A DNA stretch of 64,000 nucleotides, taken from the NCBI RefSeq assembly GCF_000265205.3, contig NC_018000.1, positions 2,046,001-2,110,000 on the forward strand. The letters run 5' to 3'. The stretch is from Sinorhizobium fredii USDA 257. Its GTDB lineage: Bacteria > Pseudomonadota > Alphaproteobacteria > Rhizobiales > Rhizobiaceae. Below the pieces are notes generated by a model. The model searched no databases, was not told where the DNA came from, and saw only the letters and a program-made list of their open reading frames with translations. Below, piece after piece: positions 1 through 64,000 of this stretch. How positions within the stretch are numbered: position 1 is the first letter of the stretch; each line of letters starts with the position of its first letter. A program made the translations under genes and the position numbers.

Positions 1-1007
1 ACGGCTTCGACCGCTTCCGCAGCAACGGATTTTAGCTCGTCAATGACCGCCGAATTGGTGAGCACGCTCGCCCCCTCGCCGCCAGTGGAATCGACGTTCA
101 CATGCGCAACGCAGCGCCGCTCGAGCTCGTCCCAGTATTCGTCCGCATACCAGGCCGACCCGGAATAACGGCCATGCGAGTGGCCCGACCAGAAGCAAAG
201 CCTCAAGCCGCGCTTCCACATGCTGCGCCGCTCGGCGAGCAGCCGTGCCGCCTCGAGCATGGTGGCATTGGCGCCGCCATTGTCCATCACACCGTAGTGC
301 CAGGCATCGTGATGACCCGAAAACAACACGAAGGGCGTATCATCCCCTGCTTCTTCTTCCGCTGACAATTCGGCGACGAGGATAGGCGTCTTGCGCCAGC
401 CAGTGTTCACCTCGGCTGAGAGCCAGACCCGCGCATTCTCTCCCGCCAGGCATTGCGCCCGCAGCCTTGCGCCGTCCTCACGCGCGATCGTGCAGACGAC
501 AGTGGTCGGAAGCATCGATCGCGTGTGCTGCGAGGGACTGCCCCACACCGGCGAAATGCACATTTCGTAGAGATGTTCGTTCGGGCTGACATGAAGCTGG
601 CCGGCAGCGCCACGTGCGCTGGCAAGCGCCGCTACTTCCTCCGTGGCGATCCCGTCAACAAGGACGATCCGTCCCCTAACGTCGGCTTTTGCGAACGCCG
701 CCTCGTCACCCAGGCCGACATAGACGAGCGGCGCGCTGACCCCGTCGGCGGACGTCGAAGCCGACATCGAATGCGTGATGCAGCGCAGGTTCTCGCCATT
801 TGCCTCGACGCGCGCACTTCCCGGAAGGCTGATATAGGCGTCGTGCGTGAGAAGCTGCGTGCGATAACCGTAGGACGCCATCTCGCGCTCGAGATAACGG
901 AAGCTCTCCAGTTCCTCCGGTGATCCCGAAAGCTTGATGCGCCGGCCGAACTCCTCGATATGGGCGGCCAAACAATCGGGGTTCGGCTGAAGGGTGAAGC
1001 TATCCAT
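1..1007 (-). CDS. M28 family metallopeptidase, C-terminus outside window
   Basis: Reading leftward from an ATG at 1007, the frame stays open to the window edge (about 335 residues), so the C-terminus is missing. The segment SGHHDAWHYGVMDNGGANAT is the zinc-binding core typical of M28 aminopeptidases and glutamate-carboxypeptidase-like enzymes (His and Asp ligands, then the MDNG stretch). Residues before it (about 100-200) resemble the protease-associated (PA) insert. Its start overlaps the end of the upstream M20 peptidase by 8 bases (ATGGATAG), so the two are translationally coupled and probably act on the same acylated or peptidic substrate. The exact substrate cannot be read from sequence. 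Confidence 0.85.
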   Translation of the reverse strand, partial: MDSFTLQPNPDCLAAHIEEFGRRIKLSGSPEELESFRYLEREMASYGYRTQLLTHDAYISLPGSARVEANGENLRCITHSMSASTSADGVSAPLVYVGLGDEAAFAKADVRGRIVLVDGIATEEVAALASARGAAGQLHVSPNEHLYEMCISPVWGSPSQHTRSMLPTTVVCTIAREDGARLRAQCLAGENARVWLSAEVNTGWRKTPILVAELSAEEEAGDDTPFVLFSGHHDAWHYGVMDNGGANATMLEAARLLAERRSMWKRGLRLCFWSGHSHGRYSGSAWYADEYWDELERRCVAHVNVDSTGGEGASVLTNSAVIDELKSVAAEAVEA

Positions 1008-2424
1008 TGCGCTTCTCCGGCAGCGGCGGATCGACATCGTCCGGGATAGGGTTGATGAAGGGCGTGCCATCGAGCCGAGCGGCGTGGTCGGTCTTCGCGG
1101 CGGCGATGAGCTCCGGTTTGAGAATTAGATCCAGCGCGGTGCTGGCCATCACCTTTGCCGCATGTTCCATGCCCTTGTGGGCGGCCGGCAGCTTGCCCTG
1201 AGCCACCAGCTGCCAGGAGTGCCCTGGGGTTCCGATCGCGTAGGTGGCGCCGCGCATCTGGACGGTGGGCACGACCCAGCTCACCGTGCCGACATCGGTC
1301 GAGCCGACAAGCGTGCCATTGCCGCTCTCGGGCGGGAAGATCGTGTCGCAGAGCGCCACACCCTTGCGCAGCTTGAGTCCGAATCGTTCGAAGGAGGCGG
1401 CGATGTCGTCGGCGCTGAACGTCTCCTGGAATTTCGCCGCGGTTTCCCGATCGGCGTCGTCGAAGACGGGCGGGCCTAGCCGCTCGATCTGCGAGTGCAT
1501 CAGTGCTTCGAGCGGCGCGTTGCCGATGAGATTGGCGTCGCCACTGACGATCTGGCTGCGCACGGTCGTTCCCGTCATCAGCGCCGCACCCTCGGCCACA
1601 TTCTTGACACGCGCCAGGAGGTCCGCCAGTTCCGGCAGGCTGCGCGCCCTGATGAGATAACGCACTGTCGCGCGCGCCTGCACCACGTTCGGCGCATGGC
1701 CGCCCGTGTCAGTGACGGCATAGTGGATCCGCGCCGTCGAAGGAATGTGCTCGCGCAGGTAGTTTATGCCGACACTCATCAGCTCCACCGCATCGAGCGC
1801 GCTGCGGCCGAGATGCGGTGATGCGGAGGCATGCGAAGCCCGGCCGCTGAAGTGGAAGTTGATCTCGTTGCAGGCGAGCGAGATCGGATTGTTGACCCCC
1901 GCAAAGGGAGCCGGATGCCAGGAAATGGCAATATCCACATCGTCAAAGACACCGGCGCGTACCATGAAGCCCTTGGACGAACCGCCCTCTTCCGCCGGAC
2001 AGCCGTAATAGCGTATTCGCCCCCTAATGCCGTTGGCTTCGAGATAATCCTTGACGGCGGTTGCCGCCATCATCGAACCTGCACCGAGCAGATTGTGCCC
2101 GCAGCCATGGCCGTTGCCACCGGCAACCAGCGGTCGCTCTTCGGCCACACCCGCATGCTGGCTGAGGCCGGGCAACGCATCGAACTCGCCGAGGATCGCG
2201 ATCACCGGGCCACCTTCGCCCGCCTCCCCCATCACCGCCGTCGGCATACCGGCGATGCCGCGGGCGACCCGAAAGCCCTCCGCCTCCAGTACCAGCGCGT
2301 GTTCGGCCGAGGAGCGGTACTCCTCATAATTGGTCTCCGGCGTGTCCCACACGCGGTCGCTTAAGGAAAAGAAGGCCTCTCGCTTCCGTTCGACGAGCTC
2401 CCACACGGCATCCGAATTTTTCAT
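1000..2424 (-). CDS. M20 family amidohydrolase (AbgB-like)
   Basis: This 474-residue protein has the M20/AbgB order: GEFDALP near residue 80, the metal motif GHGCGHN near 107, CPAEEGG near 143 (catalytic glutamates) and a WHP motif near 170. A dimerisation lid domain follows (SGRASHASASPHLGRSALD). Family members hydrolyse N-acyl amino acids, p-aminobenzoyl-glutamate or related amides in the cytoplasm. It is the first gene of an operon with the M28 peptidase (8-base overlap) and is divergent from the GntR regulator at 2617, which probably controls it. Length and motifs are normal for the family and nothing looks broken. The precise substrate is an open question. Confidence 0.88.
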   Translation of the reverse strand: MKNSDAVWELVERKREAFFSLSDRVWDTPETNYEEYRSSAEHALVLEAEGFRVARGIAGMPTAVMGEAGEGGPVIAILGEFDALPGLSQHAGVAEERPLVAGGNGHGCGHNLLGAGSMMAATAVKDYLEANGIRGRIRYYGCPAEEGGSSKGFMVRAGVFDDVDIAISWHPAPFAGVNNPISLACNEINFHFSGRASHASASPHLGRSALDAVELMSVGINYLREHIPSTARIHYAVTDTGGHAPNVVQARATVRYLIRARSLPELADLLARVKNVAEGAALMTGTTVRSQIVSGDANLIGNAPLEALMHSQIERLGPPVFDDADRETAAKFQETFSADDIAASFERFGLKLRKGVALCDTIFPPESGNGTLVGSTDVGTVSWVVPTVQMRGATYAIGTPGHSWQLVAQGKLPAAHKGMEHAAKVMASTALDLILKPELIAAAKTDHAARLDGTPFINPIPDDVDPPLPEKRNG

Positions 2425-2455
2425 CGTTTACTGGCTTTCACATCAATGATATCCA

Positions 2456-2471
2456 AAATTGGCGCCAATTT
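2456..2471. promoter_or_regulatory. 16-bp perfect palindrome in the peptidase/GntR divergent promoter
   Basis: AAATTGGCGCCAATTT is a perfect palindrome in the 192-bp space between the M20 gene and the GntR gene. Its place, 32 bp upstream of the M20 start, fits an operator for the FCD-type GntR regulator encoded next door. Binding is inferred only. Confidence 0.4.
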
Positions 2472-2616
2472 ATGTGAATATTTTAGTGCACGCAAGAGCG
2501 CTATAGGTGTAAAATTCGGGTATCCGGACCAGATTTTTACACGGCCTTGCAGTGGCTGCATCTTGGATAGCGGTCAGGCGCAATGGCAGACTAAGGTACT
2601 TCTGAGGGGAGGCTGT

Positions 2617-3249
2617 ATGAACAAAGTGAGACAGCGGGAAGCGAACAATGCGACGCCGGTCGATGTCACGGACCTGATTCTCAACGACATCCAGACCGGT
2701 GTGCTCGCGCCCGGTTCGTGGCTAAAGCAAATCGATCTGGAACAGCGCTACCAGTGCACCCGCCCCGAGGTGCGCCGCGCGCTCGACCGGCTTGCGCAAC
2801 GCCGCCTCGTCGAGCATGTGCCGAACCGGGGCTATCACGTGTTCGAGCCCGATGGCCGGCAGGCGACCGAAGTCAGCGAAATTCGCATCCTGCTCGAAAC
2901 GGGCGTGGCGGACAAAATCGCCGCGAACGCTTCGACGGCGGACGTCGATGCCCTGCGCGAACTAGCGGGTCGCTTCGACAAGCTCATCCTCGAAGGCACG
3001 CCGATCGAGCTCTATGAGGCCAACCTCGCTTTTCACTATCGGCTGCTTTCACTTTGCGGCAATAGCGAGCTTGTGAAGCTCGTGACCGAGATCCGCCAGC
3101 GCACCTCCTCTGCACCGGTGTCGCAATGGAAGACGCGGGCCCGCATCGAGCAGTCCTCCCGCGAGCATCATGAAATGGTCGATGCGATTGCCGCCGGCAA
3201 TACCGCTGCTCTCAAGGACGCGATTTCACGCCATATCCGCCAAGGTTGA
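2617..3249 (+). CDS. GntR family regulator, FCD subfamily
   Basis: This protein has 210 residues. Residues about 15-80 form the GntR winged helix (DLILNDIQTGVLAPGSWL, then RPEVRRALDRLAQRRLV), and about 90-205 form a helical FCD effector domain with the usual metal/ligand histidines (FHYRL, EHHEMV). The ATG at 2617 was chosen because GAGGGGAGG lies just upstream; the longer frame from 2446 lacks such a site. The protein ends about 10 residues earlier than typical FCD proteins (…HIRQG). Divergent placement to the M20-M28 operon suggests it is the local repressor, responding to a small organic acid or amino acid derivative. Confidence 0.88.
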   Translation: MNKVRQREANNATPVDVTDLILNDIQTGVLAPGSWLKQIDLEQRYQCTRPEVRRALDRLAQRRLVEHVPNRGYHVFEPDGRQATEVSEIRILLETGVADKIAANASTADVDALRELAGRFDKLILEGTPIELYEANLAFHYRLLSLCGNSELVKLVTEIRQRTSSAPVSQWKTRARIEQSSREHHEMVDAIAAGNTAALKDAISRHIRQG

Positions 3250-3344
3250 TCGTAAACGATTCACCGCCTCGGCCGCTCACCGAAAGTTCTTCGGATCGTA
3301 ACCGTCGCACGCTCAGAAAAGGCCCGCCGTAACCAAGTTCCAAG

Positions 3345-3394
3345 CGATACATTATGCGATCTTCTTAGCCCAGAACGTGAACATCCTCGCAACA
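3345..3394 (+). repeat. Dispersed repeat, copy A (CGATACATTATGCGAT core)
   Basis: The core at 3345-3360 recurs at 39495-39510 and, as GATACATTATGCGAT, at 50451-50465. Weaker similarity continues for about 35 bases downstream. All three copies lie beside mobile-element debris or broken genes, so this is probably an end or scar of an insertion sequence. I could not assign a family. Confidence 0.55.
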
Positions 3395-3416
3395 AGTGTC
3401 ATTTGCCATTTAATTA

Positions 3417-5150
3417 GGGTCTTCCTCAATTTGTGTGGTTCACTCGCTGTTAGACATGATGCCGCTATGAGCGGGCATGCGAACGAAAACGAAATGGTCG
3501 CCCGGCCCAGGGGTCAAAGTTCTGGGTGTCGCGCTCACTGTTGATGACAGCTGGGTTGTTTCCGCTGCCGGACCAGCGTTCGGCATTTGCCCCGATTGTG
3601 GAGGGCGGACCCAAAATCGGCGCGGCTGGACCAACAGAAGCCTTCAAGATCTGCCGGTCCAGGGCAAGACCGTAAGGGTGAAGCTTCGGTTGAGCCGCTT
3701 GCGGTGCGCGCATCAGAAATGTGAACGACAAACGTTCACCGAGCGACTGCCGATGATTGCTTCCCCTTATGCGCGCCGGACAAGGAGGGTCTCGGAGATT
3801 GTCGGTCTGCTCGGCCATAGCGCAGGCGGCCGTCCCGGCGAGCGCTTGATGCGACGGCTCGGCATGCCGGTCAGCGACGACACGATCCTGCGGCAGCTGA
3901 AGCGGGATGCCGCGCTCGTTTCCTGCGATGCCACGATCCGGGTCGTTGGCATAGATGATTGGAGCTGGCGGCGATCGTGGCGCTACGGCACGATGATCGT
4001 CGACCTGGAGCGCCGAGCGTGGCGAGTGCGGCGCGATGGCTGGAGCGGCACCCTTCTGTCGAGATCGTCAGCCGAGACCGATGCGGGCTGTACGCGCAAG
4101 CTGCTCGCGAGGGTGCGCCGCAAGCGCGTCAAGTCGCTGATCGGTTCCATCTCATGCAGAATCTGCGGGTCGCAATCGAGGAGCAGATGAGCCTTTCCGG
4201 CCGCGCCACGGGACGAGCATTGCTGCCGGATAAAAGTGTCGGAAGCGCGCAAATCGATCCGATTCAGGATGATCCGCACGTTGACGCAACGCACCGCCGC
4301 CGGGTGCGTCAGGCTCATCAACAATCACGGCAGGCGGTGTTCGATACTGTGCACGCTTTGAACAAGGAAGGTCTGTCTTATGCGGAGATCGCACGGCGCA
4401 CCGGCTACGGCCGGCGCAGCATCGCGAAATGGCTGACTTTCGAGACGCCACCCGACCGACAGAAGGCGGCGTTGAAGCCGACATCGCCCCTATACTTCGA
4501 GGCGCATCTCGCCGCGTGCTGGAAAGATGGCAATCGCTGCGGACGGCATCTGCTCCACGATATCACATCGCGGCTACACGGGCAGTTTCTCGAATCTCGA
4601 GCGGCTTCTCGCAAGCTGGCGCCGCCCGGAGAGGTCGGCCAAGGACAGCGCGTCGCCCGCTACGATCAGATCGCATCAACCGGGCCGCGATGCTGTCCCG
4701 ATACGCGATCCCGAGACCGGCCATGTGATCTCGCCGGTGGTCGCGGCTGCCCTTTGCATCAAGCCGCGAAGCATGCTGACGATCAGTCAGGCGAGAAAGG
4801 TCGATGCCTTGAAACAGGGCTCGCCTGAGTTCGCTTTGATGCGCAGCCTTGGCATGCGCTTCCGCGGAATCTTTCGCAGCCGCGATCCGGGCAAGCTCGA
4901 CAGCTGGATTGACGATGCCGTTAACTCGGGTTTGGTCGCAATTGAGCGGTTCGCACGCGTCCTGCACCGCGATCTTGACGCCGTCTACAACGCCATCGAA
5001 CTGCCCTGGGGCAACGGCCAGGCAGAAGGCCAGATCAACCGCCTGAAGACAATCAAACGCGCGATGTACGGCAGAGCTGGCCCGCAGCTCCTCAGAGCAC
5101 GCATACTGCCGCTCAACAACACTCATCACCACACAAAGTGAGGAAGACCC
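3417..5150 (+). mobile_element. ISL3-type insertion sequence, decayed
   Basis: The ends form a 23-bp inverted repeat (3417-3439 and 5128-5150, starting GGGTCTTCCTCA) with a single mismatch. The single transposase between them is of the ISL3 type and is broken by frameshifts. No convincing 8-bp target duplication flanks it (TTTAATTA on the left, CATTTACG on the right), so the flanks were probably rearranged after insertion. The element is 1734 bp. Confidence 0.85.
3477..5141 (+). pseudogene. ISL3 family transposase, two frameshifts
   Basis: Three frames together give one ISL3 transposase. Frame 1 (from 3477) holds the N-terminal zinc-finger-like region (CPDCGGRTQNRRGW, then CAHQKCERQTF) and the start of the DDE domain (VVGIDDWSWRR). 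Frame 2 continues near 4020 with HPSVEIVSRDRCGLYA and VADRFHLMQNL. Frame 3 takes over near 4550 and carries the C-terminal acidic motif in GNGQAEGQINRLKTIKR, ending in NNTHHHTK. Some residues between VDLERR and the second frame also seem lost. Without a full reading frame the element is presumably immobile unless a related IS acts in trans. Confidence 0.85.
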
Positions 5151-5171
5151 CATTTACGTGCCAAGCGACAC
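5151..5171. repeat. 21-bp sequence repeated exactly at 27790
   Basis: CATTTACGTGCCAAGCGACA plus C lies directly outside the right end of the ISL3 element and occurs again, identical, at 27790-27810, just past IS110 remnants. It is probably a shared IS scar or a rearrangement breakpoint. Confidence 0.6.
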
Positions 5172-5319
5172 ACGAGATTGATGGCAAAACGCCGGAAAAT
5201 CTCGGTTTCGCCCTCCAGCGCGGCGCGAGCCGGCGGGAGCGTCGAGGGGTGAACCCCTCGCAGCCGGGCGGCCGGTCGATCCGGCCAGCAGGCTTATGGA
5301 ACGTGGTGACAGGCCTCCG

Positions 5320-5484
5320 TCAGAACGGAGGCTCGGCGCTTACACGGCCGTCTTGCTCGGCCAAGATCACCTCGCGTTCGGCCTGGGCGAGTTCGAGTTC
5401 GGCCTCGATCTGGCGACGCTCGTCAGCGTCGACGGCGTTCCGCAGCTCGGCGCGCAGTTCTTCGATGTGCTGTTCGATGGTCAT
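5320..5484 (-). CDS. Small charged helical protein, 54 aa
   Basis: The ATG at 5484 follows AGGAG with a 9-base spacer and was preferred to the ATG at 5493, which abuts that AGGAG. The product, MTIEQHIEELRAEL…, is nearly all charged heptad-like helix (EELRAELR, ADERRQIEAELELAQAE), so a short coiled coil is expected. It has no membrane segment and no known catalytic motif. Its neighbours (antitoxin, DUF736, ArdC) are typical plasmid genes of rhizobia. A leader-like sequence shared with the DUF736 gene lies about 300 bp upstream. Function unknown. Confidence 0.6.
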   Translation of the reverse strand: MTIEQHIEELRAELRNAVDADERRQIEAELELAQAEREVILAEQDGRVSAEPPF

Positions 5485-5493
5485 CGTCGTCAT

Positions 5494-6308
5494 CTCCTGA
5501 TGTTTGAGAAGGATGACGACCGCGGGAGTGGCGACAGGGCAGGGTCAAGGAGCGCGAAGCGACCGCACCGCGGCGGGTGGGGGAGCCGAAATGCGCCAGC
5601 ATTTTGGGGGAACCGCTCGTCCTTGAGGCTGCCCTTTCACCACGGCAAAATGGCACCGTCTGAGCAGACCCTACCTCTCGTTTGGACCGAAAAGCCGGAA
5701 ACCGGCTCGTTGCCAGTTTCCGGCTTCTGCGATGAGGGTTGGCCCGCTTGGCGAGCGGGGCCGGTAGCTCCTCGGTCCCGGTTCGGGCCGCGCCCTTAGC
5801 GGCCCCAATGGCTGTCGCAAAGACCGGGACAACCGGGCCCCATCTCACAAGGCCGGAACAGCCTTGGGGGCTGGGAGGAACTTTGTTGTTCCGCGAGGAT
5901 GGCGGCCGGGCCGCCAGGGAAGAAAGTTCTGGAGGGCCGTTGCGGGAGGACGATCGAGGCGAAGCCGTTCTCCGATCAGACATGCCTCATGGAGCCCGCG
6001 GAGGGCGCGTCAGTGACAGCGGTGGGTCGCCCCGGCACGGGGGCAACTCGCTATCCTCCGGCCACCGTCATGGCCGTTCCAAGGCGCACCAGGCCGAGCC
6101 GAATAGCACTGGCACATATGCCTCAGCGCCTGCAATCGATGACAGTCGGCCCGACAGAACCGAGCAGCCGGCGATTCAAAACCAACCCGCAACGAACGCC
6201 ACAAGCTCATCGAAGACATCGGAATGGCGCGCCACCACTTCTTATGGGTTCCTCCCGGCCGGAGGGGACGTCCGGCCCCACTCGTCCGGGTACGAATCTC
6301 CGAGTGCG
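5494..6308. other. Gene-free stretch with hairpins and a duplicated leader
   Basis: I see no convincing gene here. An 11-bp-arm hairpin lies at 5692-5702/5716-5726 (AAGCCGGAAAC with its complement), and a GC hairpin near 5743-5759. The right part (5782-6009) is one copy of the repeated leader described separately. Long frames on both strands look like GC-driven shadows. Confidence 0.5.
5782..6009 (-). repeat. Duplicated leader-like sequence, copy 1
   Basis: About 230 bp that recur at 7451-7686 in the same orientation, with several identical blocks (GGCTGTCGCAAAGACCGGG, GAAAGTTCTGGAGGGCCGTT, GACGATCGAGGCGAAGCCGT) separated by variable ones. On the minus strand it lies upstream of the 54-aa gene. 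Block conservation with length changes between blocks suggests a structured leader or transcript rather than coding DNA. Confidence 0.65.
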
Positions 6309-6721
6309 CTATCTGATCCGGCTGATCTCGGTGAGCGATTTGCGGCGCGCGATGAACTCGCGGAGGAGGGGAAGGAAGAACGCTTTGCTGAACCTCCCGA
6401 TCGGAGGCTCGGGCTCGATGTAAAAGGAGCGGCCAACGATGTCGGTGTTGAATGCATCGAGGATGATCCAGAGGCGCAGGTCTGCATCGAGGCCGGCCCG
6501 CCGCTTCTCCATGGCCGGAATTTCAGCCGCGAAGCGAGCCTGCTCGGGCTGCTTGGTGGTGATCGGGAAAAACAGAACCAGGTCGCCGTCAGGTCGGGCA
6601 AGCCTCACGCCGACGGCGACTGGCCGATCCTTCCGCCCCTCTGTCTCCCCTTTTCGGGCTTGCCGCGCAAATAGGGATAACGGATGACCGTCGCGGTCTG
6701 GATGCCATCATAGCTGCTCAT
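6309..6721 (-). pseudogene. Toxin of a type II toxin-antitoxin pair (PemK/MazF-like), frameshifted
   Basis: The ATG at 6719-6721 overlaps the antitoxin stop codon (ATGA), the usual toxin position. Frame 1 gives MSSYDGIQTATVIRYPYL and stops at 6605. A second frame reads on as RQARKGETEGRKDRPVAVGV, RLARPDGDLVLFFPITTKQP… to the stop at 6309. Joining the two needs a 1- or 4-base change near 6665. The joined protein (about 137 aa) resembles rhizobial PemK-like hypothetical toxins; the family call is from memory of similar proteins. As written the toxin is dead, while the antitoxin is intact. Confidence 0.65.
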
Positions 6722-6984
6722 CGGTTGGTCTCGTCGGTTTCCGCATAGGCGTCCACCGCCGCCTCGAATTCGTTGAGCAACTCGCCCGGCATGGTTTCGA
6801 GTGTGCCGACTGAACGGGCATCGGATTGCCGCATCAGCCGTTCGTAGTCATCGATGTTAAGAAGGACGAGGCGCGGCTTGTTGCGTTGGGTGATCGTGAC
6901 CGGATGGCGCAACGCCTCGGCGATGATATCGCCGGACTTCCGGGAAAGATCGCTTGTCGAATAGGAACCACCGGTGCGGTGCAT
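6718..6984 (-). CDS. Phd/YefM-type antitoxin
   Basis: 88 residues from the ATG at 6984, which has GGAG 8 bases upstream; an earlier in-frame start at 7074 lies inside the operator and is unlikely. The N-terminal half has the Phd/YefM pattern (SYSTSDLSRKSGDIIAEALR, then PVTITQRNKPRLVLLNIDDYERL), a DNA-binding dimer fold. The acidic C-terminus (ELLNEFEAAVDAYAETDE) would wrap and block the toxin. It overlaps the toxin frame by four bases. A 10-bp-arm inverted repeat upstream is the likely autoregulatory operator. Confidence 0.82.
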   Translation of the reverse strand: MHRTGGSYSTSDLSRKSGDIIAEALRHPVTITQRNKPRLVLLNIDDYERLMRQSDARSVGTLETMPGELLNEFEAAVDAYAETDETNR

Positions 6985-7040
6985 GTTGATCTCCAGATGT
7001 GTTTGCCGACTGCACCATAACATCGGAACTGGCGCAAATC

Positions 7041-7069
7041 CAGCATTTACAGCATTGTTGTAAATGCTG
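7041..7069. promoter_or_regulatory. Inverted-repeat operator of the antitoxin gene
   Basis: CAGCATTTAC and GTAAATGCTG form perfect 10-bp arms around a 9-bp spacer, 57 bp upstream of the antitoxin start. Phd/YefM proteins typically bind such sites to repress their own operon. Confidence 0.6.
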
Positions 7070-7080
7070 TGCATTTCATC

Positions 7081-7115
7081 GGTTAAAGCCCCGCCTGGGC
7101 GGCGGGGCTTTAACC
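7081..7115. terminator. Perfect 15-bp-arm hairpin, probably a bidirectional terminator
   Basis: GGTTAAAGCCCCGCC pairs with GGCGGGGCTTTAACC around a 5-base loop. It lies between the DUF736 gene and the antitoxin promoter, both read leftward, and the A/T flanks allow termination in either direction. Confidence 0.7.
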
Positions 7116-7430
7116 GAGAATATCAGTCCCGGTTCGGGCGCGACCAGATGAGCTGGAAGCCATCTTCGCCCTCGACTTCGTCAGCGTCGCGTAGATCGGA
7201 GCCGGAAAGCTCGGGTCGTCGAGCTTGACCGAGAGGTAGTCACGGTCCTGCTCGGAGCGCTTCTGCCAGGCGGCGCCCAGTTCGACGGCACCCGCGTAAA
7301 TGCGGAAGTGCGGGCCCTTGTCCGAGGGATTTTCGATGCGGGCGATGCGAGCCTTCACGTTCAGGGCGAGGGTGCGGATCGAGCCGTTGAAGCCGTTTTC
7401 GGTAGAGCTGAAGGTGCCGATGGTAGCCAT
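7110..7430 (-). pseudogene. DUF736 family protein, late frameshift
   Basis: The ATG at 7430 follows AAGGAAC. The protein starts [20 protein letters not shown] and matches the small DUF736 family through [17 protein letters not shown] and [21 protein letters not shown]. After that the frame slips: as written it ends [22 protein letters not shown], whereas the next frame reads [19 protein letters not shown] with a stop at 7123-7125, which is the normal family ending. A single-base deletion near 7185 explains this. DUF736 genes accompany ArdC on rhizobial plasmids; their function is unknown. The short altered tail may still allow folding, so this may be a variant or a sequence error. Confidence 0.8.
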
Positions 7431-7450
7431 TGTCATGTTCCTTTCGTTGT

Positions 7451-7686
7451 TTCGGGCCGCGCCCTTCGCGGCCTCGATGGCTGTCGCAAAGACCGGGGAC
7501 GATCGGTCCGCACCTGAAAGGCCGGAACATTGTGGAGGGCGGGCAGGAAGAACTTTGTTGTTTCGCGAGGAATGACGGCGGAGCCGTCAGGGGAAGAAAG
7601 TTCTGGAGGGCCGTTGCGGGAAGACGATCGAGGCGAAGCCGTTCTCCGGTCAGACATGCCTCATCGAGCCCCCGGAAGGGAGCGCC
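7451..7686 (-). repeat. Duplicated leader-like sequence, copy 2
   Basis: Second copy of the roughly 230-bp sequence at 5782-6009, here ending about 20 bp before the DUF736 start codon on the minus strand. Its position directly before a gene supports a 5' leader or regulatory role. Confidence 0.65.
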
Positions 7687-7868
7687 GGCAACAATGAGGA
7701 GAAGGAGCAAGACACTGGCTGCCCTCGCGCCTTCGATCGAATCTGTCCAAACGGCTCATAGGTGAAACCGCTCCGGATGCCAGGGCGTTTGCCGCGAACA
7801 CCTCCGTATCGAGCTCCGCAAAGGCGCCAGTTGCGTAGATCCATACGCGGGATATCGTTGCAGCACGA

Positions 7869-8066
7869 TTGGGTCGCCCAAGAGGATCCTTGCGCAAGCA
7901 GACAAAACCGTTCACCGCTGAAATCAAGCCGTCGCGCAAGCCGAAATCCGGCACACAGAAGATGTCGATCTGGGGCAAGTTGGACTTGCGAACGCGTGAC
8001 GATCTCCAGGTGACGACCGAGCCGGTGGGAGAGCCGGCCACCGCCGTTGGCGGCGGCCAGTCCTGA
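7869..8066 (+). CDS. Small basic hypothetical protein, TTG start
   Basis: Possible 65-residue protein with an AT-hook-like start (GRPRGSLRKQ), a lysine-rich stretch (KPFTAEIKPSRKPKSGTQK) and the short phrase SIWGKLDLR. The only initiator is TTG at 7869 with no clear ribosome binding site, so the original 5' end may be lost. It sits between DUF736 and ArdC genes, where small basic proteins are common on rhizobial plasmids. I do not recognise a named family. Nucleic acid binding is only suggested by its charge. Confidence 0.4.
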   Translation: MGRPRGSLRKQTKPFTAEIKPSRKPKSGTQKMSIWGKLDLRTRDDLQVTTEPVGEPATAVGGGQS

Positions 8067-8097
8067 TTACGCAGAACCGAGAGCTACTTTGAGCGCC

Positions 8098-8919
8098 TCA
8101 AGCCGCCCGCCGATTCTGCTCTTCAGCCGGCTGAAGATCGTGAAGATAGGCAACGGCACGCTGGGCATGCGCCGCGGCGTGGAAGATCGCCCGCTTGTCG
8201 CCCGATAGAACGGTCAGCCAGGACTGAAGGTAGGACGCGTGATCCGGCCGCGGCTCGAGTTCGGGCGCGATACCGAGATCGGCGCACAGGAAGCAACTGC
8301 CAAGCTCGGCAATGAGCTCCTCGCAGGCTCGCTCGCTCTTATCCTTGGCATAGCGGGAGAGATCACGGCCGACGCGGCTGGCTGGCGCCGTCCAGTGGGT
8401 GGCCTCATGGCTCAAGGTCGCATAATAGCTCGCCGCATCCCTGAAGCTCTCGAACGGCGGCATCTGGATGAGATCGGCGGCAGGCGCGAAAAAGGCCTGG
8501 TTTCCGCCATGGCGGATTACCGCGCCGGTGTTTCGGAAGAAGCGGTCCACATGCGCAATGCGCTCGACGGGATCCAGCACAGGATCTGGGCGATGATAGT
8601 ACAGGTCGGGCAACCCGTCGATCTGCTCGACGTTGAAGACGGTGTACGCCTTGAGGAACGGGATTTCCCGCTCGATCTCGCCGCCGTTGCAGTCTGTTTC
8701 TGACTTGGTGAAGCGGCTCGCGAAGACGATCGTGGCGCCGCTCTCGCCCTTGCGGACGGCCGATCCCAGTTCGAGCGCCTGCTTGAATGTCATCCACACC
8801 GGCGAGGAATAGCCACGCGCCACGCCCTCCGACCAAAGCAACAGCACATTCATGCCCGAATAGGGCTGGCCGTTATGGCGCAGCGGCCGCGTGATACGGC
8901 CGTTCGTATTTGAGGGCAT
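8098..8919 (-). pseudogene. ArdC-like antirestriction protein, N-terminus replaced by a repeat
   Basis: Matches the ArdC/DUF1738 family: the N-terminal ssDNA-binding part is present only from NTNGRITRPLRHNG onward, followed by GESGATIVFASRF, a zincin-like metallopeptidase part with HEATHW (HExxH) and the downstream EELIAELGSCFL glutamate. ArdC proteins protect incoming plasmid DNA from host restriction. The first 25-30 residues expected are missing. Just beyond codon 1 (8922) begins a 570-bp repeat also found at 15946, so a recombination removed the 5' end. The open frame runs on to 9012 using repeat DNA (…AWRTFNA). The shortened protein could still be made from the ATG at 8919. Confidence 0.8.
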
Positions 8920-9128
8920 CGCGTTGAAAGTACGCCAAGCAACACTAAGGGCGAACAAAGCAGGATTATGCGTATATTCCGGCCGCTCGGCGGAAGGCCC
9001 TCGTTGACGCACATGCGGATTTGATCAGGCGCGCTCGCGCATTTCGGGTTGCCTGGGCCTATCCATCAGATCCTTCACGTATCAACTTCATGGAATTATG
9101 GGAGTCCGAAGCCGACCTGGACCGCGGC

Positions 9129-9404
9129 CTAGTGGTTTATGCCGCCGACCCTCATAATTACACGCCCCTGACCGGCAATATCCTCGGCAATTCGGTGGAT
9201 AGGCTCGGCGTCGCTACGCTTAACCACATTGCCTTCGATTACAATGCTGCCGCCCAAAACACGGTACGATAAACTCGTCACGGCGAATGGCACTCCCGAT
9301 GCGATCGCGCAACGGACAGATGCAATGAGGGACGCCGAGCCGGAGCCTTGGCAATTCTGCCGGCGTAGATCATGTGTGACCAGGACGATGGCAACCTCCC
9401 TAAC
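9129..9404 (-). pseudogene. BON-domain-like protein, copy 1, start codon lost
   Basis: Same frame as the intact copy at 16135-16395. The C-terminal half (GGSIVIEGNVVKRSDAEPIH, then RIAEDIAGQGRVIMRV) fits a BON domain, a small fold that binds membranes or sugars in the periplasm. Where copy 2 has ATG after AGGGAGG, this copy has ATC, so only a TTG six bases further upstream could start it. Promoter and ribosome site are intact. The BON assignment is tentative. Confidence 0.45.
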
Positions 9405-9417
9405 CCTCAAATGCGCA

Positions 9418-9442
9418 AACGCTAAGTAACCAACGTTGTTCC
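9418..9442 (-). promoter_or_regulatory. EcfG-type promoter, BON copy 1
   Basis: On the minus strand GGAAC, 16 bases, CGTT: an exact match to the sigma-EcfG consensus, about 15-20 bp upstream of the start region of the BON-like frame. Confidence 0.65.
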
Positions 9443-9654
9443 AGGTGCCGACAATTCACACAAAGATCCGCGTACAGAGATCCGCTGCCTTAACTGACGT
9501 ATTGGGGTGGTCAGTCATCGAGGCGCGGAAGGCACAATAGGAATATGCGAATGCCACTTTCCGTGAGGATTGCGCTCATCTGCCCGTTTGCGGCGGTATG
9601 CCCGCGCTCTGTTAAGAGCGGTCGCACGCACGTAGGATGAGGGCGTCGACCTCT

Positions 9655-9866
9655 ATGGCAAGACATCGCCCAAAATGATTCTGGCGGACATCTTGCCGAT
9701 GGCAGTTCCGGGATCGATGCGGTCAAGAACATTCTTGCTCAATCTCCAGTGCCGGTGAACTTCATAAACGGCGTTTCCCGAGCGCCTGCTGACTGGTGCG
9801 AGACCGGAGCCGGCGTTCCTGGTGACGAAGCCGTTCAATGCGGGTGAAGATTCCGTTTATCGGCGT
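9655..9866 (+). pseudogene. PhyR-like receiver domain remnant
   Basis: Spread over shifted frames, the DNA encodes KMILADI, LADGSSGIDAVKNILAQSPV, then FPERLLTGARPEPAFLVTKPF. These are signature pieces of the receiver domain of PhyR, the anti-anti-sigma response regulator of the alphaproteobacterial general stress response. The N-terminal sigma-like domain is absent. Several frameshifts make it non-functional. A much shorter piece of the same sequence follows repeat copy 2. Confidence 0.6.
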
Positions 9867-9973
9867 GAGTTGGAGTCCGCCAAGCCGCCGTTCTGACATA
9901 TCACTGCGACGGCTCGAACTAATTCAACCGTTGTGAGTTTGTTGTATAGGCGCAAACTCCGGAGAAAACGCAT

Positions 9974-10180
9974 ATGGATTGGAATCGGGTCGAAGGCAAT
10001 TGGAAGCAATTCAAAGGTAAGATTAAGGAGCAGTGGGGTAAGCTCACTGACGACGATCTCGACCAAATCGCCGGTAAACGCGACCAGCTCGAAGGCAAAA
10101 TCCAAGAACGCTATGGTCTTGAGAAGGACCGCGCGAAGAGGGAGATTGACGACTGGTACAGCAAACAGGACGACTGGTAA
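9974..10180 (+). CDS. CsbD family stress protein, copy 1
   Basis: 68 residues, MDWNRVEGNWKQFKGKIKEQ…, with the repeated G-K-x-K-E-x-W/L-G-K pattern of CsbD (WGKLTDDDLDQIAGKRDQLEGK, IQERYGLEKDRA). CsbD-like proteins are small, very hydrophilic and strongly induced by general stress in many bacteria; their biochemical role is unknown. CCGGAGAAAACGCAT before the ATG supplies the ribosome site. A strong terminator follows at 10205. Upstream, CGAAC-N16-AGTT is at best a weak EcfG-like site. It is a distant paralogue of the CsbD at 38940. Confidence 0.9.
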   Translation: MDWNRVEGNWKQFKGKIKEQWGKLTDDDLDQIAGKRDQLEGKIQERYGLEKDRAKREIDDWYSKQDDW

Positions 10181-10204
10181 GGGTCCCGCTCTGGCATAAT
10201 CAAG

Positions 10205-10228
10205 ACCCCGCTGTCGGCGGGGTTTCTT
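10205..10228 (+). terminator. Rho-independent terminator of csbD copy 1
   Basis: ACCCCGC pairs with GCGGGGT around TGTCG, followed by TTTCTT, 25 bp after the csbD stop codon. Confidence 0.8.
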
Positions 10229-10338
10229 ATTCGCTCGGTTTGGGCTCTTCCACTGTTCCGTTTGTGCCTGATCGGCGCACACTGATGTTGCTCGCCATTA
10301 GTGGGTCTTGCCGAACTACTTGGTGTACAGAAACCTGC

Positions 10339-10680
10339 CTAGATGTGGAGCCTCAACAGGTTGTCGTCGGTGAGGCCTAGTCTGCTGATCGGCTTGGATT
10401 TTAAGCTGCCGTGGGGGCGATGCCAATTGTATCGGTAGAGCCAGATCGGTAGGTCGGCGGCCCGCTGCTCCGATGTTTTGTGGGCCTTGGCATAGGCCCA
10501 TTCGCGCAGAGCGGTCTGGACGACACGTTCGGCCTCGCCATTGGTCTTGGATGTGCTTGACGGCGAGCCGCCGCAGCGCCTTGGCGCAGCGATGGGAGCG
10601 CAAGCTTGTGCCATTGTCGTCATTACGCGATGGACCTTGACGCCATGGGCCGTGTGAAGCGCAAGGCATTGAAGAGAAAC
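10339..10680 (-). pseudogene. IS481 family transposase, 3' fragment
   Basis: The minus strand carries the C-terminal third of an IS481 transposase: GVKVHRVMT, a shifted DNGTSLRSH, then TNGEAERVVQTALREWAYA with the catalytic glutamate, and the family ending YNWHRPHGSLKS, PISRLGLTDDNLLRLH. At least two frameshifts and loss of the 5' two-thirds make it inactive. It abuts an IS5 fragment on the other strand. Confidence 0.8.
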
Positions 10681-10759
10681 CGGAGGCAGGAGCGCCGCGT
10701 TTCGTCGGGAAAGATTTCCGAAAGGATTGGGCGGCGGCGCTGGAGGTGTTTCGAGCCTC

Positions 10760-11022
10760 ATTGCAGCGCCGGCGACAAGGACAACCGGCAGGCGGCACGA
10801 AACGCGGCATCATCCCGGTCCTTCCGCACAAGGCCAATGAGAAACAAAAGCCGGGCTTCTTCGCCAAGGCCCTTTACATAGGACGCGCCCGCATCGAACA
10901 AGCCGTCGGCGAGCTCAAACGCTTCAAACGCGTCGCCCTACGATGCGAGAAGACGAAGCGAAATTTCGCTTCCATTTTCGCACTCACAGCAGGCTTCATC
11001 TTGGTCAAATCCGTCCACACCG
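10760..11022 (+). pseudogene. IS5 family transposase, 3' fragment
   Basis: The plus strand encodes the C-terminal part of an IS5-type transposase: KRGIIPVLPHKANEK, FFAKALYIGRARIEQAVGEL with the catalytic Glu, and the family ending CEKTKRNFA…KSVHTA. The normal stop after VHTA is missing, so the frame runs into the promoter of the PRC-barrel gene. The 5' part is out of frame or absent. Confidence 0.8.
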
Positions 11023-11042
11023 CCCAATTCACTGAGGTCGTT

Positions 11043-11068
11043 GGAACTTTCGATCGTTTCATGGCGTT
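11043..11068 (+). promoter_or_regulatory. EcfG-type promoter, PRC-barrel copy 1
   Basis: GGAAC, 17 bases, CGTT ends 35 bp before the PRC-barrel ATG. Exact consensus match. Confidence 0.7.
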
Positions 11069-11103
11069 TCCGGGTTCCTGAACATCCTCCAAGGGGTGGG
11101 ACC

Positions 11104-11499
11104 ATGCGACGTATTCTGATTGCTCTTGCAGCTACTACGATGATTGTTGGAGCGGCTGCCGCGCAGACGGCGGAAACCACGACCACCGAAACCTTCATCG
11201 CCGCCAAGCCGACCGACGTGCTGAGCTACAATCTCGTCAATCTCAACGTCACCAACAATGCCAACGAGTCGATCGGGGAGATCAAGGATCTGGTCCTCTC
11301 GGAAGGTCAGCTGGCCGGATATATCGTGTCGGTCGGAGGTGTCCTCGGGATGGGCGAGCGCTACGTTGTTGTCAGCCCGAAGGCTGTCAAAATCACCTAC
11401 GTCGAAAACGACAAGAAATGGACGGCTGTGATGGACGCGACCAAGGATCAGCTCAAGGCGGCCCCCGAGTTCAAATACGAAGGCCGCTGGAAACGCTAA
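11104..11499 (+). CDS. Exported PRC-barrel protein, copy 1
   Basis: 131 residues. An N-terminal signal peptide ([20 protein letters not shown], cleaved near AQTAET) precedes a PRC-barrel domain: [52 protein letters not shown]. Such periplasmic PRC-barrel proteins are common stress-induced genes in rhizobia; their ligand is unknown. The ATG follows AGGGGTGGGACC. An EcfG promoter lies upstream. A nearly identical copy sits at 19142, including about 60 bp of upstream DNA, so the unit was recently duplicated within the island. Confidence 0.9.
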   Translation: MRRILIALAATTMIVGAAAAQTAETTTTETFIAAKPTDVLSYNLVNLNVTNNANESIGEIKDLVLSEGQLAGYIVSVGGVLGMGERYVVVSPKAVKITYVENDKKWTAVMDATKDQLKAAPEFKYEGRWKR

Positions 11500-11562
11500 C
11501 TCCCGAAAGACGGCTACGCTGCTTTAGCATCGTTCCGTCATTCTCCTATAAGGACACGTTGA

Positions 11563-11919
11563 ATGGCCCAGACTCTTAACCCCGCCGCACCTGGTGTCGG
11601 TGATACACAGGAGGCACTAGAAAAACAGATCGCGACGCTTCGCAATGAAGTGACAAAGATCAACAAGATCCTTGCGGAACGAACTGTCGGCGTTTTTGAT
11701 CAAGCGCGCGAGCGGGCATCCGATCTTTACAATGACGCGTCGAACACGGCCGCGCGCGCAGCGAAGCAACTAGGCACGCAGGTCCAAGCGGTATCAGAGG
11801 TCGCTCGAAAGAACCCGGGCGCCACAGCGACTGTGCTTGGCGGGGTCGGCATTGTCAGTTTTCTGCTGGGCGTGGCTGTCGGGCTGACTTTGGCGGATAC
11901 GCGCCGCCGTTGGTATTGA
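11563..11919 (+). CDS. DUF883/ElaB-like membrane-anchored protein
   Basis: 118 residues. The first part is a long amphipathic helix (LEKQIATLRNEVTKINKILA…FDQARERASDLYNDASNTAARAAKQ). A C-terminal hydrophobic segment with glycines follows (TATVLGGVGIVSFLLGVAVG) and then TRRRWY. This is the layout of ElaB/YqjD-type inner-membrane tail-anchored proteins, which bind ribosomes in E. coli during stress; whether this one does is unknown. It follows the PRC-barrel gene by 63 bp on the same strand with no terminator seen, so both may share the EcfG promoter. Confidence 0.82.
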   Translation: MAQTLNPAAPGVGDTQEALEKQIATLRNEVTKINKILAERTVGVFDQARERASDLYNDASNTAARAAKQLGTQVQAVSEVARKNPGATATVLGGVGIVSFLLGVAVGLTLADTRRRWY

Positions 11920-11992
11920 TTCACACTGTTCAAAACTAGGACCGGATAGTCCCAGTTTCTTCCACTTACAAGAAGGCAAGATTGCTCTCCTC

Positions 11993-12142
11993 ATGCAGCA
12001 AAACAATACCTTGTACCTGATCATTGGCGGCTTCGTTGTCGCCGTCATAGTCCTGGGCGTCTACCTCTATCGCGAGGAAACGAAGCCGGCCGGCGTTGAA
12101 CTCCGGCTCGACCAGAATGGCGTTTCGGTCCAGGAAAACTGA
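11993..12142 (+). CDS. Small single-pass membrane protein, 49 aa
   Basis: MQQNNTLYLIIGGFVVAVIV… has one transmembrane helix (residues about 7-25), then a short cytoplasmic or periplasmic tail with YREETKPAGVELRL and the ending GVSVQEN. Similar small proteins occur in rhizobia beside stress genes; no function is assigned. The start codon is at 11993, 11 bp after the CTCTCCTC region; no strong purine-rich ribosome site is seen except AGAAGGCAAG further upstream. It lies 73 bp after the DUF883 gene on the same strand and may be the third gene of that unit. Confidence 0.7.
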   Translation: MQQNNTLYLIIGGFVVAVIVLGVYLYREETKPAGVELRLDQNGVSVQEN

Positions 12143-12325
12143 GTGCTGAGCGGATCTGTCAAGCTCCGGGATCGACCGGGAGCGGAGGCCGTCAACCCCA
12201 TCAGGTCAGCTTCAGGGACATCTGTTGAGCGCCCCGATTTCTGCCGATGCGATCGAAGATTTCGTTCGTCAATCATCAATGGAAACTCAATAGACGACGC
12301 TCCGCCGCTTTACGCAGAGCGTCGG

Positions 12326-12699
12326 CTAAACGACCGTTGAGGAGTTGGAGATCGCGGTAATCAACTGCGCTATGGCGAACGGCTTCTCAAGCACGATACT
12401 GTTTGGAACGCCCTTCGACGGCCAGTCAACCGCGCCGTGTCCACTGATGTAGACGACAGCTACCTCCGGGTCGATCTCCCGGGCAGTGCGCGCTACCTCC
12501 CAACCGTCGACGGCCCTATCCGAGAGCATGATGTCAGTGACCACACCCTTGGCTGCGCCTTCTGCGCTCCTGAGGTACTCCATGGCCTCGTTCCGCTGGA
12601 GAAGGCGATGACATTGAAGCCTGCCTCGGTCAGCGCTTCTTCAAAGTCGAAGAGTAACAGCCCTTCGTCTTCCACAAGCATAATCGTAACCGGTTCCAT
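12326..12699 (-). pseudogene. Single-domain response regulator, frameshifted
   Basis: From the ATG at 12699 frame 1 gives MEPVTIMLVEDEGLLLFDFE with the acidic pocket (EDE) and runs to FNVIAFSS. The next frame continues NEAMEYLRSAEG, VVTDIMLSDRAVDGWEVAR (phospho-acceptor Asp in VVTDI) and VVYISGH…VLEKPF with the conserved Lys. One base inserted or lost near 12600 explains the break. It lacks an output domain, like the other CheY-like proteins of this island that pair with HWE kinases. Confidence 0.75.
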
Positions 12700-13002
12700 G
12701 GCCTTCGACCGTTGCAAGCCCATCCCAATGGCGGGAAACGCAGGCGAAGAGCAACCGTTCCAATGCAACTGAGTCTCCTTTGGACGTTCAATAGGTGACC
12801 GTCAACCGCGTCGCTGTAAGTGCCGGCCGGCGAAGTCGCCACCTCGTTTCGTGTCCATGTCCATCCGACCCCTTTGGTGTCTCTTATGTCGGCGTCGTCA
12901 CCGGGACAAGTAGACGATCGATCACCACGTCGCTGCGTTCGTGAGCTTGATTGTGTCAAGGAGAACGAACTCACGTCAGCGGTATCATGCGTAGCTCAAA
13001 AT
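12700..13002. other. Gene-free stretch
   Basis: About 300 bp between the broken response regulator and the promoter at 13003. I see no gene, repeat or clear hairpin in it. Confidence 0.5.
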
Positions 13003-13027
13003 GGAACAAAACCGGGTGCCAAACGTT
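13003..13027 (+). promoter_or_regulatory. EcfG-type promoter, membrane micropeptide 1
   Basis: GGAAC, 16 bases, CGTT, 61 bp upstream of the 27-aa peptide start. Exact consensus. Confidence 0.7.
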
Positions 13028-13088
13028 GTCCAAGGTTGGAGTACAATCACGAGAAAAGCACCGTTCTAGGTACTCCTAGGAGACGTCT

Positions 13089-13172
13089 ATGGATATTACC
13101 ACGCTTCTCATCATAGTTCTGATAGTTATTCTGCTAGGCGGCGGCTTCTACGGACGAGGACGCTGGTATTAA
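13089..13172 (+). CDS. Membrane micropeptide 1 (GGG-aromatic-GRGRWY tail), 27 aa
   Basis: The frame encodes MDITTLLIIVLIVILLGGGF followed by YGRGRWY: an almost complete transmembrane helix and a glycine/arginine/aromatic tail. It is too short for normal gene calling. Support comes from an exact EcfG promoter, a ribosome site (CTAGGAGACGTCT) 8 bases before the ATG, and two paralogues at 18426 and 37109 with the same tail. The fold is presumably a single inner-membrane helix with a charged end. I cannot name a family or function; a role in the envelope stress response is inferred from promoter and context. Confidence 0.75.
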   Translation: MDITTLLIIVLIVILLGGGFYGRGRWY

Positions 13173-13332
13173 AACCACGCCAGGATACTTTACTTGTCCA
13201 CGGAGAAATTTTGGGATTCCGTCAAGCTGCGGTACCACACTGTAGTACAAAACAGCGCTGCAACGGGTCGCCCCATTAATTGAGGTCCACTTTATCCTGC
13301 GTCTTGGACGCGAGAGAAGAGTTCAAGAGATA

Positions 13333-14409
13333 TCAGATTTGCTCAGTGGGGTGCCTGCGTTCCTCGACTTCAGCGGTGGTCCACTCAAGGAACAGGCTGT
13401 AGGCGACCGCCAACAGCGTTGGCCCAAGGAATACCCCGATGAAGCCAAAGGCGACGACGCCACCAAGGAACCCGAAAAGGCCGAGCAACACGGGCAGGCT
13501 GTTGGTCTTGCCGAGGACGTAGGGTCTGAGGACGTTGTCGATGCTGCTGACGAGAAGCAGACCCCATGCTGCGACGAACAGGCCCCACCAAACGGCTCCC
13601 TGGACAAAAAACCATAGCGCCACCGCGCCCCACACAAGCGGGGGGCCTATCGCCACGAACGACAGGACAAACGTAAGGAAACCAAGCAATAGCGCCTGAG
13701 GCACACCGGCGATCCAGAAACCAATGCCGGCCAGGACGGCCTGGGCGAGGGCCGTGCCGATCAAACCGTAAATGACGCCTTTGACGGTCCCGCCGACGAC
13801 CGTGAGCAGTTTTCGAGACCGGAGGCCGGCGAACCTTTCGCCAACTTCGCGCACGTAGGCTGCAATCCGCCGACCGTGAAGGAAGAAGAAAAAGGCGATG
13901 AATACGCTCATCCCGAGTTCTAAGAGCCCGGCGCCGAGTACCGCTCCGCTGGCTACTGCCAAGTTTGTGGCGGGGCCGATCAGCTTCTTGAGCTCAATGA
14001 TGAACGCGGGCGCATTGTGGGCCAAGCTCTCCCAATAGGCAGCCACGTTTTCGCCAATGACCGGCAGTCCTGCGACCCAAAGCGGTGGCGCCGGGGGCCC
14101 CTGCTCGAGAATCTGGTTCACCGCCGTGAGCAGGTTGCTTACGCTGTCGGTCAATGACGGCACCATCACGGCGAACGGTGCGACGAGAACGAGGGCAACC
14201 AGCAACGTCATCACGGCGGCCGCCAGGCTTTTATTGCCACCGACTGCCCGCTCGCACCTCTGGTAGACCGGCCATGTTGAGAAACATATGACCGCCGCCC
14301 ACAGGATGGCTGAGAGGAAAGGCTGGAGGACGAGAGCGCAACCGAGCGCAAGTAGAAGAAGGGCGCCGACCCCGAGAATTTGTTCGATTGGCTTACCAAG
14401 GAATATCAT
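13333..14409 (-). CDS. AI-2E family transporter (YdiK/TqsA-like)
   Basis: 358 residues with about eight membrane segments in the AI-2E arrangement: paired N-terminal helices (ILGVGALLLLALGCALVLQP), a central soluble part (PVIGENVAAYWESLAHNAP), then a C-terminal block of glycine-rich helices (GTVKGVIYGLIGTALAQAVL, FVAIGPPLVWGAVALWFF, FGFIGVFLGPTLLA). The family includes exporters of AI-2 and Na+/H+ antiporters; substrate here unknown. The ATG at 14409 is preferred to TTG at 14415. A near-consensus EcfG site (TGAAC) lies about 100 bp upstream. Confidence 0.87.
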   Translation of the reverse strand: MIFLGKPIEQILGVGALLLLALGCALVLQPFLSAILWAAVICFSTWPVYQRCERAVGGNKSLAAAVMTLLVALVLVAPFAVMVPSLTDSVSNLLTAVNQILEQGPPAPPLWVAGLPVIGENVAAYWESLAHNAPAFIIELKKLIGPATNLAVASGAVLGAGLLELGMSVFIAFFFFLHGRRIAAYVREVGERFAGLRSRKLLTVVGGTVKGVIYGLIGTALAQAVLAGIGFWIAGVPQALLLGFLTFVLSFVAIGPPLVWGAVALWFFVQGAVWWGLFVAAWGLLLVSSIDNVLRPYVLGKTNSLPVLLGLFGFLGGVVAFGFIGVFLGPTLLAVAYSLFLEWTTAEVEERRHPTEQI

Positions 14410-14510
14410 GACCAATCAGTCTTGCTGCGGCCTAGCCTCTGCCCGCGCATAGTCCATACTCGGGATGGCCGTCTCCAGTTCACTCAGTCGGTAGCTTAAA
14501 ACTAAGCAAC

Positions 14511-14535
14511 AACGAAGCCGCCGACAAGGTGTTCA
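14511..14535 (-). promoter_or_regulatory. Near-consensus EcfG promoter, AI-2E transporter
   Basis: On the minus strand TGAAC, 16 bases, CGTT: one mismatch in the -35 box. It lies 102 bp upstream of the transporter start. Confidence 0.4.
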
Positions 14536-14949
14536 AACGAATGAGGCTCCGCATTGCGGCACCTCGGGCCTACGCGCGGGAGTTGGCGGTGCATTGCGAC
14601 AAATTTGCTGCCACGCACCGGTTGTTTCTGCCCGACGTTCAATTGGATCCCGAATGCTGCAGGGGCGACGCACCGTCATCGGAAGCACAGCGACGCCAGC
14701 CGATCAGCTAGTACTCCAGCCATTCATGACTGATACAGACAAGCGACATGTCCACGTTGCTAGAGAAGCGGGTCTTCTCCTGCAGAAATAGAAGCTCTGC
14801 TTGTGCTAGTCCCTGGCGGACAGCACTCTCAGCCAGCCGCAAAGCTTTCGCCCTATCCTCCTAGAGCTGGACGTGACTTGCGCGCGGCTGCGTCACGTCG
14901 GAGACTTTGCCTGTCTGCCCATGTCCCGTTGCTGGAAAGAAGAAATCTC
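14536..14949. other. Gene-free stretch before the CorA gene
   Basis: About 410 bp with no frame that resembles a known protein and no EcfG-like site on the plus strand. The promoter of the CorA gene must lie here but I cannot place it. Confidence 0.45.
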
Positions 14950-15915
14950 ATGCCTGTAGTCGCCTCGTTCATATACCGAGACGGAAAGCGCGCCGAAGAA
15001 CTGCCGCTCTCCCCCATGCCGATTTCCTTCAAAGAGGGTGAATTCGCATGGATCGGCTTGCATGCGCCGACGGCCGAGGAGATGGCGGCCCTTCAAGAGG
15101 CCTTCGGGCTTCATCAGCTTGCCGTCGAGGATGCGCTCAATTCGCAGCAGATAGCAAAGGTGGACATTTACGGCGAACAGTTGTTCGTGGTCGCCAAAAC
15201 CGCGCACCTCGAAGGCGACAAGATCCTCTACGGCGAGACGTCGCTGTTTGTCGGGCGGCACCATATCATCTCTGTCCGGCAGGGCTCTGCACGTGCGCAT
15301 ACGGAGCTTCGCTCGCAACTGGAGGCCTCTCCCCAATTGTTGCAGAGGGGGCCGGACTACGTGCTGCATGCGATCATCGATTTCATCGTCGATGGCTATC
15401 TCCCGGTCGTTCAGACGATCGAGGACAAAGTGCTGGCGATGGAAAAGCACATGCTGGTGGCGTTTCTCGGGCGCGAGGAGATCCGCCGAATTTTCCGTCT
15501 GCGCCGACAGGTCATCCTGTTCCAACGGATTCTTGGTCCGATGTCGGAGGTCGTCGGCAAACTGGTGCACCTAGATTTGCCGTGCATTGATGAGCACGCA
15601 AGACCTTATTTCCGCGATGTGCACGACCACGTCAGGCGCGTTGACGCTATGGTCAGCGGTCTGCGTGAGGTCATCACCTCGGTTTTTGAGGCCAGCAACC
15701 TGCTGGAGCAGCAGCGGCAGGGGACAATCACCAGACAATTGGCAGCCTGGGCTGCCATCCTCGCCGTTCCGACGGCAATCGCAGGAATCTACGGGATGAA
15801 CTTCCGAAACATGCCGGAATTGGACACGCGGTACGGTTATTTCGCGGTGCTTGCAACGATCGCTGCGCTTTGCTCTTTCCTCTTCTACCGGTTCAAAAAA
15901 GCTGGCTGGATCTGA
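14950..15915 (+). CDS. CorA family divalent metal transporter (ZntB/CorA-like)
   Basis: 321 residues. A large cytoplasmic funnel (residues 1-255, with EFAWIGLHAPTAEEMAALQE and the long stalk helix around DYVLHAIIDFIVDGYLPVVQ) leads to two C-terminal membrane helices. The first ends in the selectivity signature YGMNFRNMPEL (GMN). The ending FLFYRFKKAGWI is typical of bacterial CorA. The ATG at 14950 was chosen because family members start MPVVASFIY-like; the longer frame from 14803 adds an unlikely Arg/Ala-rich leader. It would move Mg2+, Zn2+ or Co2+ across the inner membrane. Confidence 0.9.
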   Translation: MPVVASFIYRDGKRAEELPLSPMPISFKEGEFAWIGLHAPTAEEMAALQEAFGLHQLAVEDALNSQQIAKVDIYGEQLFVVAKTAHLEGDKILYGETSLFVGRHHIISVRQGSARAHTELRSQLEASPQLLQRGPDYVLHAIIDFIVDGYLPVVQTIEDKVLAMEKHMLVAFLGREEIRRIFRLRRQVILFQRILGPMSEVVGKLVHLDLPCIDEHARPYFRDVHDHVRRVDAMVSGLREVITSVFEASNLLEQQRQGTITRQLAAWAAILAVPTAIAGIYGMNFRNMPELDTRYGYFAVLATIAALCSFLFYRFKKAGWI

Positions 15916-16134
15916 CCCTCACTTTTTGCATGCGCACCTTGAGGACGTTGAAAGTACACCACACAATGTTAAGGGCGAACAATGCAGGATTATGCATATA
16001 TTCCGGCCGCTCGGCTGAAGGCCCTCGTTGAAGCCATGCGGATTTGATCAGGCGCGCTCGCGCATTTGGCTGCCTGTGCCATCAGAGCCTTCACAGATCA
16101 ATGTAACTATGGGAGTCCGAAGCCTGGACCGCGC

Positions 16135-16395
16135 CTAGTGGTTTATGCCGCCGACCCTCATAATTACGCGCCCCGGACCGGCAATGTCCTGGGCAATTCG
16201 GTGGATCAGCGCGGCGTAGCTACGCTTAACCACATTGCCTTCAATTACAATGCTGTCGCCCAAAACACGGTACGATAAATTCGTCACGGCGAATGGCAGT
16301 TCCGATGCGATCGCGCAACGGACAGATGCAATGAGAGACGCCGAATCGGAACCTTGGCAATTCTGCCGGCTTGGATCATGTGTGACCAGGACCAT
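16135..16395 (-). CDS. BON-domain-like small protein, copy 2 (intact)
   Basis: 86 residues from an ATG at 16395 with AGGGAGG 6 bases upstream. The sequence MVLVTHDPSRQNCQ… leads to SLIASVRCAIASELPFAVTN and DSIVIEGNVVKRS, then RIAQDIAGPGRVIMRVGGIN. The pattern of an alpha-beta-beta-alpha unit with V-x-I-x-G and a final R-V-I-x-R-V strand suggests a single BON domain without a signal peptide. This is a pattern-based guess with modest certainty. An exact EcfG promoter lies 30 bp upstream. The copy at 9129 differs at about 15 residues and lost its start codon. Confidence 0.55.
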   Translation of the reverse strand: MVLVTHDPSRQNCQGSDSASLIASVRCAIASELPFAVTNLSYRVLGDSIVIEGNVVKRSYAALIHRIAQDIAGPGRVIMRVGGINH

Positions 16396-16424
16396 TGGCA
16401 ACCTCCCTAATCTTCAAATTAGCA

Positions 16425-16449
16425 AACGCTAAGTAACCAACGTTGTTCC
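16425..16449 (-). promoter_or_regulatory. EcfG-type promoter, BON copy 2
   Basis: On the minus strand GGAAC, 16 bases, CGTT, 30 bp upstream of the BON-like ATG. The same site is kept in copy 1. Confidence 0.7.
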
Positions 16450-16517
16450 AGGTGCCGACAATTCAAAGATCCTCGTACAGAGATCCGCTGCCTTGTGTCG
16501 TTGTAAAAGAGTAAATG

Positions 16518-16566
16518 CCACGCGCTGGTGATCTTCATAAACGACTTTTCCCGAGCGCCTGCTGAC
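16518..16566 (+). pseudogene. Short PhyR-like fragment after repeat copy 2
   Basis: CTTCATAAACGACTTTTCCC and GAGCGCCTGCTGACC closely match the DNA at about 9759-9791, which encodes the PhyR receiver stretch FPERLLT. Only this short piece remains here, which shows that the ancestral unit of both repeats included a phyR-like gene. Confidence 0.45.
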
Positions 16567-16839
16567 CCCGACGGTCTTGACCCACACTTCACCGGTCGGA
16601 TGGGAGCACATCGCTTTCTCCGGCGATTTCCTTTGGGATCGTGCCGCGAGTGCGACCGGTCGGAAACCGCTCAACCTGACCGGAAATCAGCGAGCAGCGT
16701 GACGGCGTTCAGGCTTCGTTCTACCTTAGCGTTGCTTAGCGGGAAACCAACGCTGCCCTCCCTTTGTGCGATTCCGGGCCGACGGCATCAGCAAGGAACG
16801 CCGTCGGCGGCTGCGCAAGGCGCAATCGCTGTCATTCGT

Positions 16840-17205
16840 TCAGCGAGACAGTAGACGTGTAAGGACCTCGACCAGTTCCTTTTCCGTGAAGGGCTTCTTC
16901 AGAACGGGATGATCGCGGTAACCATCTCTCATATCGTGACCGCTATATCCCGTTGAGAAAACGAACGGAACGCCGTGAGTGCCGAGCGCTTCAGCGACGG
17001 CATAGCTGTTACTGCCATTCAGATTCATATCCAGCATAGCAACATCAAAGATTTGCGCATCAATCGCCGCGAGGGCCTGATTGACCGTAGCTGCAGCAGT
17101 CACGGACTCGCATCCGAGGTCGGCCAGCATGTCTTCTATCATTATGAGGACCAGCATTTCATCCTCGACAACGAGGACGTGAAGACCGGTAAGCAATTTA
17201 TCCAT
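16840..17205 (-). CDS. Single-domain response regulator (CheY-like)
   Basis: 121 residues forming one receiver domain and nothing else: acidic pair in VVEDEM (14-16), phospho-acceptor Asp59 in VAMLDMNLNG, a Ser/Thr switch in VFSTGYSG and Lys in VLKKPFTEKEL. The ATG at 17205 shares one base with the stop of the upstream kinase (TGATG), so the pair is co-translated. Such stand-alone receivers next to HWE kinases often act as phosphate sinks or relays feeding PhyR in the general stress response; this role is inferred. Confidence 0.88.
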   Translation of the reverse strand: MDKLLTGLHVLVVEDEMLVLIMIEDMLADLGCESVTAAATVNQALAAIDAQIFDVAMLDMNLNGSNSYAVAEALGTHGVPFVFSTGYSGHDMRDGYRDHPVLKKPFTEKELVEVLTRLLSR

Positions 17206-18251
17206 CACGAGCCTTGCGGTGCAGGGAAATTGATTGTGCAAATCAGGCCGTCCGCCCGATAGTCGAGGTTCACCGTGCCTTCCAGTTCGTGAGGCAGACC
17301 GCGCTCGAGCACCCGCGACCCGAACCCTTTCCGGGACGGTGGCGTCACAGGCGGGCCATTTTTCTCCTGCCAGCGCAGGAGAAGCCTGTTGCCCTCGGAC
17401 GACGGCTCAATCATCCATGAGATCAGGACTGACCCGGCCGTGTTGGAAAACGCGCCGTACTTCACGGCATTGGTCGCGAGTTCGTGGAACGCGATGCCGA
17501 GCGCAAGGGTGACTTTCGGGGAGACGCGGATGTTGCTGCCCGTGATAACAAAGTGCTCTGACCTTCCATTTGCAACACCGAACGGCTCCAAAGCCGCCTT
17601 GATCAGATCGAACAGTCCCGCACCTTCCCAATTCTCGCGGGTCAACAGGTCGTGCGACCTGGAAAGGGCAAAGAGGCGCGACTCGATGGATTCCCGGATC
17701 ACGTTGGGATCAGAAGTATTCCGCAAAGCCTGCCAGACAATCGACTGCACCGTGGCAAGGGTGTTTTTCACGCGATGGTTCAACTCGTCGATGAGCATCC
17801 TGGACTGGGCTTCCTCCTGCTTGTGATCGGTGAGATCCACGAAGGAGGCGAAATGCTGGACTATCTCGCCGCTCTTGTCCCGAACCGGACTGATGAGGAT
17901 CGCTGACCAGAACTCGCTGCCATCCTTGCGACGGTAGCAAATCTCCGAACCGCCTTTGGTGGTGCCCGCAAACGCGGCATTAATGCGCGCCTGCGCCTCG
18001 GGATCGGTGCCCCGCGCCATCAGGAAGTCCAGCCTCTGGCCAAGCACCTCTTCCCGGTCATATCCGGATAGATCGAGAAAAGCGTCATTGACAAAAATTA
18101 TCGGATCGCCGCGCTCCTTTGCGTCCGTAAACAGCATCGGCATTCGTGTCGATTCAGCAGCGACGACGAATGGCCCAAGGTCCCTCCGAAAGCTCTCGAC
18201 TTCGGCCTCAGCAACTTTCTGGCCCTCGGACTTGATTATTATTTCAGGCAT
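17205..18251 (-). CDS. PAS/LOV-like HWE histidine kinase
   Basis: 348 residues. A PAS domain (about 30-145) has the LOV layout (PIIFVNDAFLDLSGYDREEV, then DGSEFWSAILISPVRDKSG). In place of the photoactive motif GxNCRFLQ it reads GQRLDFLM, with Leu74 where Cys would be, so it cannot form the flavin-cysteinyl adduct. The HWE kinase core follows: H-box ELNHRVKNTL with His159, N-box FHELATNAVKYGA and the WQE motif. No membrane segment is visible, so it is cytosolic. It is co-translated with the receiver at 16840. In related bacteria such kinases feed the general stress response. Confidence 0.88.
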   Translation of the reverse strand: MPEIIIKSEGQKVAEAEVESFRRDLGPFVVAAESTRMPMLFTDAKERGDPIIFVNDAFLDLSGYDREEVLGQRLDFLMARGTDPEAQARINAAFAGTTKGGSEICYRRKDGSEFWSAILISPVRDKSGEIVQHFASFVDLTDHKQEEAQSRMLIDELNHRVKNTLATVQSIVWQALRNTSDPNVIRESIESRLFALSRSHDLLTRENWEGAGLFDLIKAALEPFGVANGRSEHFVITGSNIRVSPKVTLALGIAFHELATNAVKYGAFSNTAGSVLISWMIEPSSEGNRLLLRWQEKNGPPVTPPSRKGFGSRVLERGLPHELEGTVNLDYRADGLICTINFPAPQGS

Positions 18252-18425
18252 GCCTTGGCTTTGTCTGGTTGTTGAGCGGACCGCAGCCAGTCAGCGACTT
18301 CATAAACCGCGATAAACCGCGCAGTATTTTAGAGAAATCTGCCGCCACTGGGAAAGAAGCTATGCCTTTCCTCTTAGCGGCCATCTGCCCGAATGAACAC
18401 CAAAACAGAAATACGGCTTGAGGGG

Positions 18426-18509
18426 TCAGTACCAGCGACCGCGGCCGAACCAGCCGCCCCCCAACAGAACAAGGATCAACAATATTATGAGAAGCGTGGT
18501 GACATCCAT
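18426..18509 (-). CDS. Membrane micropeptide 2 (GGGWFGRGRWY tail), 27 aa
   Basis: MDVTTLLIILLILVLLGGGW then FGRGRWY: a paralogue of the peptides at 13089 and 37109. The ATG at 18509 follows AAGGAGACTCGC, an excellent ribosome site, and an exact EcfG promoter lies 85 bp upstream. It is transcribed leftward toward the kinase-receiver operon but ends 175 bp before it. One transmembrane helix with a basic-aromatic tail is all it encodes. Function unknown. Confidence 0.75.
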   Translation of the reverse strand: MDVTTLLIILLILVLLGGGWFGRGRWY

Positions 18510-18593
18510 GCGAGTCTCCTTGAGTGCTCCAGAAACCCCTCGCAGCCATCATCGCTGAAGGGGGTGCCGGGTCGACGCACTCCGATCTTGAAC

Positions 18594-18618
18594 AACGTTC
18601 TTCACGCTTTCTTGTTCC
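18594..18618 (-). promoter_or_regulatory. EcfG-type promoter, membrane micropeptide 2
   Basis: On the minus strand GGAAC, 16 bases, CGTT. Exact consensus, upstream of the 27-aa peptide. Confidence 0.7.
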
Positions 18619-19082
18619 AGTGGAACGAATAGACATGCACAGTAAGATCAGTGGCGAAGATTTTCGCCTGCCGGGCCTCTGGACGCCTGCCTGGGAGTGG
18701 CCGAGAGCGATCTCTCCTGACATTTAACCTAAGGGAACCGAAAACAATGCGTGCTGCCGTCATGCAGGATCCGGCCGACATGATCGTCAGCCCTACCGCC
18801 GGAGGCCGATTCGCCGCAAGCCGGTTACCTCTGCCCCGGCCCCCCCTTGCGTCTGCCATTCCGACCCACTGGCGGCCGTGATACTCACCGTCTCGAAGTG
18901 GAAATCGCTCTATCAAGTCGGCGACGGGCAAGAGATCGGGCGCTTCCGCTAGAGCGCGCGCCATGGCTTCATTCTGGGGATCGCGGCATCCAAAATTAAA
19001 ACTAAGGCGATCGACACGTTTTCCGGGCTCCCAGGTCACCGCCACGGACGCATGATCCGTAGCTCGTAATTCATTGACGTCG
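18619..19082. other. Gene-poor stretch with possible gene fragments
   Basis: About 460 bp. At 18747 the plus strand reads MRAAVMQDPADMIVS, like the start of a zinc-type alcohol dehydrogenase, but similarity ends after 15 codons. A long minus-strand frame (18602-19045) is compositionally odd and matches nothing I know. Confidence 0.4.
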
Positions 19083-19108
19083 TTAACTTCCGATCAAATC
19101 CTGGCGTT
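19083..19108 (+). promoter_or_regulatory. Degenerate EcfG-like promoter, PRC-barrel copy 2
   Basis: TTAAC, 17 bases, CGTT at the position where copy 1 has GGAAC-N17-CGTT. The two leading G of the -35 box are lost, so this duplicate may respond less to stress. Confidence 0.4.
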
Positions 19109-19141
19109 AGGGGTTCCTGAACTTCCTCAAGGAGCGGGTCC

Positions 19142-19537
19142 ATGCAACGTATTCTGATTGCCCTTGCAGCTACGACGATGATTGTTGGAACGGCTGCGGC
19201 GCAGACGGCTGAAACCACCACCACCGAAACCTTCGTCACCGCCAAGCCGACCGACGTGCTGAGCTACAATCTCGTCAATCTCAACGTGACCAATACTGCC
19301 AATGAATCGATCGGGGAGATCAAAGATCTGGTCCTCTCGGAAGGTCAGCTGGCTGGCTATATCGTGTCCGTCGGAGGGGTCCTCGGGATGGGCGAGCGCT
19401 ACGTTGTCGTCAGCCCGAAGGCGGTCAAAATCACCTACGTCGAAACCGACAAAAAGTGGACGGCTGTGATGGATGCGACCAAGGATCAGCTCAAGGCGGC
19501 CCCGGAGTTCAAATACGAGGGCCGCTGGAAACGCTAG
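19142..19537 (+). CDS. Exported PRC-barrel protein, copy 2
   Basis: 131 residues, differing from the protein at 11104 at only about seven positions (for example Q2 for R2, T-for-I in FVTAKP, NTANES, VETDKK). The signal peptide and PRC-barrel strands are unchanged, so selection on the protein has continued since duplication. Upstream similarity starts about 60 bp before the ATG (GGGTTCCTGAAC). Here the EcfG -35 box is altered. No DUF883 gene follows this copy. Confidence 0.9.
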
Positions 19538-20010
19538 TTCGCAACGACGCCGGAGGTTCCGTTCCGGAACCTCAACCTTCTAAGTACGCCGCTACCGAAT
19601 CCAGATCGCTTCGTGCCACCGAGATCTCGACTGAGCAGAGCGGAGCTTAATCGCTTTTCTCGAGAAAGGGTTCCTCGACGTTGTCCCCTCGGCGTCACGA
19701 CCTCATCGCCAAATATCATGCCGATGAAATTGCGCGTGACACCCTCCTGCCTCTCGATTTGAACGCCGGCAGCAACCGCAAGCGTCGTTGCGAAGGCAAA
19801 TACGGCATCTCTGCGAACGCGATCGCCGCCTTTCATGCCTATCCCGAGCTGTGCAGGAATTTTTGTGAAGCCATACCTGCCGTCGCGCGGTACACCGATG
19901 AAGTCGGTAGTTAAGCCGAAAGGTTCGGCTTCCGCACTCTCGCGTGCCAAGGAACCCGCAAGCACAACAACAGCGACGCGCATGAGAAGACGTTTAAGAA
20001 GTGAATTCAT
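19534..20010 (-). CDS. Hypothetical exported protein
   Basis: From an ATG at 20010 with AAAGG six bases upstream, the frame starts [20 protein letters not shown], a plausible signal peptide, and continues with [29 protein letters not shown] and [16 protein letters not shown]. The last 45 residues fall in DNA that is similar to the 3' tail of the YihY gene at 23600, so the C-terminus is probably a fusion artefact of recombination. I do not recognise a family. It overlaps the stop codon of the PRC-barrel gene on the other strand by four bases. Confidence 0.45.
19582..19667. repeat. Repeat of the YihY 3' tail, copy 1
   Basis: About 85 bp similar to 23525-23616, which spans the end of the YihY gene (coding for EKSD and the stop) and its downstream flank. 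Here the minus strand reads LEKSD then stop in the same context. It is a scar of a second yihY copy. Confidence 0.55.
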
Positions 20011-20073
20011 GGATTACCTTTTCTTCCAGCAGGCCGCGTTTTGCGGCAGCCGGAAAGCGAACACGCCCGCCAT

Positions 20074-20101
20074 TAGAAAAAGCCCCGCACGGTGGCGGGG
20101 C
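20074..20101 (-). terminator. Rho-independent terminator of the 100-aa gene
   Basis: On the minus strand GCCCCGC-CACCGT-GCGGGGC is followed by TTTTTCTA, about 95 bp after the stop codon at 20197. Confidence 0.75.
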
Positions 20102-20196
20102 AAGTCCGCATAAAGCGCGATCTTCAACGTTCTGATCACATCGGCGGCATCGACGAGACCATCGCTGGCGACCGTCTGCCGCAAGGCGTCAGGTAT

Positions 20197-20499
20197 TTAG
20201 ACCCCCTCAGCCACTCCGCGCTGCGACAGAACTTGTACCAGACTGTCGCAATCGGCGTTTTGGCCCGCAAGCAAGGTTACCGGATCAACAACTCCTACAC
20301 CGACGCCCACAGCATTTGCAGCCGCCCAAGCCCAATCTTCCTGGGCTCGTTGGAGAAGTCTCGGAGCCTCCGCAGCAATGCACGCCCGTCCTGAATGGAC
20401 AATCTCAGCTGATGGCACGCCCTGAAGGCGCTCGGATACTTCCGCCTGCAGCGGTCCTATGACAAGGATGGCGAAGAGATAGCTTATGAATTCGGACAC
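20197..20499 (-). CDS. Small exported hypothetical protein, 100 aa
   Basis: The GTG at 20499 follows CGGGAGAATGTA. A short hydrophobic start (VSEFISYLFAILVIGPLQAE) is a signal peptide or anchor. Two cysteines follow (GRACIAAEAP, NADCDSLV), which could form one disulfide, with AQEDWAWAAANAVGVGVG between them. Small proteins of this pattern are common in rhizobia and lack a known role. The gene has its own terminator at 20074. The longer open frame to 20679 is not supported. Confidence 0.6.
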   Translation of the reverse strand: MSEFISYLFAILVIGPLQAEVSERLQGVPSAEIVHSGRACIAAEAPRLLQRAQEDWAWAAANAVGVGVGVVDPVTLLAGQNADCDSLVQVLSQRGVAEGV

Positions 20500-20722
20500 T
20501 ACATTCTCCCGGTTGTTCCGGGAGAGATATAAGGGTGGGTGCAGACCGGCACCAGAGGGACGAGCGTGACCTTGCGAAAGTAAACCTCTCTGAATCCGAT
20601 TGAGATGATCGCAAGTTAGCGAGCGGTCAGCTCTCCTGAGCTCGCTATACTCTTCATTGCCTCGTGAACGGCCGAACAATGCCTTTCTTAAATGGCATCC
20701 ATTAGCTGCGAGAACTCATTAT

Positions 20723-21718
20723 TTATTGCTCCTCGGGGACCGGACCGATCTCTGAATTTCCACTAGTCTCGTTGGCAACTCGCCTCATTGCGCGCGCCAG
20801 GCGCCGGATTCGGAGCGCCCGATTCATTTCACCACCAAATATGAGAACCAATGCCGCCAAATAGATGAAGTACAACGCTGCTATTACACCGGCGATTCCG
20901 GCGTAGTAGCTTGCATAATCGGCAAAGCGGGCAAGATACCACGAGAAAATTATCGCCAACGATAACCAGACCAGAACTGTGAAGAACACACCAGGCCATA
21001 TATTGGAAAAGTGTGTCCGGCGTGCAGGCAGAACGATATGTGCTGCGAACAGCGCCACCGTCAGAATAGCGGCAGCGGATGGATATCGCATCATTTCGAA
21101 TGCCGAAAACGTAGGCTGGAACCCGGGAAGAAGCCGATTAGCCAGCGAACCCAATAAGGGGGCCAGCACCAACAGGTAAGCGACGATGACGAATACGAGC
21201 CCACCTCCGACCACCACCAGGACCTGAAGGATATAGATCCACAGAACAGATCGATGTTCCTTAATGTCGTACGCGCGGTTGAGTCCCACACGGACGCTGT
21301 CGACCCCACCTACCGCAAACCATATTGTGAGAAAGATGCCGATCCCGGCTATGCCGCCGCGCCGTTCTGTGACCACAGCGCGAACCTCCGAAACCAGTGT
21401 GTCCACCAATGGGGCCGGAACGATCGCAATTAAAAATTCGATAAGCCGACTCGCCATTCCGGGATCGCCTATGAAAGCAGTAAGCGAGCTGATAAAAATC
21501 AGAAAGGGAAACATCGCCAACACGGGTCGAAAGGCGATATTTCCCGCCAGAGACATTGCCTCGTCGTCCCAGAGCCGAAGCACCGCTTCACGCAGGACCG
21601 CTTGTGCCGAGCGCCAGCCGCGACCTCGTAACAATTCAGTCGCATCTTCGCTGAGAATGCCAGAATGGCTGTTGCCTTCATACAGTCGGCCGCCAGGATC
21701 ATCACTCAAAAGGTTCAC
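20723..21718 (-). CDS. YihY/BrkB family membrane protein, copy 1
   Basis: 331 residues. After a soluble start, six hydrophobic segments follow the YihY order: SLAGNIAFRPVLAMFPFLIF, GIAGIGIFLTIWFAVGGVDS, ILQVLVVVGGGLVFVIVAYL, AILTVALFAAHIVLP, FFTVLVWLSLAIIFSWYLAR and YYAGIAGVIAALYFIYLAAL, ending in a basic cytoplasmic tail. The signature asymmetry with N-A-Y-D (LNRAYDIKE) is present. YihY proteins are inner-membrane proteins of uncertain transport function. No EcfG site was found upstream, unlike the second copy at 23600. Confidence 0.85.
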   Translation of the reverse strand: MNLLSDDPGGRLYEGNSHSGILSEDATELLRGRGWRSAQAVLREAVLRLWDDEAMSLAGNIAFRPVLAMFPFLIFISSLTAFIGDPGMASRLIEFLIAIVPAPLVDTLVSEVRAVVTERRGGIAGIGIFLTIWFAVGGVDSVRVGLNRAYDIKEHRSVLWIYILQVLVVVGGGLVFVIVAYLLVLAPLLGSLANRLLPGFQPTFSAFEMMRYPSAAAILTVALFAAHIVLPARRTHFSNIWPGVFFTVLVWLSLAIIFSWYLARFADYASYYAGIAGVIAALYFIYLAALVLIFGGEMNRALRIRRLARAMRRVANETSGNSEIGPVPEEQ

Positions 21719-22139
21719 TCGAGCCTGTCGATAGACTACCCTTCGGGCGCGGACGATTTATGGGGTTGATACGCTGACAAAGTGCGGGCGTCTTCACAGC
21801 TAGGCGATCGGGGCTACAAAAGGGATGCCCATCGATGGGTGAGACACGAGCGCAACCGATAAGCACCATCGTCATCATTATCTCCCAAAAATGCAGAAAT
21901 ACGGCTCGGAAATGCCATTTCAAGCCGATCACCACGGCCTTCTGATCTTTTTTCTTTTCTCATTTTGGCTTGGGAAACGGACGAGCCGAAGGTGGCAATT
22001 TCGGTCATGAGAGCTGATGGGCTGCTATGCAGCTGCGCCGAAATTTCCAGCACTGAGCGGCCGGACCTGCTTTTTCACCAAGTTCCTATGAAGGCCGCAC
22101 CTGCCAGCAGCGCACCGGTTTGAATGTTCGCCGAAACGG
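21719..22139. other. Gene-free stretch
   Basis: About 420 bp between the YihY gene and the broken kinase. I see no gene, promoter match or repeat. Frames on both strands look random. Confidence 0.5.
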
Positions 22140-23211
22140 TCAGGGAGCGCTGTGCCTGAAACTAATCGTTGCGCGTGTGCCCTGACCCGGAGTGGAGATC
22201 ACTTGGAGATCAGCTTTAGAGTTTTCGCGCAGCGATTGCGCGATCAACTCGCCAAGCTTGCCGTGTTTGGGCCAAGTCTCCCCCTCAGGGAGACCTATTC
22301 CGTCGTCCGCAACGATCACACGATAAGCACCATCCTCAAAGGTGCTTCGCAGTGTGATTACCCCTCCTTCTCGCCCGGTGAAAGCATGCTTGAGCGCATT
22401 GGTGAGCAGTTCGTTGACGACCAGCCCAGTTGGCATGGCGACGTTAATCGAAACAGGATAGGGGTCAATTTTCATTGTCAAGGCTGACCCCATCGCAAGC
22501 GTTCGACGCCATGACGGCCGATGCGATCTGACTGATATAGATGCCAAGATCGACATTCTGGCCGCTCTCTCCCCTTGCCAGGGCCTGATACAGGGTCGTC
22601 AGTGCTTCAACCCGGCCGGCCAACCTTTCGAAGGACCGTGTGTCTGGGGCCGGGTTGCTGCGTGCTTCGAGGCGGATTAGTGTCGTTATCATCTGAAGGT
22701 TGTTCTTCACACGATGTTGCAGCTCCCGAAGTAGGAGATCCTGCTCTTTGATACGATTTTCGAGCTCCTCGCGTTCGGCCTGCTTGTGCTCGGTCACATC
22801 CACAAGTGCGACGAGGCGGAAACACGGCGTTCCCTCATCGTCTTCAACCACGCTTGAATAAACGTCGATTATGATCGTCGTGTCCCCCGCACTTCTTTTG
22901 AAGGTTCCAACGCGATCGGTCTGAATGACGACGGCTTGACCGAGCGATGACACCTCCTGCGCGACGGCAGCCTCTGCTTCAAGCACGCCCCACTCTCTGT
23001 TCTCAACCTCCGCCGCGGTCAACCCTGAGAGGCTCTCGAACTCAGGGTTGGCGTAGATGATCCGCTCGCCCCGACTACCAATTTTAGAGATGACGAGAGC
23101 GATCGGCACTTGATCGAGAAATCGTTTGAATTGTTTGTTTTCGAGAGCTTCCGCCATATCGGCATTGCCGAGAAGTCGGTCGACTTGTTCAGGCAAATGG
23201 TCGGAGGTCAT
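22140..23211 (-). pseudogene. PAS-HisKA_2 sensor kinase, frameshifted between phosphoacceptor and ATPase domains
   Basis: From ATG 23211 (MTSDHLPEQVDRLLGNADMA) a PAS domain (IIYANPEFESLSGLTAAEVE) leads to the HisKA_2 H-box ELQHRVKNNLQMITTL. The frame ends at 22465 after CDGVSLDNEN. The next frame picks up at LTMKIDPYPVSINVAMPTGL, with the N-box VVNELLTNALKHAF and the G-box VADDGIGLPEG, ending FRHSAP. A one-base change near 22485 joins them. A receiver partner is not adjacent. The kinase is inactive as written. Confidence 0.82.
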
Positions 23212-23599
23212 TTCGAGTCCCCAGTTAGGAATAGAAGTGTAACAGAAACATCGAAGTGCCAAAATGCGTCAGGAGCAATATCGGCGTGCGCTGGTATCAT
23301 GACGCCGTCGTTTGATACTCGACACAAGAAGCCCCCAATTATCCCTAACAAAGTATGGTTTTTGGAGTTATGGCGGCTCTGCGACATGTACAAGGTCCGC
23401 TCCGGGGCCTCGGCGTGAATTTGCGCGCCGAACGAACTTCAGCTCGGGGTCGCACGAGACCTTCGGTCATCCAGATTTGCGGTCGTGGATCGAGCGGCCG
23501 CCTCCCCTCGCCCTCTTCGCGCCGTGAATACACGCCGCGACCGAATCCAGATCGGTTCTGCCACCGAAGGGGATCGATCTCGACCGGACAGAGCGGAGC
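23212..23599. other. Gene-free stretch with the YihY-tail repeat
   Basis: No convincing gene in about 390 bp. 23525-23616 is the second copy of the repeat at 19582-19667 and runs into the 3' end of the YihY gene. Confidence 0.5.
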
Positions 23600-24589
23600 T
23601 CAATCGCTTTTTTCGCCGAGCGTATCGGCCACATAGGCGTCGCGCTCGCCCATTTTCTGGGGCTGGCCAGTCGTGGAATCGCGCGCCGTCTGGTGTTCCA
23701 ATTCGGCGTTGAGCTCCGCCCCGATGATGATGATCATCGTCGATACCCAAATCCACAGCATGAAGCCGATCAATGCGCCCATTGCGCCGTAGGTCGCGTT
23801 ATAGTCCGCGAAGTTATCGATGTAGAATGAAAACAGAAGCGACGCTGGGAACCAGCAGAGCGTGCTGAACGCCGCGCCCCAAGTGAGCCACCTCAGCTTC
23901 GGTGGATCTCGATCGGGCCCGTATCGGTAAACCAGGGCTATGGCGGCGCCAATCAGCAGCAAGAGCACGGGCCAGCGCGCAATCCTTGCGAGCCTTTCGA
24001 GCCATTGGTCGAGCGGCAGAAAGGCAAGGGCTGCCGGCAAAACCGCGATGGCAGCGATCAGCACGGCCGTGATCAGGAGACCACCCGCCGTAAAGCCAAG
24101 GGTAAGCAGCGTCAGTCGGATGAAACCGCGCTCTTCGACTTCGTCATAGGCGATGTTCATCGCCTCGAAGAGTGCTGCCACCCCGTTACGTGCACTCCAG
24201 AGTGCGATGAGCAGCCCGGCAATGAAGCCGATGCTCAGACTGGAGGTCTTCTGTGACGTGATGGCCTGCAACTGATCCGTCACAAGCTGAAGTGATTGCG
24301 CCGGCAGGATGCCCGCCAAAAAAGTGATCTGCTCGCCAATGGCGGCCGGGTCGGAAATGAGGCCGTAGATAGATACCAGCGAGGTCAGTGCCGGAAACAG
24401 GGCGAGAAGAATGTAGAATGTAACGCCGGCCGCGACGAGCGCCACCCGGTCTTCGCTGACCTGCGAGACCACGCGCCAGAAAATGTCACGCAGGCCGCGC
24501 GCCGGGATGTCGCCGGGGGTAGCAGCGGTCCGTCCCCTCCCCGGATCCTCCCGTTCCGCAGCCTCTTCTTGGTTTTCGTGGGGATTCAT
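23600..24589 (-). CDS. YihY/BrkB family membrane protein, copy 2
   Basis: 329 residues. A charged N-terminal tail (MNPHENQEEAAEREDPGRGR) precedes the YihY core: LVAAGVTFYILLALFPALTS, LSIGFIAGLLIALWSARNGV, NIAYDEVEERGFI, three further hydrophobic helices, and YGAMGALIGFMLWIWVSTMI, with a charged tail ending GEKSD. It is only distantly related to the copy at 20723. An exact EcfG promoter lies about 90 bp upstream, placing it in the stress regulon. A repeat of its 3' end at 19582 shows that a second copy once existed there. Confidence 0.88.
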   Translation of the reverse strand: MNPHENQEEAAEREDPGRGRTAATPGDIPARGLRDIFWRVVSQVSEDRVALVAAGVTFYILLALFPALTSLVSIYGLISDPAAIGEQITFLAGILPAQSLQLVTDQLQAITSQKTSSLSIGFIAGLLIALWSARNGVAALFEAMNIAYDEVEERGFIRLTLLTLGFTAGGLLITAVLIAAIAVLPAALAFLPLDQWLERLARIARWPVLLLLIGAAIALVYRYGPDRDPPKLRWLTWGAAFSTLCWFPASLLFSFYIDNFADYNATYGAMGALIGFMLWIWVSTMIIIIGAELNAELEHQTARDSTTGQPQKMGERDAYVADTLGEKSD

Positions 24590-24679
24590 TTTACGACCTC
24601 ATAGCCGAGCGTTCCAAAGAAGTGGCCACTCGGCTCGCGCGGTGGGCTCGATGCTTTCTGGCTAGTGAGTTTCCATACA

Positions 24680-24704
24680 AACGGGCCACTGTATGCCTTG
24701 TTCC
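24680..24704 (-). promoter_or_regulatory. EcfG-type promoter, YihY copy 2
   Basis: On the minus strand GGAAC, 16 bases, CGTT, 91 bp upstream of the YihY start. Exact consensus. Confidence 0.7.
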
Positions 24705-24727
24705 GTGGGTACGCGGGGTGAGGACAG

Positions 24728-25141
24728 GTGAAAGATTTCTGGCCTCAGATCGAATGCACGAAGGAAATTGTCTACCGAGGTCGTAATGCCGTGCCTCCCG
24801 TGCTCTGCGGGTGCGGGAACATTTTCCTGCCGGCACCGTTCAACGCGGCAAATGTCGCGGCGAGCTCCCGTGAGGCGGCCATGGATATGAGGAAAGCAGG
24901 CAAAGCGCGGCTGTTTTTGGCGGTTCCTGAACTGCGTGAAAGCGCCTGGATGAGTGGCGATCTGGTCTTCATGAAGCTCTGCGAGGAATACAAGCGTGCA
25001 TGTCTACGTCGCGACGCTCTTCGATGTTCCGTGCGTAGCGACGACTCGGCGCTGATTGTGACCGAGCAGCAGTGTCATGATTTGGAAGCTGCTACCATCG
25101 ACTACGTCAGAGCACACGTCAGTTTCCCAGGTCTCGTTTAA
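24728..25141 (+). CDS. Hypothetical protein
   Basis: An open frame of 137 residues starting with GTG. The convincing part begins at an internal ATG (24884, MDMRKAGKARLF) and holds LVFMKLCEEYKRACLRRDAL and HDLEAATIDYVRAHVS, a helical, charged protein with several cysteines. The 50 residues before it look random, so the true start may be 24884. No family is recognised. It is divergent from the YihY gene and ends just before IS66 debris. Confidence 0.45.
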   Translation: MKDFWPQIECTKEIVYRGRNAVPPVLCGCGNIFLPAPFNAANVAASSREAAMDMRKAGKARLFLAVPELRESAWMSGDLVFMKLCEEYKRACLRRDALRCSVRSDDSALIVTEQQCHDLEAATIDYVRAHVSFPGLV

Positions 25142-25322
25142 TCGACGGCGGGACGACGGGTTATCTTTGGCGTCTCTCAGAGCGACGGCGGTTCGCTCTA
25201 CGGGCGATAATGAAGACGGCCTGCCAACTCTGACGCGTGAACTCGCTGCTGATTTGTCGCACTTTTCGAATTTACCCTTCAAATTCAAGGATTTCGGTAG
25301 TGAAACCTTATGCTACCCGTAA

Positions 25323-25904
25323 GTTTGGGTAAGGGGCGACTAATTGGACAGGATGCGGATTCACACGTCATCAAGCCAGGCCAGGTGAAGGTGTGCTCTT
25401 CCAGTCGCTTATAGGCCATCACCATGCCGCTGCCGTCCCAGTAGATCAGCCTTAACCGGTCCGCCTTGCGTGATCGGAACACGAATACTGTTCCGGTGAA
25501 CGGGTCCTTGCGCAGCTCGTTCTTCACCAGCGCCGCCAACCCGTCATGGCCTTTGCGGAAGTCCACCGGCTTCGTCGCCACCATGATCCGAACGCGGTTC
25601 GACGGAAAGATCATGCCGAGACCGCTAACGCACGCGCGATGGCTTCGGCGGCGCTTCGCTCGTCCGCCGTTGGGGCCGCATCGGCACTCGCGGCAAGGAG
25701 CGCGTTGATCTGTTCGAGGACGAGCGGCAAGCTATCGGACACTTCCTTCTCTTGGCTCGCCAGAAGCGAGCGCGCGGTTACAGGCCTCAACCACGCCTTT
25801 GAGCTTCCAAGTGTCGAAGCTTCTCCGTCATGCAATGGAAGCGAAAGCCCAGAGTATCGTTTCTGGTTCGGGCTTTTCCTGAAGCTGATGAAGCGCGAGC
25901 ACAT
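25323..25904 (-). pseudogene. IS66 family remnant (orf1 end and truncated tnpB)
   Basis: The minus strand at 25285-25614 starts MIFPSNRVRIMVATKPVDFR, KGHDGLAALVKNEL…FVFRSRKADRLRLIYWDGSG, a typical IS66 TnpB, but similarity stops after YKRLEEHTFTWP at about 25380. The preceding frame (25611-25800, …ERSAAEAIARALAVSA) overlaps its start as orf1 does in IS66 elements. The large transposase tnpC and both element ends are missing. It is distinct from the complete IS66 at 57786. Confidence 0.75.
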
Positions 25905-26227
25905 AGGCTGGGCTTGAGGCTCACGTGTCGGCTAACTGAGGAATGCTTCAGCGGGGGTTCGCGGCAGGCCAGGCATATTCCCGATAGAAGGTGCGCAGCC
26001 ACGTGCAGGATCGACTCGATGAGTCTGCCGACCGATTTCATTGTAGAGCTGATCAGGGCGGCAAACGAGGTCGATCGCCTGACGGACTAGAGATAAGCAG
26101 ACTCTTTGATCGCTTCATAGACGCTGTCCGCGACATGCGCGAGCAGACTGGCAGCGTAGGAACCGCCATAGTGCACGGGCCTTCTAATCGATCTGCGGAC
26201 ACGCTGGGCCGATCGTTGGGTTGTTCG
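25905..26227. other. Gene-free stretch
   Basis: About 320 bp between the IS66 remnant and the patatin gene; nothing recognisable. Confidence 0.45.
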
Positions 26228-27184
26228 CTAGCGCGGCCACAGCGATCGGCCGTCGAAGAACCAAGCTGCGCGTTCCTGCCCGTTTAGCAGCAGGCGCTCG
26301 ATCATCGACCTGGAGCGGTCCAGCTTTGAGGGATAGTCTAGGTCACCCTCGAGTTCGACGACTCGGATGTTGATAGTTTTGTAGCGTGCGCCGAGCGATG
26401 GATACTCGGCGAGCAGCTCATTGATTTTCGTAATGAAATACAATTCCTGACTGAGCGCCAGGTTGCCAGACAGCTCATTGCGGCGATCGATGATCTCTGG
26501 CATCGCCCGTGGCTCGTGTTTCCGCTGCTGTGGGTTGATCTGCACTACCCAGATTTCGTCGGGTCGCTCCGGCAATTCGGTGAATTCGCGCACAGGCGGA
26601 TTGCGGCTGAATAGCCCATCCCAGAAGAGAGTGCCGTGAGCCTGCACGGCACGGAAGAGCGGAGGAACCGCGGCCGAAGCGAGCAGCTCATCATAGGTCA
26701 AGCTCTCGCCTTCAAATGCCACGCCCAAGCCGCGAATGATGTCCGTAGCCCCAATCAGGAGCTTCGGCGTCGCGCGACTATGCGGCTCGCTTGGCAACGA
26801 CGCAAGGTCGAGGTGACGACTGAGAAGCTCGCGCAGCCGCGGCTCGGCCACAGGACTATAGAAGTAAGGGCTGATCTCGGCGCTGACCGGGAGACGCGCC
26901 GACGACACCGCCCAGAAATTGGCCACCGCATCAAGGATGTCATGCACCTCGAGGTCACGCCAAAAATCCATCAGCCGGCGCCCAGCCTCGTCCGCCCCAC
27001 TGCGGATCAAGCCGGACCACACCAACGCGGCGCACATCGCGCCGCCGGACGTCCCACTCAAGGCAATGAGCTGATAACGATCACGAAACTCAGGCGCCAG
27101 TAGGCCACTCAGCACGCCGGCCGCAAAGGCAGCATGGCTACCTCCTCCTTGGCAGGCTATTGCGATTTTAGGAGCCAGCGACAT
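26228..27184 (-). CDS. Patatin-like phospholipase
   Basis: 318 residues from the ATG at 27184. It has the whole patatin active site: the oxyanion glycine loop ACQGGGSHAAFAAGVL near the start, the nucleophile elbow ALSGTSGGAMCA (GxSxG) near residue 50, and the Asp of the Ser-Asp dyad in FWDGLFSRNPPVREF near 205. Members hydrolyse membrane phospholipids or esters. The protein lacks a signal peptide, so it acts inside the cell or is secreted by another route. A C-terminal helical part (YFITKINELLAEYPSLG) is typical of the bacterial branch. No EcfG site was found upstream. Confidence 0.88.
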   Translation of the reverse strand: MSLAPKIAIACQGGGSHAAFAAGVLSGLLAPEFRDRYQLIALSGTSGGAMCAALVWSGLIRSGADEAGRRLMDFWRDLEVHDILDAVANFWAVSSARLPVSAEISPYFYSPVAEPRLRELLSRHLDLASLPSEPHSRATPKLLIGATDIIRGLGVAFEGESLTYDELLASAAVPPLFRAVQAHGTLFWDGLFSRNPPVREFTELPERPDEIWVVQINPQQRKHEPRAMPEIIDRRNELSGNLALSQELYFITKINELLAEYPSLGARYKTINIRVVELEGDLDYPSKLDRSRSMIERLLLNGQERAAWFFDGRSLWPR

Positions 27185-27339
27185 GAGAATCACAACTCTC
27201 GTTACGTTCGTTAACTTACGTGCCCGCGATAGTAGCGGCGGTGCTTGTCGAAGACTAGATCACAGCCTATTCAATTCGCTCGTTCGGCGATTCTGTCTGC
27301 GCCTAAACCAAAGGTAGGGCCCCCGCCGAACTCATCGAT

Positions 27340-27800
27340 GTCAAAGATTCCGCCGGCTGGTCTCGGTGGCACTGGCCAACAAGACAGCGCGTATTGCCTG
27401 GGCATTGCTGGCGCGCAACCAAGCCTATGTCGCTTGCGCTGGCGCCACATAACAGGATCTTCCGTTCGGCAATACGGAGTAGCAAGCTGGACGGTAGGTA
27501 GCGAGGGGTGATGAGATGTGATGGCAAAACCGGTCGAACCGGGGATTGGATTAATCCGAGATTCTCAAGGCGCATCGAGCGCGCTAATTTGATTGGAACC
27601 CGATCCGCGGACTTCATCAGGGCCTGCGGCCATATGCGCCGCCTTGCGAAGGCCAGACACATGGCTTGCACCCGACCAGCGGCATCACAGATTTTCTCTC
27701 TTGCAACAAACGGCCGCTCCACACATGAGAACCGAGGGCTCAGATTCTCCAATTAAATGCCACTGCCTGCATGAACTGCAGCATTCTCACATTTACGTGC
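27340..27800 (+). pseudogene. IS110 family remnant (transposase tail and 3' flank)
   Basis: The plus strand near 27362 encodes VALANKTARIAWALLARNQA, the characteristic C-terminal motif of IS110/IS1111 transposases. The next 350 bp resemble the non-coding 3' part of such elements in rhizobia. The rest of the transposase is absent. The 21-bp repeat at 27790 marks the right side. Confidence 0.6.
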
Positions 27801-27810
27801 CAAGCGACAC
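27790..27810. repeat. 21-bp repeat, second copy
   Basis: Identical to 5151-5171, which lies beside the ISL3 element. Confidence 0.6.
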
Positions 27811-27986
27811 TTCTCTCCTTGGGTACGGGGATTAGGAGCATGGCTTCCTCCTGGTCACATGTATGAGCAACCGCTAAGGAGCAACCTTGTTCCAGCCGTC
27901 GACGCCCACGCTGAGGGGTGCTTGGCTCGCCAAGATCGGCGAGCGCATATCTAAATTGCGGCCAAGCTCCTCCAAAGAAAAAACAC

Positions 27987-28011
27987 GGAACATTTTTCGG
28001 TGCTGAGCATT
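27987..28011 (+). promoter_or_regulatory. Near-consensus EcfG promoter, DUF3606/DUF892 unit
   Basis: GGAAC, 16 bases, CATT: perfect -35 box, one mismatch in the -10 box. It lies 98 bp before the first gene of the unit. Confidence 0.4.
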
Positions 28012-28108
28012 ATGGGACCACCAGGGCTAGCCTTTCGATCGGCGCGTCCGCTTTTTTGGGCGGGCGCTTTTTCATCGCGAGCGCTCAGCTCAATGCAGAG
28101 AACAATCC

Positions 28109-28312
28109 ATGTCCAATCTTGCAAAGACGCCTCGCCAGTCGAGATACCAGTCAGGCGTGCATTACGACTTGGCGGAGTTCATGGCTGCTTACAATTTGAC
28201 CCCGCCGGAGGCCCGCGACCTGTTCGCGCGTTTTGGTCCGTCAAAGTGCGAACTAGACTTATTGATGAAGGCGAAGCGAGCATGGGAGGACGGGAAAAAA
28301 ATCCGTCAATGA
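28109..28312 (+). CDS. Small DUF3606-like protein
   Basis: 67 residues, MSNLAKTPRQSRYQSGVHYD…, with LAEFMAAYNLTPPEARDLFA and RFGPSKCELDLLMKAKRA. This resembles DUF3606 proteins, where a helix-turn-helix-like pair precedes a short lysine-rich tail. Their function is unknown, but they are common among EcfG-controlled genes of rhizobia. It precedes the DUF892 gene by 59 bp on the same strand, so one stress-induced transcript is likely. Confidence 0.65.
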   Translation: MSNLAKTPRQSRYQSGVHYDLAEFMAAYNLTPPEARDLFARFGPSKCELDLLMKAKRAWEDGKKIRQ

Positions 28313-28371
28313 AGTAAGCGGAGTCGATGTGTGTTCGGCTGTCGCAGGAACAACCGAATGGGAGAATGAAG

Positions 28372-28866
28372 ATGGCAAAGTCCCCGAAAGACCTCAATGA
28401 TCTTTTTCACGAGACGCTAAAGGACATCTACTACGCCGAGCGGCAACTGCTGAAGGCCTTGCCGAAGATGGCGCGAAGCGCCCAGTCCGCGGAACTCAAG
28501 ACCGCCTTCGAGAAGCATCGCGACGAGACCGAGACACACGTCGAGCGACTGAACCAGGTGTTCGAAATCATCGGCAAACCCGCGAAGGGCAAGACCTGCG
28601 ACGCAATCATCGGCATCGTCGACGAGGGCAAGGAGACGATAGAGGAATTCAAGGACACGGTCGCCCTTGACGCGGGGCTAATCTCGGCTGCCCAGGCGGC
28701 GGAACACTACGAGATCAGCCGCTACGGAACGCTGGTGACCTGGGCAAAGACACTTGGCCTCAACGATGCGGCCACTCTGCTGGCTCAGACCCTGGCCGAA
28801 GAAGAGAACACCGACAAGCTGCTCACCAAGCTAGCCGTCGCCAGTGCCAACGTAAAGGCCGCCTGA
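28372..28866 (+). CDS. DUF892 ferritin-like protein (YciE/YciF family)
   Basis: 164 residues forming a four-helix bundle. The carboxylate/histidine ligands of a di-iron site appear in LKDIYYAERQLL, EKHRDETETHVERL, QAAEHYEISRYGTL and LAEEENTDKLL. The ATG at 28372 has GGAG seven bases before it and is better than the one at 28366. YciF-type proteins are induced by osmotic and oxidative stress; iron binding is likely, but the reaction is not known. It is the second gene after the DUF3606-like gene. A 9-bp-arm hairpin follows. Confidence 0.9.
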   Translation: MAKSPKDLNDLFHETLKDIYYAERQLLKALPKMARSAQSAELKTAFEKHRDETETHVERLNQVFEIIGKPAKGKTCDAIIGIVDEGKETIEEFKDTVALDAGLISAAQAAEHYEISRYGTLVTWAKTLGLNDAATLLAQTLAEEENTDKLLTKLAVASANVKAA

Positions 28867-28881
28867 CGACTTCGAAAGGCT

Positions 28882-28904
28882 GGACCTGCCGAATAGGCAG
28901 GTCC
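28882..28904 (+). terminator. Hairpin after the DUF892 gene
   Basis: GGACCTGCC and GGCAGGTCC around GAATA, 15 bp past the stop codon. There is no T-run after it, so it is either a weak terminator or an mRNA-stabilising hairpin. Confidence 0.5.
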
Positions 28905-29144
28905 CAAATGCTGCTCTGCGAATTCCTTCTTAAATCTACTGAGCTCCAGCTTCATCCGTAAGCGTAGCGCAATCGCCGCGTGCCGACGGCATGCCGTCCC
29001 GAACAGACTGGCGGGACGATCTGGCAACCTCTTCGAGGCAGCGACTGTCTGATCCCTTTCGGCAGCAAGCCGGGCGGCGCGCGGCCACGGTCCACGCATC
29101 ATCTACCATAGACTCGCCAAAATCAGTTTGCCGTGCGCCGAGCG

Positions 29145-30308
29145 CTACACCGTGCGAGATCGAAAAAACCGGCGAAAGTTCAGGAAAAATGTCAGGGAAG
29201 TCCATGCGGCCCCGAAGAGCCAACCAAGGGCCAGTGCGATTGCGGCGACAATCTCCAACAGCAGGTCCCCGAGCCGGATCGCTCCTTTGCCAAACAGCCG
29301 TATGACGCCGGCCGTCTGATCTCCCATCCCTTTTGCCAGAGACTCGAAACGGCGAAGCTCGGCAGGACTGTCGGCCCGTTCGATGACTTTGAATACCGAG
29401 CGGATACCCGCCCTCTTTTGGATGCCGCTTATGCTCGAGGAAGCGATCCGAAGCTCGTCGATTGCGGCCGGCATTAACACGCCGTGGAACTGCCTGCGGA
29501 TCGCAGAGGTGTCAATCGGCCAGGCTTCCTTCACAGCCCCGTCAAGCTTCGAGAAATCGAGTTTCCTAACGTCGTCGATTGTAAGACCCGATACCGCGCT
29601 CGTCAGACGCGGCAGGCCGGAGAAAGAGACCTTCGGCGCCGGCATCGTCGTCAGGCCCTTCTTCAAGGCACCAACGTCAATGGCGTCGCCGGCCGACCGC
29701 ACGAGGCGGTCCGCCAGCTTGCTACTCAGCTTGCGCGCCTTATTGGCGTTCTTCAGGACTGACGCTCCGGCATCGAACGCGCCTGTGCCTGGAGCGAGCA
29801 TTGCAATTCCAAACAGGGAGGCGCCGAGAGTGAAACGGTCGTAATCGTCGCCGACGAGAAGCTTGCTGCCCTCCGTATAGGTGTCACGGACGTCGCCGAA
29901 AACGAAATAGTCGGCTGCGACTGCACCGAAGATGCTGGGTATCGAATCGACTTCACCGGAGATGAAGCCTTGGGCGAACCCCGTCGAATTCCGCCATACT
30001 GCGTCGGTCATCGGTTCAACGGTCGAGGCAATGACCTCGGGCGGAATGCGATGGCCGAGTTCCTGTCCGATCCTAACCAGATCCGCGGCATCGGAAAATT
30101 CGTCCGCTGCAATGGCGGCCCGGATTTCATTCACGAGCACTCCTGTTGAAAGGCGCTGCAGCCGGTAACGCGTGATGCTTTCTGGTTCGTGGTAGACTAT
30201 CAGTGGCAATGCGCCCGCGAAGGGCGACGCGTAAAAGGCGATCATCGACCCAGTGAGAACTGTCGCCGACACCGCCAGACGTACTGCAGAATGGAGTCGA
30301 CGGAGCAT
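29145..30308 (-). CDS. Large hypothetical membrane protein
   Basis: 387 residues from the ATG at 30308 (a GTG at 30317 is the alternative). One N-terminal hydrophobic helix (AVRLAVSATVLTGSMIAFYA) is followed by a long soluble region with IPPEVIASTVEPMTDAVWRN, VAADYFVFGDVRDTYTEGSK and a glycine-rich stretch FGIAMLAPGTGAFDAGASVL. Two hydrophobic helices come at the end (LGDLLLEIVAAIALALGWLF, TSLTFFLNF) with a basic tail. I recognise no domain. The central part could insert into or lie on the membrane. It is intact and well coded, so it is likely a real but uncharacterised family. Confidence 0.7.
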   Translation of the reverse strand: MLRRLHSAVRLAVSATVLTGSMIAFYASPFAGALPLIVYHEPESITRYRLQRLSTGVLVNEIRAAIAADEFSDAADLVRIGQELGHRIPPEVIASTVEPMTDAVWRNSTGFAQGFISGEVDSIPSIFGAVAADYFVFGDVRDTYTEGSKLLVGDDYDRFTLGASLFGIAMLAPGTGAFDAGASVLKNANKARKLSSKLADRLVRSAGDAIDVGALKKGLTTMPAPKVSFSGLPRLTSAVSGLTIDDVRKLDFSKLDGAVKEAWPIDTSAIRRQFHGVLMPAAIDELRIASSSISGIQKRAGIRSVFKVIERADSPAELRRFESLAKGMGDQTAGVIRLFGKGAIRLGDLLLEIVAAIALALGWLFGAAWTSLTFFLNFRRFFRSRTV

Positions 30309-30658
30309 CTGAAGCACCGTTCGCCCGCTGTTCGCGAACGAGTTTGAGTCGAGCCATCACCATACCCTCAGCACCCCGCACTGTGATAGCTGATCGCAGT
30401 TCAAGTGTTGTTACACGATGGCAACCGAGCAGAAACGACGGCTAAATCGGCGGCCACCGGTCGCAGTTCGCAGCCCGGCTCGTGCAAGATTTGATTGCCC
30501 GCCTCGAGGGAAGCTCGAAGGCGTCGCGCCGTATGCGCTCGCCAACGCGGACCGGCTTTGGAAAAGGCCTCGGTATCATCGGAGAGCCGAAGTGTAGAGC
30601 GACAATCTGGCTGAGATCACGTATTGCCGCACGTAACGATGCTCCCCGATATTCGTAC
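30309..30658. other. Gene-free stretch
   Basis: About 350 bp between the membrane protein and the IS end at 30659. No gene or strong signal seen. Confidence 0.45.
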
Positions 30659-32326
30659 GTTGCCTCATTCATTTTGCTCCCGGGTTGGGGCGAAGGAGGC
30701 CGGGCGCGGAGATGGCAGGGGTTTCGCAGCGCCTGGCCTCCTTCGCGAGCGCCACGGCACCTCAGTGCGGCCTTGCGATTTGGTGGATCGGCGGCTCCTT
30801 GTTCAAGGTGCCAAACAGCAACGCGTCCGCCTGTTCGCTACGCCAGACCTTCAGCCGGCGCTGAAGTGTTCGAAGCAGCTTGTCGGGGTAATCGCCGGGA
30901 TACTCGGCCTGCAGACGTGACAGAAGTTCACTGCCGGTTCGCCATGGTTCGGCTTCGAACCAACTTCGCAAGTCGGCGGTCGCCTTGACGAGAGGGTCAG
31001 GACGCCGCCGTCCTCTTTTGGCCTTTACAATCGGACGATCCGTCGGCCGGGTAGCTCCGTCCTTCCAGGCCGTCCGCAAACTCGCGAGGAAAAGGTCGAT
31101 CGGCTGAGCTACCCCGTCAGTGCGCATGGCCGGCGGCGTGTCGGCAAGCGCAGCGAGTCGCTCCTGTAGGGCGCGAATATCGCGCAATAGCAGGACAGGA
31201 TCGAGCCCTGCGTAGATTTCCTGCAGACGGGAGCGGACTGCATCTGACGTGCGAGCGTCGGCAATCAGACGCTGATGCGGCGTGGCTGGCGGACTATACG
31301 TCTTGCGCACACGAGCGCCGTCGCGCTGCTTCGCGATCAATTTGAATGATGGCTGAAAGAAGTTTACGAACAGCCGTGCTGATCGGTAGAGCTTCGCTAG
31401 CAGCGTGGCGGCCTCCAGTCCCTCGAACCGACGATATCCAACCATCCTGCGCACGACGGCGCCATTCTTCTGCTCGACAAAGGCCTGGTCGTTCTTGCGG
31501 TAGGGGCGGCAGCGCGTGAAGACAATGTTGGCGGCGTCACAATAGGCCTTCAACGTCTCGTTCATGAAGACGGTGTCGTTGTCCGTATCCAGGCCGAGAA
31601 GCGCGAAGGGCAGTTGCTTGCGCAATTCTGTGAGCACACTGCTCAACAGTGTCTGTTCGCGAACCAGCAGCGGCGCACATTCCGTCCAGCCAGTCGCGAT
31701 GTCGGTGAGAACAAGGGTTTGGATGAAGCTGCCGCGAGCCGAAGGGCCGCAATGGGCGACGAGATCCGCCTCAACGAAGCCTGGCGCCGGATTGTCCCAA
31801 TCCGCCGACGTTCTAATGGGAATGCTCCGTCGCAGGGCGTGCGCCGCGGGCCGCCGTCGAGGGCGTCCCAAACCCTCTCGGATCGGTCCCAGCGTCCTGT
31901 CGATCGTGGCCGCGCTCATCGCCAGCAATTTGCCGCGGATCTCAGGCGCGAGGTTAAAATGACCGTGCCGTTCCATCGCCTCGACAAGGACGGGTAGCAA
32001 CGCCTTCAGCCGCTTCCCACAAACCCGATCAGACGCCTCCCACAGCAATATGAGCGCATTGCGTTCCGCTTCATCATAAACCCGCGGCCGCGCTCGCCGA
32101 CCTGTAGGCTCTCTCCCGTGGCGCCGCAGCAGGCGCATCGCGTGCTTGCGGTGAAAGCCCGTGATGACGACGAACTCATCCAGAATTCTCGCCTTCTCCG
32201 TTCGCGTCGAAGCACGATAACGCTCCGAAACCGCCGCCGTCAGTTCTTTCCTCGTCGCCATGCTCAGCTGTCCCATAGTCGCCCCTGTTCATACCCCTCG
32301 GTAGGGAGCAAATTATGTGAGGCAAC
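30659..32326 (-). mobile_element. Integrase-type insertion sequence (ISNCY-like), apparently complete
   Basis: A single long transposase lies between imperfect 23-bp inverted ends (30659-30681 and 32304-32326, GTTGCCTCA…TTTGCTCCC, 19 of 23 matching). The element is 1668 bp. No target duplication is obvious. Its right end is 43 bp from a truncated NUDIX gene, which it may have cut. Confidence 0.75.
30762..32276 (-). CDS. Integrase-core (DDE) transposase
   Basis: 504 residues. The N-terminal part holds helix-turn-helix motifs (ARILDEFVVITGFHRKHAMR, then LLRRHGREP). The rve/DDE core has the first Asp in FVEADLVAHCG, the second in LLGLDTDNDTVF and the Glu in KNDQAFVEQKNGAVVRRMVG. The C-terminal third (LRSWFEAEPWRTGSELLSRL) is typical of the long ISNCY/IS1202-like transposases of rhizobia. 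The frame is intact, so the element may be active. Confidence 0.85.
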   Translation of the reverse strand: MGQLSMATRKELTAAVSERYRASTRTEKARILDEFVVITGFHRKHAMRLLRRHGREPTGRRARPRVYDEAERNALILLWEASDRVCGKRLKALLPVLVEAMERHGHFNLAPEIRGKLLAMSAATIDRTLGPIREGLGRPRRRPAAHALRRSIPIRTSADWDNPAPGFVEADLVAHCGPSARGSFIQTLVLTDIATGWTECAPLLVREQTLLSSVLTELRKQLPFALLGLDTDNDTVFMNETLKAYCDAANIVFTRCRPYRKNDQAFVEQKNGAVVRRMVGYRRFEGLEAATLLAKLYRSARLFVNFFQPSFKLIAKQRDGARVRKTYSPPATPHQRLIADARTSDAVRSRLQEIYAGLDPVLLLRDIRALQERLAALADTPPAMRTDGVAQPIDLFLASLRTAWKDGATRPTDRPIVKAKRGRRRPDPLVKATADLRSWFEAEPWRTGSELLSRLQAEYPGDYPDKLLRTLQRRLKVWRSEQADALLFGTLNKEPPIHQIARPH

Positions 32327-32368
32327 GGTTGAGTATTCGGGAACAGTTTCGACGAGGCAATGCGCGTC

Positions 32369-32620
32369 TCATCTTGGTTGTCGCGCTGCACCGAAGTGAG
32401 CGAGGTCATCCGTGCGCCCGCAACAGCCCAAAAAACGACCCCACTTACCGGTATCGCGAACGCCATGTAGCTTGAGGCCGCGGTCGGCATCTCTGCGGGC
32501 CGTCCAGCGCCTGATCGCGCGCGTGATGAGCACGACTTCCATGCCGCTCGGCGCATGTCGAAGGCAGAGCGCGCCCACCTGCCGCTCTCTTGGGTATCGC
32601 TTGAATGTTTTGTAGCTCAA
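32369..32620 (-). pseudogene. NUDIX hydrolase, 5' fragment
   Basis: From a TTG at 32620 the frame reads MSYKTFKRYPRERQVGALCL, RHAPSGMEVVLIT, then RRWTARRDADRGLKLHG, matching the N-terminal strands of rhizobial NUDIX hydrolases. The Nudix box (GX5EX7REUXEEXGU) that should follow GLKLHE is absent, and the frame becomes unrelated. The IS at 30659-32326 lies just downstream and probably removed the rest. It follows the esterase pseudogene by 12 bp on the same strand. Confidence 0.65.
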
Positions 32621-32632
32621 TACGTCGATGTC

Positions 32633-33663
32633 CTAGAATACCGAGGCAGGCCGCTCCAGACCCCACAGACGCATGAGCTCGTTGGGGCCTGAAATGCCCG
32701 CGTCTAGAACGTAGGGATCAGACGCTCGGCCAGTCTTTCGCTTCGAGCTTCGTACGGGCAACCCATGTCCGAAGCCCTGTAGCGAATAGAATGACACTTG
32801 GCGTTCGCTCTTTCTGTCCCATCGCACGAGCGTGCCCCACGGCTTTTTCACCGAGCGACCCATCGCGGCTTTCATGCCGATGACATCGAGCCACTGGGAG
32901 GCAGAGGCCTCGGCGTTGCCGGGATGTACGACCCTGTCGCGGGTTCCTTGCCAAATGGAAACATGCGGCCACGTCTTCTGCACGGGGGAAACAGCCCTTA
33001 CAAAATTGCCCCAGTCAGCGGGCGACCGGGCGATGCCGGACTTCATCGCGCGCATGGCCGAGATCGCATCCCTGGCAGCCCCGTAAGGCATCCCAGCAAA
33101 TATCGCGACACCCGAAAAGAGATTGGGGTAGATCGCGAGCAAAGCTGCTGTCAGTCCGCCGCCCGCAGAAAGTCCAGCCACATAGACACGCGATCGATCG
33201 ACACGGTGACGCCTGCATGCGTGGTCAATCATTTGCCGGATCGACATGACCTCGCCGCGGTCGCGGGCGACCGCGCTTGGACGAAACCAGTTGAAGCACC
33301 GTTGCGCGTTGTTCGCCTCCCGCTGCTGCGGATAGAGGAGGAGAAAACCCGTTGAGCGGCGAGCTTGGAGAACCCGCTAGCGATATCTAAGCTCTCAGGG
33401 GTCTGCCCACATCCGTGAAGGATCACGACGAGTGCCGGCTTCGCAGGGAGCCGCCTGGGTACGAAGAGCTTCATTCCGAGGCGTCCGGGATTACTGCCAA
33501 ATCCTGTTACATCCGTGAGAATAGGTTTTGGGGCTGAGGGGCGTCGTTTTTGCTGCGGTCCGACCTTCTCCGGAAGGCGCAGCAGCGACGACTCGACGAG
33601 TCGTCGAAACTTCTTCTGGGTCTTAAGTATCCGCGAAAAGGATTTTGGGAGTCTAAATGTCAC
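32633..33663 (-). pseudogene. PHB-depolymerase-family esterase, frameshifted
   Basis: A GTG at 33663 with AAGGA upstream begins VTFRLPKSFSRILKTQKKF. The first frame carries the oxyanion motif VVILHGCGQTPESL. After FSKLAAQR near 33355 the next frame goes on with FLLLYPQQREANNAQRCFNW, then RVYVAGLSAGGGLTAALLA (nucleophile Ser), the Asp region WQGTRDRVVHPGNA and the His in GFGHGLPV. A one-base change joins both halves into an LpqC/PhaZ-like protein. Members cleave polyhydroxybutyrate oligomers or esters. Inactive as written. Confidence 0.82.
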
Positions 33664-33870
33664 TTGCACATCCTTGTGTTGACGTCCTCGACGCTCTCCC
33701 GCGGCAAGCGCCGCCATCAAAGACAATATCCTACTTAAAGGCCTCGGAGCGGAGGCGCTCGCCCGCGAGGCTGCCAGTACAAGAGGTGCCCGCTGGCTGG
33801 GGCCAAAAAACTCTTCCCCGATGTCGCATTCTAATAGCTGTTGGCGTGCATCCACCGCGGCTGTGACGAT

Positions 33871-33898
33871 AAAAAGCGCCCGCTGATTAAGCGGGCGC
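33871..33898 (-). terminator. Rho-independent terminator of the receiver-kinase operon
   Basis: On the minus strand GCGCCCGC-TTAATCA-GCGGGCGC is followed by TTTTTATC. It lies downstream of the response regulator that ends at 34128. Confidence 0.75.
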
Positions 33899-34127
33899 AG
33901 TCGCATGGGGCCTGTTCACTCCGCTTGGTAACGATTCTGAATCGGGTCGGTTCCATCCACTTAAGCTGGTCGTCTTTTGATGGCGCTAGCCTAGGGTGCA
34001 ATTGCAGTCCCTCGAGATCGACGGAGGTCGGGCAGCATCGGGCCAACAGGGGCCTGCCTTCATGCAGCAAAACACCGAAGGTGAATTGGGCGAGCGCGTG
34101 AGGAGAACATCCGAGTGGACATGCATT

Positions 34128-34484
34128 TCAGGATCGGACCACTTGCTCAAGTACTGCGAGCAGGCGCCGCTCCTCAGTTGGCTTGGCGACATTGGGCGCG
34201 CTTGCCATGATCTCTCCGCCGATAAGTTCCGGTTTGCTGTAAGCGCTTGCCACGACGAAGGGTACGTTCTGCGCGCGCAGCGCCTCCGCCAGCAGTGTGA
34301 CGCTCCCGTCCCGTAAGGTCACATCAAGGAGTGCCACGCTAGGTAGCTCGTCGCCCAACAGACTAAGCGCCTCCTGCACCGTTGTTACCGACCCGAGCAC
34401 CTGCCAGCCGCGCCGCTCAAGCAGCAGCTTGAGATCGATCGCGATCAGGAACTCGTCCTCCACGATAAGCACGGTCTTGCGCAT
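34128..34484 (-). CDS. Single-domain response regulator
   Basis: 118 residues: acidic pair in LIVEDEFLI, Asp54 in SVALLDVTLRDGS, switch Ser in VVASAYSKPE and Lys in NVAKPTEERR. There is no output domain. It follows the HWE kinase by 15 bp, with which it forms an operon ending at the terminator at 33871. Like the receiver at 16840, it is likely the direct target of its kinase. Confidence 0.87.
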   Translation of the reverse strand: MRKTVLIVEDEFLIAIDLKLLLERRGWQVLGSVTTVQEALSLLGDELPSVALLDVTLRDGSVTLLAEALRAQNVPFVVASAYSKPELIGGEIMASAPNVAKPTEERRLLAVLEQVVRS

Positions 34485-34499
34485 GAGACAGTCTCGATG

Positions 34500-35498
34500 T
34501 CATGAGACCGATCCTAACGGGGCGACGATCTCGACTCTCAAACCCGCCGGTGCATAGTTCAGTTCCACCCGTCCGCCCAATTCGCGGCTGACAGCGAACT
34601 CGATGAGCTGCGTGCCGAACCCGGAAGAGGCCGGCGGCGTAACCGAGGGGCCGCCGCTCTCCTGCCAGACCAGCCGTAGATGTGGCGCGCTCGCTTCCGC
34701 GACCTCCCAGCGGACGCAAACTTGTCCGGTGGGGATCGAAAGCGCTCCATATTTAATCGCATTGGTCGCGAGTTCGTGCAGGATCAGGCTCAGCGACATG
34801 ATTTGCTTCGACGCGAGCGGTACGGGCGGGCCGGATTCGACATGAACCCCTGTCGGACCTTCTGAATAGGGCGCAAGCGTTCGTTCGAGCACCTCCTGAA
34901 GGTCAGCGTCGCCCTCTTGCGAGTAAGCCGCTTCGTGGGCCTGCACGAGCGCATTGAACCGGTCGAGGAAAGCGTCGCGGTATTCCTCGCCGGAGCGGCC
35001 CGCCGCTGTCGTCTGGCGGGCTATTGCCTGGACCAAGCCGAGCAGGTTCTTCATGCGATGCCGCAGTTCGCCTAGGATCACATCCTTTTCGGCCTCATGC
35101 TGGCGTCGCTCCGTCGCGTCCACGATCGAGAGCAGCAAGGTGCGGCTGTTGTTGTCGGGATGGAACAGCCGGTGCGCACTTACGAGCATCGTCCGCCGAC
35201 CGATGTCCGGAAATTCGTGCTCTACCTCATAATCCACCACCGCCGTGCTCTTCGGGATCACCTCATCCAGAAGGCGGCGCAGCTCAGGGACGTCCCATTG
35301 CCGGTCGCCGAGATCATAGATGTGCTGCCCGATTGTCTCGTCTCGGTCGACTCTGAAAGTAGTAAGGAAGGACCGACTGGCGGACCGGACGCACAGGTTC
35401 TGGTCAAGGACAAGCAGCGGGTCCGGGAGTGTGTCGATTATGCCTTGCGCCTCGACATGGCCGTTCCGCAACAGGCGATAGAGATCTTCCAGATTCAT
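34500..35498 (-). CDS. PAS-HWE sensor histidine kinase
   Basis: 332 residues. The PAS domain (about 15-130; IIDTLPDPLLVLDQNLCVRS, then RLFHPDNNSRTLLLSIVDAT) precedes an HWE kinase core: GELRHRMKNLLGLVQAIARQ with His147, the N-box LHELATNAIKYGAL, and WQE in LRLVWQESGGPSV, with the final FGTQLIEFAVSRELGG. No membrane helix is visible. Family members sense blood-light-type or redox cues through PAS; the ligand here is unknown. It is the first gene of an operon with the receiver at 34128. Confidence 0.88.
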   Translation of the reverse strand: MNLEDLYRLLRNGHVEAQGIIDTLPDPLLVLDQNLCVRSASRSFLTTFRVDRDETIGQHIYDLGDRQWDVPELRRLLDEVIPKSTAVVDYEVEHEFPDIGRRTMLVSAHRLFHPDNNSRTLLLSIVDATERRQHEAEKDVILGELRHRMKNLLGLVQAIARQTTAAGRSGEEYRDAFLDRFNALVQAHEAAYSQEGDADLQEVLERTLAPYSEGPTGVHVESGPPVPLASKQIMSLSLILHELATNAIKYGALSIPTGQVCVRWEVAEASAPHLRLVWQESGGPSVTPPASSGFGTQLIEFAVSRELGGRVELNYAPAGLRVEIVAPLGSVS

Positions 35499-35952
35499 CG
35501 CTATTCCCGTACGTTCACTTTCTCAGGATATTACTACATGCCGGGATGGGCATGCAAAGGGCCTTCCGGATGAAGGGCGCCCGGCTGATACTCCTGGGCG
35601 ACGGCTATCGCCTTTTGCAGACGGCAGACCTGCAGTAGCCGCCGTGTCCGACACCTCGCCCTTGAAGGGATCTGACCCCTTGGGCCCGGGGACCAGCTCG
35701 TCTCTCGGTAAATGCGGTTCAGTCCCGACGTCCGAAGGAGACTTAAACTCCAGCGATACGCTCAGGGGGTGATTTCAGTTCCTTTACGGTCGGCATGATC
35801 TTCACCGGAGATGGTCGCCTACAGATTGCCCCGGTCCAAATAGACGACCTGGCGCTCACCTGCGTGTCATTGCGCACAGGCGGAATTTGTCGCGGACCCG
35901 AGATGCGTCCATACCTTACCCGACGGCACTCTCACCTTTGTCAAATGCCGGT
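35499..35952. other. Gene-free stretch
   Basis: About 450 bp between the kinase start and the EcfG-like site at 35953. No gene recognised. The kinase promoter must be in the left part. Confidence 0.5.
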
Positions 35953-35977
35953 GGAACTAATCGCCGGCCGAGGGGTT
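35953..35977 (+). promoter_or_regulatory. Near-consensus EcfG promoter, PepSY-like/YflT unit
   Basis: GGAAC, 16 bases, GGTT: one mismatch in the -10 box. It ends 43 bp before the ATG at 36021. Confidence 0.45.
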
Positions 35978-36020
35978 TCTAGCGCGGGGATAAAACCCGG
36001 TCTTCGGAAGAGGTAAATAC

Positions 36021-36335
36021 ATGAAAAATATGATTCTTGTTGCGGCAGCGCTGATGAGCGCTGTGGCCACGGCGTCGCTTGCGCAGACGACACCTTCCGC
36101 AGAAGGAAACACGCCTGCCGTCGCAACGCCGGACTCGCAAAACCCAACGGCCCCGGTTGAAGGCGCGAACAGCTTCACTGAAGCGCAAGCGAAGGAACGG
36201 ATCGAAAAAGCCGGATACACCGGCGTCGCCGGACTGAAGCTCGATGACAAAGGTGTGTGGCAGGCAACTGCAATGAAGGACGGAAAAACAGTTTCCGTCG
36301 CTCTCGACTACCAGGGCAACGTAACTGCGCAATAG
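36021..36335 (+). CDS. Small exported PepSY-like protein
   Basis: 104 residues. A signal peptide (MKNMILVAAALMSAVATASL, cleaved after AQT) leads to a Pro/Thr-rich linker and a compact C-terminal domain: SFTEAQAKERIEKAGYTGVA, GLKLDDKGVWQATAMKDGKT, VSVALDYQGNVTAQ. This resembles periplasmic PepSY-like domains, which often inhibit or buffer in the envelope. GGAAGAGG precedes the ATG. It probably shares the EcfG-like promoter with the next gene 36 bp downstream. Confidence 0.8.
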   Translation: MKNMILVAAALMSAVATASLAQTTPSAEGNTPAVATPDSQNPTAPVEGANSFTEAQAKERIEKAGYTGVAGLKLDDKGVWQATAMKDGKTVSVALDYQGNVTAQ

Positions 36336-36371
36336 ACGGCCAAACGTCCGCAAGCAAAAGGGAGAATGAAT

Positions 36372-36977
36372 ATGAGAACCGTGACAGGTCTCTTCGACGA
36401 TTATGGAGATGCACTCGACGCAGTAAGCGATTTGGAAGCGGCAGGTGTGCCTTCCGATGACATCAGCATAGTCGCAAACAACACAGGCGACCGGTACTCG
36501 ACCGACAGCTCAGACGCGGGCGAAGGTGCCGCCACCGGAGCTGGCCTCGGAGCTGCCGGCGGCGGCGTGGTCGGCCTTCTGACGGGGCTCGGCCTAATGG
36601 CAATCCCCGGAGTCGGACCTGTCGTGGCCGCCGGATGGCTTGCGGCCACTGCCGCCGGTGCGGCAGCAGGTGCGGTGGCCGGCGGCGCGGCCGGAGGTTT
36701 GATCGGCGCTCTGACGGACTCCGGGGTCGATGAAGAGGATGCCCATGTTTACGCCGAGGGCGTTCGCCGCGGAGGCACTTTGGTGACGGCAAGGGTTGAT
36801 GACAGCCTGGCACTCAAAGCCGAAGGAATCCTGCAGCAACGCGACCGCGTCGATCCTGCCGCCCGCAGAAGCATTTATGCTCAAGAAGGGTGGTCGCGGT
36901 TTGACGAAAGTGCGGACCCATACACGCTCGATCAGATTGAACGCGAGCGCGAGCGTTACCGCGCTATGATGCCATAG
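36372..36977 (+). CDS. General stress protein of the YflT/GSP17M type
   Basis: 201 residues from the ATG at 36372 (GGGAGA seven bases upstream; the ATG at 36366 is too close). The N-terminus MRTVTGLFDDYGDALDAVSD, LEAAGVPSDDISIVANN is the ferredoxin-like YflT domain. A long Gly/Ala stretch (GAATGAGLGAAGGGVVGLLT … AAGAAAGAVAGGAAGGLIGA) can span or enter the membrane. Then a second half, SGVDEEDAHVYAEGVRRGGT, completes the fold. Homologues are induced by heat, osmotic and starvation stress. Confidence 0.85.
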   Translation: MRTVTGLFDDYGDALDAVSDLEAAGVPSDDISIVANNTGDRYSTDSSDAGEGAATGAGLGAAGGGVVGLLTGLGLMAIPGVGPVVAAGWLAATAAGAAAGAVAGGAAGGLIGALTDSGVDEEDAHVYAEGVRRGGTLVTARVDDSLALKAEGILQQRDRVDPAARRSIYAQEGWSRFDESADPYTLDQIERERERYRAMMP

Positions 36978-37108
36978 TGGCATCGACTAATCGGTGACGG
37001 CGCCGATGGGCGCCTTCACCAATGTCTCACCGGAAACTCCATGCAACCAAACGCCCTGCGGAACGTTGCCGTTAGTCCGAGTACAGTCAAGAACCACCGT
37101 GCAGAGCG

Positions 37109-37222
37109 ATGGAGACGACGGGTACTGCAGGGGCCCAGAGGGATATCATCACGCTTTTGATTATTGTTCTTATCATTCTCCTCCTAGGTGGCGGTTGGTA
37201 CGGCCAAGGACGCTGGTACTAG
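37109..37222 (+). CDS. Membrane micropeptide 3 (GGGWYGQGRWY tail), altered start
   Basis: The frame reads METTGTAGAQRDIITLLIIV then LIILLLGGGWYGQGRWY. The last 26 residues match the peptides at 13089 and 18426, but where those begin ATG-GAT this copy has AGG-GAT (37142), so the original start codon is lost. An upstream in-frame ATG at 37109 could give a 37-residue form, with only a weak ribosome site (GCAGAGCG). No EcfG consensus was found upstream. This copy may be decaying or may have changed its N-terminus. Confidence 0.55.
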   Translation: METTGTAGAQRDIITLLIIVLIILLLGGGWYGQGRWY

Positions 37223-37284
37223 GCAGCCCCAGAGACCGAAAATCTCGTCGTCCCCGGGGTACTCGGCTTCCTCGAGGAAATCGC

Positions 37285-38406
37285 TTACTCGAAAAGAGAA
37301 CGGCCGATGGTTGCCCGCCTCAGCGCCAGAAACCGCCTCGTGTCGACAAAGATATCGTGTGCTTCCGCCGCATCGTCCAGAAGCTTTTCCTTGTCGGCCG
37401 CACTGAAGAGGTCCTCCGCACCCGTCATATTCGTAAGATCGAGCTTCGACAGCAAATCGGGAGCGGTCGCAAGATCGTTCAAGCTACCGAGTTGATCCTG
37501 GAGTCCCTCCATCGCCGTGATGAACTTTTTGTGGCGTTGGGTTTCCGCCTTGCTGTGATAAAGAGAGCCGAAAAACTCCGCCGCATAGCGCAGTTTCTTT
37601 GCGGAAATGCGCAGTTCATGACGGCTCTCGTCATCGAGATCGATCAGATTGTTGCCTCCCTTCGCCACTTTCTTCCAGAGCCTGTCCAGTACGTTGGAGG
37701 CGAAATTCCTTGCTGGCTCAACGAGCAACGCCTCGCCCATCTCGTTGCTCCGCCAGTTCTTGATGGAAATCCATTTGGCGAGGTCGATCATCAACGAGCG
37801 GGCGCGCACGGAAGAAAAGGCGGCATCAACCGCCCCATAGGGATCGTTGCGCGCCGCTTGAAGGCGGCTTGAAAAGCCTTCATCCGATGCGCGTTTGATG
37901 ATAACGTCAATGTTGCGCGCATCGCCGAGTTCCGAGGCGAGCCAGCGCAACTCGTCGCGCATGTGGTCGAAGCGGCTGTCGGCAAACAGCGACTTGCAGA
38001 TCGAGAAAAGCGAGCGCAGTCGCCGCAGCGATACACGGGCCTGATGCAAGGCGTCGGCATTGCGAGACCAGGACAAGGCCATTTCGTTGAGACGAAACTG
38101 CTTGAGACATGCTGCGGCTAAGTGAGCGAAAGCCGTGGCTGCATTCATGTCGGCTGTCAAGGGAATGGCGCTCGCTTTGATGGCACCGGGTGCGGGGCCA
38201 AGCAGACGATAGCCGCGCTCCGCTTTGCTCAGCACGCCGATATGCGCGGGGGTGATCAGATTGACCTTTTGGGCCAACACAAACAGCGCCGTCGGCGAGC
38301 CGTTCTTGCTTTCCAGTTCGATTTCGCACAGGGGTGCCTGGCGATCCGCTGCAACGACTTTTCCAAGATTCAAAGCAACTTCGACCGTGGCGTCGCCTTC
38401 CGTCAC
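37285..38406 (-). CDS. CYTH-CHAD protein, 5'-truncated
   Basis: 373 residues. The start (MTEGDATVEVALNLGKVVAA, DRQAPLCEIELESKNG) is the second half of a CYTH (triphosphate tunnel) domain. From about 100 on comes a CHAD domain with its conserved histidines and basic helices (ALHQARVSLRRLRSLFSICK, DESRHELRISAKKLRYAAEF). Codons further upstream still match CYTH (ILDDPEIKPLLAGTGDNLAP, then IFEVHVKRHRWS) to about 38530, where stops appear. The gene thus lost its first 100 or so codons. CYTH-CHAD proteins act on or bind inorganic polyphosphate. The CHAD part may still be made. Confidence 0.78.
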   Translation of the reverse strand: MTEGDATVEVALNLGKVVAADRQAPLCEIELESKNGSPTALFVLAQKVNLITPAHIGVLSKAERGYRLLGPAPGAIKASAIPLTADMNAATAFAHLAAACLKQFRLNEMALSWSRNADALHQARVSLRRLRSLFSICKSLFADSRFDHMRDELRWLASELGDARNIDVIIKRASDEGFSSRLQAARNDPYGAVDAAFSSVRARSLMIDLAKWISIKNWRSNEMGEALLVEPARNFASNVLDRLWKKVAKGGNNLIDLDDESRHELRISAKKLRYAAEFFGSLYHSKAETQRHKKFITAMEGLQDQLGSLNDLATAPDLLSKLDLTNMTGAEDLFSAADKEKLLDDAAEAHDIFVDTRRFLALRRATIGRSLFE

Positions 38407-38530
38407 GCTCCAACGATGCCTCTTGACATGAACCTCAAAGATGGGCGCGAGGTTATCGCCAGTCCCTGCAAGCAGAGGCTTGATCTCGGGATCATCGAGG
38501 ATTGGGACGGTTCTAATTCTACTCGGCGGC

Positions 38531-38886
38531 GGGCGCCTTTATGTGGACAACGGGTTTGACATTGGCCGGCTGTCGGCCAGGCCTATGAGCCGGCTTCGAA
38601 CTATGTCGATCCCTCGCCACGAGCGTGCTGGCGATCATTGTCGTAATTTACATCTATCGGGTGGCCACATTTTTAAAGGAGCCAGGTCCAAAGCTCCCGA
38701 AGGCGAGACGCTGGCCGCTGTTGGCTCTACTATGATGCTGGTCCGCGCGCGTTGCGCGCCGCTCCGGGAAAAAGCCAGTCGATTTCCGCAGTTACGCATG
38801 AGCGATCGTCGAAATGGATGGGATGTCTGAAAAGGTCGCACTCATAAAAGCGTCGGCCCCTCTCTGCTAAAAGGGCGCCAAGAGAA
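38531..38886. other. Stretch upstream of the broken CYTH-CHAD gene
   Basis: About 350 bp with no intact gene. It is probably the scrambled 5' end of the CYTH-CHAD gene followed by unrelated DNA. Confidence 0.4.
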
Positions 38887-38916
38887 AACCTGTTCCGGCA
38901 GGCGCAGGAACAGGTT
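38887..38916 (-). terminator. Terminator of csbD copy 2
   Basis: AACCTGTTCC and GGAACAGGTT form 10-bp arms around a 10-base loop. On the minus strand TTTTCTCTT follows. It lies 24 bp after the csbD stop. Confidence 0.7.
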
Positions 38917-38939
38917 GCACCAACCGCAGCTTCAATGCT

Positions 38940-39131
38940 TTAAGTCTTGTCGACAGCGTCTTTAACTGCGCCCTTTAGCTTTCCCTTGGCTTGCTGGGCA
39001 CCGCCCTTTGCCTCTTGCGCCGCGCCCTTGGCGCGGAGCGAGTTGTTGTCGGTTGCATCGCCTGCGGCCTGCTTGGCCTTGCCAACGAGCTCATTGGCCT
39101 TGCCGGCCACTTTGTCCTTTGCACTGCCCAT
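38940..39131 (-). CDS. CsbD family stress protein, copy 2
   Basis: 63 residues from the ATG at 39131 (GGGAGA ten bases upstream). [20 protein letters not shown] and [20 protein letters not shown], then [15 protein letters not shown] show the Lys/Ala/Gly repeats of the alphaproteobacterial CsbD branch, quite unlike the CsbD at 9974. It has a clean promoter-gene-terminator layout: exact EcfG site at 39182, terminator at 38887. It is a standard general stress gene of unknown biochemical role. Confidence 0.9.
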
Positions 39132-39181
39132 GCGGGGTCTCCCGATTTGGAGGACGCGACTTGCGCCCCCACAGGCGCTCG

Positions 39182-39206
39182 AACGAGCGGCTCGGCGCTT
39201 TGTTCC
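39182..39206 (-). promoter_or_regulatory. EcfG-type promoter, csbD copy 2
   Basis: On the minus strand GGAAC, 16 bases, CGTT, 51 bp upstream of the csbD ATG. Exact consensus. Confidence 0.72.
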
Positions 39207-39494
39207 CATTTGATCTGGATCAGGCGGCACGCATCAGCACCAGGCTCCTCCAGCCGTAAGCTTTGGCTTTACCGATATCCTCGCCCTTTACCTGGAATCC
39301 GAAGTGGTCAGCTCCACAATCCAACTTGGGCCTGCGGGTTCGGGAAGCTTAAACCCAACCGGCCCATCATCGGATTGAAGGGATCAGGACTTCGTTCCGC
39401 GTGGTGGACAAAGGACCGAGGGCGCTGGCCGTTGCCGCGGCCATTGTGAGGCTTGCTATTACCGCATGCGACTCGCTCACGATGCCGTTCCACT

Positions 39495-39540
39495 CGATAC
39501 ATTATGCGATGTTAGAAGCAGATAACGAGAGCATCGCCCA
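39495..39540 (+). repeat. Dispersed repeat, copy B
   Basis: CGATACATTATGCGAT as at 3345, followed by GTTAGAAGCAGATAACGAG. It lies just right of the stress island and just left of the DoxX/azoreductase genes, so it may mark an insertion or deletion border. Confidence 0.55.
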
Positions 39541-39543
39541 CAA

Positions 39544-39987
39544 CTAAGTCGGCTTCCGGGTCAACGCGATGGGCGCCCTCTTGCCGCGGCCCCACAGGAT
39601 GAAGGCCACGAGAGGAAGCAGGATGAAGTTGAGCGGAAGGGCCGCAAATTCACCACGCGTGGCATGGAAGATGATGGCGCAGATTTGCAGCAGGATGCAG
39701 CCAAGTGCTGCAAACACAGTCAGACGCGGCTGGATCCGGGTAAGAGCGGGCAAGAGGATGCCGATCCCACCCGCCACATCGATGAAGCCGGTGAAGCGCA
39801 ACAGCCTTGGATATTCGACGGGCCATTGAGTCTGCCACATAGTGGCCAGAGCCTCGGCGGGCATGAAGAGCTTCTGGAAACCGAACAGAATGAAGGCGGC
39901 GAACATCAGCGTCTGAACGCTCCAGAGGCTGATCTGCAGTATTTTGCCTGCAGGCGCGATGGAGGTGGATAGAGTGCTTCCTTGCAT
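39544..39987 (-). CDS. DoxX family membrane protein
   Basis: 147 residues from the ATG at 39987, with four hydrophobic helices in DoxX order: [60 protein letters not shown], and [20 protein letters not shown]. DoxX proteins belong to membrane redox or thiol-stress complexes. The frame is continuous with the broken azoreductase upstream (no stop codon between them), which is unusual. Either a stop was lost or the two were fused during decay. It is opposite to the LysR gene and probably under its control. Confidence 0.82.
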
Positions 39988-40617
39988 GTGGGAATCCTGT
40001 TTCGATAAGACGGTGGCGATCCGGGCGATCTGCGCCCGCGCGGCGGTAACGGCATTCGCGGCGCCGTTGGGACCGCGGTTCACGCCTTCGACACGGATCA
40101 CCTCGACATCGGTGATCCCTATGAAGGCAAGAACGGACTTCAGGTAAGGCGTGGCATGATCAAGTGCCGCCGCCGGGCCTTCGGAGTAGATCCCGCCCGA
40201 GGCCAGCACGATGTAAGCCTTCTTGCCTTTGACCAGCCCCTCAGGGCCGCTAGCGGTGTATTTGAAGGTCTTGCCTGCCGGCCGATATAGTCGATCCAGG
40301 ATTTCAGGTTCGAGGTGATGTTGAAGTTGATAACGGCGGTGCCAATTGCCAGCGTATCTGCCGCCAGGATCTCTGCCACCAGTTCATCCGACAGGCGGAT
40401 TGCAACGGCTTCCGCAGCGCTCAGGGCCTCGGCCGGTTTGTGGATCCCCGGCGGTGAAGCCGCTGTCTATATGTGGCAACGGGTTGGTGGCGAGGTCACG
40501 GTGAAGAAGCGCGCCGGCAGGATTCGCCGCCCGCAACCGCTCGGCAAGCTCGACGGCGATCTGGGTCGAGAATGAGCCAGGGCGCGGGCTGGCGGTGAGA
40601 AGCAGGATGGATGGCAT
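39988..40617 (-). pseudogene. FMN-dependent NADH-azoreductase (AzoR-like), two frameshifts
   Basis: Starting at ATG 40617: MPSILLLTASPRPGSFSTQI, AVELAERLRAANP, a flavodoxin-like fold with the FMN phosphate loop (ASPRPGSFS). After GFTAG near 40450 the frame shifts to [35 protein letters not shown], and near 40275 shifts again to [40 protein letters not shown], finishing DSH just before DoxX. AzoR enzymes reduce quinones and azo compounds with NADH. As written it is not functional. Confidence 0.82.
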
Positions 40618-40730
40618 GTATTTCCCTTCCGAAAGAAAGCAGCAAGTAAGTTGCCGAAAATATAAAGCTGGATTCCCATCGCGAAAACTGTGATAAATTC
40701 GGACAAACCTATCGATAGGATCGATGAGAT

Positions 40731-41678
40731 ATGCAGCCCCATCCGACCTTGGATCAGTTTCAGGTATTCCTTACCGTGGTGGAAAAAGGCAGTTTCTCGG
40801 CCGCATCCCGCGCCCTCAATCGAACGCAGTCGGTCATCAGCTATACGATCGCCAATCTCGAGGCTCAGCTGGGAGTGGCGCTCTTTTGCCGTTCCGGCAC
40901 CAAACGGCCGCAGCTTACGGAAGCTGGCAGATCCATCCTCGAGGACGCTCGCCGGTTGCTTGGCGATCTCGACCTGATGCGGGCTCGTGTAAGGGCCTTG
41001 AATGACGGCCTCGAGGGAAAGCTGAGCATTGCCATCAGCAGCGCTGTGCCATCGGGCATCGTTGTCGATGTGCTGCATGCCTTCCGAAACTGTTATCCGA
41101 CCGTGTCCTTGAATGTGACGGTCGGCACGCTTGGGATCGTGATGGATGCGGTCATCAATGGCAGGGCGGCCGTCGGCTTCGGCGGTTCCATGGCGACGGG
41201 AAACATTCAGATCGTTTCCGAACGGATCGGCCAGTCGGCGATGATTCCCGTTGCGGCCCCGGACCATCCCCTTGGATTGCTGGGTCGGCCAATAACTCTT
41301 GCCGACGTCAGGGACGAGACGCAGCTCGTCGTATACGATGCCTCAGGGCTGACGAAGGGGCGGGATTTCAACGTGTTCTCCCTCCAGACATGGCGCATCA
41401 GCGATAACGCAACGAAGCACTTGTTTATCCGCGGCGGCTTGGGCTGGGGTGGGCTTCCAGCATCCCTGGTCAAGGATGACCTCGCCAATGGCCGCCTTGT
41501 CCATCTCCAGTTTCCCGCTTTCGACCAGGGCCAGTACCCGATCTACGCGATCCACAATGATTCAAACCCGCCAGGGCCCGGCGCGAGGTGGCTTACCTCC
41601 GAGTTTCGGGCAAGGCTCTCACGCGAGGCAGAGGGGGCTTTACGATGTCCGCTCCTGCATGACGGGCCTGTTCCATGA
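40731..41678 (+). CDS. LysR family regulator, altered C-terminus
   Basis: 315 residues. The N-terminal winged helix (TLDQFQVFLTVVEKGSFSAA, SRALNRTQSVISYTIANLEA) and the two-lobed effector domain (LSIAISSAVPSGIVVDVLHA … GGLGWGGLPASLVKDDLANG) are complete. After EFRARLSREAEG the last 13 residues come from antisense DNA of a glyoxalase-family gene, so a deletion fused the 3' ends of both genes near 41630. The regulator is probably still active, since the altered tail lies beyond the core. Divergent from the azoR-doxX unit, its likely target. Confidence 0.87.
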   Translation: MQPHPTLDQFQVFLTVVEKGSFSAASRALNRTQSVISYTIANLEAQLGVALFCRSGTKRPQLTEAGRSILEDARRLLGDLDLMRARVRALNDGLEGKLSIAISSAVPSGIVVDVLHAFRNCYPTVSLNVTVGTLGIVMDAVINGRAAVGFGGSMATGNIQIVSERIGQSAMIPVAAPDHPLGLLGRPITLADVRDETQLVVYDASGLTKGRDFNVFSLQTWRISDNATKHLFIRGGLGWGGLPASLVKDDLANGRLVHLQFPAFDQGQYPIYAIHNDSNPPGPGARWLTSEFRARLSREAEGALRCPLLHDGPVP

Positions 41679-41953
41679 CCTCATCCACCTCGCTGCGGTG
41701 GGAGACGTTGTGGCCAATCGAGAAGGCGGTGCTGCTCGTGGGGGCTTTCGTCAGACCACTATCGTGAGCCAGGTCGTCCCGAGCCCAAATTGCAAGTTTT
41801 ACGCCGCTCGAGATCGAAAAACGCCACGGCGCCATGCTCGAATTCGCGGCCCACGATCCCTTGGGTCGGCAATCCCAGTCCGTCACGATAGAAAGCGAGA
41901 GACCGCTCAAGATCTGCCACGCCAAGCGTCAGTACAGAAATTCGGGCCTTCAT
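41635..41953 (-). pseudogene. Glyoxalase/VOC family protein, frameshifted and 3'-truncated
   Basis: From the ATG at 41953: MKARISVLTLGVADLERSLA, FYRDGLGLPTQGIVG, EFEHGAVAFFDLE is the first beta-alpha-beta-beta-beta module of a VOC metalloprotein. The frame then slips near 41815 and continues GVKLAIWARDDLAHDSGL, SIGHNVSHRSEVDEVMEQAR, HAGADIVKP. The final module (…GYFQDPDGHLWEV) is missing because of the junction with the LysR gene. Confidence 0.75.
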
Positions 41954-42414
41954 GGGCAATCCTCCCGTTCGCTCGTGGCTTGGCACATCTGGAGTCGCGC
42001 CGTGCTTGCACCCAAACAATTGTCGAAGGAGTGCAAACCGTGAGCGACCCAAATATCACCAGGAAGGCCTTGATGGGACCACCTCCCCACAGCCATCCAG
42101 CCGGCTTTTAGAATGCGGTGCGGCCGTCGCTCCTGGATCGCTGCTCCCGATCATCAAGCGCAAAGTGGAAAACTTGGCAACGATGCCTGAGGAGGCGCTC
42201 GAGGAGGCGGGCAACATGCTGGTCAGCGGTCTAAGAGCGCTGGCGCCAGGATGTGATGTCTACAGACAAAAGATCGTCGTCGGCTAACGCGCCAACGAAC
42301 AATCCCGACAGAAAAGTCAGTTGAGGTGCCGCGACGTCTCGACATCGCCATCGGACTTCTGGAGAATGAGCTTGCTGTTCACCTCCCCGAACAGGCGGCT
42401 CACTCAACCGTGCT
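41954..42414. other. Gene-free stretch
   Basis: About 460 bp. A plus-strand frame ending KIVVG at 42287 contains a helical piece (MPEEALEEAGNMLVSGLRAL) that I cannot place. No firm gene. Confidence 0.45.
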
Positions 42415-43323
42415 TTACTTTGCTTCAGCAAGATCCTGCCCAAGACGGGAGAGGCAGTCGGCAACCTTGCGTTTGGCCGGCTTCGGAAGGGGCAAAATCG
42501 GACGGGGCGGCTCGGCTTGGCAGACGCCGAGCAAGCCGGCGATGGCATAGACCGACCGAAGGCTGGAGAACTGCTTGAAGAGATCCCAGATCGGGCTCAG
42601 CGCGGCATCGACCCGGCGCGCCTCTGCAACATCGCCAGCTTGAGCCGTCCTGACGATCCGAAGGCAGACGTCGGGCATGATTCCGCCTAGTACGCTGTAC
42701 CAGGTATCGGCGCCGCAGATCATCGCCTCCGTGGCGTTCCAGTCGCCACTGTATCCGATTGAAAAGTCCCCTGGCGTGATCCCTCTCTGATCCGCGAGAT
42801 GGCCCCCGATTTCGTCGCTTTTGTCCGTTGGGTTTTTGATAGCGACGATGCCCGGTACCTGGGCCAAGCGCCCCACGAGTGTCGGCGTGAAGCGGAAATG
42901 GGTGGTTCCCGGGTTGTCATAAATGACGATTGGCAGGCGGCTTTCACGTGCCACCGTGGAGAAGTGTTCGAGGACCTCATCCTCTGTCAGGGGGGCGTAG
43001 GAAACGGCGGCAAGCAGGCCGGCCGCGGCGCCCAAGGCTTTCGCATCCTGAGCCAACTTGACTGCTTCATCGGTCCGCAAGGCGCCGACGCCCGCCACGA
43101 CAGGGACAGTCCCCGAAGTTTCCTCGAGAGCTGTATCAAGGGCGCGGCGGCGCTCCGCGCGGGACAGGTACATGTAGGTTCCGGTGCTACCGAGGAGACC
43201 GATCGAATCGACCTTAGCAGTGCAGAGTCGGGCAATAAGTTTGCGCAGTGCTTCCGCATCGATCTGGCCGTCGTGATCCATGGGCGTGATGGGAAACGCG
43301 GATAGCCCGCTCAGAATTTTCAT
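42415..43323 (-). CDS. Dihydrodipicolinate synthase (DapA) family lyase
   Basis: 302 residues from the ATG at 43323. TIM barrel with the DapA features: GLLGSTGTYMYLSRAERRR (the GSTGE-like substrate loop, here GSTGT), the catalytic Tyr in LPIVIYDNPGTTHF and the Schiff-base Lys in VPGIVAIKNPTDKSDEIGG. The family splits or forms 2-keto-3-deoxy acids, including catabolic aldolases, so a role in breakdown rather than lysine synthesis is likely. It follows the C-S lyase gene by 36 bp on the same strand, so the two probably form an operon under the MocR regulator. Confidence 0.88.
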   Translation of the reverse strand: MKILSGLSAFPITPMDHDGQIDAEALRKLIARLCTAKVDSIGLLGSTGTYMYLSRAERRRALDTALEETSGTVPVVAGVGALRTDEAVKLAQDAKALGAAAGLLAAVSYAPLTEDEVLEHFSTVARESRLPIVIYDNPGTTHFRFTPTLVGRLAQVPGIVAIKNPTDKSDEIGGHLADQRGITPGDFSIGYSGDWNATEAMICGADTWYSVLGGIMPDVCLRIVRTAQAGDVAEARRVDAALSPIWDLFKQFSSLRSVYAIAGLLGVCQAEPPRPILPLPKPAKRKVADCLSRLGQDLAEAK

Positions 43324-43359
43324 TTCATACTCCGGGATTTGTCTCAAAGCCCTGCCACG

Positions 43360-44595
43360 TCATAAATCTTGCAGAGCCTGACGCAGATCAGCGATGAGAT
43401 CGCTGACATCTTCAAGGCCGACCGAGAGACGGACGAGGTCCTCCCCGACCCCTTCGATCAGATGAGCATCTTTCCGGATCGACTGGCGCGCTCGAGTGAT
43501 GCTGGCTGGATGATAGATGAGGCTGTCCGTGTCGCCCAGACTCACGGCGCGTGTCAGCAACTTCAAGCGGTCCAGCATTGTTCGTGCACCATCGAAGCCC
43601 GCATGAAGGCCGAAGGCCAGCATGCCGGACCCTTGCGCCATCTGCTTGCGGGCTATTGCATGATCGGCATGCGATTCCAGGAAAGGATAGCTCACCCAGG
43701 CGACGGCTGGATGCACCTCAAGCATCTGCGCGATCGTCAGAGCCGAGGCGCTGTGCCGGTCCATCCGAAGCGACAGCGTTTTCAGGCCGCGCAGGATCAG
43801 GAAGGCCGAGTGCGGTGAAAGTGTCGCCCCGGTGATGTAGCGCAGGCCGGTTTCGTGCAACGTATGAAGCGTTTCAGCGTCTCCAAGGAGCGCACCGCCC
43901 AAAGTATCGCCGTGCCCATTGATGTATTTCGTCAGCGAGTGCAGCACGATGTCGGCGCCGTGCTCGAGAGGGCGCTGCAGCGCCGGCGAAGCAAAAGTGC
44001 TATCGACGGCAACCTTTACATTCCGCGCATGGGCGCGCTCTGCGATGGCGGAGATGTCGAGAATGGCGCTCAGGGGGTTTACGGGCGTTTCGAAGTAGAC
44101 CAGCTTGGTCCTATCCGTGATTGCCGCGTCAAGGTCCGACGGTTCGGACAAATCTACGGGAACGACCTTGATCCCGAAGCGAGGCAGGCCATGCTCCACC
44201 ATGGCAACGGTATTCGAATAGAGCGTCTTATGCACGACGAGCTCGTCGCCCTGCGACAGCAGTGAGAGGATCAGGGTGCCGAAGGCAGCCATGCCAGTCG
44301 ACACCACAAGCCCTGCCTCAGCCCCCTCGAGGTTGGCGAGCCTCTTCTCAAGGATCTCTGTGGTCGGGTTATATTCGCGGGCATACAGCCTGCCTCCGAG
44401 CGCTGCGGCAGCATCATTTGCCTCGACGCTCTCAAAGCCATAGGTCGATGTCAGGAAGACCGGTGGCTGGACTGCTCTTGAAAAGGCAGCAGGATCGAAC
44501 GCGTGATGGATTGCGCGGGTGTCAAATCCAAGACCCGCGCCATGCGACAGATCGGAGTGGTCCTGGACATTGTCTTGTTCGCTGCTGCCAGTCAT
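43360..44595 (-). CDS. Cys/Met metabolism PLP enzyme (methionine gamma-lyase-like)
   Basis: 411 residues from the ATG at 44595; the longer frame to 44793 overlaps the divergent regulator and is rejected. It has the order of the gamma family: YAREYNPTTEILEKRLANLE, GAEAGLVVSTGMAAFGTLIL, VVHKTLYSNT, YFETPVNPLSAILDISAIAE, and the PLP lysine in HSLTKYINGHGDTLGG. Members include methionine gamma-lyase and cystathionine lyases. A downstream MdeB-like gene and the divergent MocR regulator favour L-methionine or related C-S cleavage, which yields 2-oxobutyrate, ammonia and a thiol. Confidence 0.88.
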   Translation of the reverse strand: MTGSSEQDNVQDHSDLSHGAGLGFDTRAIHHAFDPAAFSRAVQPPVFLTSTYGFESVEANDAAAALGGRLYAREYNPTTEILEKRLANLEGAEAGLVVSTGMAAFGTLILSLLSQGDELVVHKTLYSNTVAMVEHGLPRFGIKVVPVDLSEPSDLDAAITDRTKLVYFETPVNPLSAILDISAIAERAHARNVKVAVDSTFASPALQRPLEHGADIVLHSLTKYINGHGDTLGGALLGDAETLHTLHETGLRYITGATLSPHSAFLILRGLKTLSLRMDRHSASALTIAQMLEVHPAVAWVSYPFLESHADHAIARKQMAQGSGMLAFGLHAGFDGARTMLDRLKLLTRAVSLGDTDSLIYHPASITRARQSIRKDAHLIEGVGEDLVRLSVGLEDVSDLIADLRQALQDL

Positions 44596-44676
44596 TGGTT
44601 CGCGGTATCCTCTTTGCTTCCGACCACACTGGCAGCATACTGGTCCGCAAGAAATATCCAGTTCCGCGGAAAGAAA

Positions 44677-46257
44677 ATGGTCCAGTTGGAAAGTCAGGCG
44701 ACACCCGAACGCGCAAGGAAGATGGGAGCACGCCAGATTTACGAGGCGCTCAGGGATCAGATCTTGGGCCGCGTCTATGAAGCTGGTGGCCAACTACCGT
44801 CATCTCGAAATCTGTCGAACGAGCTTGGCGTATCGCGAACGACGGTGACAGTCGCCTATGAGCAGCTTGCGGCAGAGGGCTTCGTGGAGCTGCGCCAAGG
44901 CGCCCGACCGCGGGTTGCAGCGTTGCCATTCGGGCAGCTTCCGACGGGTGCCGCGCCGAAGCAGCAGGGTGCTCAGCCCCTGTCGGCCTATGGCGAAAGA
45001 CTTCGGGCGACGCCACCATGGCTCGATTATTTGCCCAACTCACTCATGGTTGATTTCCGTTACGGAGACCTCGCTCCATCCGATTTTCCGGCGCTTGCCT
45101 GGAAGAAAGCTGTCAATGCGGTCATCGCTCAGCGACCGAGCCGACTTGCCTATGATGACCCGCGAGGATCGCGGCGTTTGCGGCAAGCCCTGCAAGGGTA
45201 TCTTTGGCGCGCCAGAACATTGCAGTGCGATCTGGAGCAAATCATCATCGTGAACGGATCCCAGCAAGGCTTAGACCTTTGCGCGCGGCTTCTGCTCGAC
45301 TATGGCAGCGAGTTTGTCATCGAAAACCCCGGCTATCGAATGGCTCGTCAAATCTTCGCCAGCACCGGCGCCTCTCCGGTCCCCATTGCCGTCGACGGCG
45401 AGGGTCTGAAGACCGAGCTCTTGGAGGGCGTGCGGGCCCGTCTGGCCTATGTCACACCTTCGCATCAGTTTCCGCTTGGCGGCGTGATGCCGATTTCTCG
45501 CCGTCATCAGCTTCTCGAATGGGCGCGGGAAAACGACACTTACGTGATCGAGGACGATTACGACAGCGAATACCGCTACGATATCAGCCCGGTGCCTCCG
45601 CTCCAAAGTCTGGAGGCTGGAAGCAACGTCATTTATCTCGGTACGATCTCCAAAACGCTCTCCCCGATGATGCGCATCGGCTATCTCGTTGTGCCACCAG
45701 AACTGCAGGACGTTTTTGCGACTGCCAAGCAACTGTCGGACAGACACTCGCCGGCGACGGAGCAGGAAGCCTTGGCGTCTCTGATCGAAAGCGGCGGTTA
45801 TGAAAGCCATGTGCGCCGCGTACGGCGACTGAACAGAGACCGGCGTGAGACATTGTTGAACGCGCTGCAGCGCGCATTCGGCGAAGGGATCACGGTGGAA
45901 GGCGCCGACGCCGGACTGCATGTTGTGGTCTGGTTCAACGGGCTGCTGAAGTCGTCCGAGACGGCTTTGCTGGAAACCGCGCGACGCGCCGGACTCGGAG
46001 TTCATGGCATCTCACCTCTTTATGAGCCGCAACCAGACGAGGCGACGGCGGATAGGCTCGGGCTTGTTATGGGGTATTCAGCCTTGACCCCGCGGCAGAT
46101 CGAAAAGGGTGTTCAACTCCTGCTCGTAGCGGTTGAAACAGTGAAAGCCAATTCTGAAGTAAAGTTCGGCTTAGCCGAAACCGAGGCAAACGCGCGAGGC
46201 GTTGCCAGCATGACAGCCACTCGTATCCGAAGTGGAAACTGGACCAGCAACATGTGA
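44677..46257 (+). CDS. MocR-type regulator (GntR HTH plus aminotransferase domain)
   Basis: 526 residues from the ATG at 44677 (GGAAAG upstream). The GntR winged helix (ARQIYEALRDQILGRVYEAG, SRTTVTVAYEQLAAEGFVEL) is joined to a class I aminotransferase fold with the PLP lysine in YLGTISKTLSPMMRIGYLVV and the D-D-Y motif IEDDYDSEYRYD. MocR proteins sense PLP-amino acid adducts and control nearby amino acid genes. It is divergent from the C-S lyase by 81 bp and followed by the MOSC-reductase-E1 genes, so it may control both sides. Confidence 0.9.
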   Translation: MVQLESQATPERARKMGARQIYEALRDQILGRVYEAGGQLPSSRNLSNELGVSRTTVTVAYEQLAAEGFVELRQGARPRVAALPFGQLPTGAAPKQQGAQPLSAYGERLRATPPWLDYLPNSLMVDFRYGDLAPSDFPALAWKKAVNAVIAQRPSRLAYDDPRGSRRLRQALQGYLWRARTLQCDLEQIIIVNGSQQGLDLCARLLLDYGSEFVIENPGYRMARQIFASTGASPVPIAVDGEGLKTELLEGVRARLAYVTPSHQFPLGGVMPISRRHQLLEWARENDTYVIEDDYDSEYRYDISPVPPLQSLEAGSNVIYLGTISKTLSPMMRIGYLVVPPELQDVFATAKQLSDRHSPATEQEALASLIESGGYESHVRRVRRLNRDRRETLLNALQRAFGEGITVEGADAGLHVVVWFNGLLKSSETALLETARRAGLGVHGISPLYEPQPDEATADRLGLVMGYSALTPRQIEKGVQLLLVAVETVKANSEVKFGLAETEANARGVASMTATRIRSGNWTSNM

Positions 46258-46426
46258 TCAAACTGGCACTGTCTGGAAGACCAGTTCCCCGCCAAAGTTC
46301 AGGGAGGCCCGCGACTGGTACCGTGATCGTTTTTGCCTTTCTAGACACGAGCACCAGCACGCCGGTGGAGGAAGCTGAGATGGTCTTCAATTGAAGGTCC
46401 GGATCGAGGCTTGATGAGGCTGATCC

Positions 46427-46918
46427 ATGACTTGGCACGGTAGACTGCTCCACATCCATATTGCACCTGCGGCTTCCTACGAAATGGAAGAACTAGCGGA
46501 AGCGCAACTCATTGCGGGACGTGGGATTGTTGGCGACCGATACTATCTCGGCACTGGCACCTATTCCCCGAAACCCGACGTTCGCGAAGTCACGCTGATC
46601 GAGGTTGAGGCTCTGGAGGCAATAGTCAACGGCGAGCCAAAGATCCCGGGCTTCAGAGCCGAGCTCGCACCCGAGGATCATAGACGCAATCTGACGACCC
46701 GCGGCGTCCCGCTCGGCCATCTCGTCGGCAAACGCTTCCGGGTCGGCGAAACCATTCTTCGCGCAGCGCGGATGAACTTCCCCTGCAAATATATCGAGGA
46801 ATTACTCGGCATTCCCGGCCTCTACGAAGGCCTGCTGAACCGCTCCGGTCTGAACTGCGCGATCGAGGTGGGCGGCATCATCCGCCCAGGTGACCCGATT
46901 CTTCCGATGGACGAATAA
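46427..46918 (+). CDS. MOSC domain protein
   Basis: 163 residues with the MOSC core: IAGRGIVGDRYYLGTGTYSP, REVTLIEVEALEAIV, RRNLTTRGVPLGHLVGKRFR and the conserved Cys in ARMNFPCKYIEELLGIPG. MOSC domains carry sulfur to metal centres (molybdenum cofactor sulfurases, YiiM/YuaD-like proteins) or act as N-hydroxylated-base reductase partners. It lies 169 bp after the MocR gene and 6 bp before the reductase gene, so the two are co-translated. A sulfur-transfer role in the amino acid pathway is inferred. Confidence 0.85.
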   Translation: MTWHGRLLHIHIAPAASYEMEELAEAQLIAGRGIVGDRYYLGTGTYSPKPDVREVTLIEVEALEAIVNGEPKIPGFRAELAPEDHRRNLTTRGVPLGHLVGKRFRVGETILRAARMNFPCKYIEELLGIPGLYEGLLNRSGLNCAIEVGGIIRPGDPILPMDE

Positions 46919-46924
46919 AGCAAC

Positions 46925-47875
46925 ATGGCATCTCCGCGTATCATCATGAAGCTGAAGGTTGTCGTCACCCGAAAGGAACCGGGCGATGTCCTCGTCGTGG
47001 AGCTCCAGCATCCGCGCAAGCCTTCGCTGCCGCCCTTCGAACCGGGCTCGCACGTCGACGTCCATCTGCCCGACGGACGGGTCCGTCAATATTCGTTGTG
47101 CGGCGACCCGGCCGACCTCAGCCGGTACACGATTGCGGTGAAGCGCGAGCCAGAAGGCCGTGGAGGCTCGGCCTGGCTTCATGATGACATTGGCGTTGGC
47201 ACCGAATTGCCGGTCTCTGCGCCGCGCAATCATTTTCCGCTGAAGCAAGGAAATGGGCCGGTCCTGCTGTTGGCCGGTGGGATCGGCATCACGCCTCTCC
47301 TGGCGATGGCGGGCGTTTTGAACGGGCAGGGCAAGCCATTCGAGTTGCATTACTTCACCCGCAGTCGGGCGGTCGCACCCCTTTTGGCGGAGATTGAGCA
47401 GGTTATCGACAGAAACAAGCTCAGGCTTCACTTCGACGACGAGCCTGAGACAAGACAGGATATCGAAGCCTTGCTATCGACCCCTCCCAGCGACGCGCAG
47501 GTTTATTACTGCGGTCCACCGGGGTTTATGGCGGCCATCGCTCGAGCCACCGAACACTGGCCTGAGGGTTCCGTCCATTTCGAGGCGTTCCAGCCGGCGA
47601 TACTCGACGATGCTCCACAGGAGCCATTCACAATCATCCTGCGCAATGGGACAGAGATTCCGGTTCCGGCCGACACTTCGGCGCTGTCGGCAATTCGCGC
47701 GGCTGGGGTGTTATTGATGGCATCTTGCGAAAACGGCGTGTGCGGGACCTGCGAGTGCGGCATCCTGGAAGGTCAGCCGATCCACAGGGATGCGGTCCTG
47801 TCCAAGGACGCCCGCGGCCACCGGTTCATCCCTTGCGTATCGCGTGCAACGGGTGTGCTGCGGCTTGATCTGTGA
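46925..47875 (+). CDS. PDR/VanB-type oxidoreductase (FMN-, NADH- and 2Fe-2S-binding)
   Basis: 316 residues in phthalate dioxygenase reductase order. A flavin barrel comes first (FEPGSHVDVHLPDGRVRQYS, with the RxYS motif). The NAD domain follows (GPVLLLAGGIGITPLLAMAG, then VYYCGPPGFMAAIARATEHW). The C-terminal plant-type ferredoxin has CENGVCGTCECG and a later Cys in RFIPCVSRATG, four cysteines for one 2Fe-2S cluster. Such reductases pass electrons from NADH to oxygenases or, with MOSC partners, to molybdo- or sulfur-linked systems. No oxygenase is adjacent. Confidence 0.89.
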   Translation: MASPRIIMKLKVVVTRKEPGDVLVVELQHPRKPSLPPFEPGSHVDVHLPDGRVRQYSLCGDPADLSRYTIAVKREPEGRGGSAWLHDDIGVGTELPVSAPRNHFPLKQGNGPVLLLAGGIGITPLLAMAGVLNGQGKPFELHYFTRSRAVAPLLAEIEQVIDRNKLRLHFDDEPETRQDIEALLSTPPSDAQVYYCGPPGFMAAIARATEHWPEGSVHFEAFQPAILDDAPQEPFTIILRNGTEIPVPADTSALSAIRAAGVLLMASCENGVCGTCECGILEGQPIHRDAVLSKDARGHRFIPCVSRATGVLRLDL

Positions 47876-47912
47876 GGCATGGCTCGGACGGAAGGACGTT
47901 GGCAGGGGAGAA

Positions 47913-50313
47913 GTGGATGAGACCAGAACTAAGATCTTGAACGAGATCGAGCGATGCGTCTCCTGGCTCGCTGCGTGGACTATCCACCATGCCAACCACA
48001 TTCGTAAAGGCGACGAGGTGAAGGTCGGCGGCCACCAGGCGTCTTCAGCCTCCCTGAGCACGATCATGACCGCGCTCTACTATTCGGTGCTCAGGCCGCA
48101 GGACCGAGTGGCGGTCAAGCCTCATGCCGCCCCGATCTTTCACGCCATACAGTATCTGGCGGGCAATCAGACCCGCGAAAAGCTGGAAAATTTCCGTGGG
48201 TTCAAAGGCGCCCAGAGCTACCCGTCGCGCACCAAGGACGTCGATGATGTCGATTTCTCAACCGGTTCGGTAGGCCTTGGTGTTGCGCAGACCCTCTTCT
48301 CATCACTGGTGCAAGACTACGTGTCAGCCCATGGCTGGATGAAGGAACGTCCTGAAGGCCGCATGGTCAGCTTGATCGGTGACGCTGAAATGGATGAGGG
48401 CAACATCTATGAGGCGCTGATCGAAGGCTGGAAGCAAGGACTGCGGAACTGCTGGTGGGTTGTCGACTACAATCGGCAGTCGCTGGATGCGGTCGTTCGG
48501 GAGGGGCTCTGGCAGAGATTCGAGCAGATATTCAAGAACTTTGGGTGGGACGTGGTGGTCTTGCGACATGGAACCTTTCAGGAAGCAGCCTTTGCCGAGC
48601 CGGGAGGCGAGAAGCTACGGGACTGGATCGAGCAGTGCCCCAACCAGCTTTATTCCGCATTGACGTTCCAAGGCGGTGCGGCCTGGAGAAAGCGGCTGCG
48701 GGATGAGATCGGCGATCAGGGCGCCGTCACGGCATTGATCGAGCGTCGTTCTGATGACGAGCTGCAGGCCCTGATGGTCAATCTCGGCGGACATGATTTG
48801 CCGAACCTTCTTGAGGCTTTCGAAGCGGCCTCGCGCCACGACCGCCCGGTCTGTTTCATCTGCTACACGATCAAGGGCTACGGCTTGCCGCTCGCTGGCC
48901 ACAAATATAACCACGCCGGGCAGATGACACCCTCCCAGATGGACGCCTTCCGGCAGCGCATGGGTGTGCGACCCGGCCAAGGATGGGAGAAATGGGCCGC
49001 GGCGACAATGCCTGCCGCAGAGCTTGAGACCTTTGTTGCCAAGGCTCCCTTTTTCAGCGAAGGCCGGCGTCGGTTTTCCGTACCGGCTGTTCCAGTTCCG
49101 GAGTCGTTACCCTCGCCCGCCCAAGGCGGCAAGCCGGTTTCGACCCAAATGGGCTTCGGTCAGATCCTGAATGAGATCGCGCGTCATGATACGCCGCTGG
49201 CCGAACGTATCGTTACGACCTCGCCAGACGTCACCGTATCGACAAATCTCGGACCGTGGGTCAATCGGCGCGGCCTCTTTGCTCGTGAAAGCATGGCCGA
49301 CATCTTTAAGGCCGAGCGAATCCCCTCAACCTATACCTGGGAGTTCGGGCAGAAGGGCCAGCATCTCGAACTGGGTATTGCCGAGTCGAACCTCATGATC
49401 ATGCTCGGGGCACTTGGCCTCTCGCATTCGATAAACGGCGTGCGTCTACTGCCGATCGGGACCGTGTACGATCCATTCATATACCGGGCAGCCGATCAGT
49501 TAAACTATGCCTGCTACCAGGATGCGCGCTTCCTGCTCGTCGCCACGCCCTCGGGTGTGAGCCTCGCCCCCGAAGGTGGGGCTCATCAGTCGATCGGCAC
49601 TCCGTTGGTCGGCATGGCGCAGGACGGGCTGTGTGCCTTCGAACCCGCTTTTGTCGACGAATTGTCGGTTATCATTCGCTTCGCGTTTGACTACATGCAG
49701 CGCGACGGCGAAGGCGATCCCGACGAGACCACCTGGCTGCGCGACCAGACCGGCGGATCCGTGTACCTGCGTCTTTCCACCCGCCCGCTGGAGCAGCCTT
49801 CCCGTGACATGATCACCGATCTGGCGCGTGATTATCGTCAATGGCGCCTACTGGTTACGCCCACCCGGACCGAACGCCAGCGTGATCATCGCATACCAGG
49901 GCACCGTCGCCCCGGAAGCAATTGCGGCAACCGGTCTTCTGGCCGAAGACCGGCGTGATGTCGGTCTGCTCGCAATCACGTCGGCAGACCGCCTGAATGC
50001 CGGCTGGCAGGCAGCCGAGCGCGCCCGCCAGCGAGGAGCGGTCGATGCGATGAGCCACATCGAGCGTCTGTTGGCGCCGTTGTCGCGGGACTGCGGGATC
50101 GTCACCGTGATTGACGGCCACCCTGCCACGCTGGCCTGGATCGGTGGCGTCTACGGACATCGCGTCAAGGCACTTGGGGTCGAGCATTTCGGCCAGACGG
50201 GGACCATCGGGGACCTGTACCGGCATCATGGACTTGATACCAATGCCATAATCCATGCAGCTCAAGCTGTCAGTGTCGGGCGCGATATTCGTTATCTAAA
50301 AGTGCTCCCTTAG
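47913..50313 (+). pseudogene. Pyruvate dehydrogenase E1-like (MdeB-like) enzyme, late frameshift
   Basis: A GTG at 47913 after AGGGGAG begins VDETRTKILNEIERCVSWLA. ThDP-binding features follow: VGGHQASSASLSTIMTALYY, SLIGDAEMDEGNIYEALIEG (GDG-like motif reading GDAEMDE…N), and later FGQKGQHLELGIAESNLMIM. The frame breaks near 49835: DLARDYRQW is followed in the next frame by IVNGAYWLRPPGPNASVIIA to the stop at 50313. One extra T explains it. Homologous E1s next to methionine gamma-lyase (MdeB in Pseudomonas) decarboxylate 2-oxobutyrate. The break removes about 160 residues of the C-terminal domain. Confidence 0.83.
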
Positions 50314-50439
50314 AGGTTAGCCAGCGGATCGAAACGCCGGTCATTTTCAGTCAATGATTGGCTCTGTCTCGAGTAGCCTCCGAACGGCGGAAACCGGCAT
50401 CGACCGCGGCGGTGAGCCCAGCGAATGCGGGTGAGGTCA

Positions 50440-50660
50440 GCGTTCCCGATGATACATTATGCGATCTTAGAAGCACAGAGCGGGAACTCATGCTAGCGTC
50501 CGGCAGCAGTCACTTCGCAGCCGCGAGCCGGCGGGACATGGCCGCCGATCTGCGCCGCCTTGACCGTCGAGGCGATCGCCGAGATGGTGACGAGGCTGCG
50601 GTCACGCAAGCGCCTTCGGACCATCCTCATCGTCCAGGTGGATATCATCGCCTCTCACCT
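50440..50660 (+). pseudogene. IS110 family transposase fragment with dispersed repeat copy C
   Basis: GATACATTATGCGAT (50451-50465) is the third copy of the dispersed repeat. The same stretch then encodes ELMLASGSSHFAAASRRDMA, ADLRRLDR and, one frame over, EMVTRLRSRKRLRTIL, the linker and helix-hairpin part of IS110 transposases. Both neighbouring ends of the element are lost. Confidence 0.5.
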
Positions 50661-50692
50661 TTTCGCAAGTTCGCGCGCCTCTGGCCTCTGCC

Positions 50693-52117
50693 CTACATTG
50701 TGTAAGCTTCGCAAACTTTGGCCGTTTCACGTTCGCACTCGAGGCCGGACCGCAGCCTTAGGCGGCGGGCCTTTACAGCGCGTTGGTGCCCCTTGATTTC
50801 CAGAGCCACCGTGGCCGTCTCCACCAACGACAGGCCGTCTGGCGGACTGCCGACCTCGAATGACACGATCAACTCCGACGGCTGCGCGCCTCCGCAAAGC
50901 GCGGCGGCGATGTTGACGGTGTCTCCGAGGATCGTCGCGTCCTTTCGCTCGCCAGCTCCGATTTCGGCCTCGACCAGATTGCCGTCGTGTATGCCTATGC
51001 CGACCTGTCGAGGGAAGTCGCGCTGGCGCAGCCGGGTCAGCATCTCGTTTGCCGCTCGCCAGGCATTCTTCCTTCGATCGTTGCCCTCGAACCAGGCCAC
51101 GAGACCATCGCCCAGGAGGCGATCGACGTCACCGCCATGAGCGATGACGGCCTGGAATCCGATATTTGCAACCGCGCAGACCAACGCTGCAGCTTCGTGC
51201 GGCGTCGCCGCCTCGGCAAAGCTCGAGAAGTCGCGAATGTCGAGGAACAGCACCGACGCATTGATACGCCGCGGACCGCTCGACCGGGCTTCTGCACGCC
51301 GGCTAACATTCTTCGAAACGAATCGCGCCAGCGAGGCATGGGCCTCGTTCAACGCGGCGGTTCGGTGGTCGATTTCGGATTGCGCCTTCGAGACGAACAG
51401 GATGGCCAGGCCGATCGAAATGACAAAGACGGAGCCGACCCCTCCGAGCCAGAGCAACGTGTAGGTGGAAAGCGCGCGTTCCCAGTTTGCAGATGCCTCC
51501 GCAGTGACCACGACCAGCGGCGGTTCTTTCGAACTGGCTTGGATCTTGGTGGCCACCAGCCAATGCATCGACGGTCCATCCTGCTCGCGGAACAGAGAGA
51601 CGCCATTTTTCACGCTCTTGTATTCGCCAAGGCTCAAATCTCGACAGCCGCGATCTGCCGTTCCCGCGATAAGGGAACCGGACGCATCGAGAATGACGGC
51701 GCACAGCCAGTTCATTTCCTCGGCTTCGCTTGACAGGGCCGAAGACGCCACCGCCACCTCGCCCTTGGTCGCGCCCAGTTGGCGTGCCAGCCATGCCGCC
51801 GGATCGGCACGCTCTGCAGTGCCGACCAAAGCAGTGTGCCAAGCTGCTGCCTGGGATTCATAAGCATATTCGGCGCTGCTTGAGAGCGCCTGCGCGAATG
51901 CAAACAGCAAGCCGAGCAGGGCGGCAGCAAGCGCCGGCAGCACGAGCAAGACGAAGCGACGTCGCAACTGGTAGGCCGAGCGCGGGGAGTTTCGCGCCGT
52001 TTCCTGTTGGTGAGCGGCCGTTTCGGCAGTGGCGCCGCTGACAATCAGAGCGGCGCCTTGCGGGCGCCGTTCCTGGTTCGGCTGAGGTTGGTTATCGCTT
52101 CGGCGCAGCAGGCTCAC
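50693..52117 (-). CDS. Class III adenylate/guanylate cyclase, membrane-bound
   Basis: 474 residues from GTG 52117. A cytoplasmic N-tail, a first membrane helix (FVLLVLPALAAALLGLLFAF), an extracytoplasmic sensor domain with two cysteines (NWLCAVILDAS, DRGCRDLS), a second helix (LLWLGGVGSVFVISIGLAIL), and a coiled linker lead to the cyclase domain: ASVLFLDIRDFSSFAEAATP and HGGDVDRLLGDGLVAWFEGN carry the two metal-binding Asp. DATILGDTVNIAAALC supplies the Asn-Arg-type transition-state region (Asn present). It probably makes cAMP in response to an outside signal. Its start overlaps the COG4705 gene by four bases. Confidence 0.87.
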   Translation of the reverse strand: MSLLRRSDNQPQPNQERRPQGAALIVSGATAETAAHQQETARNSPRSAYQLRRRFVLLVLPALAAALLGLLFAFAQALSSSAEYAYESQAAAWHTALVGTAERADPAAWLARQLGATKGEVAVASSALSSEAEEMNWLCAVILDASGSLIAGTADRGCRDLSLGEYKSVKNGVSLFREQDGPSMHWLVATKIQASSKEPPLVVVTAEASANWERALSTYTLLWLGGVGSVFVISIGLAILFVSKAQSEIDHRTAALNEAHASLARFVSKNVSRRAEARSSGPRRINASVLFLDIRDFSSFAEAATPHEAAALVCAVANIGFQAVIAHGGDVDRLLGDGLVAWFEGNDRRKNAWRAANEMLTRLRQRDFPRQVGIGIHDGNLVEAEIGAGERKDATILGDTVNIAAALCGGAQPSELIVSFEVGSPPDGLSLVETATVALEIKGHQRAVKARRLRLRSGLECERETAKVCEAYTM

Positions 52118-52890
52118 GACGCCTTCGCATCCGAAAGGTCAAGCCGTGTCTTGCGCTCGCAGCGCGAGCCGATGAAAACGACCCCCGCAAGAAGAGCGAA
52201 GGCGACAAGCGACGTCTCAAGCGTTCCGAGCTCGAGACCGCCATGGGTGTGTTCTTTGACTAGGAAGTCGCCGAAGGTCGCACCGAATGGACGGGTGAAG
52301 ATGAAGGCCGGCCAGAAGAGGAGGACGGCGTTGATCTTGGTGAAGTAGTGGAGCGCCAGGATCACGCCAATTAGGGCCGAGCATACCAGGGCGCCCTGTA
52401 CGAAATTTAGGCCAATCGGGTCGATCAAAGCATCGCCGAACGCGGTACCGAGGCTATTGGAGAAGAGCACAGCAATCCAAAAGAACAGCTCGCTGTCCTT
52501 GGCGACGATGGGCTCGACGCTCAACGTCCGCTTGCGCCAGTACCAAAGCGTCAGGGTGATAGCCAGACCGGCGACCAGGATCGTCGAGCCGAGCACGTAG
52601 CCGAGCCCGAACGTACGGTCCATCATATCCGAGATTTCAGTGCCTGTAGTGGTGGTGGCGACGATCGCGGCCCAGAACAGGGCGGGGTGGAAGGCGTTGG
52701 ACCGGATCTGCGTGAGCAGGACGCCGACAAGCAGCGCGACCGTTACGAAGAAGCCAACAACATAGCCGAGCCCCAGGGTTTGAGCGATAAAGTCTCCGGC
52801 AGTTTCGCCGAGCGTGGTGGCGATGATCTTTGCGATCCAGAAGGACGCAGTGATCGCTGCGACCTTGTTTGGGGTGTCTGGTTGAACCAT
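52114..52890 (-). CDS. COG4705 family multi-pass membrane protein
   Basis: 258 residues from the ATG at 52890 (GGGAG seven bases upstream). About eight hydrophobic helices contain repeated motifs FWIAKIIATTLGETAGDFIA, FWAAIVATTTTGTEISDMMD, FWIAVLFSNSLGTAFGDALI, FWPAFIFTRPFGATFGDFLV: four internal repeats of F-W-x-A…T-x-x-G-x-x-x-x-D, which suggests a symmetric transporter-like fold. No function is known. The stop codon overlaps the cyclase start (GTGA), so the cyclase is translated after it. A joint role in sensing is inferred. Confidence 0.85.
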   Translation of the reverse strand: MVQPDTPNKVAAITASFWIAKIIATTLGETAGDFIAQTLGLGYVVGFFVTVALLVGVLLTQIRSNAFHPALFWAAIVATTTTGTEISDMMDRTFGLGYVLGSTILVAGLAITLTLWYWRKRTLSVEPIVAKDSELFFWIAVLFSNSLGTAFGDALIDPIGLNFVQGALVCSALIGVILALHYFTKINAVLLFWPAFIFTRPFGATFGDFLVKEHTHGGLELGTLETSLVAFALLAGVVFIGSRCERKTRLDLSDAKAS

Positions 52891-53647
52891 TTTCGTCTCC
52901 CGTCCGCTTGAGTGCTTGCGGACACCTGTCCGCGACGACCCAAGTTGCACGGGCACTTTCACCCAGGCGTGGCCGTCAACATACGGATATGTAAAACTTG
53001 GTTTATTGGCGCGCAGGCGCTACTTTCTCCGCGTTCGGCTTTGCGCGCGATGCTTCTACACACCCATGGGAATCCAACCGCTGTCCTGGCGTTATGCCGG
53101 TCGCGCGAGAACTACGCCGACGCTTTTGATGCTGATGCTTTCGAGCCACTTTCGGCCCCGGGCCACCAGGCAGGAACCGCGCGGTGACGCAGACCCGGCC
53201 GATTTTCGACGGGTTGCAAGCTGGAGAGTGACGGGCCGCTACTCGAAACGACAAACGTCCGAGACATGGACCGGGCATTCCCGAAAGCAAGCGGGCGAAC
53301 CTTCTGCGCCGCCTCTACGTCTGGAAAATAGCCGCACGACGGCCAAGATCCCTCGCCCATTGGCCATTGTCGATGCGCTGCGGGCCCAATGTGCGAGGCA
53401 GCCGCAAGCTCCTCCTTGCCGATAAGAGGGAGTAGGTTTGAACCGATCAATACACCCAGAGGACTGTTGGCAGATGTCCGTGGGCATGAAGGTATTCGGA
53501 TATCTCGACCAGCGGGAAGATCATCAAAAAGAAGCAGGCATCAGACAATGTCCGCCAAATTGCTTTCGGCGAGAAAGTGGTTTTTGTCTGGTTCTTGGTA
53601 TGACGACAGCTTGGGCCAGAATAACGGCGTCCGACTTGCGTATGCCT
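52891..53647. other. Gene-free stretch
   Basis: About 750 bp without a convincing gene. The right end (53560-53647, minus strand) still encodes the detached C-terminus of the methyltransferase-like gene (EAYASRTPLFWPKLSSYQEP). Confidence 0.5.
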
Positions 53648-54082
53648 CTATGCCGGACCAAATCTGGTTCGCAAATAGTGCTCCTCCTGTCGCGCGGTCT
53701 TGAAGAACACGACGTATGTGGTCACACCGAATAGACCGGCCGTGGCAATTGATCCAAACATCAGACCTGTTCCAAGAGACCCCAGTGTTGAGAAGAGATA
53801 AAGCGGATTCCTGCTCATCGAGTAAGGACCGGTCACAACCAGTTCGGTGTTTTTGCGGCCGCCAACGTAGAGAGTGCTCCAGAGCCTACCAAGAACGCAG
53901 AGAAGCACGAGCGCAACTCCGATGAACTCGATCATTTCGTGAATAACTGAGGCTTCATTCCATGCCGGACGTGTCAGCAATAGACCAATGATGCCACCCG
54001 CACCGAGAAAGCGAAGAATTCGCAGCCGTTTGCTTTGATCCACTGGCCGCTGTGTGCCGGAAGGAAGAACCTGTCCTGTCAT
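53648..54082 (-). pseudogene. Isoprenylcysteine carboxyl methyltransferase-like membrane protein, late frameshift
   Basis: The 144-residue frame has two or three helices and the ICMT core: GRLWSTLYVGGRKNTELVVT, GPYSMSRNPLYLFSTLGSLG, then VVFFKTARQEEHYLRTRFGPA, where the SAM-binding C-terminal motif E-E-x-x-L should continue with Y-x-x-Y. A stop cuts in after GPA, and the next frame continues EAYASRTPLFWPKLSSYQEP, the expected ending. One lost base near 53650 explains it. The family methylates lipids or small molecules at the membrane. Confidence 0.78.
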
Positions 54083-54478
54083 GCTATGAACCTCCGACGC
54101 ACGTAATCAGAACGTGAGTTTCTGGCGAACTGCGAATTATAAGTTGGGTGAAAGTAAAATAGCGACTGACGGCCCTCGGCCGGAGGGGCGTGTAATTACA
54201 GCTTTCATAAGAACTTCCGATCGAACGGCTCTCGCGCCGTTGTTCGAGGCGCCGAAAACGCTATCCGCCATCGGCGCAACAGTTGTAGAGGGGCGCCTAC
54301 AGTCCTCTTGCCGGCAGCATACCGTTTCGTAAGAACGTCTTTTGAGCATTGAATTGCGGGTGATCGAAACCGCCTTACGAATTTGTAAAATTTCGATCAG
54401 GTCTGGGACACAATATTGCGCGATTTATGCACCGAAGAAGGGTTACCGGTGGCAGGATAACGGTGGAGTCGGACGGCA
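54083..54478. other. Upstream region of the two-component operon
   Basis: About 400 bp with no gene. The AT-richer part (54340-54420) just before the regulator is the likely promoter, but no specific operator stands out. Confidence 0.45.
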
Positions 54479-55156
54479 ATGCGCATTCTCGTCATCGAGG
54501 ACGACCAAAAGACATCGGAATACATTTTGAGGGGCCTGTCCGAAGCGGGTCATGTCTGCGATGTCATCGAGGACGGTCGTGACGCCCTCTTTCAGGCCAG
54601 CCGTGAGCCATACGACGTCATGATCGTCGATCGTATGCTGCCGGGTCTGGACGGACTTTCCCTGGTCAAGGCGATCCGCGCCGCGAAGGTGAAGACCCCG
54701 GTGTTGTTCCTGACAGCGGTCGGCGGCGTCGACGACCGGGTGGAAGGACTTGAGGCGGGCGGAGACGATTACCTCACCAAGCCCTTCGCCTTCTCGGAGC
54801 TGCTCGCCCGCGTCAACGCACTTTGCCGGCGCCCTCCAGTTCAGGATCAGAAAACGCTTCTTCGTTTTGCCGATCTGGAAATGGACATTGTCAAGCGACA
54901 GGTTCGACGCCGGGGGCAGACAATCGATCTTCAGCCGCGGGAATTCACACTGCTCGAAGTGCTGATGCGGGCAGAAGGAAGGGTGCTGACGCGGACGATG
55001 CTTCTGGAACGCGTGTGGGATTTCCACTTCGACCCAAAGACCAGCGTCGTCGAAACACATATCAGCCGGCTAAGAGCGAAGATCGACAAGCCCTTCGACA
55101 TTCCGCTGCTCCACACAGTGCGCAATACCGGATATCGCCTCGATGCGCGCCGCTAG
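54479..55156 (+). CDS. OmpR/PhoB family response regulator
   Basis: 225 residues. Receiver domain with the acidic pocket IEDD, Asp51 in VMIVDRMLPGLDG, Thr in FLTAVGGVDDRVEGLEAGG and Lys in DYLTKPFAFSELLARV. The winged-helix output domain (LQPREFTLLEVLMRAEGRVL, then VVETHISRLRAKIDKPF, VRNTGYRLDAR) binds DNA as a dimer. It overlaps the kinase start by 14 bases, so the pair is co-translated. Its targets are unknown; the phosphatase as third gene suggests control of phosphate-ester or tyrosine phosphorylation at the envelope. Confidence 0.92.
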   Translation: MRILVIEDDQKTSEYILRGLSEAGHVCDVIEDGRDALFQASREPYDVMIVDRMLPGLDGLSLVKAIRAAKVKTPVLFLTAVGGVDDRVEGLEAGGDDYLTKPFAFSELLARVNALCRRPPVQDQKTLLRFADLEMDIVKRQVRRRGQTIDLQPREFTLLEVLMRAEGRVLTRTMLLERVWDFHFDPKTSVVETHISRLRAKIDKPFDIPLLHTVRNTGYRLDARR

Positions 55157-56510
55157 ACTGTTGCGGAGCACGCCCTTCCGTCTGGCGCTCACATTCGGCT
55201 TCCTCTTCATCCTGGCATTCCTCGTCACCGGCACCATCATTTACGCAATGCTGAAGCGGGAACTGGCGGAGGCGCTCGACGTCTCCGTGCGCGAGACCTA
55301 TTCGGTGGTAGCCTCCACCTACTCATCCGGCGATCTGGACGATCTTTCAGCGGCGATCAATACCTACGCCGGGCTTAGTCGGTCTGACGATCAGGTGTAT
55401 CTGTTGCTCGACGACAAGGGCGAGCGGGTGGCCGGCAATTTTGGATCCGTGTCTATTGCCGATGGCTTGTCGACCGTTAGCGCCTCGGATCTGGGACTGA
55501 AGGGCGACGAGCAGTTTCGAATAATGGCCGGCAACGTCGGCAGGTATCGGTTCGTTTTCGGCCATAGTTTCGCGGAAACCGACGAACTCGAGGAAACCGC
55601 ACTAGCGAGCTTCGCTTGGGGCGCCGGCGTGATCGTCGCCCTCGCCTTCGGCGGCGGGGCCATCCTCGCCAACCGCGCCCAGCATCGGCTGCAGGGTATT
55701 GCGCGCGCAATGAGCGAGGTGTCGAACGGCAATCTTTCTCCACGTATTCCGCTGAGCGGGAACGGCGACGATATCGACGTCGTCTCCAAGGACATGAACG
55801 AGGCGCTCGATCGTCTGTCGGCGCTAGTCGAGGGCATGCGCCAGGTCAGCGCTGATATTGCCCATGATCTGAAGTCGCCACTCAACCGCTTGCGGATGAC
55901 GATTGAGCAGGCCATGCAGCAAAGCGAGCGGGGCGAAGATATTCAGGATCGTCTCGTCGAAGCGCGCGAGGAGAGCGACCGGATCAACGCTACATTCGAA
56001 GCCTTGCTGCGCATATCGCAGATCGAGGCCGGCGCCCGAAAGACGCGATTCCGACTCCTCGACCTGATGGATGTCATGCAGTCAGTTTCCGAGATCTATC
56101 GCAGCGTCGCCGAAGATAACGATCAGGAGCTGGAGTTCATATCCGAAGTCAAGCGCCCCTGTATGATCGTCGGGGACCGTGAGTTGCTCACTCAACTTTT
56201 CGTCAATCTCATCGAAAATGCGATCACCCACTGCCCCCCGAAAACGCTGATCACGATGAAGCTCGCGGTGGATGGTCGCAGCTTTCGCGCCACCGTTGGG
56301 GATGACGGGCCGGGCATTCCGGCCGACGAACGCGAGCTCGTGTTCCGGCGCCTTTATCGGCTCGACAAAAGCCGAACGACGCCCGGTAGTGGCCTTGGCC
56401 TTAGTCTCGTGAAGGCAATTGCCGATCTGCATTCCGCCAGCATAGTGCTCGAGGACCGCAAGCCAGGCCTCGATGCAATCCTCCGTTTTCCTGCGCAACA
56501 ACTGGGATGA
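55143..56510 (+). CDS. HisKA sensor histidine kinase, two-pass membrane
   Basis: 455 residues. An N-terminal helix (LALTFGFLFILAFLVTGTII) and a second at about 155-175 (FAWGAGVIVALAFGGGAILA) bracket a periplasmic sensor of about 115 residues. HAMP linker (LQGIARAMSEVSNGNLSPRI), HisKA with His241 in SADIAHDLKSPLNRLRMTIE, N-box FVNLIENAITHC, and G-boxes VGDDGPGIPADER and GSGLGLSLVKAIADLH follow. It is the second gene of the operon and overlaps the phosphatase start by four bases. Confidence 0.92.
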   Translation: MRAARLLRSTPFRLALTFGFLFILAFLVTGTIIYAMLKRELAEALDVSVRETYSVVASTYSSGDLDDLSAAINTYAGLSRSDDQVYLLLDDKGERVAGNFGSVSIADGLSTVSASDLGLKGDEQFRIMAGNVGRYRFVFGHSFAETDELEETALASFAWGAGVIVALAFGGGAILANRAQHRLQGIARAMSEVSNGNLSPRIPLSGNGDDIDVVSKDMNEALDRLSALVEGMRQVSADIAHDLKSPLNRLRMTIEQAMQQSERGEDIQDRLVEAREESDRINATFEALLRISQIEAGARKTRFRLLDLMDVMQSVSEIYRSVAEDNDQELEFISEVKRPCMIVGDRELLTQLFVNLIENAITHCPPKTLITMKLAVDGRSFRATVGDDGPGIPADERELVFRRLYRLDKSRTTPGSGLGLSLVKAIADLHSASIVLEDRKPGLDAILRFPAQQLG

Positions 56511-57076
56511 ACATGAAGAAATTTTCGAATGTGCTGGCCGGCGCCGCCGGCGCGGCCGCCCTGCTTTTCGGCGGCTACCTAGGCGTTCTCCAACTCACGG
56601 GCAATTTCCACGCAGTTCTGCCCAGGGAGCTTTACCGATCGGCGCAGCCGTCGGCCGCCGACATCGCGAGCTATGCACGGCAATACGCAATCAAGACGAT
56701 TGTGAATCTGCGCGGCAAAAGCAAGGAAGGCTGGTATCAGCAGGAAGTCGACGCTGCTAATCGAGCCGGCATTGCTCATATCGATTTCCGGCTGTCGGCC
56801 TCCAAGAAGGTTTCACCAGATGAGGTGCGGCAATTGATTGCGTTGCTGCAGGACGCCCCAAAACCGATCCTCATTCACTGCCAGGCGGGGGCCGATAGAA
56901 CGGGACTGGCCTCCATGATCTATCTTCAGCAGATCGCGGGCGTCGACGAAGAGACCGCGGAACGGCAGTTATCTGTCCGCTACGGCCACATTGGCATTCC
57001 CTACGTTTCCGCAGCCTTTGCCATGGATGAAAGCTGGGAGGATTTCGAACGGATCATCTTTGGATTGGCGAGTTGA
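56507..57076 (+). CDS. Membrane-anchored dual-specificity/tyrosine phosphatase
   Basis: 189 residues. One N-terminal membrane helix (VLAGAAGAAALLFGGYLGVL) anchors a cysteine phosphatase domain: ELYRSAQPSAADIASYAR, TIVNLRGKSKEGWYQ and the P-loop ILIHCQAGADRTGLASMIYL with Cys125 and Arg in HCxxGxDRTG. A general-acid Asp may lie in HIDFRL. Similar proteins are annotated as DSP-type phosphatases in rhizobia and act on inositol phosphates, lipids or phosphotyrosine. It overlaps the kinase stop by four bases (ATGA) and so is made with the two-component pair. Confidence 0.9.
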   Translation: MNMKKFSNVLAGAAGAAALLFGGYLGVLQLTGNFHAVLPRELYRSAQPSAADIASYARQYAIKTIVNLRGKSKEGWYQQEVDAANRAGIAHIDFRLSASKKVSPDEVRQLIALLQDAPKPILIHCQAGADRTGLASMIYLQQIAGVDEETAERQLSVRYGHIGIPYVSAAFAMDESWEDFERIIFGLAS

Positions 57077-57612
57077 ATGGTCTGAAGCGACCGCCCTTGT
57101 TTAGCTGTGTGGATGTTATTTAATCGCCGTGTGCATCGCTCGTCGAAGACCATCGAGCATCACGGGTACGGCAGCTCAGCAAGGCCTCCTACTGAGAAGA
57201 TTTCCGCATCTAGCAACGCAGGCCCGCCACCCGTTCAACTTCCACGCCTTGAAGGGATCAGAACCAGCGACCCTGTTGTTACGAAATCCCTCCGTCTCTA
57301 CTTCCCAGTAGCGCACATCAGCTCGGCGTGGATGGAACGACCGATTTGGGGCCGACTGCCGACCGTCCGCTGCTAGGAGGTGCAACACGAAAACCGGACA
57401 CATGGCCGCCCGATGCCAAGGTCTGAAATTGGCACCAAAGACGACCTTTAGCTCCGCTGCTCTCGACGGTGGTAGCGGGTGGACTGCGGAAGTTCGGCTG
57501 TCTCGGCCGATGAGACCGGAATGTGCCCAACAGCGGCCATCGCGCCAAATGGCACAGTTTATATCTCCAAGCGGCCACACTCACATTCCACCCAGAGGTC
57601 CCTGTGAAGAGG
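57077..57612. other. Gene-free stretch
   Basis: About 540 bp between the phosphatase and the regulator fragment. It probably includes scrambled 3' DNA of the RpiR regulator gene, but I cannot see its SIS domain. Confidence 0.45.
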
Positions 57613-57785
57613 CTATCCGGTTAGCCCGGTCGCTGAGCCGGACGCGGGCACTCGTGCGGCACGTCTCCGCAAATGCTCCCGAAACAAGGTTCGGAGGTCT
57701 CGAAAGTTCCCGAAGCCGAGGAAGCCAGCGAGCCGGACGACGGTCGCTGGAGACACCGAACAGGCAAGCGCCACCGAGTTGGAAC
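57613..57785 (-). pseudogene. RpiR family regulator, distal fragment
   Basis: Reading leftward from the IS66 edge, the frame gives SVALACSVSPATVVRLAGFL, GFGNFRDLRTLFREHLRRR and stops at 57613. This is the second half of the MurR/RpiR helix-turn-helix domain. It joins in frame to the fragment at 60387-60569 when the IS and one target copy are removed. The sugar-binding SIS domain that should follow is missing, so the gene was shortened at its 3' end as well. Confidence 0.8.
57778..57785. repeat. Target-site duplication, left copy
   Basis: GTTGGAAC directly outside the left IS66 end; the same 8 bases stand at 60387-60394. Confidence 0.9.
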
Positions 57786-57831
57786 GTAAGCGCGAATTTC
57801 CCCGCACCTTCTGTGATGGTGTGAGCTTTGG

Positions 57832-57868
57832 CATTTGGTGTCCACCTAAAGGAGGTGGACACCAAATG
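57832..57868 (+). promoter_or_regulatory. Hairpin over the tnpA ribosome site and start codon
   Basis: CATTTGGTGTCCACCT and AGGTGGACACCAAATG are perfect 16-bp arms around a 5-base loop. AAAGGAGG spans the loop and 3' arm, and the ATG of tnpA (57866) is the last paired codon. In mRNA this would hide the start site and limit transposase synthesis. Confidence 0.7.
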
Positions 57869-58333
57869 ATGGAAGAAGGTCAAAAGCTTGTCGTGCGACT
57901 CGTTGGTCGGAATGGACGACGCCGGTTCGATCCAGCATCGAAAGACCGTCTTATTTCGGCCTGCCTTGAACCTGGCGCATCAGTATCGAAACTTGCGCTC
58001 GAACATGGGGTCAACGCGAACCTCGTTTGGAAATGGATAAAGAAGGCCAAGGAGTTCCGTGCTCTGCCGCCGTCTTCGACATCGGCTTTTCTTCCGGTTC
58101 AGATCACCGCGGCGAGCAGCCTGCCAATGCAGAGCAGCGCGTTTGCGTTGGAGATGCCTGCCACGGATGGTGAAGAGCGACGATCGCAATCGGAGAGGAT
58201 CGACCGGCTGTCCTCTCCAGCCAAGGTGAGCGCGTCACTGCCGAACGGTGTGAAGCTGACGCTGGAATGTAGTGATGTGGACGTGTTGGCAGCAATAATC
58301 GGAGCGTTGGGTCATGTTCAGACTGGGCGCTGA
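57866..58333 (+). CDS. tnpA: IS66 TnpA (orf1) accessory protein
   Basis: 155 residues from the ATG at 57866, behind AAAGGAGG. A helix-turn-helix of the IS66/IS3 orfA kind is visible: GRRRFDPASKDRLISACLEP, GASVSKLALEHGVNANLVWK, WIKKAK. The rest is a variable linker ending in a short beta-rich tail (LPNGVKLTLECSDVDVLAAI). Its 3' end overlaps tnpB by 20 bases in another frame. TnpA and TnpB are needed with TnpC for IS66 movement. Confidence 0.9.
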   Translation: MMEEGQKLVVRLVGRNGRRRFDPASKDRLISACLEPGASVSKLALEHGVNANLVWKWIKKAKEFRALPPSSTSAFLPVQITAASSLPMQSSAFALEMPATDGEERRSQSERIDRLSSPAKVSASLPNGVKLTLECSDVDVLAAIIGALGHVQTGR

Positions 58334-58667
58334 CCTTCAGGTCTACCTGCATCGCGAACCGATCGACTTTCGGGCTGGCATCAACAGCCTTGCAGTTCTG
58401 GTCCAGGAGACGATGGCGCTCGATCCGTTTGCTCCAGCGGTTTTTGCGTTCTGCAATCGCCGTCGCGACCGGATGAAGCTCTTGTTCTTCGACCGATCGG
58501 GCTTTGTGCTGGTCCTGAAGCGGCTGACCGAGGACAAGTTCCGATGGCCTCGCCGTGAGGTGGCGGTGGTCACGGTGACGACCGAGCAACTGCACTGGAT
58601 CCTCGACGGCATCGATATCGATGCGATGGTCCGCCACCCGGTGCGGCAGTATCAGGTCGCCGGCTGA
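58314..58667 (+). CDS. tnpB: IS66 TnpB (orf2)
   Basis: 117 residues, MFRLGADLQVYLHREPIDFR, AGINSLAVLVQETMALDPF, AVFAFCNRRRDRMKLLFFDR, SGFVLVLKRL. This is the well-conserved IS66 TnpB family, essential for transposition in related elements but without a known enzymatic activity. The start overlaps tnpA, suggesting coupled translation. Compare the truncated TnpB at 25285, which belongs to a different IS66 subgroup. Confidence 0.93.
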   Translation: MFRLGADLQVYLHREPIDFRAGINSLAVLVQETMALDPFAPAVFAFCNRRRDRMKLLFFDRSGFVLVLKRLTEDKFRWPRREVAVVTVTTEQLHWILDGIDIDAMVRHPVRQYQVAG

Positions 58668-58720
58668 GGGTGGCGAATTGAGCTGTTGACGTAGGGTAGC
58701 GGTTCAGATTCAAAACTACG

Positions 58721-60313
58721 ATGAATCGAACCGGCGAACCGAGCGTTGCAGAGCTGATGGCGCAGTTGGCGGCCAATGCTGCCGAAATCGCCGCGCTGAA
58801 AGCCGAGAAGGAAACGCTCTCGCAGCGGGTCGTCAAGCTGGAGGAAGAGCTGGCGCTTGCACGGCTCCATCGCTTTGCGCCGCGCAGCGAAAAGCACGTT
58901 GATCGCATCTTCAACGAAGCCGAAGAGGCTGCGGACGAGGATGGAGCGGACAGCCACGAGAGCGAGGTCATCGACATTCCGGACACAGGCCTGCCGCCTG
59001 TCGAAAGCACGACGGGTCAGAAGCGTGGCCGCAGACCACTACCGCAGAACCTGCCGCGCGAGCGCGTCGAGTATGACCTTCCCGACGATCAGAAGGCTTG
59101 TCCTTGCTGCCGTGGGCAGATGCACCGCATGGGCGAGGCCGTTACCGAGCAACTTCATATCGAAGTGAAGGCGAAGGTCTTACAGAATGTGCGGTTCAAA
59201 TATGCATGCCGCCATTGCGACCGCACCGGGATCAACACGCCTGTCGTGACCGCGCCGATGCCGGTGCAGCCCTTGCCGGGCAGCATCGCCACGGCCTCGA
59301 CATTGGCCTTCGCACTCGTTCACAAGTACGTCGACGGCACACCGCTCTACCGTCTGGCGCAGACCTTCGAACGCGCCGGTGTTCCTGTCAGCCGTGGTGC
59401 TCTCGGCCACTGGGTGATCGGTTCGAGCGAGAAGCATCTGCATCGCATCTATGACGCGCTGAAACTGCGGCTCAGGTCGCAACCCCTCATCCATGGCGAC
59501 GAGACGACCGTTCAGGTCCTGAAGGAAAAGGACAAAGAGGCCACCAGCACATCGTATATGTGGGCCTATCGGAGCGGCGACGACAGTGACGAGCCGATCG
59601 TGCTTCTCGATTATCAGCCGGGCCGCGGCCAGATTCACCCCCAGACCTTCCTCGGCGATTACCGCGGCATATTGATGAGCGATGGTTACACCGCCTGGCG
59701 CACGCTGGATGGCGCGATCCATATCGGATGCATGGCCCATTCGAGGCGGCGCTTCGTCGATGCCCTCAAAGCCAGAAAGAAAGGCGGCGGTCCGCCCGAG
59801 CAGGCTCTCCGGTTCTTCGAACAACTCTATCGGGTTGAAAGGCAAGCACGAGACAAGAAGCCTGATGCCGGCGAAACGAAGGCCGACAGCGTTCGCCGAT
59901 TCCGACAGCAACACAGCATACCCGTCCTGACCGCTCTCAAGGTATGGCTCGACGAAATCGCGCCGAAGGTCATGCCGGACACCAAGCTGGGCGATGCTGT
60001 ATCCTACACCCTGAACCAGTGGGATTATCTGACGCGCTACACAGACGATGGCAGGATGCCGATCGACAACAACATCTTGGAGCGCGACATCAGAGTTTTT
60101 GCGACCGGCAGAAAGAGCTGGCTGTTCAGCGATACCACCGACGGAGCCAAGGCCAGCGCCGTCATCTACAGCCTCATGCTGACCTGCCGTGCCTGCGGCG
60201 TCGAGCCGTTGACGTGGTTGCGCCACGTCCTTACCGAATTGCCTCAACGCGCGGGCGATGCTGATATCGACGACTTGTTGCCCTTCAACTTCACACAGAC
60301 TGCCACCGCCTGA
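58721..60313 (+). CDS. tnpC: IS66 TnpC transposase
   Basis: 530 residues. The N-terminal leucine-zipper-like coiled coil (LKAEKETLSQRVVKLEEELA) precedes a zinc-binding motif (CPCCRGQMHRMG, CRHCDRTGI) and the DDE core: Asp in LIHGDETTVQVL, Asp in YRGILMSDGYTAWR and Glu in PIDNNILERDIRVFATGRKS. The C-terminal IS66 tail (WLFSDTTDGAKASAVIYSLM) is complete. All catalytic residues are present, so this copy looks active. Confidence 0.95.
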   Translation: MNRTGEPSVAELMAQLAANAAEIAALKAEKETLSQRVVKLEEELALARLHRFAPRSEKHVDRIFNEAEEAADEDGADSHESEVIDIPDTGLPPVESTTGQKRGRRPLPQNLPRERVEYDLPDDQKACPCCRGQMHRMGEAVTEQLHIEVKAKVLQNVRFKYACRHCDRTGINTPVVTAPMPVQPLPGSIATASTLAFALVHKYVDGTPLYRLAQTFERAGVPVSRGALGHWVIGSSEKHLHRIYDALKLRLRSQPLIHGDETTVQVLKEKDKEATSTSYMWAYRSGDDSDEPIVLLDYQPGRGQIHPQTFLGDYRGILMSDGYTAWRTLDGAIHIGCMAHSRRRFVDALKARKKGGGPPEQALRFFEQLYRVERQARDKKPDAGETKADSVRRFRQQHSIPVLTALKVWLDEIAPKVMPDTKLGDAVSYTLNQWDYLTRYTDDGRMPIDNNILERDIRVFATGRKSWLFSDTTDGAKASAVIYSLMLTCRACGVEPLTWLRHVLTELPQRAGDADIDDLLPFNFTQTATA

Positions 60314-60386
60314 CCAGATGCCGTTCCCAACGCAAGACGATCCGTCGAAATCGCCGGCGTCAATGTGCGGGGAAAATCGCGCTTAC

Positions 60387-60569
60387 GTTGGAACTACCAA
60401 AAGCGATTAGTTCCGGCGTGACAAGTGCTCGGCGGATAACCCGTTCAAGCCGATCTGGGAAGACGAGTTGTCTCGAGGCAATCATCGACTTCAGCTCCGA
60501 AAGGCTGCTTGGTGGTACACCTTCGTTCCGGTTTCGCATAATCTGCTGTTTTCCAGATGTGAGCGACAT
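60387..60569 (-). pseudogene. RpiR family regulator, 5' fragment cut by IS66
   Basis: From the ATG at 60569 (or MRNRNEG at 60539): LSSLSELKSMIASRQLVFPDR-like DNA encodes SSLSELKSMIASRQLVFPDR and LERVIRRALVTPELIAFGSSN, the first helices of a MurR/RpiR winged domain. The IS66 ends the frame here. The gene lies 21 bp after the isomerase gene on the same strand, so it was the last gene of the sugar operon. In rhizobia the inositol regulator IolR is of this family, which suits its neighbours. Confidence 0.82.
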
Positions 60570-60590
60570 CGGCAGTGCTTCGTTCGACCG

Positions 60591-61550
60591 TCAGATTGCC
60601 TGCGGCTTGAAGTCACTCGGCGCGACGGGCATCACCCCCTTGAGCAGCGCGACCGATTTCTCCAACCCTTCGAGGCTATTGAGCAGCACGTCCTCGTGCT
60701 CGATCGACAGCCAGCCGTCATAGCCTGCCAGTTTCAGCCGGTAGCAGAACTGTCGCCACCACTCCTCGCCATGGCCGAAGCCGAGGGTGATGTAGGACCA
60801 GCTTCGCGCCGGAATGTCCATCAGCGAGCCATTCTCGAGGAGCGAAGTTGTCGCCTGGACAGGCAAGTTGAGCATCGTGTCCTTGGCATGGACGTGATAG
60901 ACGGCCTCGCCGAGTGCTTCGGCGGCGACGAGAGGATCCGCGCCCATCCAGAACAGATGCGATGGATCGAGATTGGCGCCGACAATCGGGCCGACGGCCG
61001 CCCGGAGCTTCAGAAGCGAGGGAACGTTGTAGACGCACTGGTTGCCGTGAAGCTCGAGCGCGATGCGCTCGACGCCGCAATCTTTCGCGAGAACGACGAT
61101 TTCCGTCCAGAAGGGTAGGAGCTTTTCCTCCCACTGGTAACGCAAGATCTCTTGCGTTTCCGGCGGCCAGGAAGAGACGACCCAATTCGGCATCAGATCG
61201 TCTTCACGTCCTGCCGGCAGTCCGGACATGGTGCAGACGGTCTTGATTCCCATCTCGCCGGCGATGCGGATCGTGTCCTTGAGGCACTCGCCCTGTTCGG
61301 GTTGGGTTGGATGCAAGGGATTGCCGTTGGCATTCAACGCAATGATCTCGAGCCCGCGGGTTTCGAAGGCGCGAGTGAAGGCGCGGCGCGCATCGGCGCT
61401 AGCCTTCATGAGTTTCAGGTCGAAGTGGGGCGCTGTCGACCAGCCGCCCGTGTTGACCTCTACGCCCGAGACACCAAGGCGCGCGGCGTTGTCGAGAAGC
61501 CCATCGAATGTCATTCCGCCGAGGCTGTCGGAAACAAAGCCGAGTCTCAT
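60591..61550 (-). CDS. Sugar phosphate isomerase/epimerase (TIM barrel, IolE/IolI-like)
   Basis: 319 residues. AP-endonuclease-2-type TIM barrel: MRLGFVSDSLGGMTFDGLLD, RLGVSGVEVNTGGWSTAPHF, ALNANGNPLHP, and the metal ligands in RIALELHGNQCVYNV (Glu, His), VGANLDPSHLFWMGAD (Asp, His), YHVHAKD (His) and WLSIEHED (Glu). Enzymes of this type dehydrate or isomerise inosose and ketoses. It follows the dehydrogenase gene by 11 bp and acts with it on the sugar brought in by the ABC transporter. Confidence 0.88.
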   Translation of the reverse strand: MRLGFVSDSLGGMTFDGLLDNAARLGVSGVEVNTGGWSTAPHFDLKLMKASADARRAFTRAFETRGLEIIALNANGNPLHPTQPEQGECLKDTIRIAGEMGIKTVCTMSGLPAGREDDLMPNWVVSSWPPETQEILRYQWEEKLLPFWTEIVVLAKDCGVERIALELHGNQCVYNVPSLLKLRAAVGPIVGANLDPSHLFWMGADPLVAAEALGEAVYHVHAKDTMLNLPVQATTSLLENGSLMDIPARSWSYITLGFGHGEEWWRQFCYRLKLAGYDGWLSIEHEDVLLNSLEGLEKSVALLKGVMPVAPSDFKPQAI

Positions 61551-61561
61551 CTCTTAATCCT

Positions 61562-62572
61562 TTAATGCTTGTAGAGGGACGGCTTTTCCGCCCTTGCAAG
61601 GGCGATGCGCTCGCCACTCACGAGGGCATCGACGCCCGCTTCCGCAACGCGCGCTGCGCAGTAGCCGTCCCAAGCGTCTGCCGCGATTGGAGGGAATTTC
61701 CCGGTTCGGACGAAATTGAGAAAGGCCTTGTTCTGAAGCCGATAGGCTTCCGCAAATCGCGGCCTCCAATCCGGCGCATAACGCTCGTAGGACATGAGCC
61801 GGCCGTTCTGTCGCGTATGGATCGGCGCGTTGAGAAAGACTGACCCCTTTTCGCCGATGAGCTCACCGCGGACGTCATAACCGTAGGCGGCGTTGTTGTT
61901 GATCTCGATGTTGACCAACTGGCCCTTGTCGGTCTCCAGGACCATGAAGACCGGCGCTCCCGTCCTGGAAGCATCTATCCCGGCTGGCTGGAAGACGGAG
62001 ATCGCCTTGTAATCGGCGCCGAGGACGAACCGGGCGACATCGAACTCGTGGGGGGCAGAGTTGGTGATAGCCATCTGGCCCGTGAAGTTCGCAGGCGCTT
62101 CCACGTTCCGGTGGAAGTTGTGCATCATGATCGCGGCCCCGAGCGAGCCGTCGTCCAAGGCCGCCTTCATGTCGCGATAGGACGGATCGAAGCGACGCAT
62201 GAAGCCTAGTTGGACGAACTGCCGGCCGCGGGACACTTCCGCCGCGATGACGTTCTGGCACTCCTTCGAACTTTGCGAGAGTGGCTTCTCGCAAAGCACC
62301 GGCTTTCCGGCTTCGATGGCTGCAAGCGCAAGCGGCGCATGGGTTTCGTCGGGGCTGGCAATCAGAATGGCATCAACGTCATCGCGTCTGATGGTGGCAA
62401 GCGGATCGTCCGAGACGTCACCTGCCCCGTATTCGTCGGCCGCCTCGCGCGCGCGCTCCTGCGAGGCGTCGCACACAACCTGCAGCGAGGCTCCCGGAAG
62501 ATCTTCAGCGACAATGCGGGCGTGATCGGCCCCCATGATACCCGCGCCTATGATCGCTACTCTGACAGACAT
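61562..62572 (-). CDS. Gfo/Idh/MocA oxidoreductase (inositol dehydrogenase-like)
   Basis: 336 residues from the ATG at 62572. Rossmann fold with VAIIGAGIMGADHARIVAED (NAD loop), ILIASPDETHAPLALAAIEA, and the EKP motif with catalytic Lys in GKPVLCEKPLSQSSKE. The C-terminal half has MRRFDPSYRDMKAALDDGSL and the Asp-His pair SAPHEFDVARFVLGADYKAI. This pattern is close to myo-inositol 2-dehydrogenase (IolG). It sits 10 bp after the permease gene in one operon. Confidence 0.89.
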   Translation of the reverse strand: MSVRVAIIGAGIMGADHARIVAEDLPGASLQVVCDASQERAREAADEYGAGDVSDDPLATIRRDDVDAILIASPDETHAPLALAAIEAGKPVLCEKPLSQSSKECQNVIAAEVSRGRQFVQLGFMRRFDPSYRDMKAALDDGSLGAAIMMHNFHRNVEAPANFTGQMAITNSAPHEFDVARFVLGADYKAISVFQPAGIDASRTGAPVFMVLETDKGQLVNIEINNNAAYGYDVRGELIGEKGSVFLNAPIHTRQNGRLMSYERYAPDWRPRFAEAYRLQNKAFLNFVRTGKFPPIAADAWDGYCAARVAEAGVDALVSGERIALARAEKPSLYKH

Positions 62573-62582
62573 TTTTAACCCT

Positions 62583-63557
62583 CTACTTGCGAAGCGCCCA
62601 TTGCCGCAGCGATCGGTCGCCGTAGGCGGCGAGTACCACGATGAGACCAAGGACGAGGATGAACCATTGTGGACGGACGCCCGTAACCACGAGATAGGAT
62701 TGGATGGAGGATAGAACGAAGGCCCCCATCAGCGCACCTGGCAGCGAGATCCTGCCGCCGGCGAGCAGGCAGCCGCCAAGCACGCAGGAGGCAATTGCCT
62801 GCAGTTCCATCAGGCGTCCCATCGAGCCGTCTGCGAAGCCAAGCTTGCCGGCCTCGAGCGTGCCAGCGAAACCCGCCAACATGCCGCATAGGACAAAAGC
62901 GGACAGTTTGATGCGATCAACGCGAACGCCACGCGAATGCGCGCTTTCGGCAGACCCGCCAACGGCGAGAAGGCGGTTGCCGAAAGGCGTTGCTTTCAAC
63001 GCCACCAGGAGAATGACGGTCAAGCTCATGAGCCAGTAAAGCGCGGTGTTAAAGCCCAGGAAGTCACCGCCGCCGAGGACGAAGTAGGTCCAGCCCTTGC
63101 GCGCTGCATAGGGAATAGAGAATGAAAATCCCTCGGTCAGAGCGATGGCGATGCCGCGGAAGATCATCAGCGTCCCAAGCGTGATGATGAGGGATGGCGT
63201 GCCGGTTCGGGTGATTAGAAAACCGTTGAACAGTCCGATCGCGGCGCCGACCAACACCGCAGCAACTGCGGCGATCGACGGGTCAACCTGAGCCGCAAGC
63301 CAGAGGTAGGCCAGCGCCCCCATGCCGAAAGTCGAACCGACTGAGATGTCGATCTCGCCCGTCCCGATCACCAGAGCGACGCCGAGGCTCATCAAACCCA
63401 ACGTTGCCGTCACCTGCAGGATGGTGCCAATATTGTAGAGATTGGCCCACCGACCGTCCGATGTTGAGGCGAAGATGACGATCAGAACGGCGCCGATCAG
63501 GAAGATCCCGATCTCCGCGTGACGCCGAATGAGAGGCTTGGCGGAGGAGAGAGCCAT
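62583..63557 (-). CDS. Sugar ABC transporter permease (RbsC/XylH family)
   Basis: 324 residues with eight to ten helices of the BPD_transp_2 family: EIGIFLIGAVLIVIFASTSD, ILQVTATLGLMSLGVALVIG, TGEIDISVGSTFGMGALAYL (family signature), LIITLGTLMIFRGIAIALTE, and NRLLAVGGSAESAHSRGVRV, the loop that couples to the ATPase. It overlaps the ATPase stop by one base (TGATG). It imports a pentose, hexose or cyclitol across the inner membrane. The periplasmic binding protein must lie beyond the window. Confidence 0.92.
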   Translation of the reverse strand: MALSSAKPLIRRHAEIGIFLIGAVLIVIFASTSDGRWANLYNIGTILQVTATLGLMSLGVALVIGTGEIDISVGSTFGMGALAYLWLAAQVDPSIAAVAAVLVGAAIGLFNGFLITRTGTPSLIITLGTLMIFRGIAIALTEGFSFSIPYAARKGWTYFVLGGGDFLGFNTALYWLMSLTVILLVALKATPFGNRLLAVGGSAESAHSRGVRVDRIKLSAFVLCGMLAGFAGTLEAGKLGFADGSMGRLMELQAIASCVLGGCLLAGGRISLPGALMGAFVLSSIQSYLVVTGVRPQWFILVLGLIVVLAAYGDRSLRQWALRK

Positions 63558-64000
63558 CAGACCGCCTCCCGCTTTTCCACGACGCGCCCGCCCTGGCGGA
63601 TAACCTCTTCGAGTTCTTCCGCCGTCATGGAATTCGTCGTTGCGTCCGCGACCTTTTCGCCATTCTCCATGATCACAATTCGGTCGGCGAGCTTGTGCAC
63701 CTGGAAGATGTCGTGGGTGATGTAGATGACCAGCAGGCCTTGCTCCTTGAGCTGGACGGCGAGCTCGTTGACGTGCTCGCGTTCGCGTACCGACAGATGG
63801 TTCGTCGGCTCGTCCATGATGACGACCCTGTTCTTGAATTCGACCGCGCGACCGATCTTCACGGACTGACGTTCTCCGCCTGACAGGCGTTCCACCTCGT
63901 CGTCCGCGGAGACATTTCCACGCAAGCCGAATTGCCGGATCACGCGTGTAGACTTCTCTCGCATCTTGCCCATATCGAGGAAGGGGATGCCGAGAACACG
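63557..64000 (-). CDS. Sugar ABC transporter ATPase, N-terminus outside window
   Basis: The frame is open to the window edge. The visible 147 residues hold the C-terminal half of an ABC domain: signature LSGGERQSVKIGRAV, Walker B NRVVIMDEPTNHLSVRE, and the H-loop VIYITHDIFQVHKLADRIVI. The Walker A region lies outside. The short length after the H-loop suggests a single ABC module or the second half of a double one. It forms the transporter with the permease downstream. Confidence 0.92.
   Translation of the reverse strand, partial: RVLGIPFLDMGKMREKSTRVIRQFGLRGNVSADDEVERLSGGERQSVKIGRAVEFKNRVVIMDEPTNHLSVREREHVNELAVQLKEQGLLVIYITHDIFQVHKLADRIVIMENGEKVADATTNSMTAEELEEVIRQGGRVVEKREAV

Follow-up and report, generated by a model that had tools for sequence, protein, structure and literature searches.

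Within the window, by which we mean the whole 64-kb stretch of DNA analysed, from a soil bacterium that GTDB places in Sinorhizobium, lies a run of genes for small membrane-associated and other proteins interspersed with candidate promoters related to GGAAC-N16/17-CGTT. The earlier note had described nearly all the genes downstream of these sites as being of stress type, and the gene content is of the kind seen in EcfG regulons. The features are given below, sites named as promoters being predictions from the motif.

9129..9389, minus: BON-like gene copy 1; conserved start codon lost (reads ATC); 86% identical to copy 2 over residues 2-86
9418..9442, minus: BON-like copy 1 promoter; exact motif, copy of 16425
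9974..10180, plus: CsbD-type gene; homologue annotated CsbD in pSmeSM11b; no exact motif upstream
11043..11068, plus: PRC gene 1 promoter; exact motif at 8 of the 11 PRC loci examined
11104..11499, plus: PRC-barrel protein 1 (PF05239, E 7e-10); N-terminus signal-like by eye
12326..12583, minus: truncated receiver-domain gene; PF00072 below cut-off, stops upstream
12737..12761, minus: receiver gene promoter; kept in four records (L058, L064, L065, G017)
13333..14415, minus: AI-2E family transporter gene (PF01594); proposed promoter 14511 unconserved
14803..15915, plus: CorA-type transporter gene (PF01544)
16135..16395, minus: BON-like protein copy 2; weak BON match, below cut-off
16425..16449, minus: BON-like copy 2 promoter; exact motif at 6 of the 7 named loci that have the gene, few spacer changes
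19083..19108, plus: PRC gene 2 decayed promoter; two mismatches
19142..19537, plus: PRC-barrel protein 2 (PF05239)
20723..21718, minus: BrkB-family membrane protein 1 (PF03631)
23600..24589, minus: BrkB-family membrane protein 2 (PF03631, E 1e-66)
24680..24704, minus: BrkB 2 promoter; 31 BrkB loci divide into exact 8, GGTT 5, neither 18
27869..27893, minus: GGTT-variant site preceding what looks by eye like a short BON-like remnant
28327..28866, plus: YciE/DUF892 ferritin-like gene (PF05974)
35953..35977, plus: PepSY/YflT pair promoter, GGTT variant; of 6 homologous loci, 3 keep the boxes with an altered spacer
36021..36335, plus: PepSY-domain protein (PF13670 at cut-off); N-terminus signal-like by eye
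36366..36977, plus: YflT-domain stress protein (PF11181)
37285..38406, minus: CHAD/CYTH protein (PF05235)
38940..39131, minus: CsbD-family protein (PF05532)
39182..39206, minus: CsbD gene promoter; identical in 3 close homologues

No Rfam family was found in the window, and a tRNA-Ala call at 60848 overlaps a predicted gene.

Density of the promoter motif

All seven exact matches to GGAAC-N16/17-CGTT that had been claimed are present (9418-, 11043+, 13003+, 16425-, 18594-, 24680- and 39182-), and 28-90 bp separate the end of each from the start of its downstream gene, in keeping with the 30-105 bp proposed. Three additional exact sites (12737-, 24816+ and 33930-) bring the total in the window to 10, all of which fall within its 8-41 kb portion.

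Could chance alone account for these matches, the accessory DNA here being lower in GC and poor in genes? The 8-41 kb portion has a GC content of 58.2% relative to 61-64% in five other stretches, and the short pattern is barely above its control genome-wide (166 matches versus 156 for the reversed pattern), from which it follows that elsewhere in the genome the short pattern is mostly chance. However, shuffling the window gave a mean of 1.16 matches and a maximum of 4, so that 10 were reached in none of 100 shuffles, and the mean rate of the genome predicts 1.51 matches in the window (Poisson P(>=10) = 4e-6). When spacers from N8 to N29 were scanned in the 8-41 kb portion, N16 gave nine matches and N17 one, whereas the other 20 spacers gave 0-2 each and none was enriched. 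The GGTT form is only weakly enriched in the window, with three sites at N16/17 versus an average of 1.0 for the remaining spacers. The stricter pattern GGAACA-N15/16-CGTT occurs 53 times in the genome versus 24 times when reversed, and seven of the 53 lie inside the window, a clustering in 29.8 kb that arose in none of 20,000 random placements of 52 such sites on contig C1. Neither shuffled DNA nor the rest of the genome equals this density, which was the comparison suggested by the earlier note; the equally dense unrelated regions that the note named as a refutation were thus not seen. Since, in addition, relatives conserve nine of the sites and keep the boxes while spacers change, as described below, we consider chance an extremely improbable explanation for the cluster as a whole.

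Conservation of the sites in relatives

The boxes are conserved across species at nine sites, eight exact and one GGTT, and these represent seven gene families because 9418/16425 and 13003/18594 are mutual copies; the remaining families are those of 11043, 12737, 24680, 39182 and the GGTT variant 35953. For most families the spacer between the boxes has changed in relatives. The spacers of the BON-like and 12737 promoters changed little, and conservation there tells less. In S. meliloti 1021, the PRC and BON-like promoters are both conserved near 290 kb of pSymA. The CsbD promoter at 39182 recurs in exact form with other spacers in L094, L096 and L097, and with GGTT in L095. In the BrkB, CsbD and PepSY promoters the -10 box alternates between CGTT and GGTT from locus to locus, and allowing for this would widen regulon predictions.

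The claim of at least eleven EcfG-like promoters is therefore best restated as nine supported sites in seven families, with 12737 added, plus three decayed copies (19083, 27869 and 37043). Among the four sites originally listed with mismatches, 35953 is kept and 19083 is the decayed PRC promoter, while 14511 and 27987 are unsupported; the near-sites 27869- (GGTT) and 37043+ (GCAAC) were not on that list. As a promoter of the AI-2E gene, 14511 was rejected, being kept in register in 0 of 7 orthologues examined, a comparison made without L132 and without two additional, partial L065 alignments. Upstream of the AI-2E gene at L123 there is another match with one mismatch, at a different position. 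For 24816, 27987 and 33930, none of the plasmid matches listed reaches the site (the best 10 of 34, 12 of 316 and 10 of 60 records in three comparisons). These three sites and 14511 are likely chance matches.

A 27-residue microprotein

Two of the exact motifs precede copies of a gene for a microprotein, and a third copy is associated with a decayed site:

13003..13027, plus: microprotein 1 promoter; exact motif
13089..13172, plus: microprotein 1, 27 aa
18426..18509, minus: microprotein 2, 27 aa
18594..18618, minus: microprotein 2 promoter; exact motif
37043..37067, plus: microprotein 3 decayed promoter; GCAAC
37142..37222, plus: third microprotein copy; conserved ATG missing

The protein consists of a short hydrophobic helix, predicted to span the membrane once, and a C-terminus of the form GGGxxGRGRWY, and its dN/dS of 0.12 indicates purifying selection at the protein level. 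An exact motif was present upstream of 16 of the 22 loci outside this genome, versus 0.015 expected per locus in 220 nt; by group these are 12 of 13 loci in the genus and 4 of 9 in other genera. Weak matches had been removed before this count, four loci with E values of 0.2-0.7 and another four between 4e-5 and 7e-4. In Pfam and NCBIfam, the two libraries searched, no family matched at cut-off. Judged from its sequence, the microprotein counts as a new family, in that it is conserved, selected as a protein and absent from both collections. Among the papers listed on EcfG and small proteins or microproteins, in a literature largely limited to freely accessible articles, none reports this protein; GRGRWY turned up there solely in an unrelated peptide paper. 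Small single-span membrane proteins of the TatA/Ecr type share the short hydrophobic helix and give weak matches below cut-off (E 0.009-0.08), but the microprotein differs from them in its length of 27 residues, its GGGxxGRGRWY ending and its ties to EcfG-type promoters. It provides a concrete gene family preceded by the exact EcfG motif in many relatives.

Signaling genes and the host core

Signaling genes and a scrap of phyR lie among the sites:

9621..9839, plus: phyR scrap with in-frame stops; tblastn matches to the genome's two PhyR (residues 169-242, E 1e-19 and 1e-16)
16840..17241, minus: single-domain receiver (PF00072); carries PFVFSTGY
17205..18251, minus: PAS-HWE histidine kinase (PF07536, E 9e-26)
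22465..23262, minus: broken PAS-HisKA_2 kinase (PF07568); C-terminal part in another frame
34128..34484, minus: second single-domain receiver (PF00072)
34500..35498, minus: second intact PAS-HWE kinase (PF07536)

The phyR debris is thus as the earlier note described it, and the three HWE/HisKA_2 kinase loci it named are present, although the one at 22465-23262 is broken. We rejected LOV sensing by the 17205-18251 kinase as it has no LOV cysteine motif, though LOV-kinase models match below cut-off.

The nearest solved chains to the receiver at 16840-17241 are 2lpm, which we take to be the Sma0114 receiver, and SdrG (5ieb). It resembles the FATGUY receivers MrrA, SdrG and Sma0114 in this proximity and in adjoining an HWE kinase, but has S where the published motif, PFXFATG(G/Y), has A (PFVFSTGY in the window, L123 and L136; PFVFSTGN in L066), and its stress-response role is putative. 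The Sma0114 protein is known for catabolite repression. We count both the S for A and this tie of the nearest solved receiver's protein against our best explanation.

Where, then, is the core of the stress response? An intact ecfG-nepR-phyR core is encoded in the genome outside the island: NepR occurs at two loci, with an ECF sigma factor beside one and PhyR at both; Pfam identified the sigma factor, the two PhyR proteins and an HWE kinase. All NepR matches in the genome lie outside the window, and the only core piece inside it is the broken phyR.

A mosaic of mobile cassettes

Several features point to mobile and duplicated DNA:

8912..14415: duplicated 5.5-kb segment; second copy at C1:3346555-3352063
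25285..25614, minus: IS66 TnpB gene (PF05717), mobile DNA
30762..32276, minus: transposase-like gene; matches below cut-off to transposases of IS21 and IS481 and to rve

The traits of a mobile island found here are a lower GC content, ArdC and IS66 TnpB genes, and plasmid homologues. On the left, the match to the backbone stops near 3252 in G021, one of 10 relatives compared; a look at three relatives found no right edge. The island has a mosaic structure, combining two or more cassettes that also occur on rhizobial plasmids and in relatives' genomes and that carry HWE kinase/receiver pairs together with EcfG-type outputs. On Sinorhizobium plasmids (pSmeSM11b and S. fredii) the order of the BON-like, CsbD, PRC, receiver, microprotein and AI-2E genes is similar, and a Phyllobacterium plasmid homologue has the kinase, receiver, microprotein and AI-2E genes; unlike these plasmids, the window brings two types of cassette together and has additional stress genes. 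S. fredii CCBAU 83666 and S. meliloti SM11 are examples of strains that carry a cassette.

Did the cluster arise mainly as a by-product of duplication, with a few EcfG targets copied by mobile elements and a count that reflects copy number? The paralogous pairs 9418/16425, 13003/18594 and 11043/19083 would fit, as would the 5.5-kb duplicate, which lies 1.29 Mb away and is 99.6% identical over 5510 aligned bases. Yet seven distinct gene families remain after copies are collapsed, and as few as five GGAACA sites in 29.8 kb were reached or exceeded in just 0.5% of the 20,000 placements on C1, making this account unlikely. The motif density, gene content, recurring boxes and plasmid pieces instead bear out the proposal that general-stress genes were gathered, and in part duplicated, as a module on mobile DNA.

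Proposed regulation

We consider it probable that this is an accessory general-stress island assembled from at least two plasmid-type cassettes and run by the host's own general stress response core. Under stress, phosphorylated PhyR would take NepR off EcfG (RpoE2), and RNA polymerase with EcfG would then bind and read the GGAAC-N16/17-CGTT (or GGTT) promoters of the island. Its outputs, the PRC-barrel, BON-like, CsbD, BrkB and PepSY/YflT proteins and the 27-residue microprotein, may confer stress protection, and the two intact pairs of HWE kinase and single-domain receiver could add inputs to the host core by signaling to PhyR. Speaking against the dependence on EcfG that we infer, the exact motif is absent in 18 of 31 BrkB loci (5 others have GGTT) and in 6 of 22 microprotein loci.

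More tentatively, and with rather less confidence than an even chance would warrant, we suggest that horizontally moving cassettes lacking a sigma factor add to both the input and the output side of the alphaproteobacterial general stress response: an HWE kinase and FATGUY-like receiver might feed host PhyR, while EcfG-type promoters would place the cargo under the host sigma factor. The membrane microprotein is an output that recurs, and it might target the envelope or exert feedback on the neighboring kinase. The island as a whole suggests that uptake of DNA already carrying host-matched promoters is a way for a master stress regulon to grow.

A close parallel is the RpoE2 (EcfG) regulon of S. 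meliloti, for which the portion of the published account drawn on here gives promoters of the same form mapped by RACE or RNA-seq, one of them before a PRC-barrel gene, and targets that include PRC-barrel, kinase and small unknown proteins, some on megaplasmids (PMC6180224). In S. meliloti, RpoE6 turns on some of the genes controlled by RpoE2, the overlap being 27 genes (PMC6180224), and so another sigma factor could share the sites. Might another ECF sigma factor, such as one of group ECF26 (S. meliloti promoters GGAAT...CGT), even be their main reader? We think this quite improbable, given that the island boxes read GGAAC, like most RpoE2-only entries of Table 1, and that RpoE6 is reported to give lower expression for 21 of the 27 shared genes (PMC6180224). 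The island differs from the S. meliloti regulon, as far as the portion drawn on here describes it, in that seven target families are packed into 30 kb of accessory DNA and are accompanied by kinase/receiver genes and the microprotein.

EcfG-type promoters in the window

The window contains 10 exact copies of the EcfG (RpoE2)-type motif, GGAAC-N16/17-CGTT, against 1.16 expected from shuffles. In the whole genome of S. fredii USDA 257 (7.03 Mb), however, it occurs 166 times versus 156 for the reversed pattern, so isolated matches carry little weight. With an A after GGAAC the counts are 53 versus 24 for the reversed control. Over the 33 genomes of the genus this GGAACA form totals 1205 versus 735 reversed, the highest count being that of USDA 257 (53 versus a median of 37). 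Seven of these 53 sites lie in 29.8 kb of the window, a concentration not attained in any of 20,000 random placements; among the spacers, N16 and N17 alone stand out there. An earlier note had read 9418..39206 as a stress island with at least eleven EcfG-like promoters, a gathered, partly duplicated module on mobile DNA; in substance this was right, and the excess over chance that it had claimed is borne out against both shuffled DNA and the rest of the genome.

We considered a site supported if relatives retain both boxes while the spacer is free to drift, as expected of a working promoter.

Sites in the window and their counterparts in relatives (L, compared loci; G, relatives' genomes; GGTT, variant -10 box)
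11043, PRC promoter: 11 PRC loci examined, 8 exact
16425 and its duplicate 9418, BON-like promoter: 7 named loci carry the gene, 6 of them with the exact motif; motif also in G030
12737, promoter of a receiver gene: retained in L058, L064, L065 and G017, spacer little altered
24680, BrkB promoter: 31 loci, 8 exact (including two paralogues from USDA 257 itself), 5 GGTT, 18 neither
39182, CsbD promoter: three close homologues have the identical site; exact with other spacers in L094, L096 and L097; GGTT in L095
35953, PepSY/YflT promoter: GGAAC and GGTT retained with altered spacers in 3 of 6 loci (L120, L177, L178)

The PRC comparison drew on 4 of 50 plasmid records; two Microvirga loci read, by eye, GGAAC-N16-CATT, and one locus has neither box. 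The BON-like promoter, with a spacer little altered among loci, is absent from pSmeSM11b, where the counterpart of the receiver gene behind 12737, truncated in the window, is annotated as a receiver. The CsbD motif was not found in L093, and L099 is a second match within the L097 gene. The BrkB loci L030 and L162 have near-identical spacers, one ending in CGTT and the other in GGTT, which suggests that both -10 forms are functional.

The sites that the earlier note had accepted with mismatches fared unequally. At 35953 the boxes are kept in half of the six loci and lost in L121, L122 and L176; 14511 is not kept in the relatives compared, and we reject it as an AI-2E promoter. For 27987, as for 24816 and 33930, no support was found among the plasmid matches listed. 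Site 19083, like 27869 and 37043, looks like a decayed copy.

A conserved microprotein

Sites 13003 and 18594 are each followed by a 27-codon gene, whose peptide has one hydrophobic span and a GGGxxGRGRWY terminus:

13089..13172 (+), microprotein 1
18426..18509 (-), microprotein 2

The peptide matched no Pfam or NCBIfam family at cut-off. In a 60-genome search, 12 of the 32 others in the genus had it, at 13 loci in all (E below 1e-5), and among 297 genomes of the order 10 further ones matched (E <= 0.001), nine of them below 1e-7. An exact motif lies within 220 nt upstream at 16 of 22 loci (12 of 13 within the genus, 4 of 9 outside), against 0.015 per 220 nt elsewhere in the same loci; related ones among them do not count as independent, but the spacers vary widely. 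In the sole exception within the genus the boxes are, by eye, 13 nt apart. Microprotein and motif also occur together on plasmids of S. meliloti SM11, S. fredii CCBAU 83666 and Phyllobacterium. Pooled dN/dS for 14 distinct 27-aa genes is 0.12, and a purine-rich stretch occupies the expected ribosome-binding position in 23 of 24 genes (a lenient test), so that the microprotein is likely selected as a protein; its positive end is probably cytoplasmic.

Cassettes and mobility

The window is a junction of two or more cassettes. The type seen in S. glycinis consists of a kinase-receiver pair followed in the list of its genes by CorA, BON-like, CsbD, PRC, a further receiver, the microprotein and AI-2E. 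In G028 and on a Phyllobacterium plasmid, the second type combines the microprotein with a PAS-HWE kinase, a receiver and AI-2E; in G242 the kinase and receiver likewise lie near the microprotein. At L127, L133 and L145 the microprotein stands next to a YflT gene without these cassette partners, and is therefore a separate output unit. The parts of the island are mostly of known kinds; what is new is the way they are combined on mobile cassettes, together with the family of the microprotein.

The claims of mobility and partial duplication both hold: island pieces occur on plasmid records, among them conjugative plasmids of S. meliloti and S. fredii, and a 5.5-kb part recurs at C1:3346555-3352063 (C1 being the contig that holds the window, at 2046001-2110000) with 99.6% identity. 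On the left, similarity to the G021 backbone stops near 3252, with accessory DNA beyond; no right edge was found in the three relatives compared.

Where backbone similarity ends lies a 60-bp element (3337-3396) that is present many times in relatives' genomes. Accessory DNA that includes a DUF736 gene contains direct repeats (89 and 47 nt, 94% alike, ~1.67 kb apart; 5782-7679), and a 200-bp stretch (16563-16760), perhaps element debris, matches three other places in the genome at 80-94% and pSmeSM11b at 88%.

Proposed link to the host stress response

NepR is encoded twice in the genome, at 5.07 Mb beside an ECF sigma factor, PhyR and an HWE kinase, and at 434 kb beside another PhyR. NepR had no match inside the window, and the phyR debris recorded earlier is indeed one broken piece (9621-9839). 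Because the core thus lies elsewhere, we propose that phosphorylated PhyR would let the host EcfG read the island promoters. The nearest matches of the receiver at 16840-17241 are SdrG and 2lpm, which we take to be Sma0114. According to PMC5964349, MrrA and SdrG, which are related to it, function in the stress pathway, and Sma0114 is known for catabolite repression; the input half, in which the island kinase and receiver feed the host stress pathway, is a proposal. The output half draws on the conserved motifs and on mapped S. meliloti RpoE2 promoters (PMC6180224), which have the same form as those of the island, one of them likewise preceding a PRC-barrel gene.

Similar sites occur elsewhere. 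Of the 52 GGAACA sites on C1, 40 are intergenic according to a simple gene caller, and several precede genes read as Ku (twice), PRC, BON, CsbD and nepR, names assigned by reading apart from those run against Pfam. A second cluster, C1:3183309-3201034 (L013, L014), has four GGAACA-N15/16-CGTT sites in 18 kb, upstream of a PRC-type gene and other small genes. The second nepR/phyR pair (C1:434-435 kb, L015) has one GGAACA site at 434860 and another at 435321, upstream of a gene for a 54-aa membrane protein, and an EcfG-type motif precedes each of two genes, presumably Ku, at C1:1756116 and C1:1760743 (L020).
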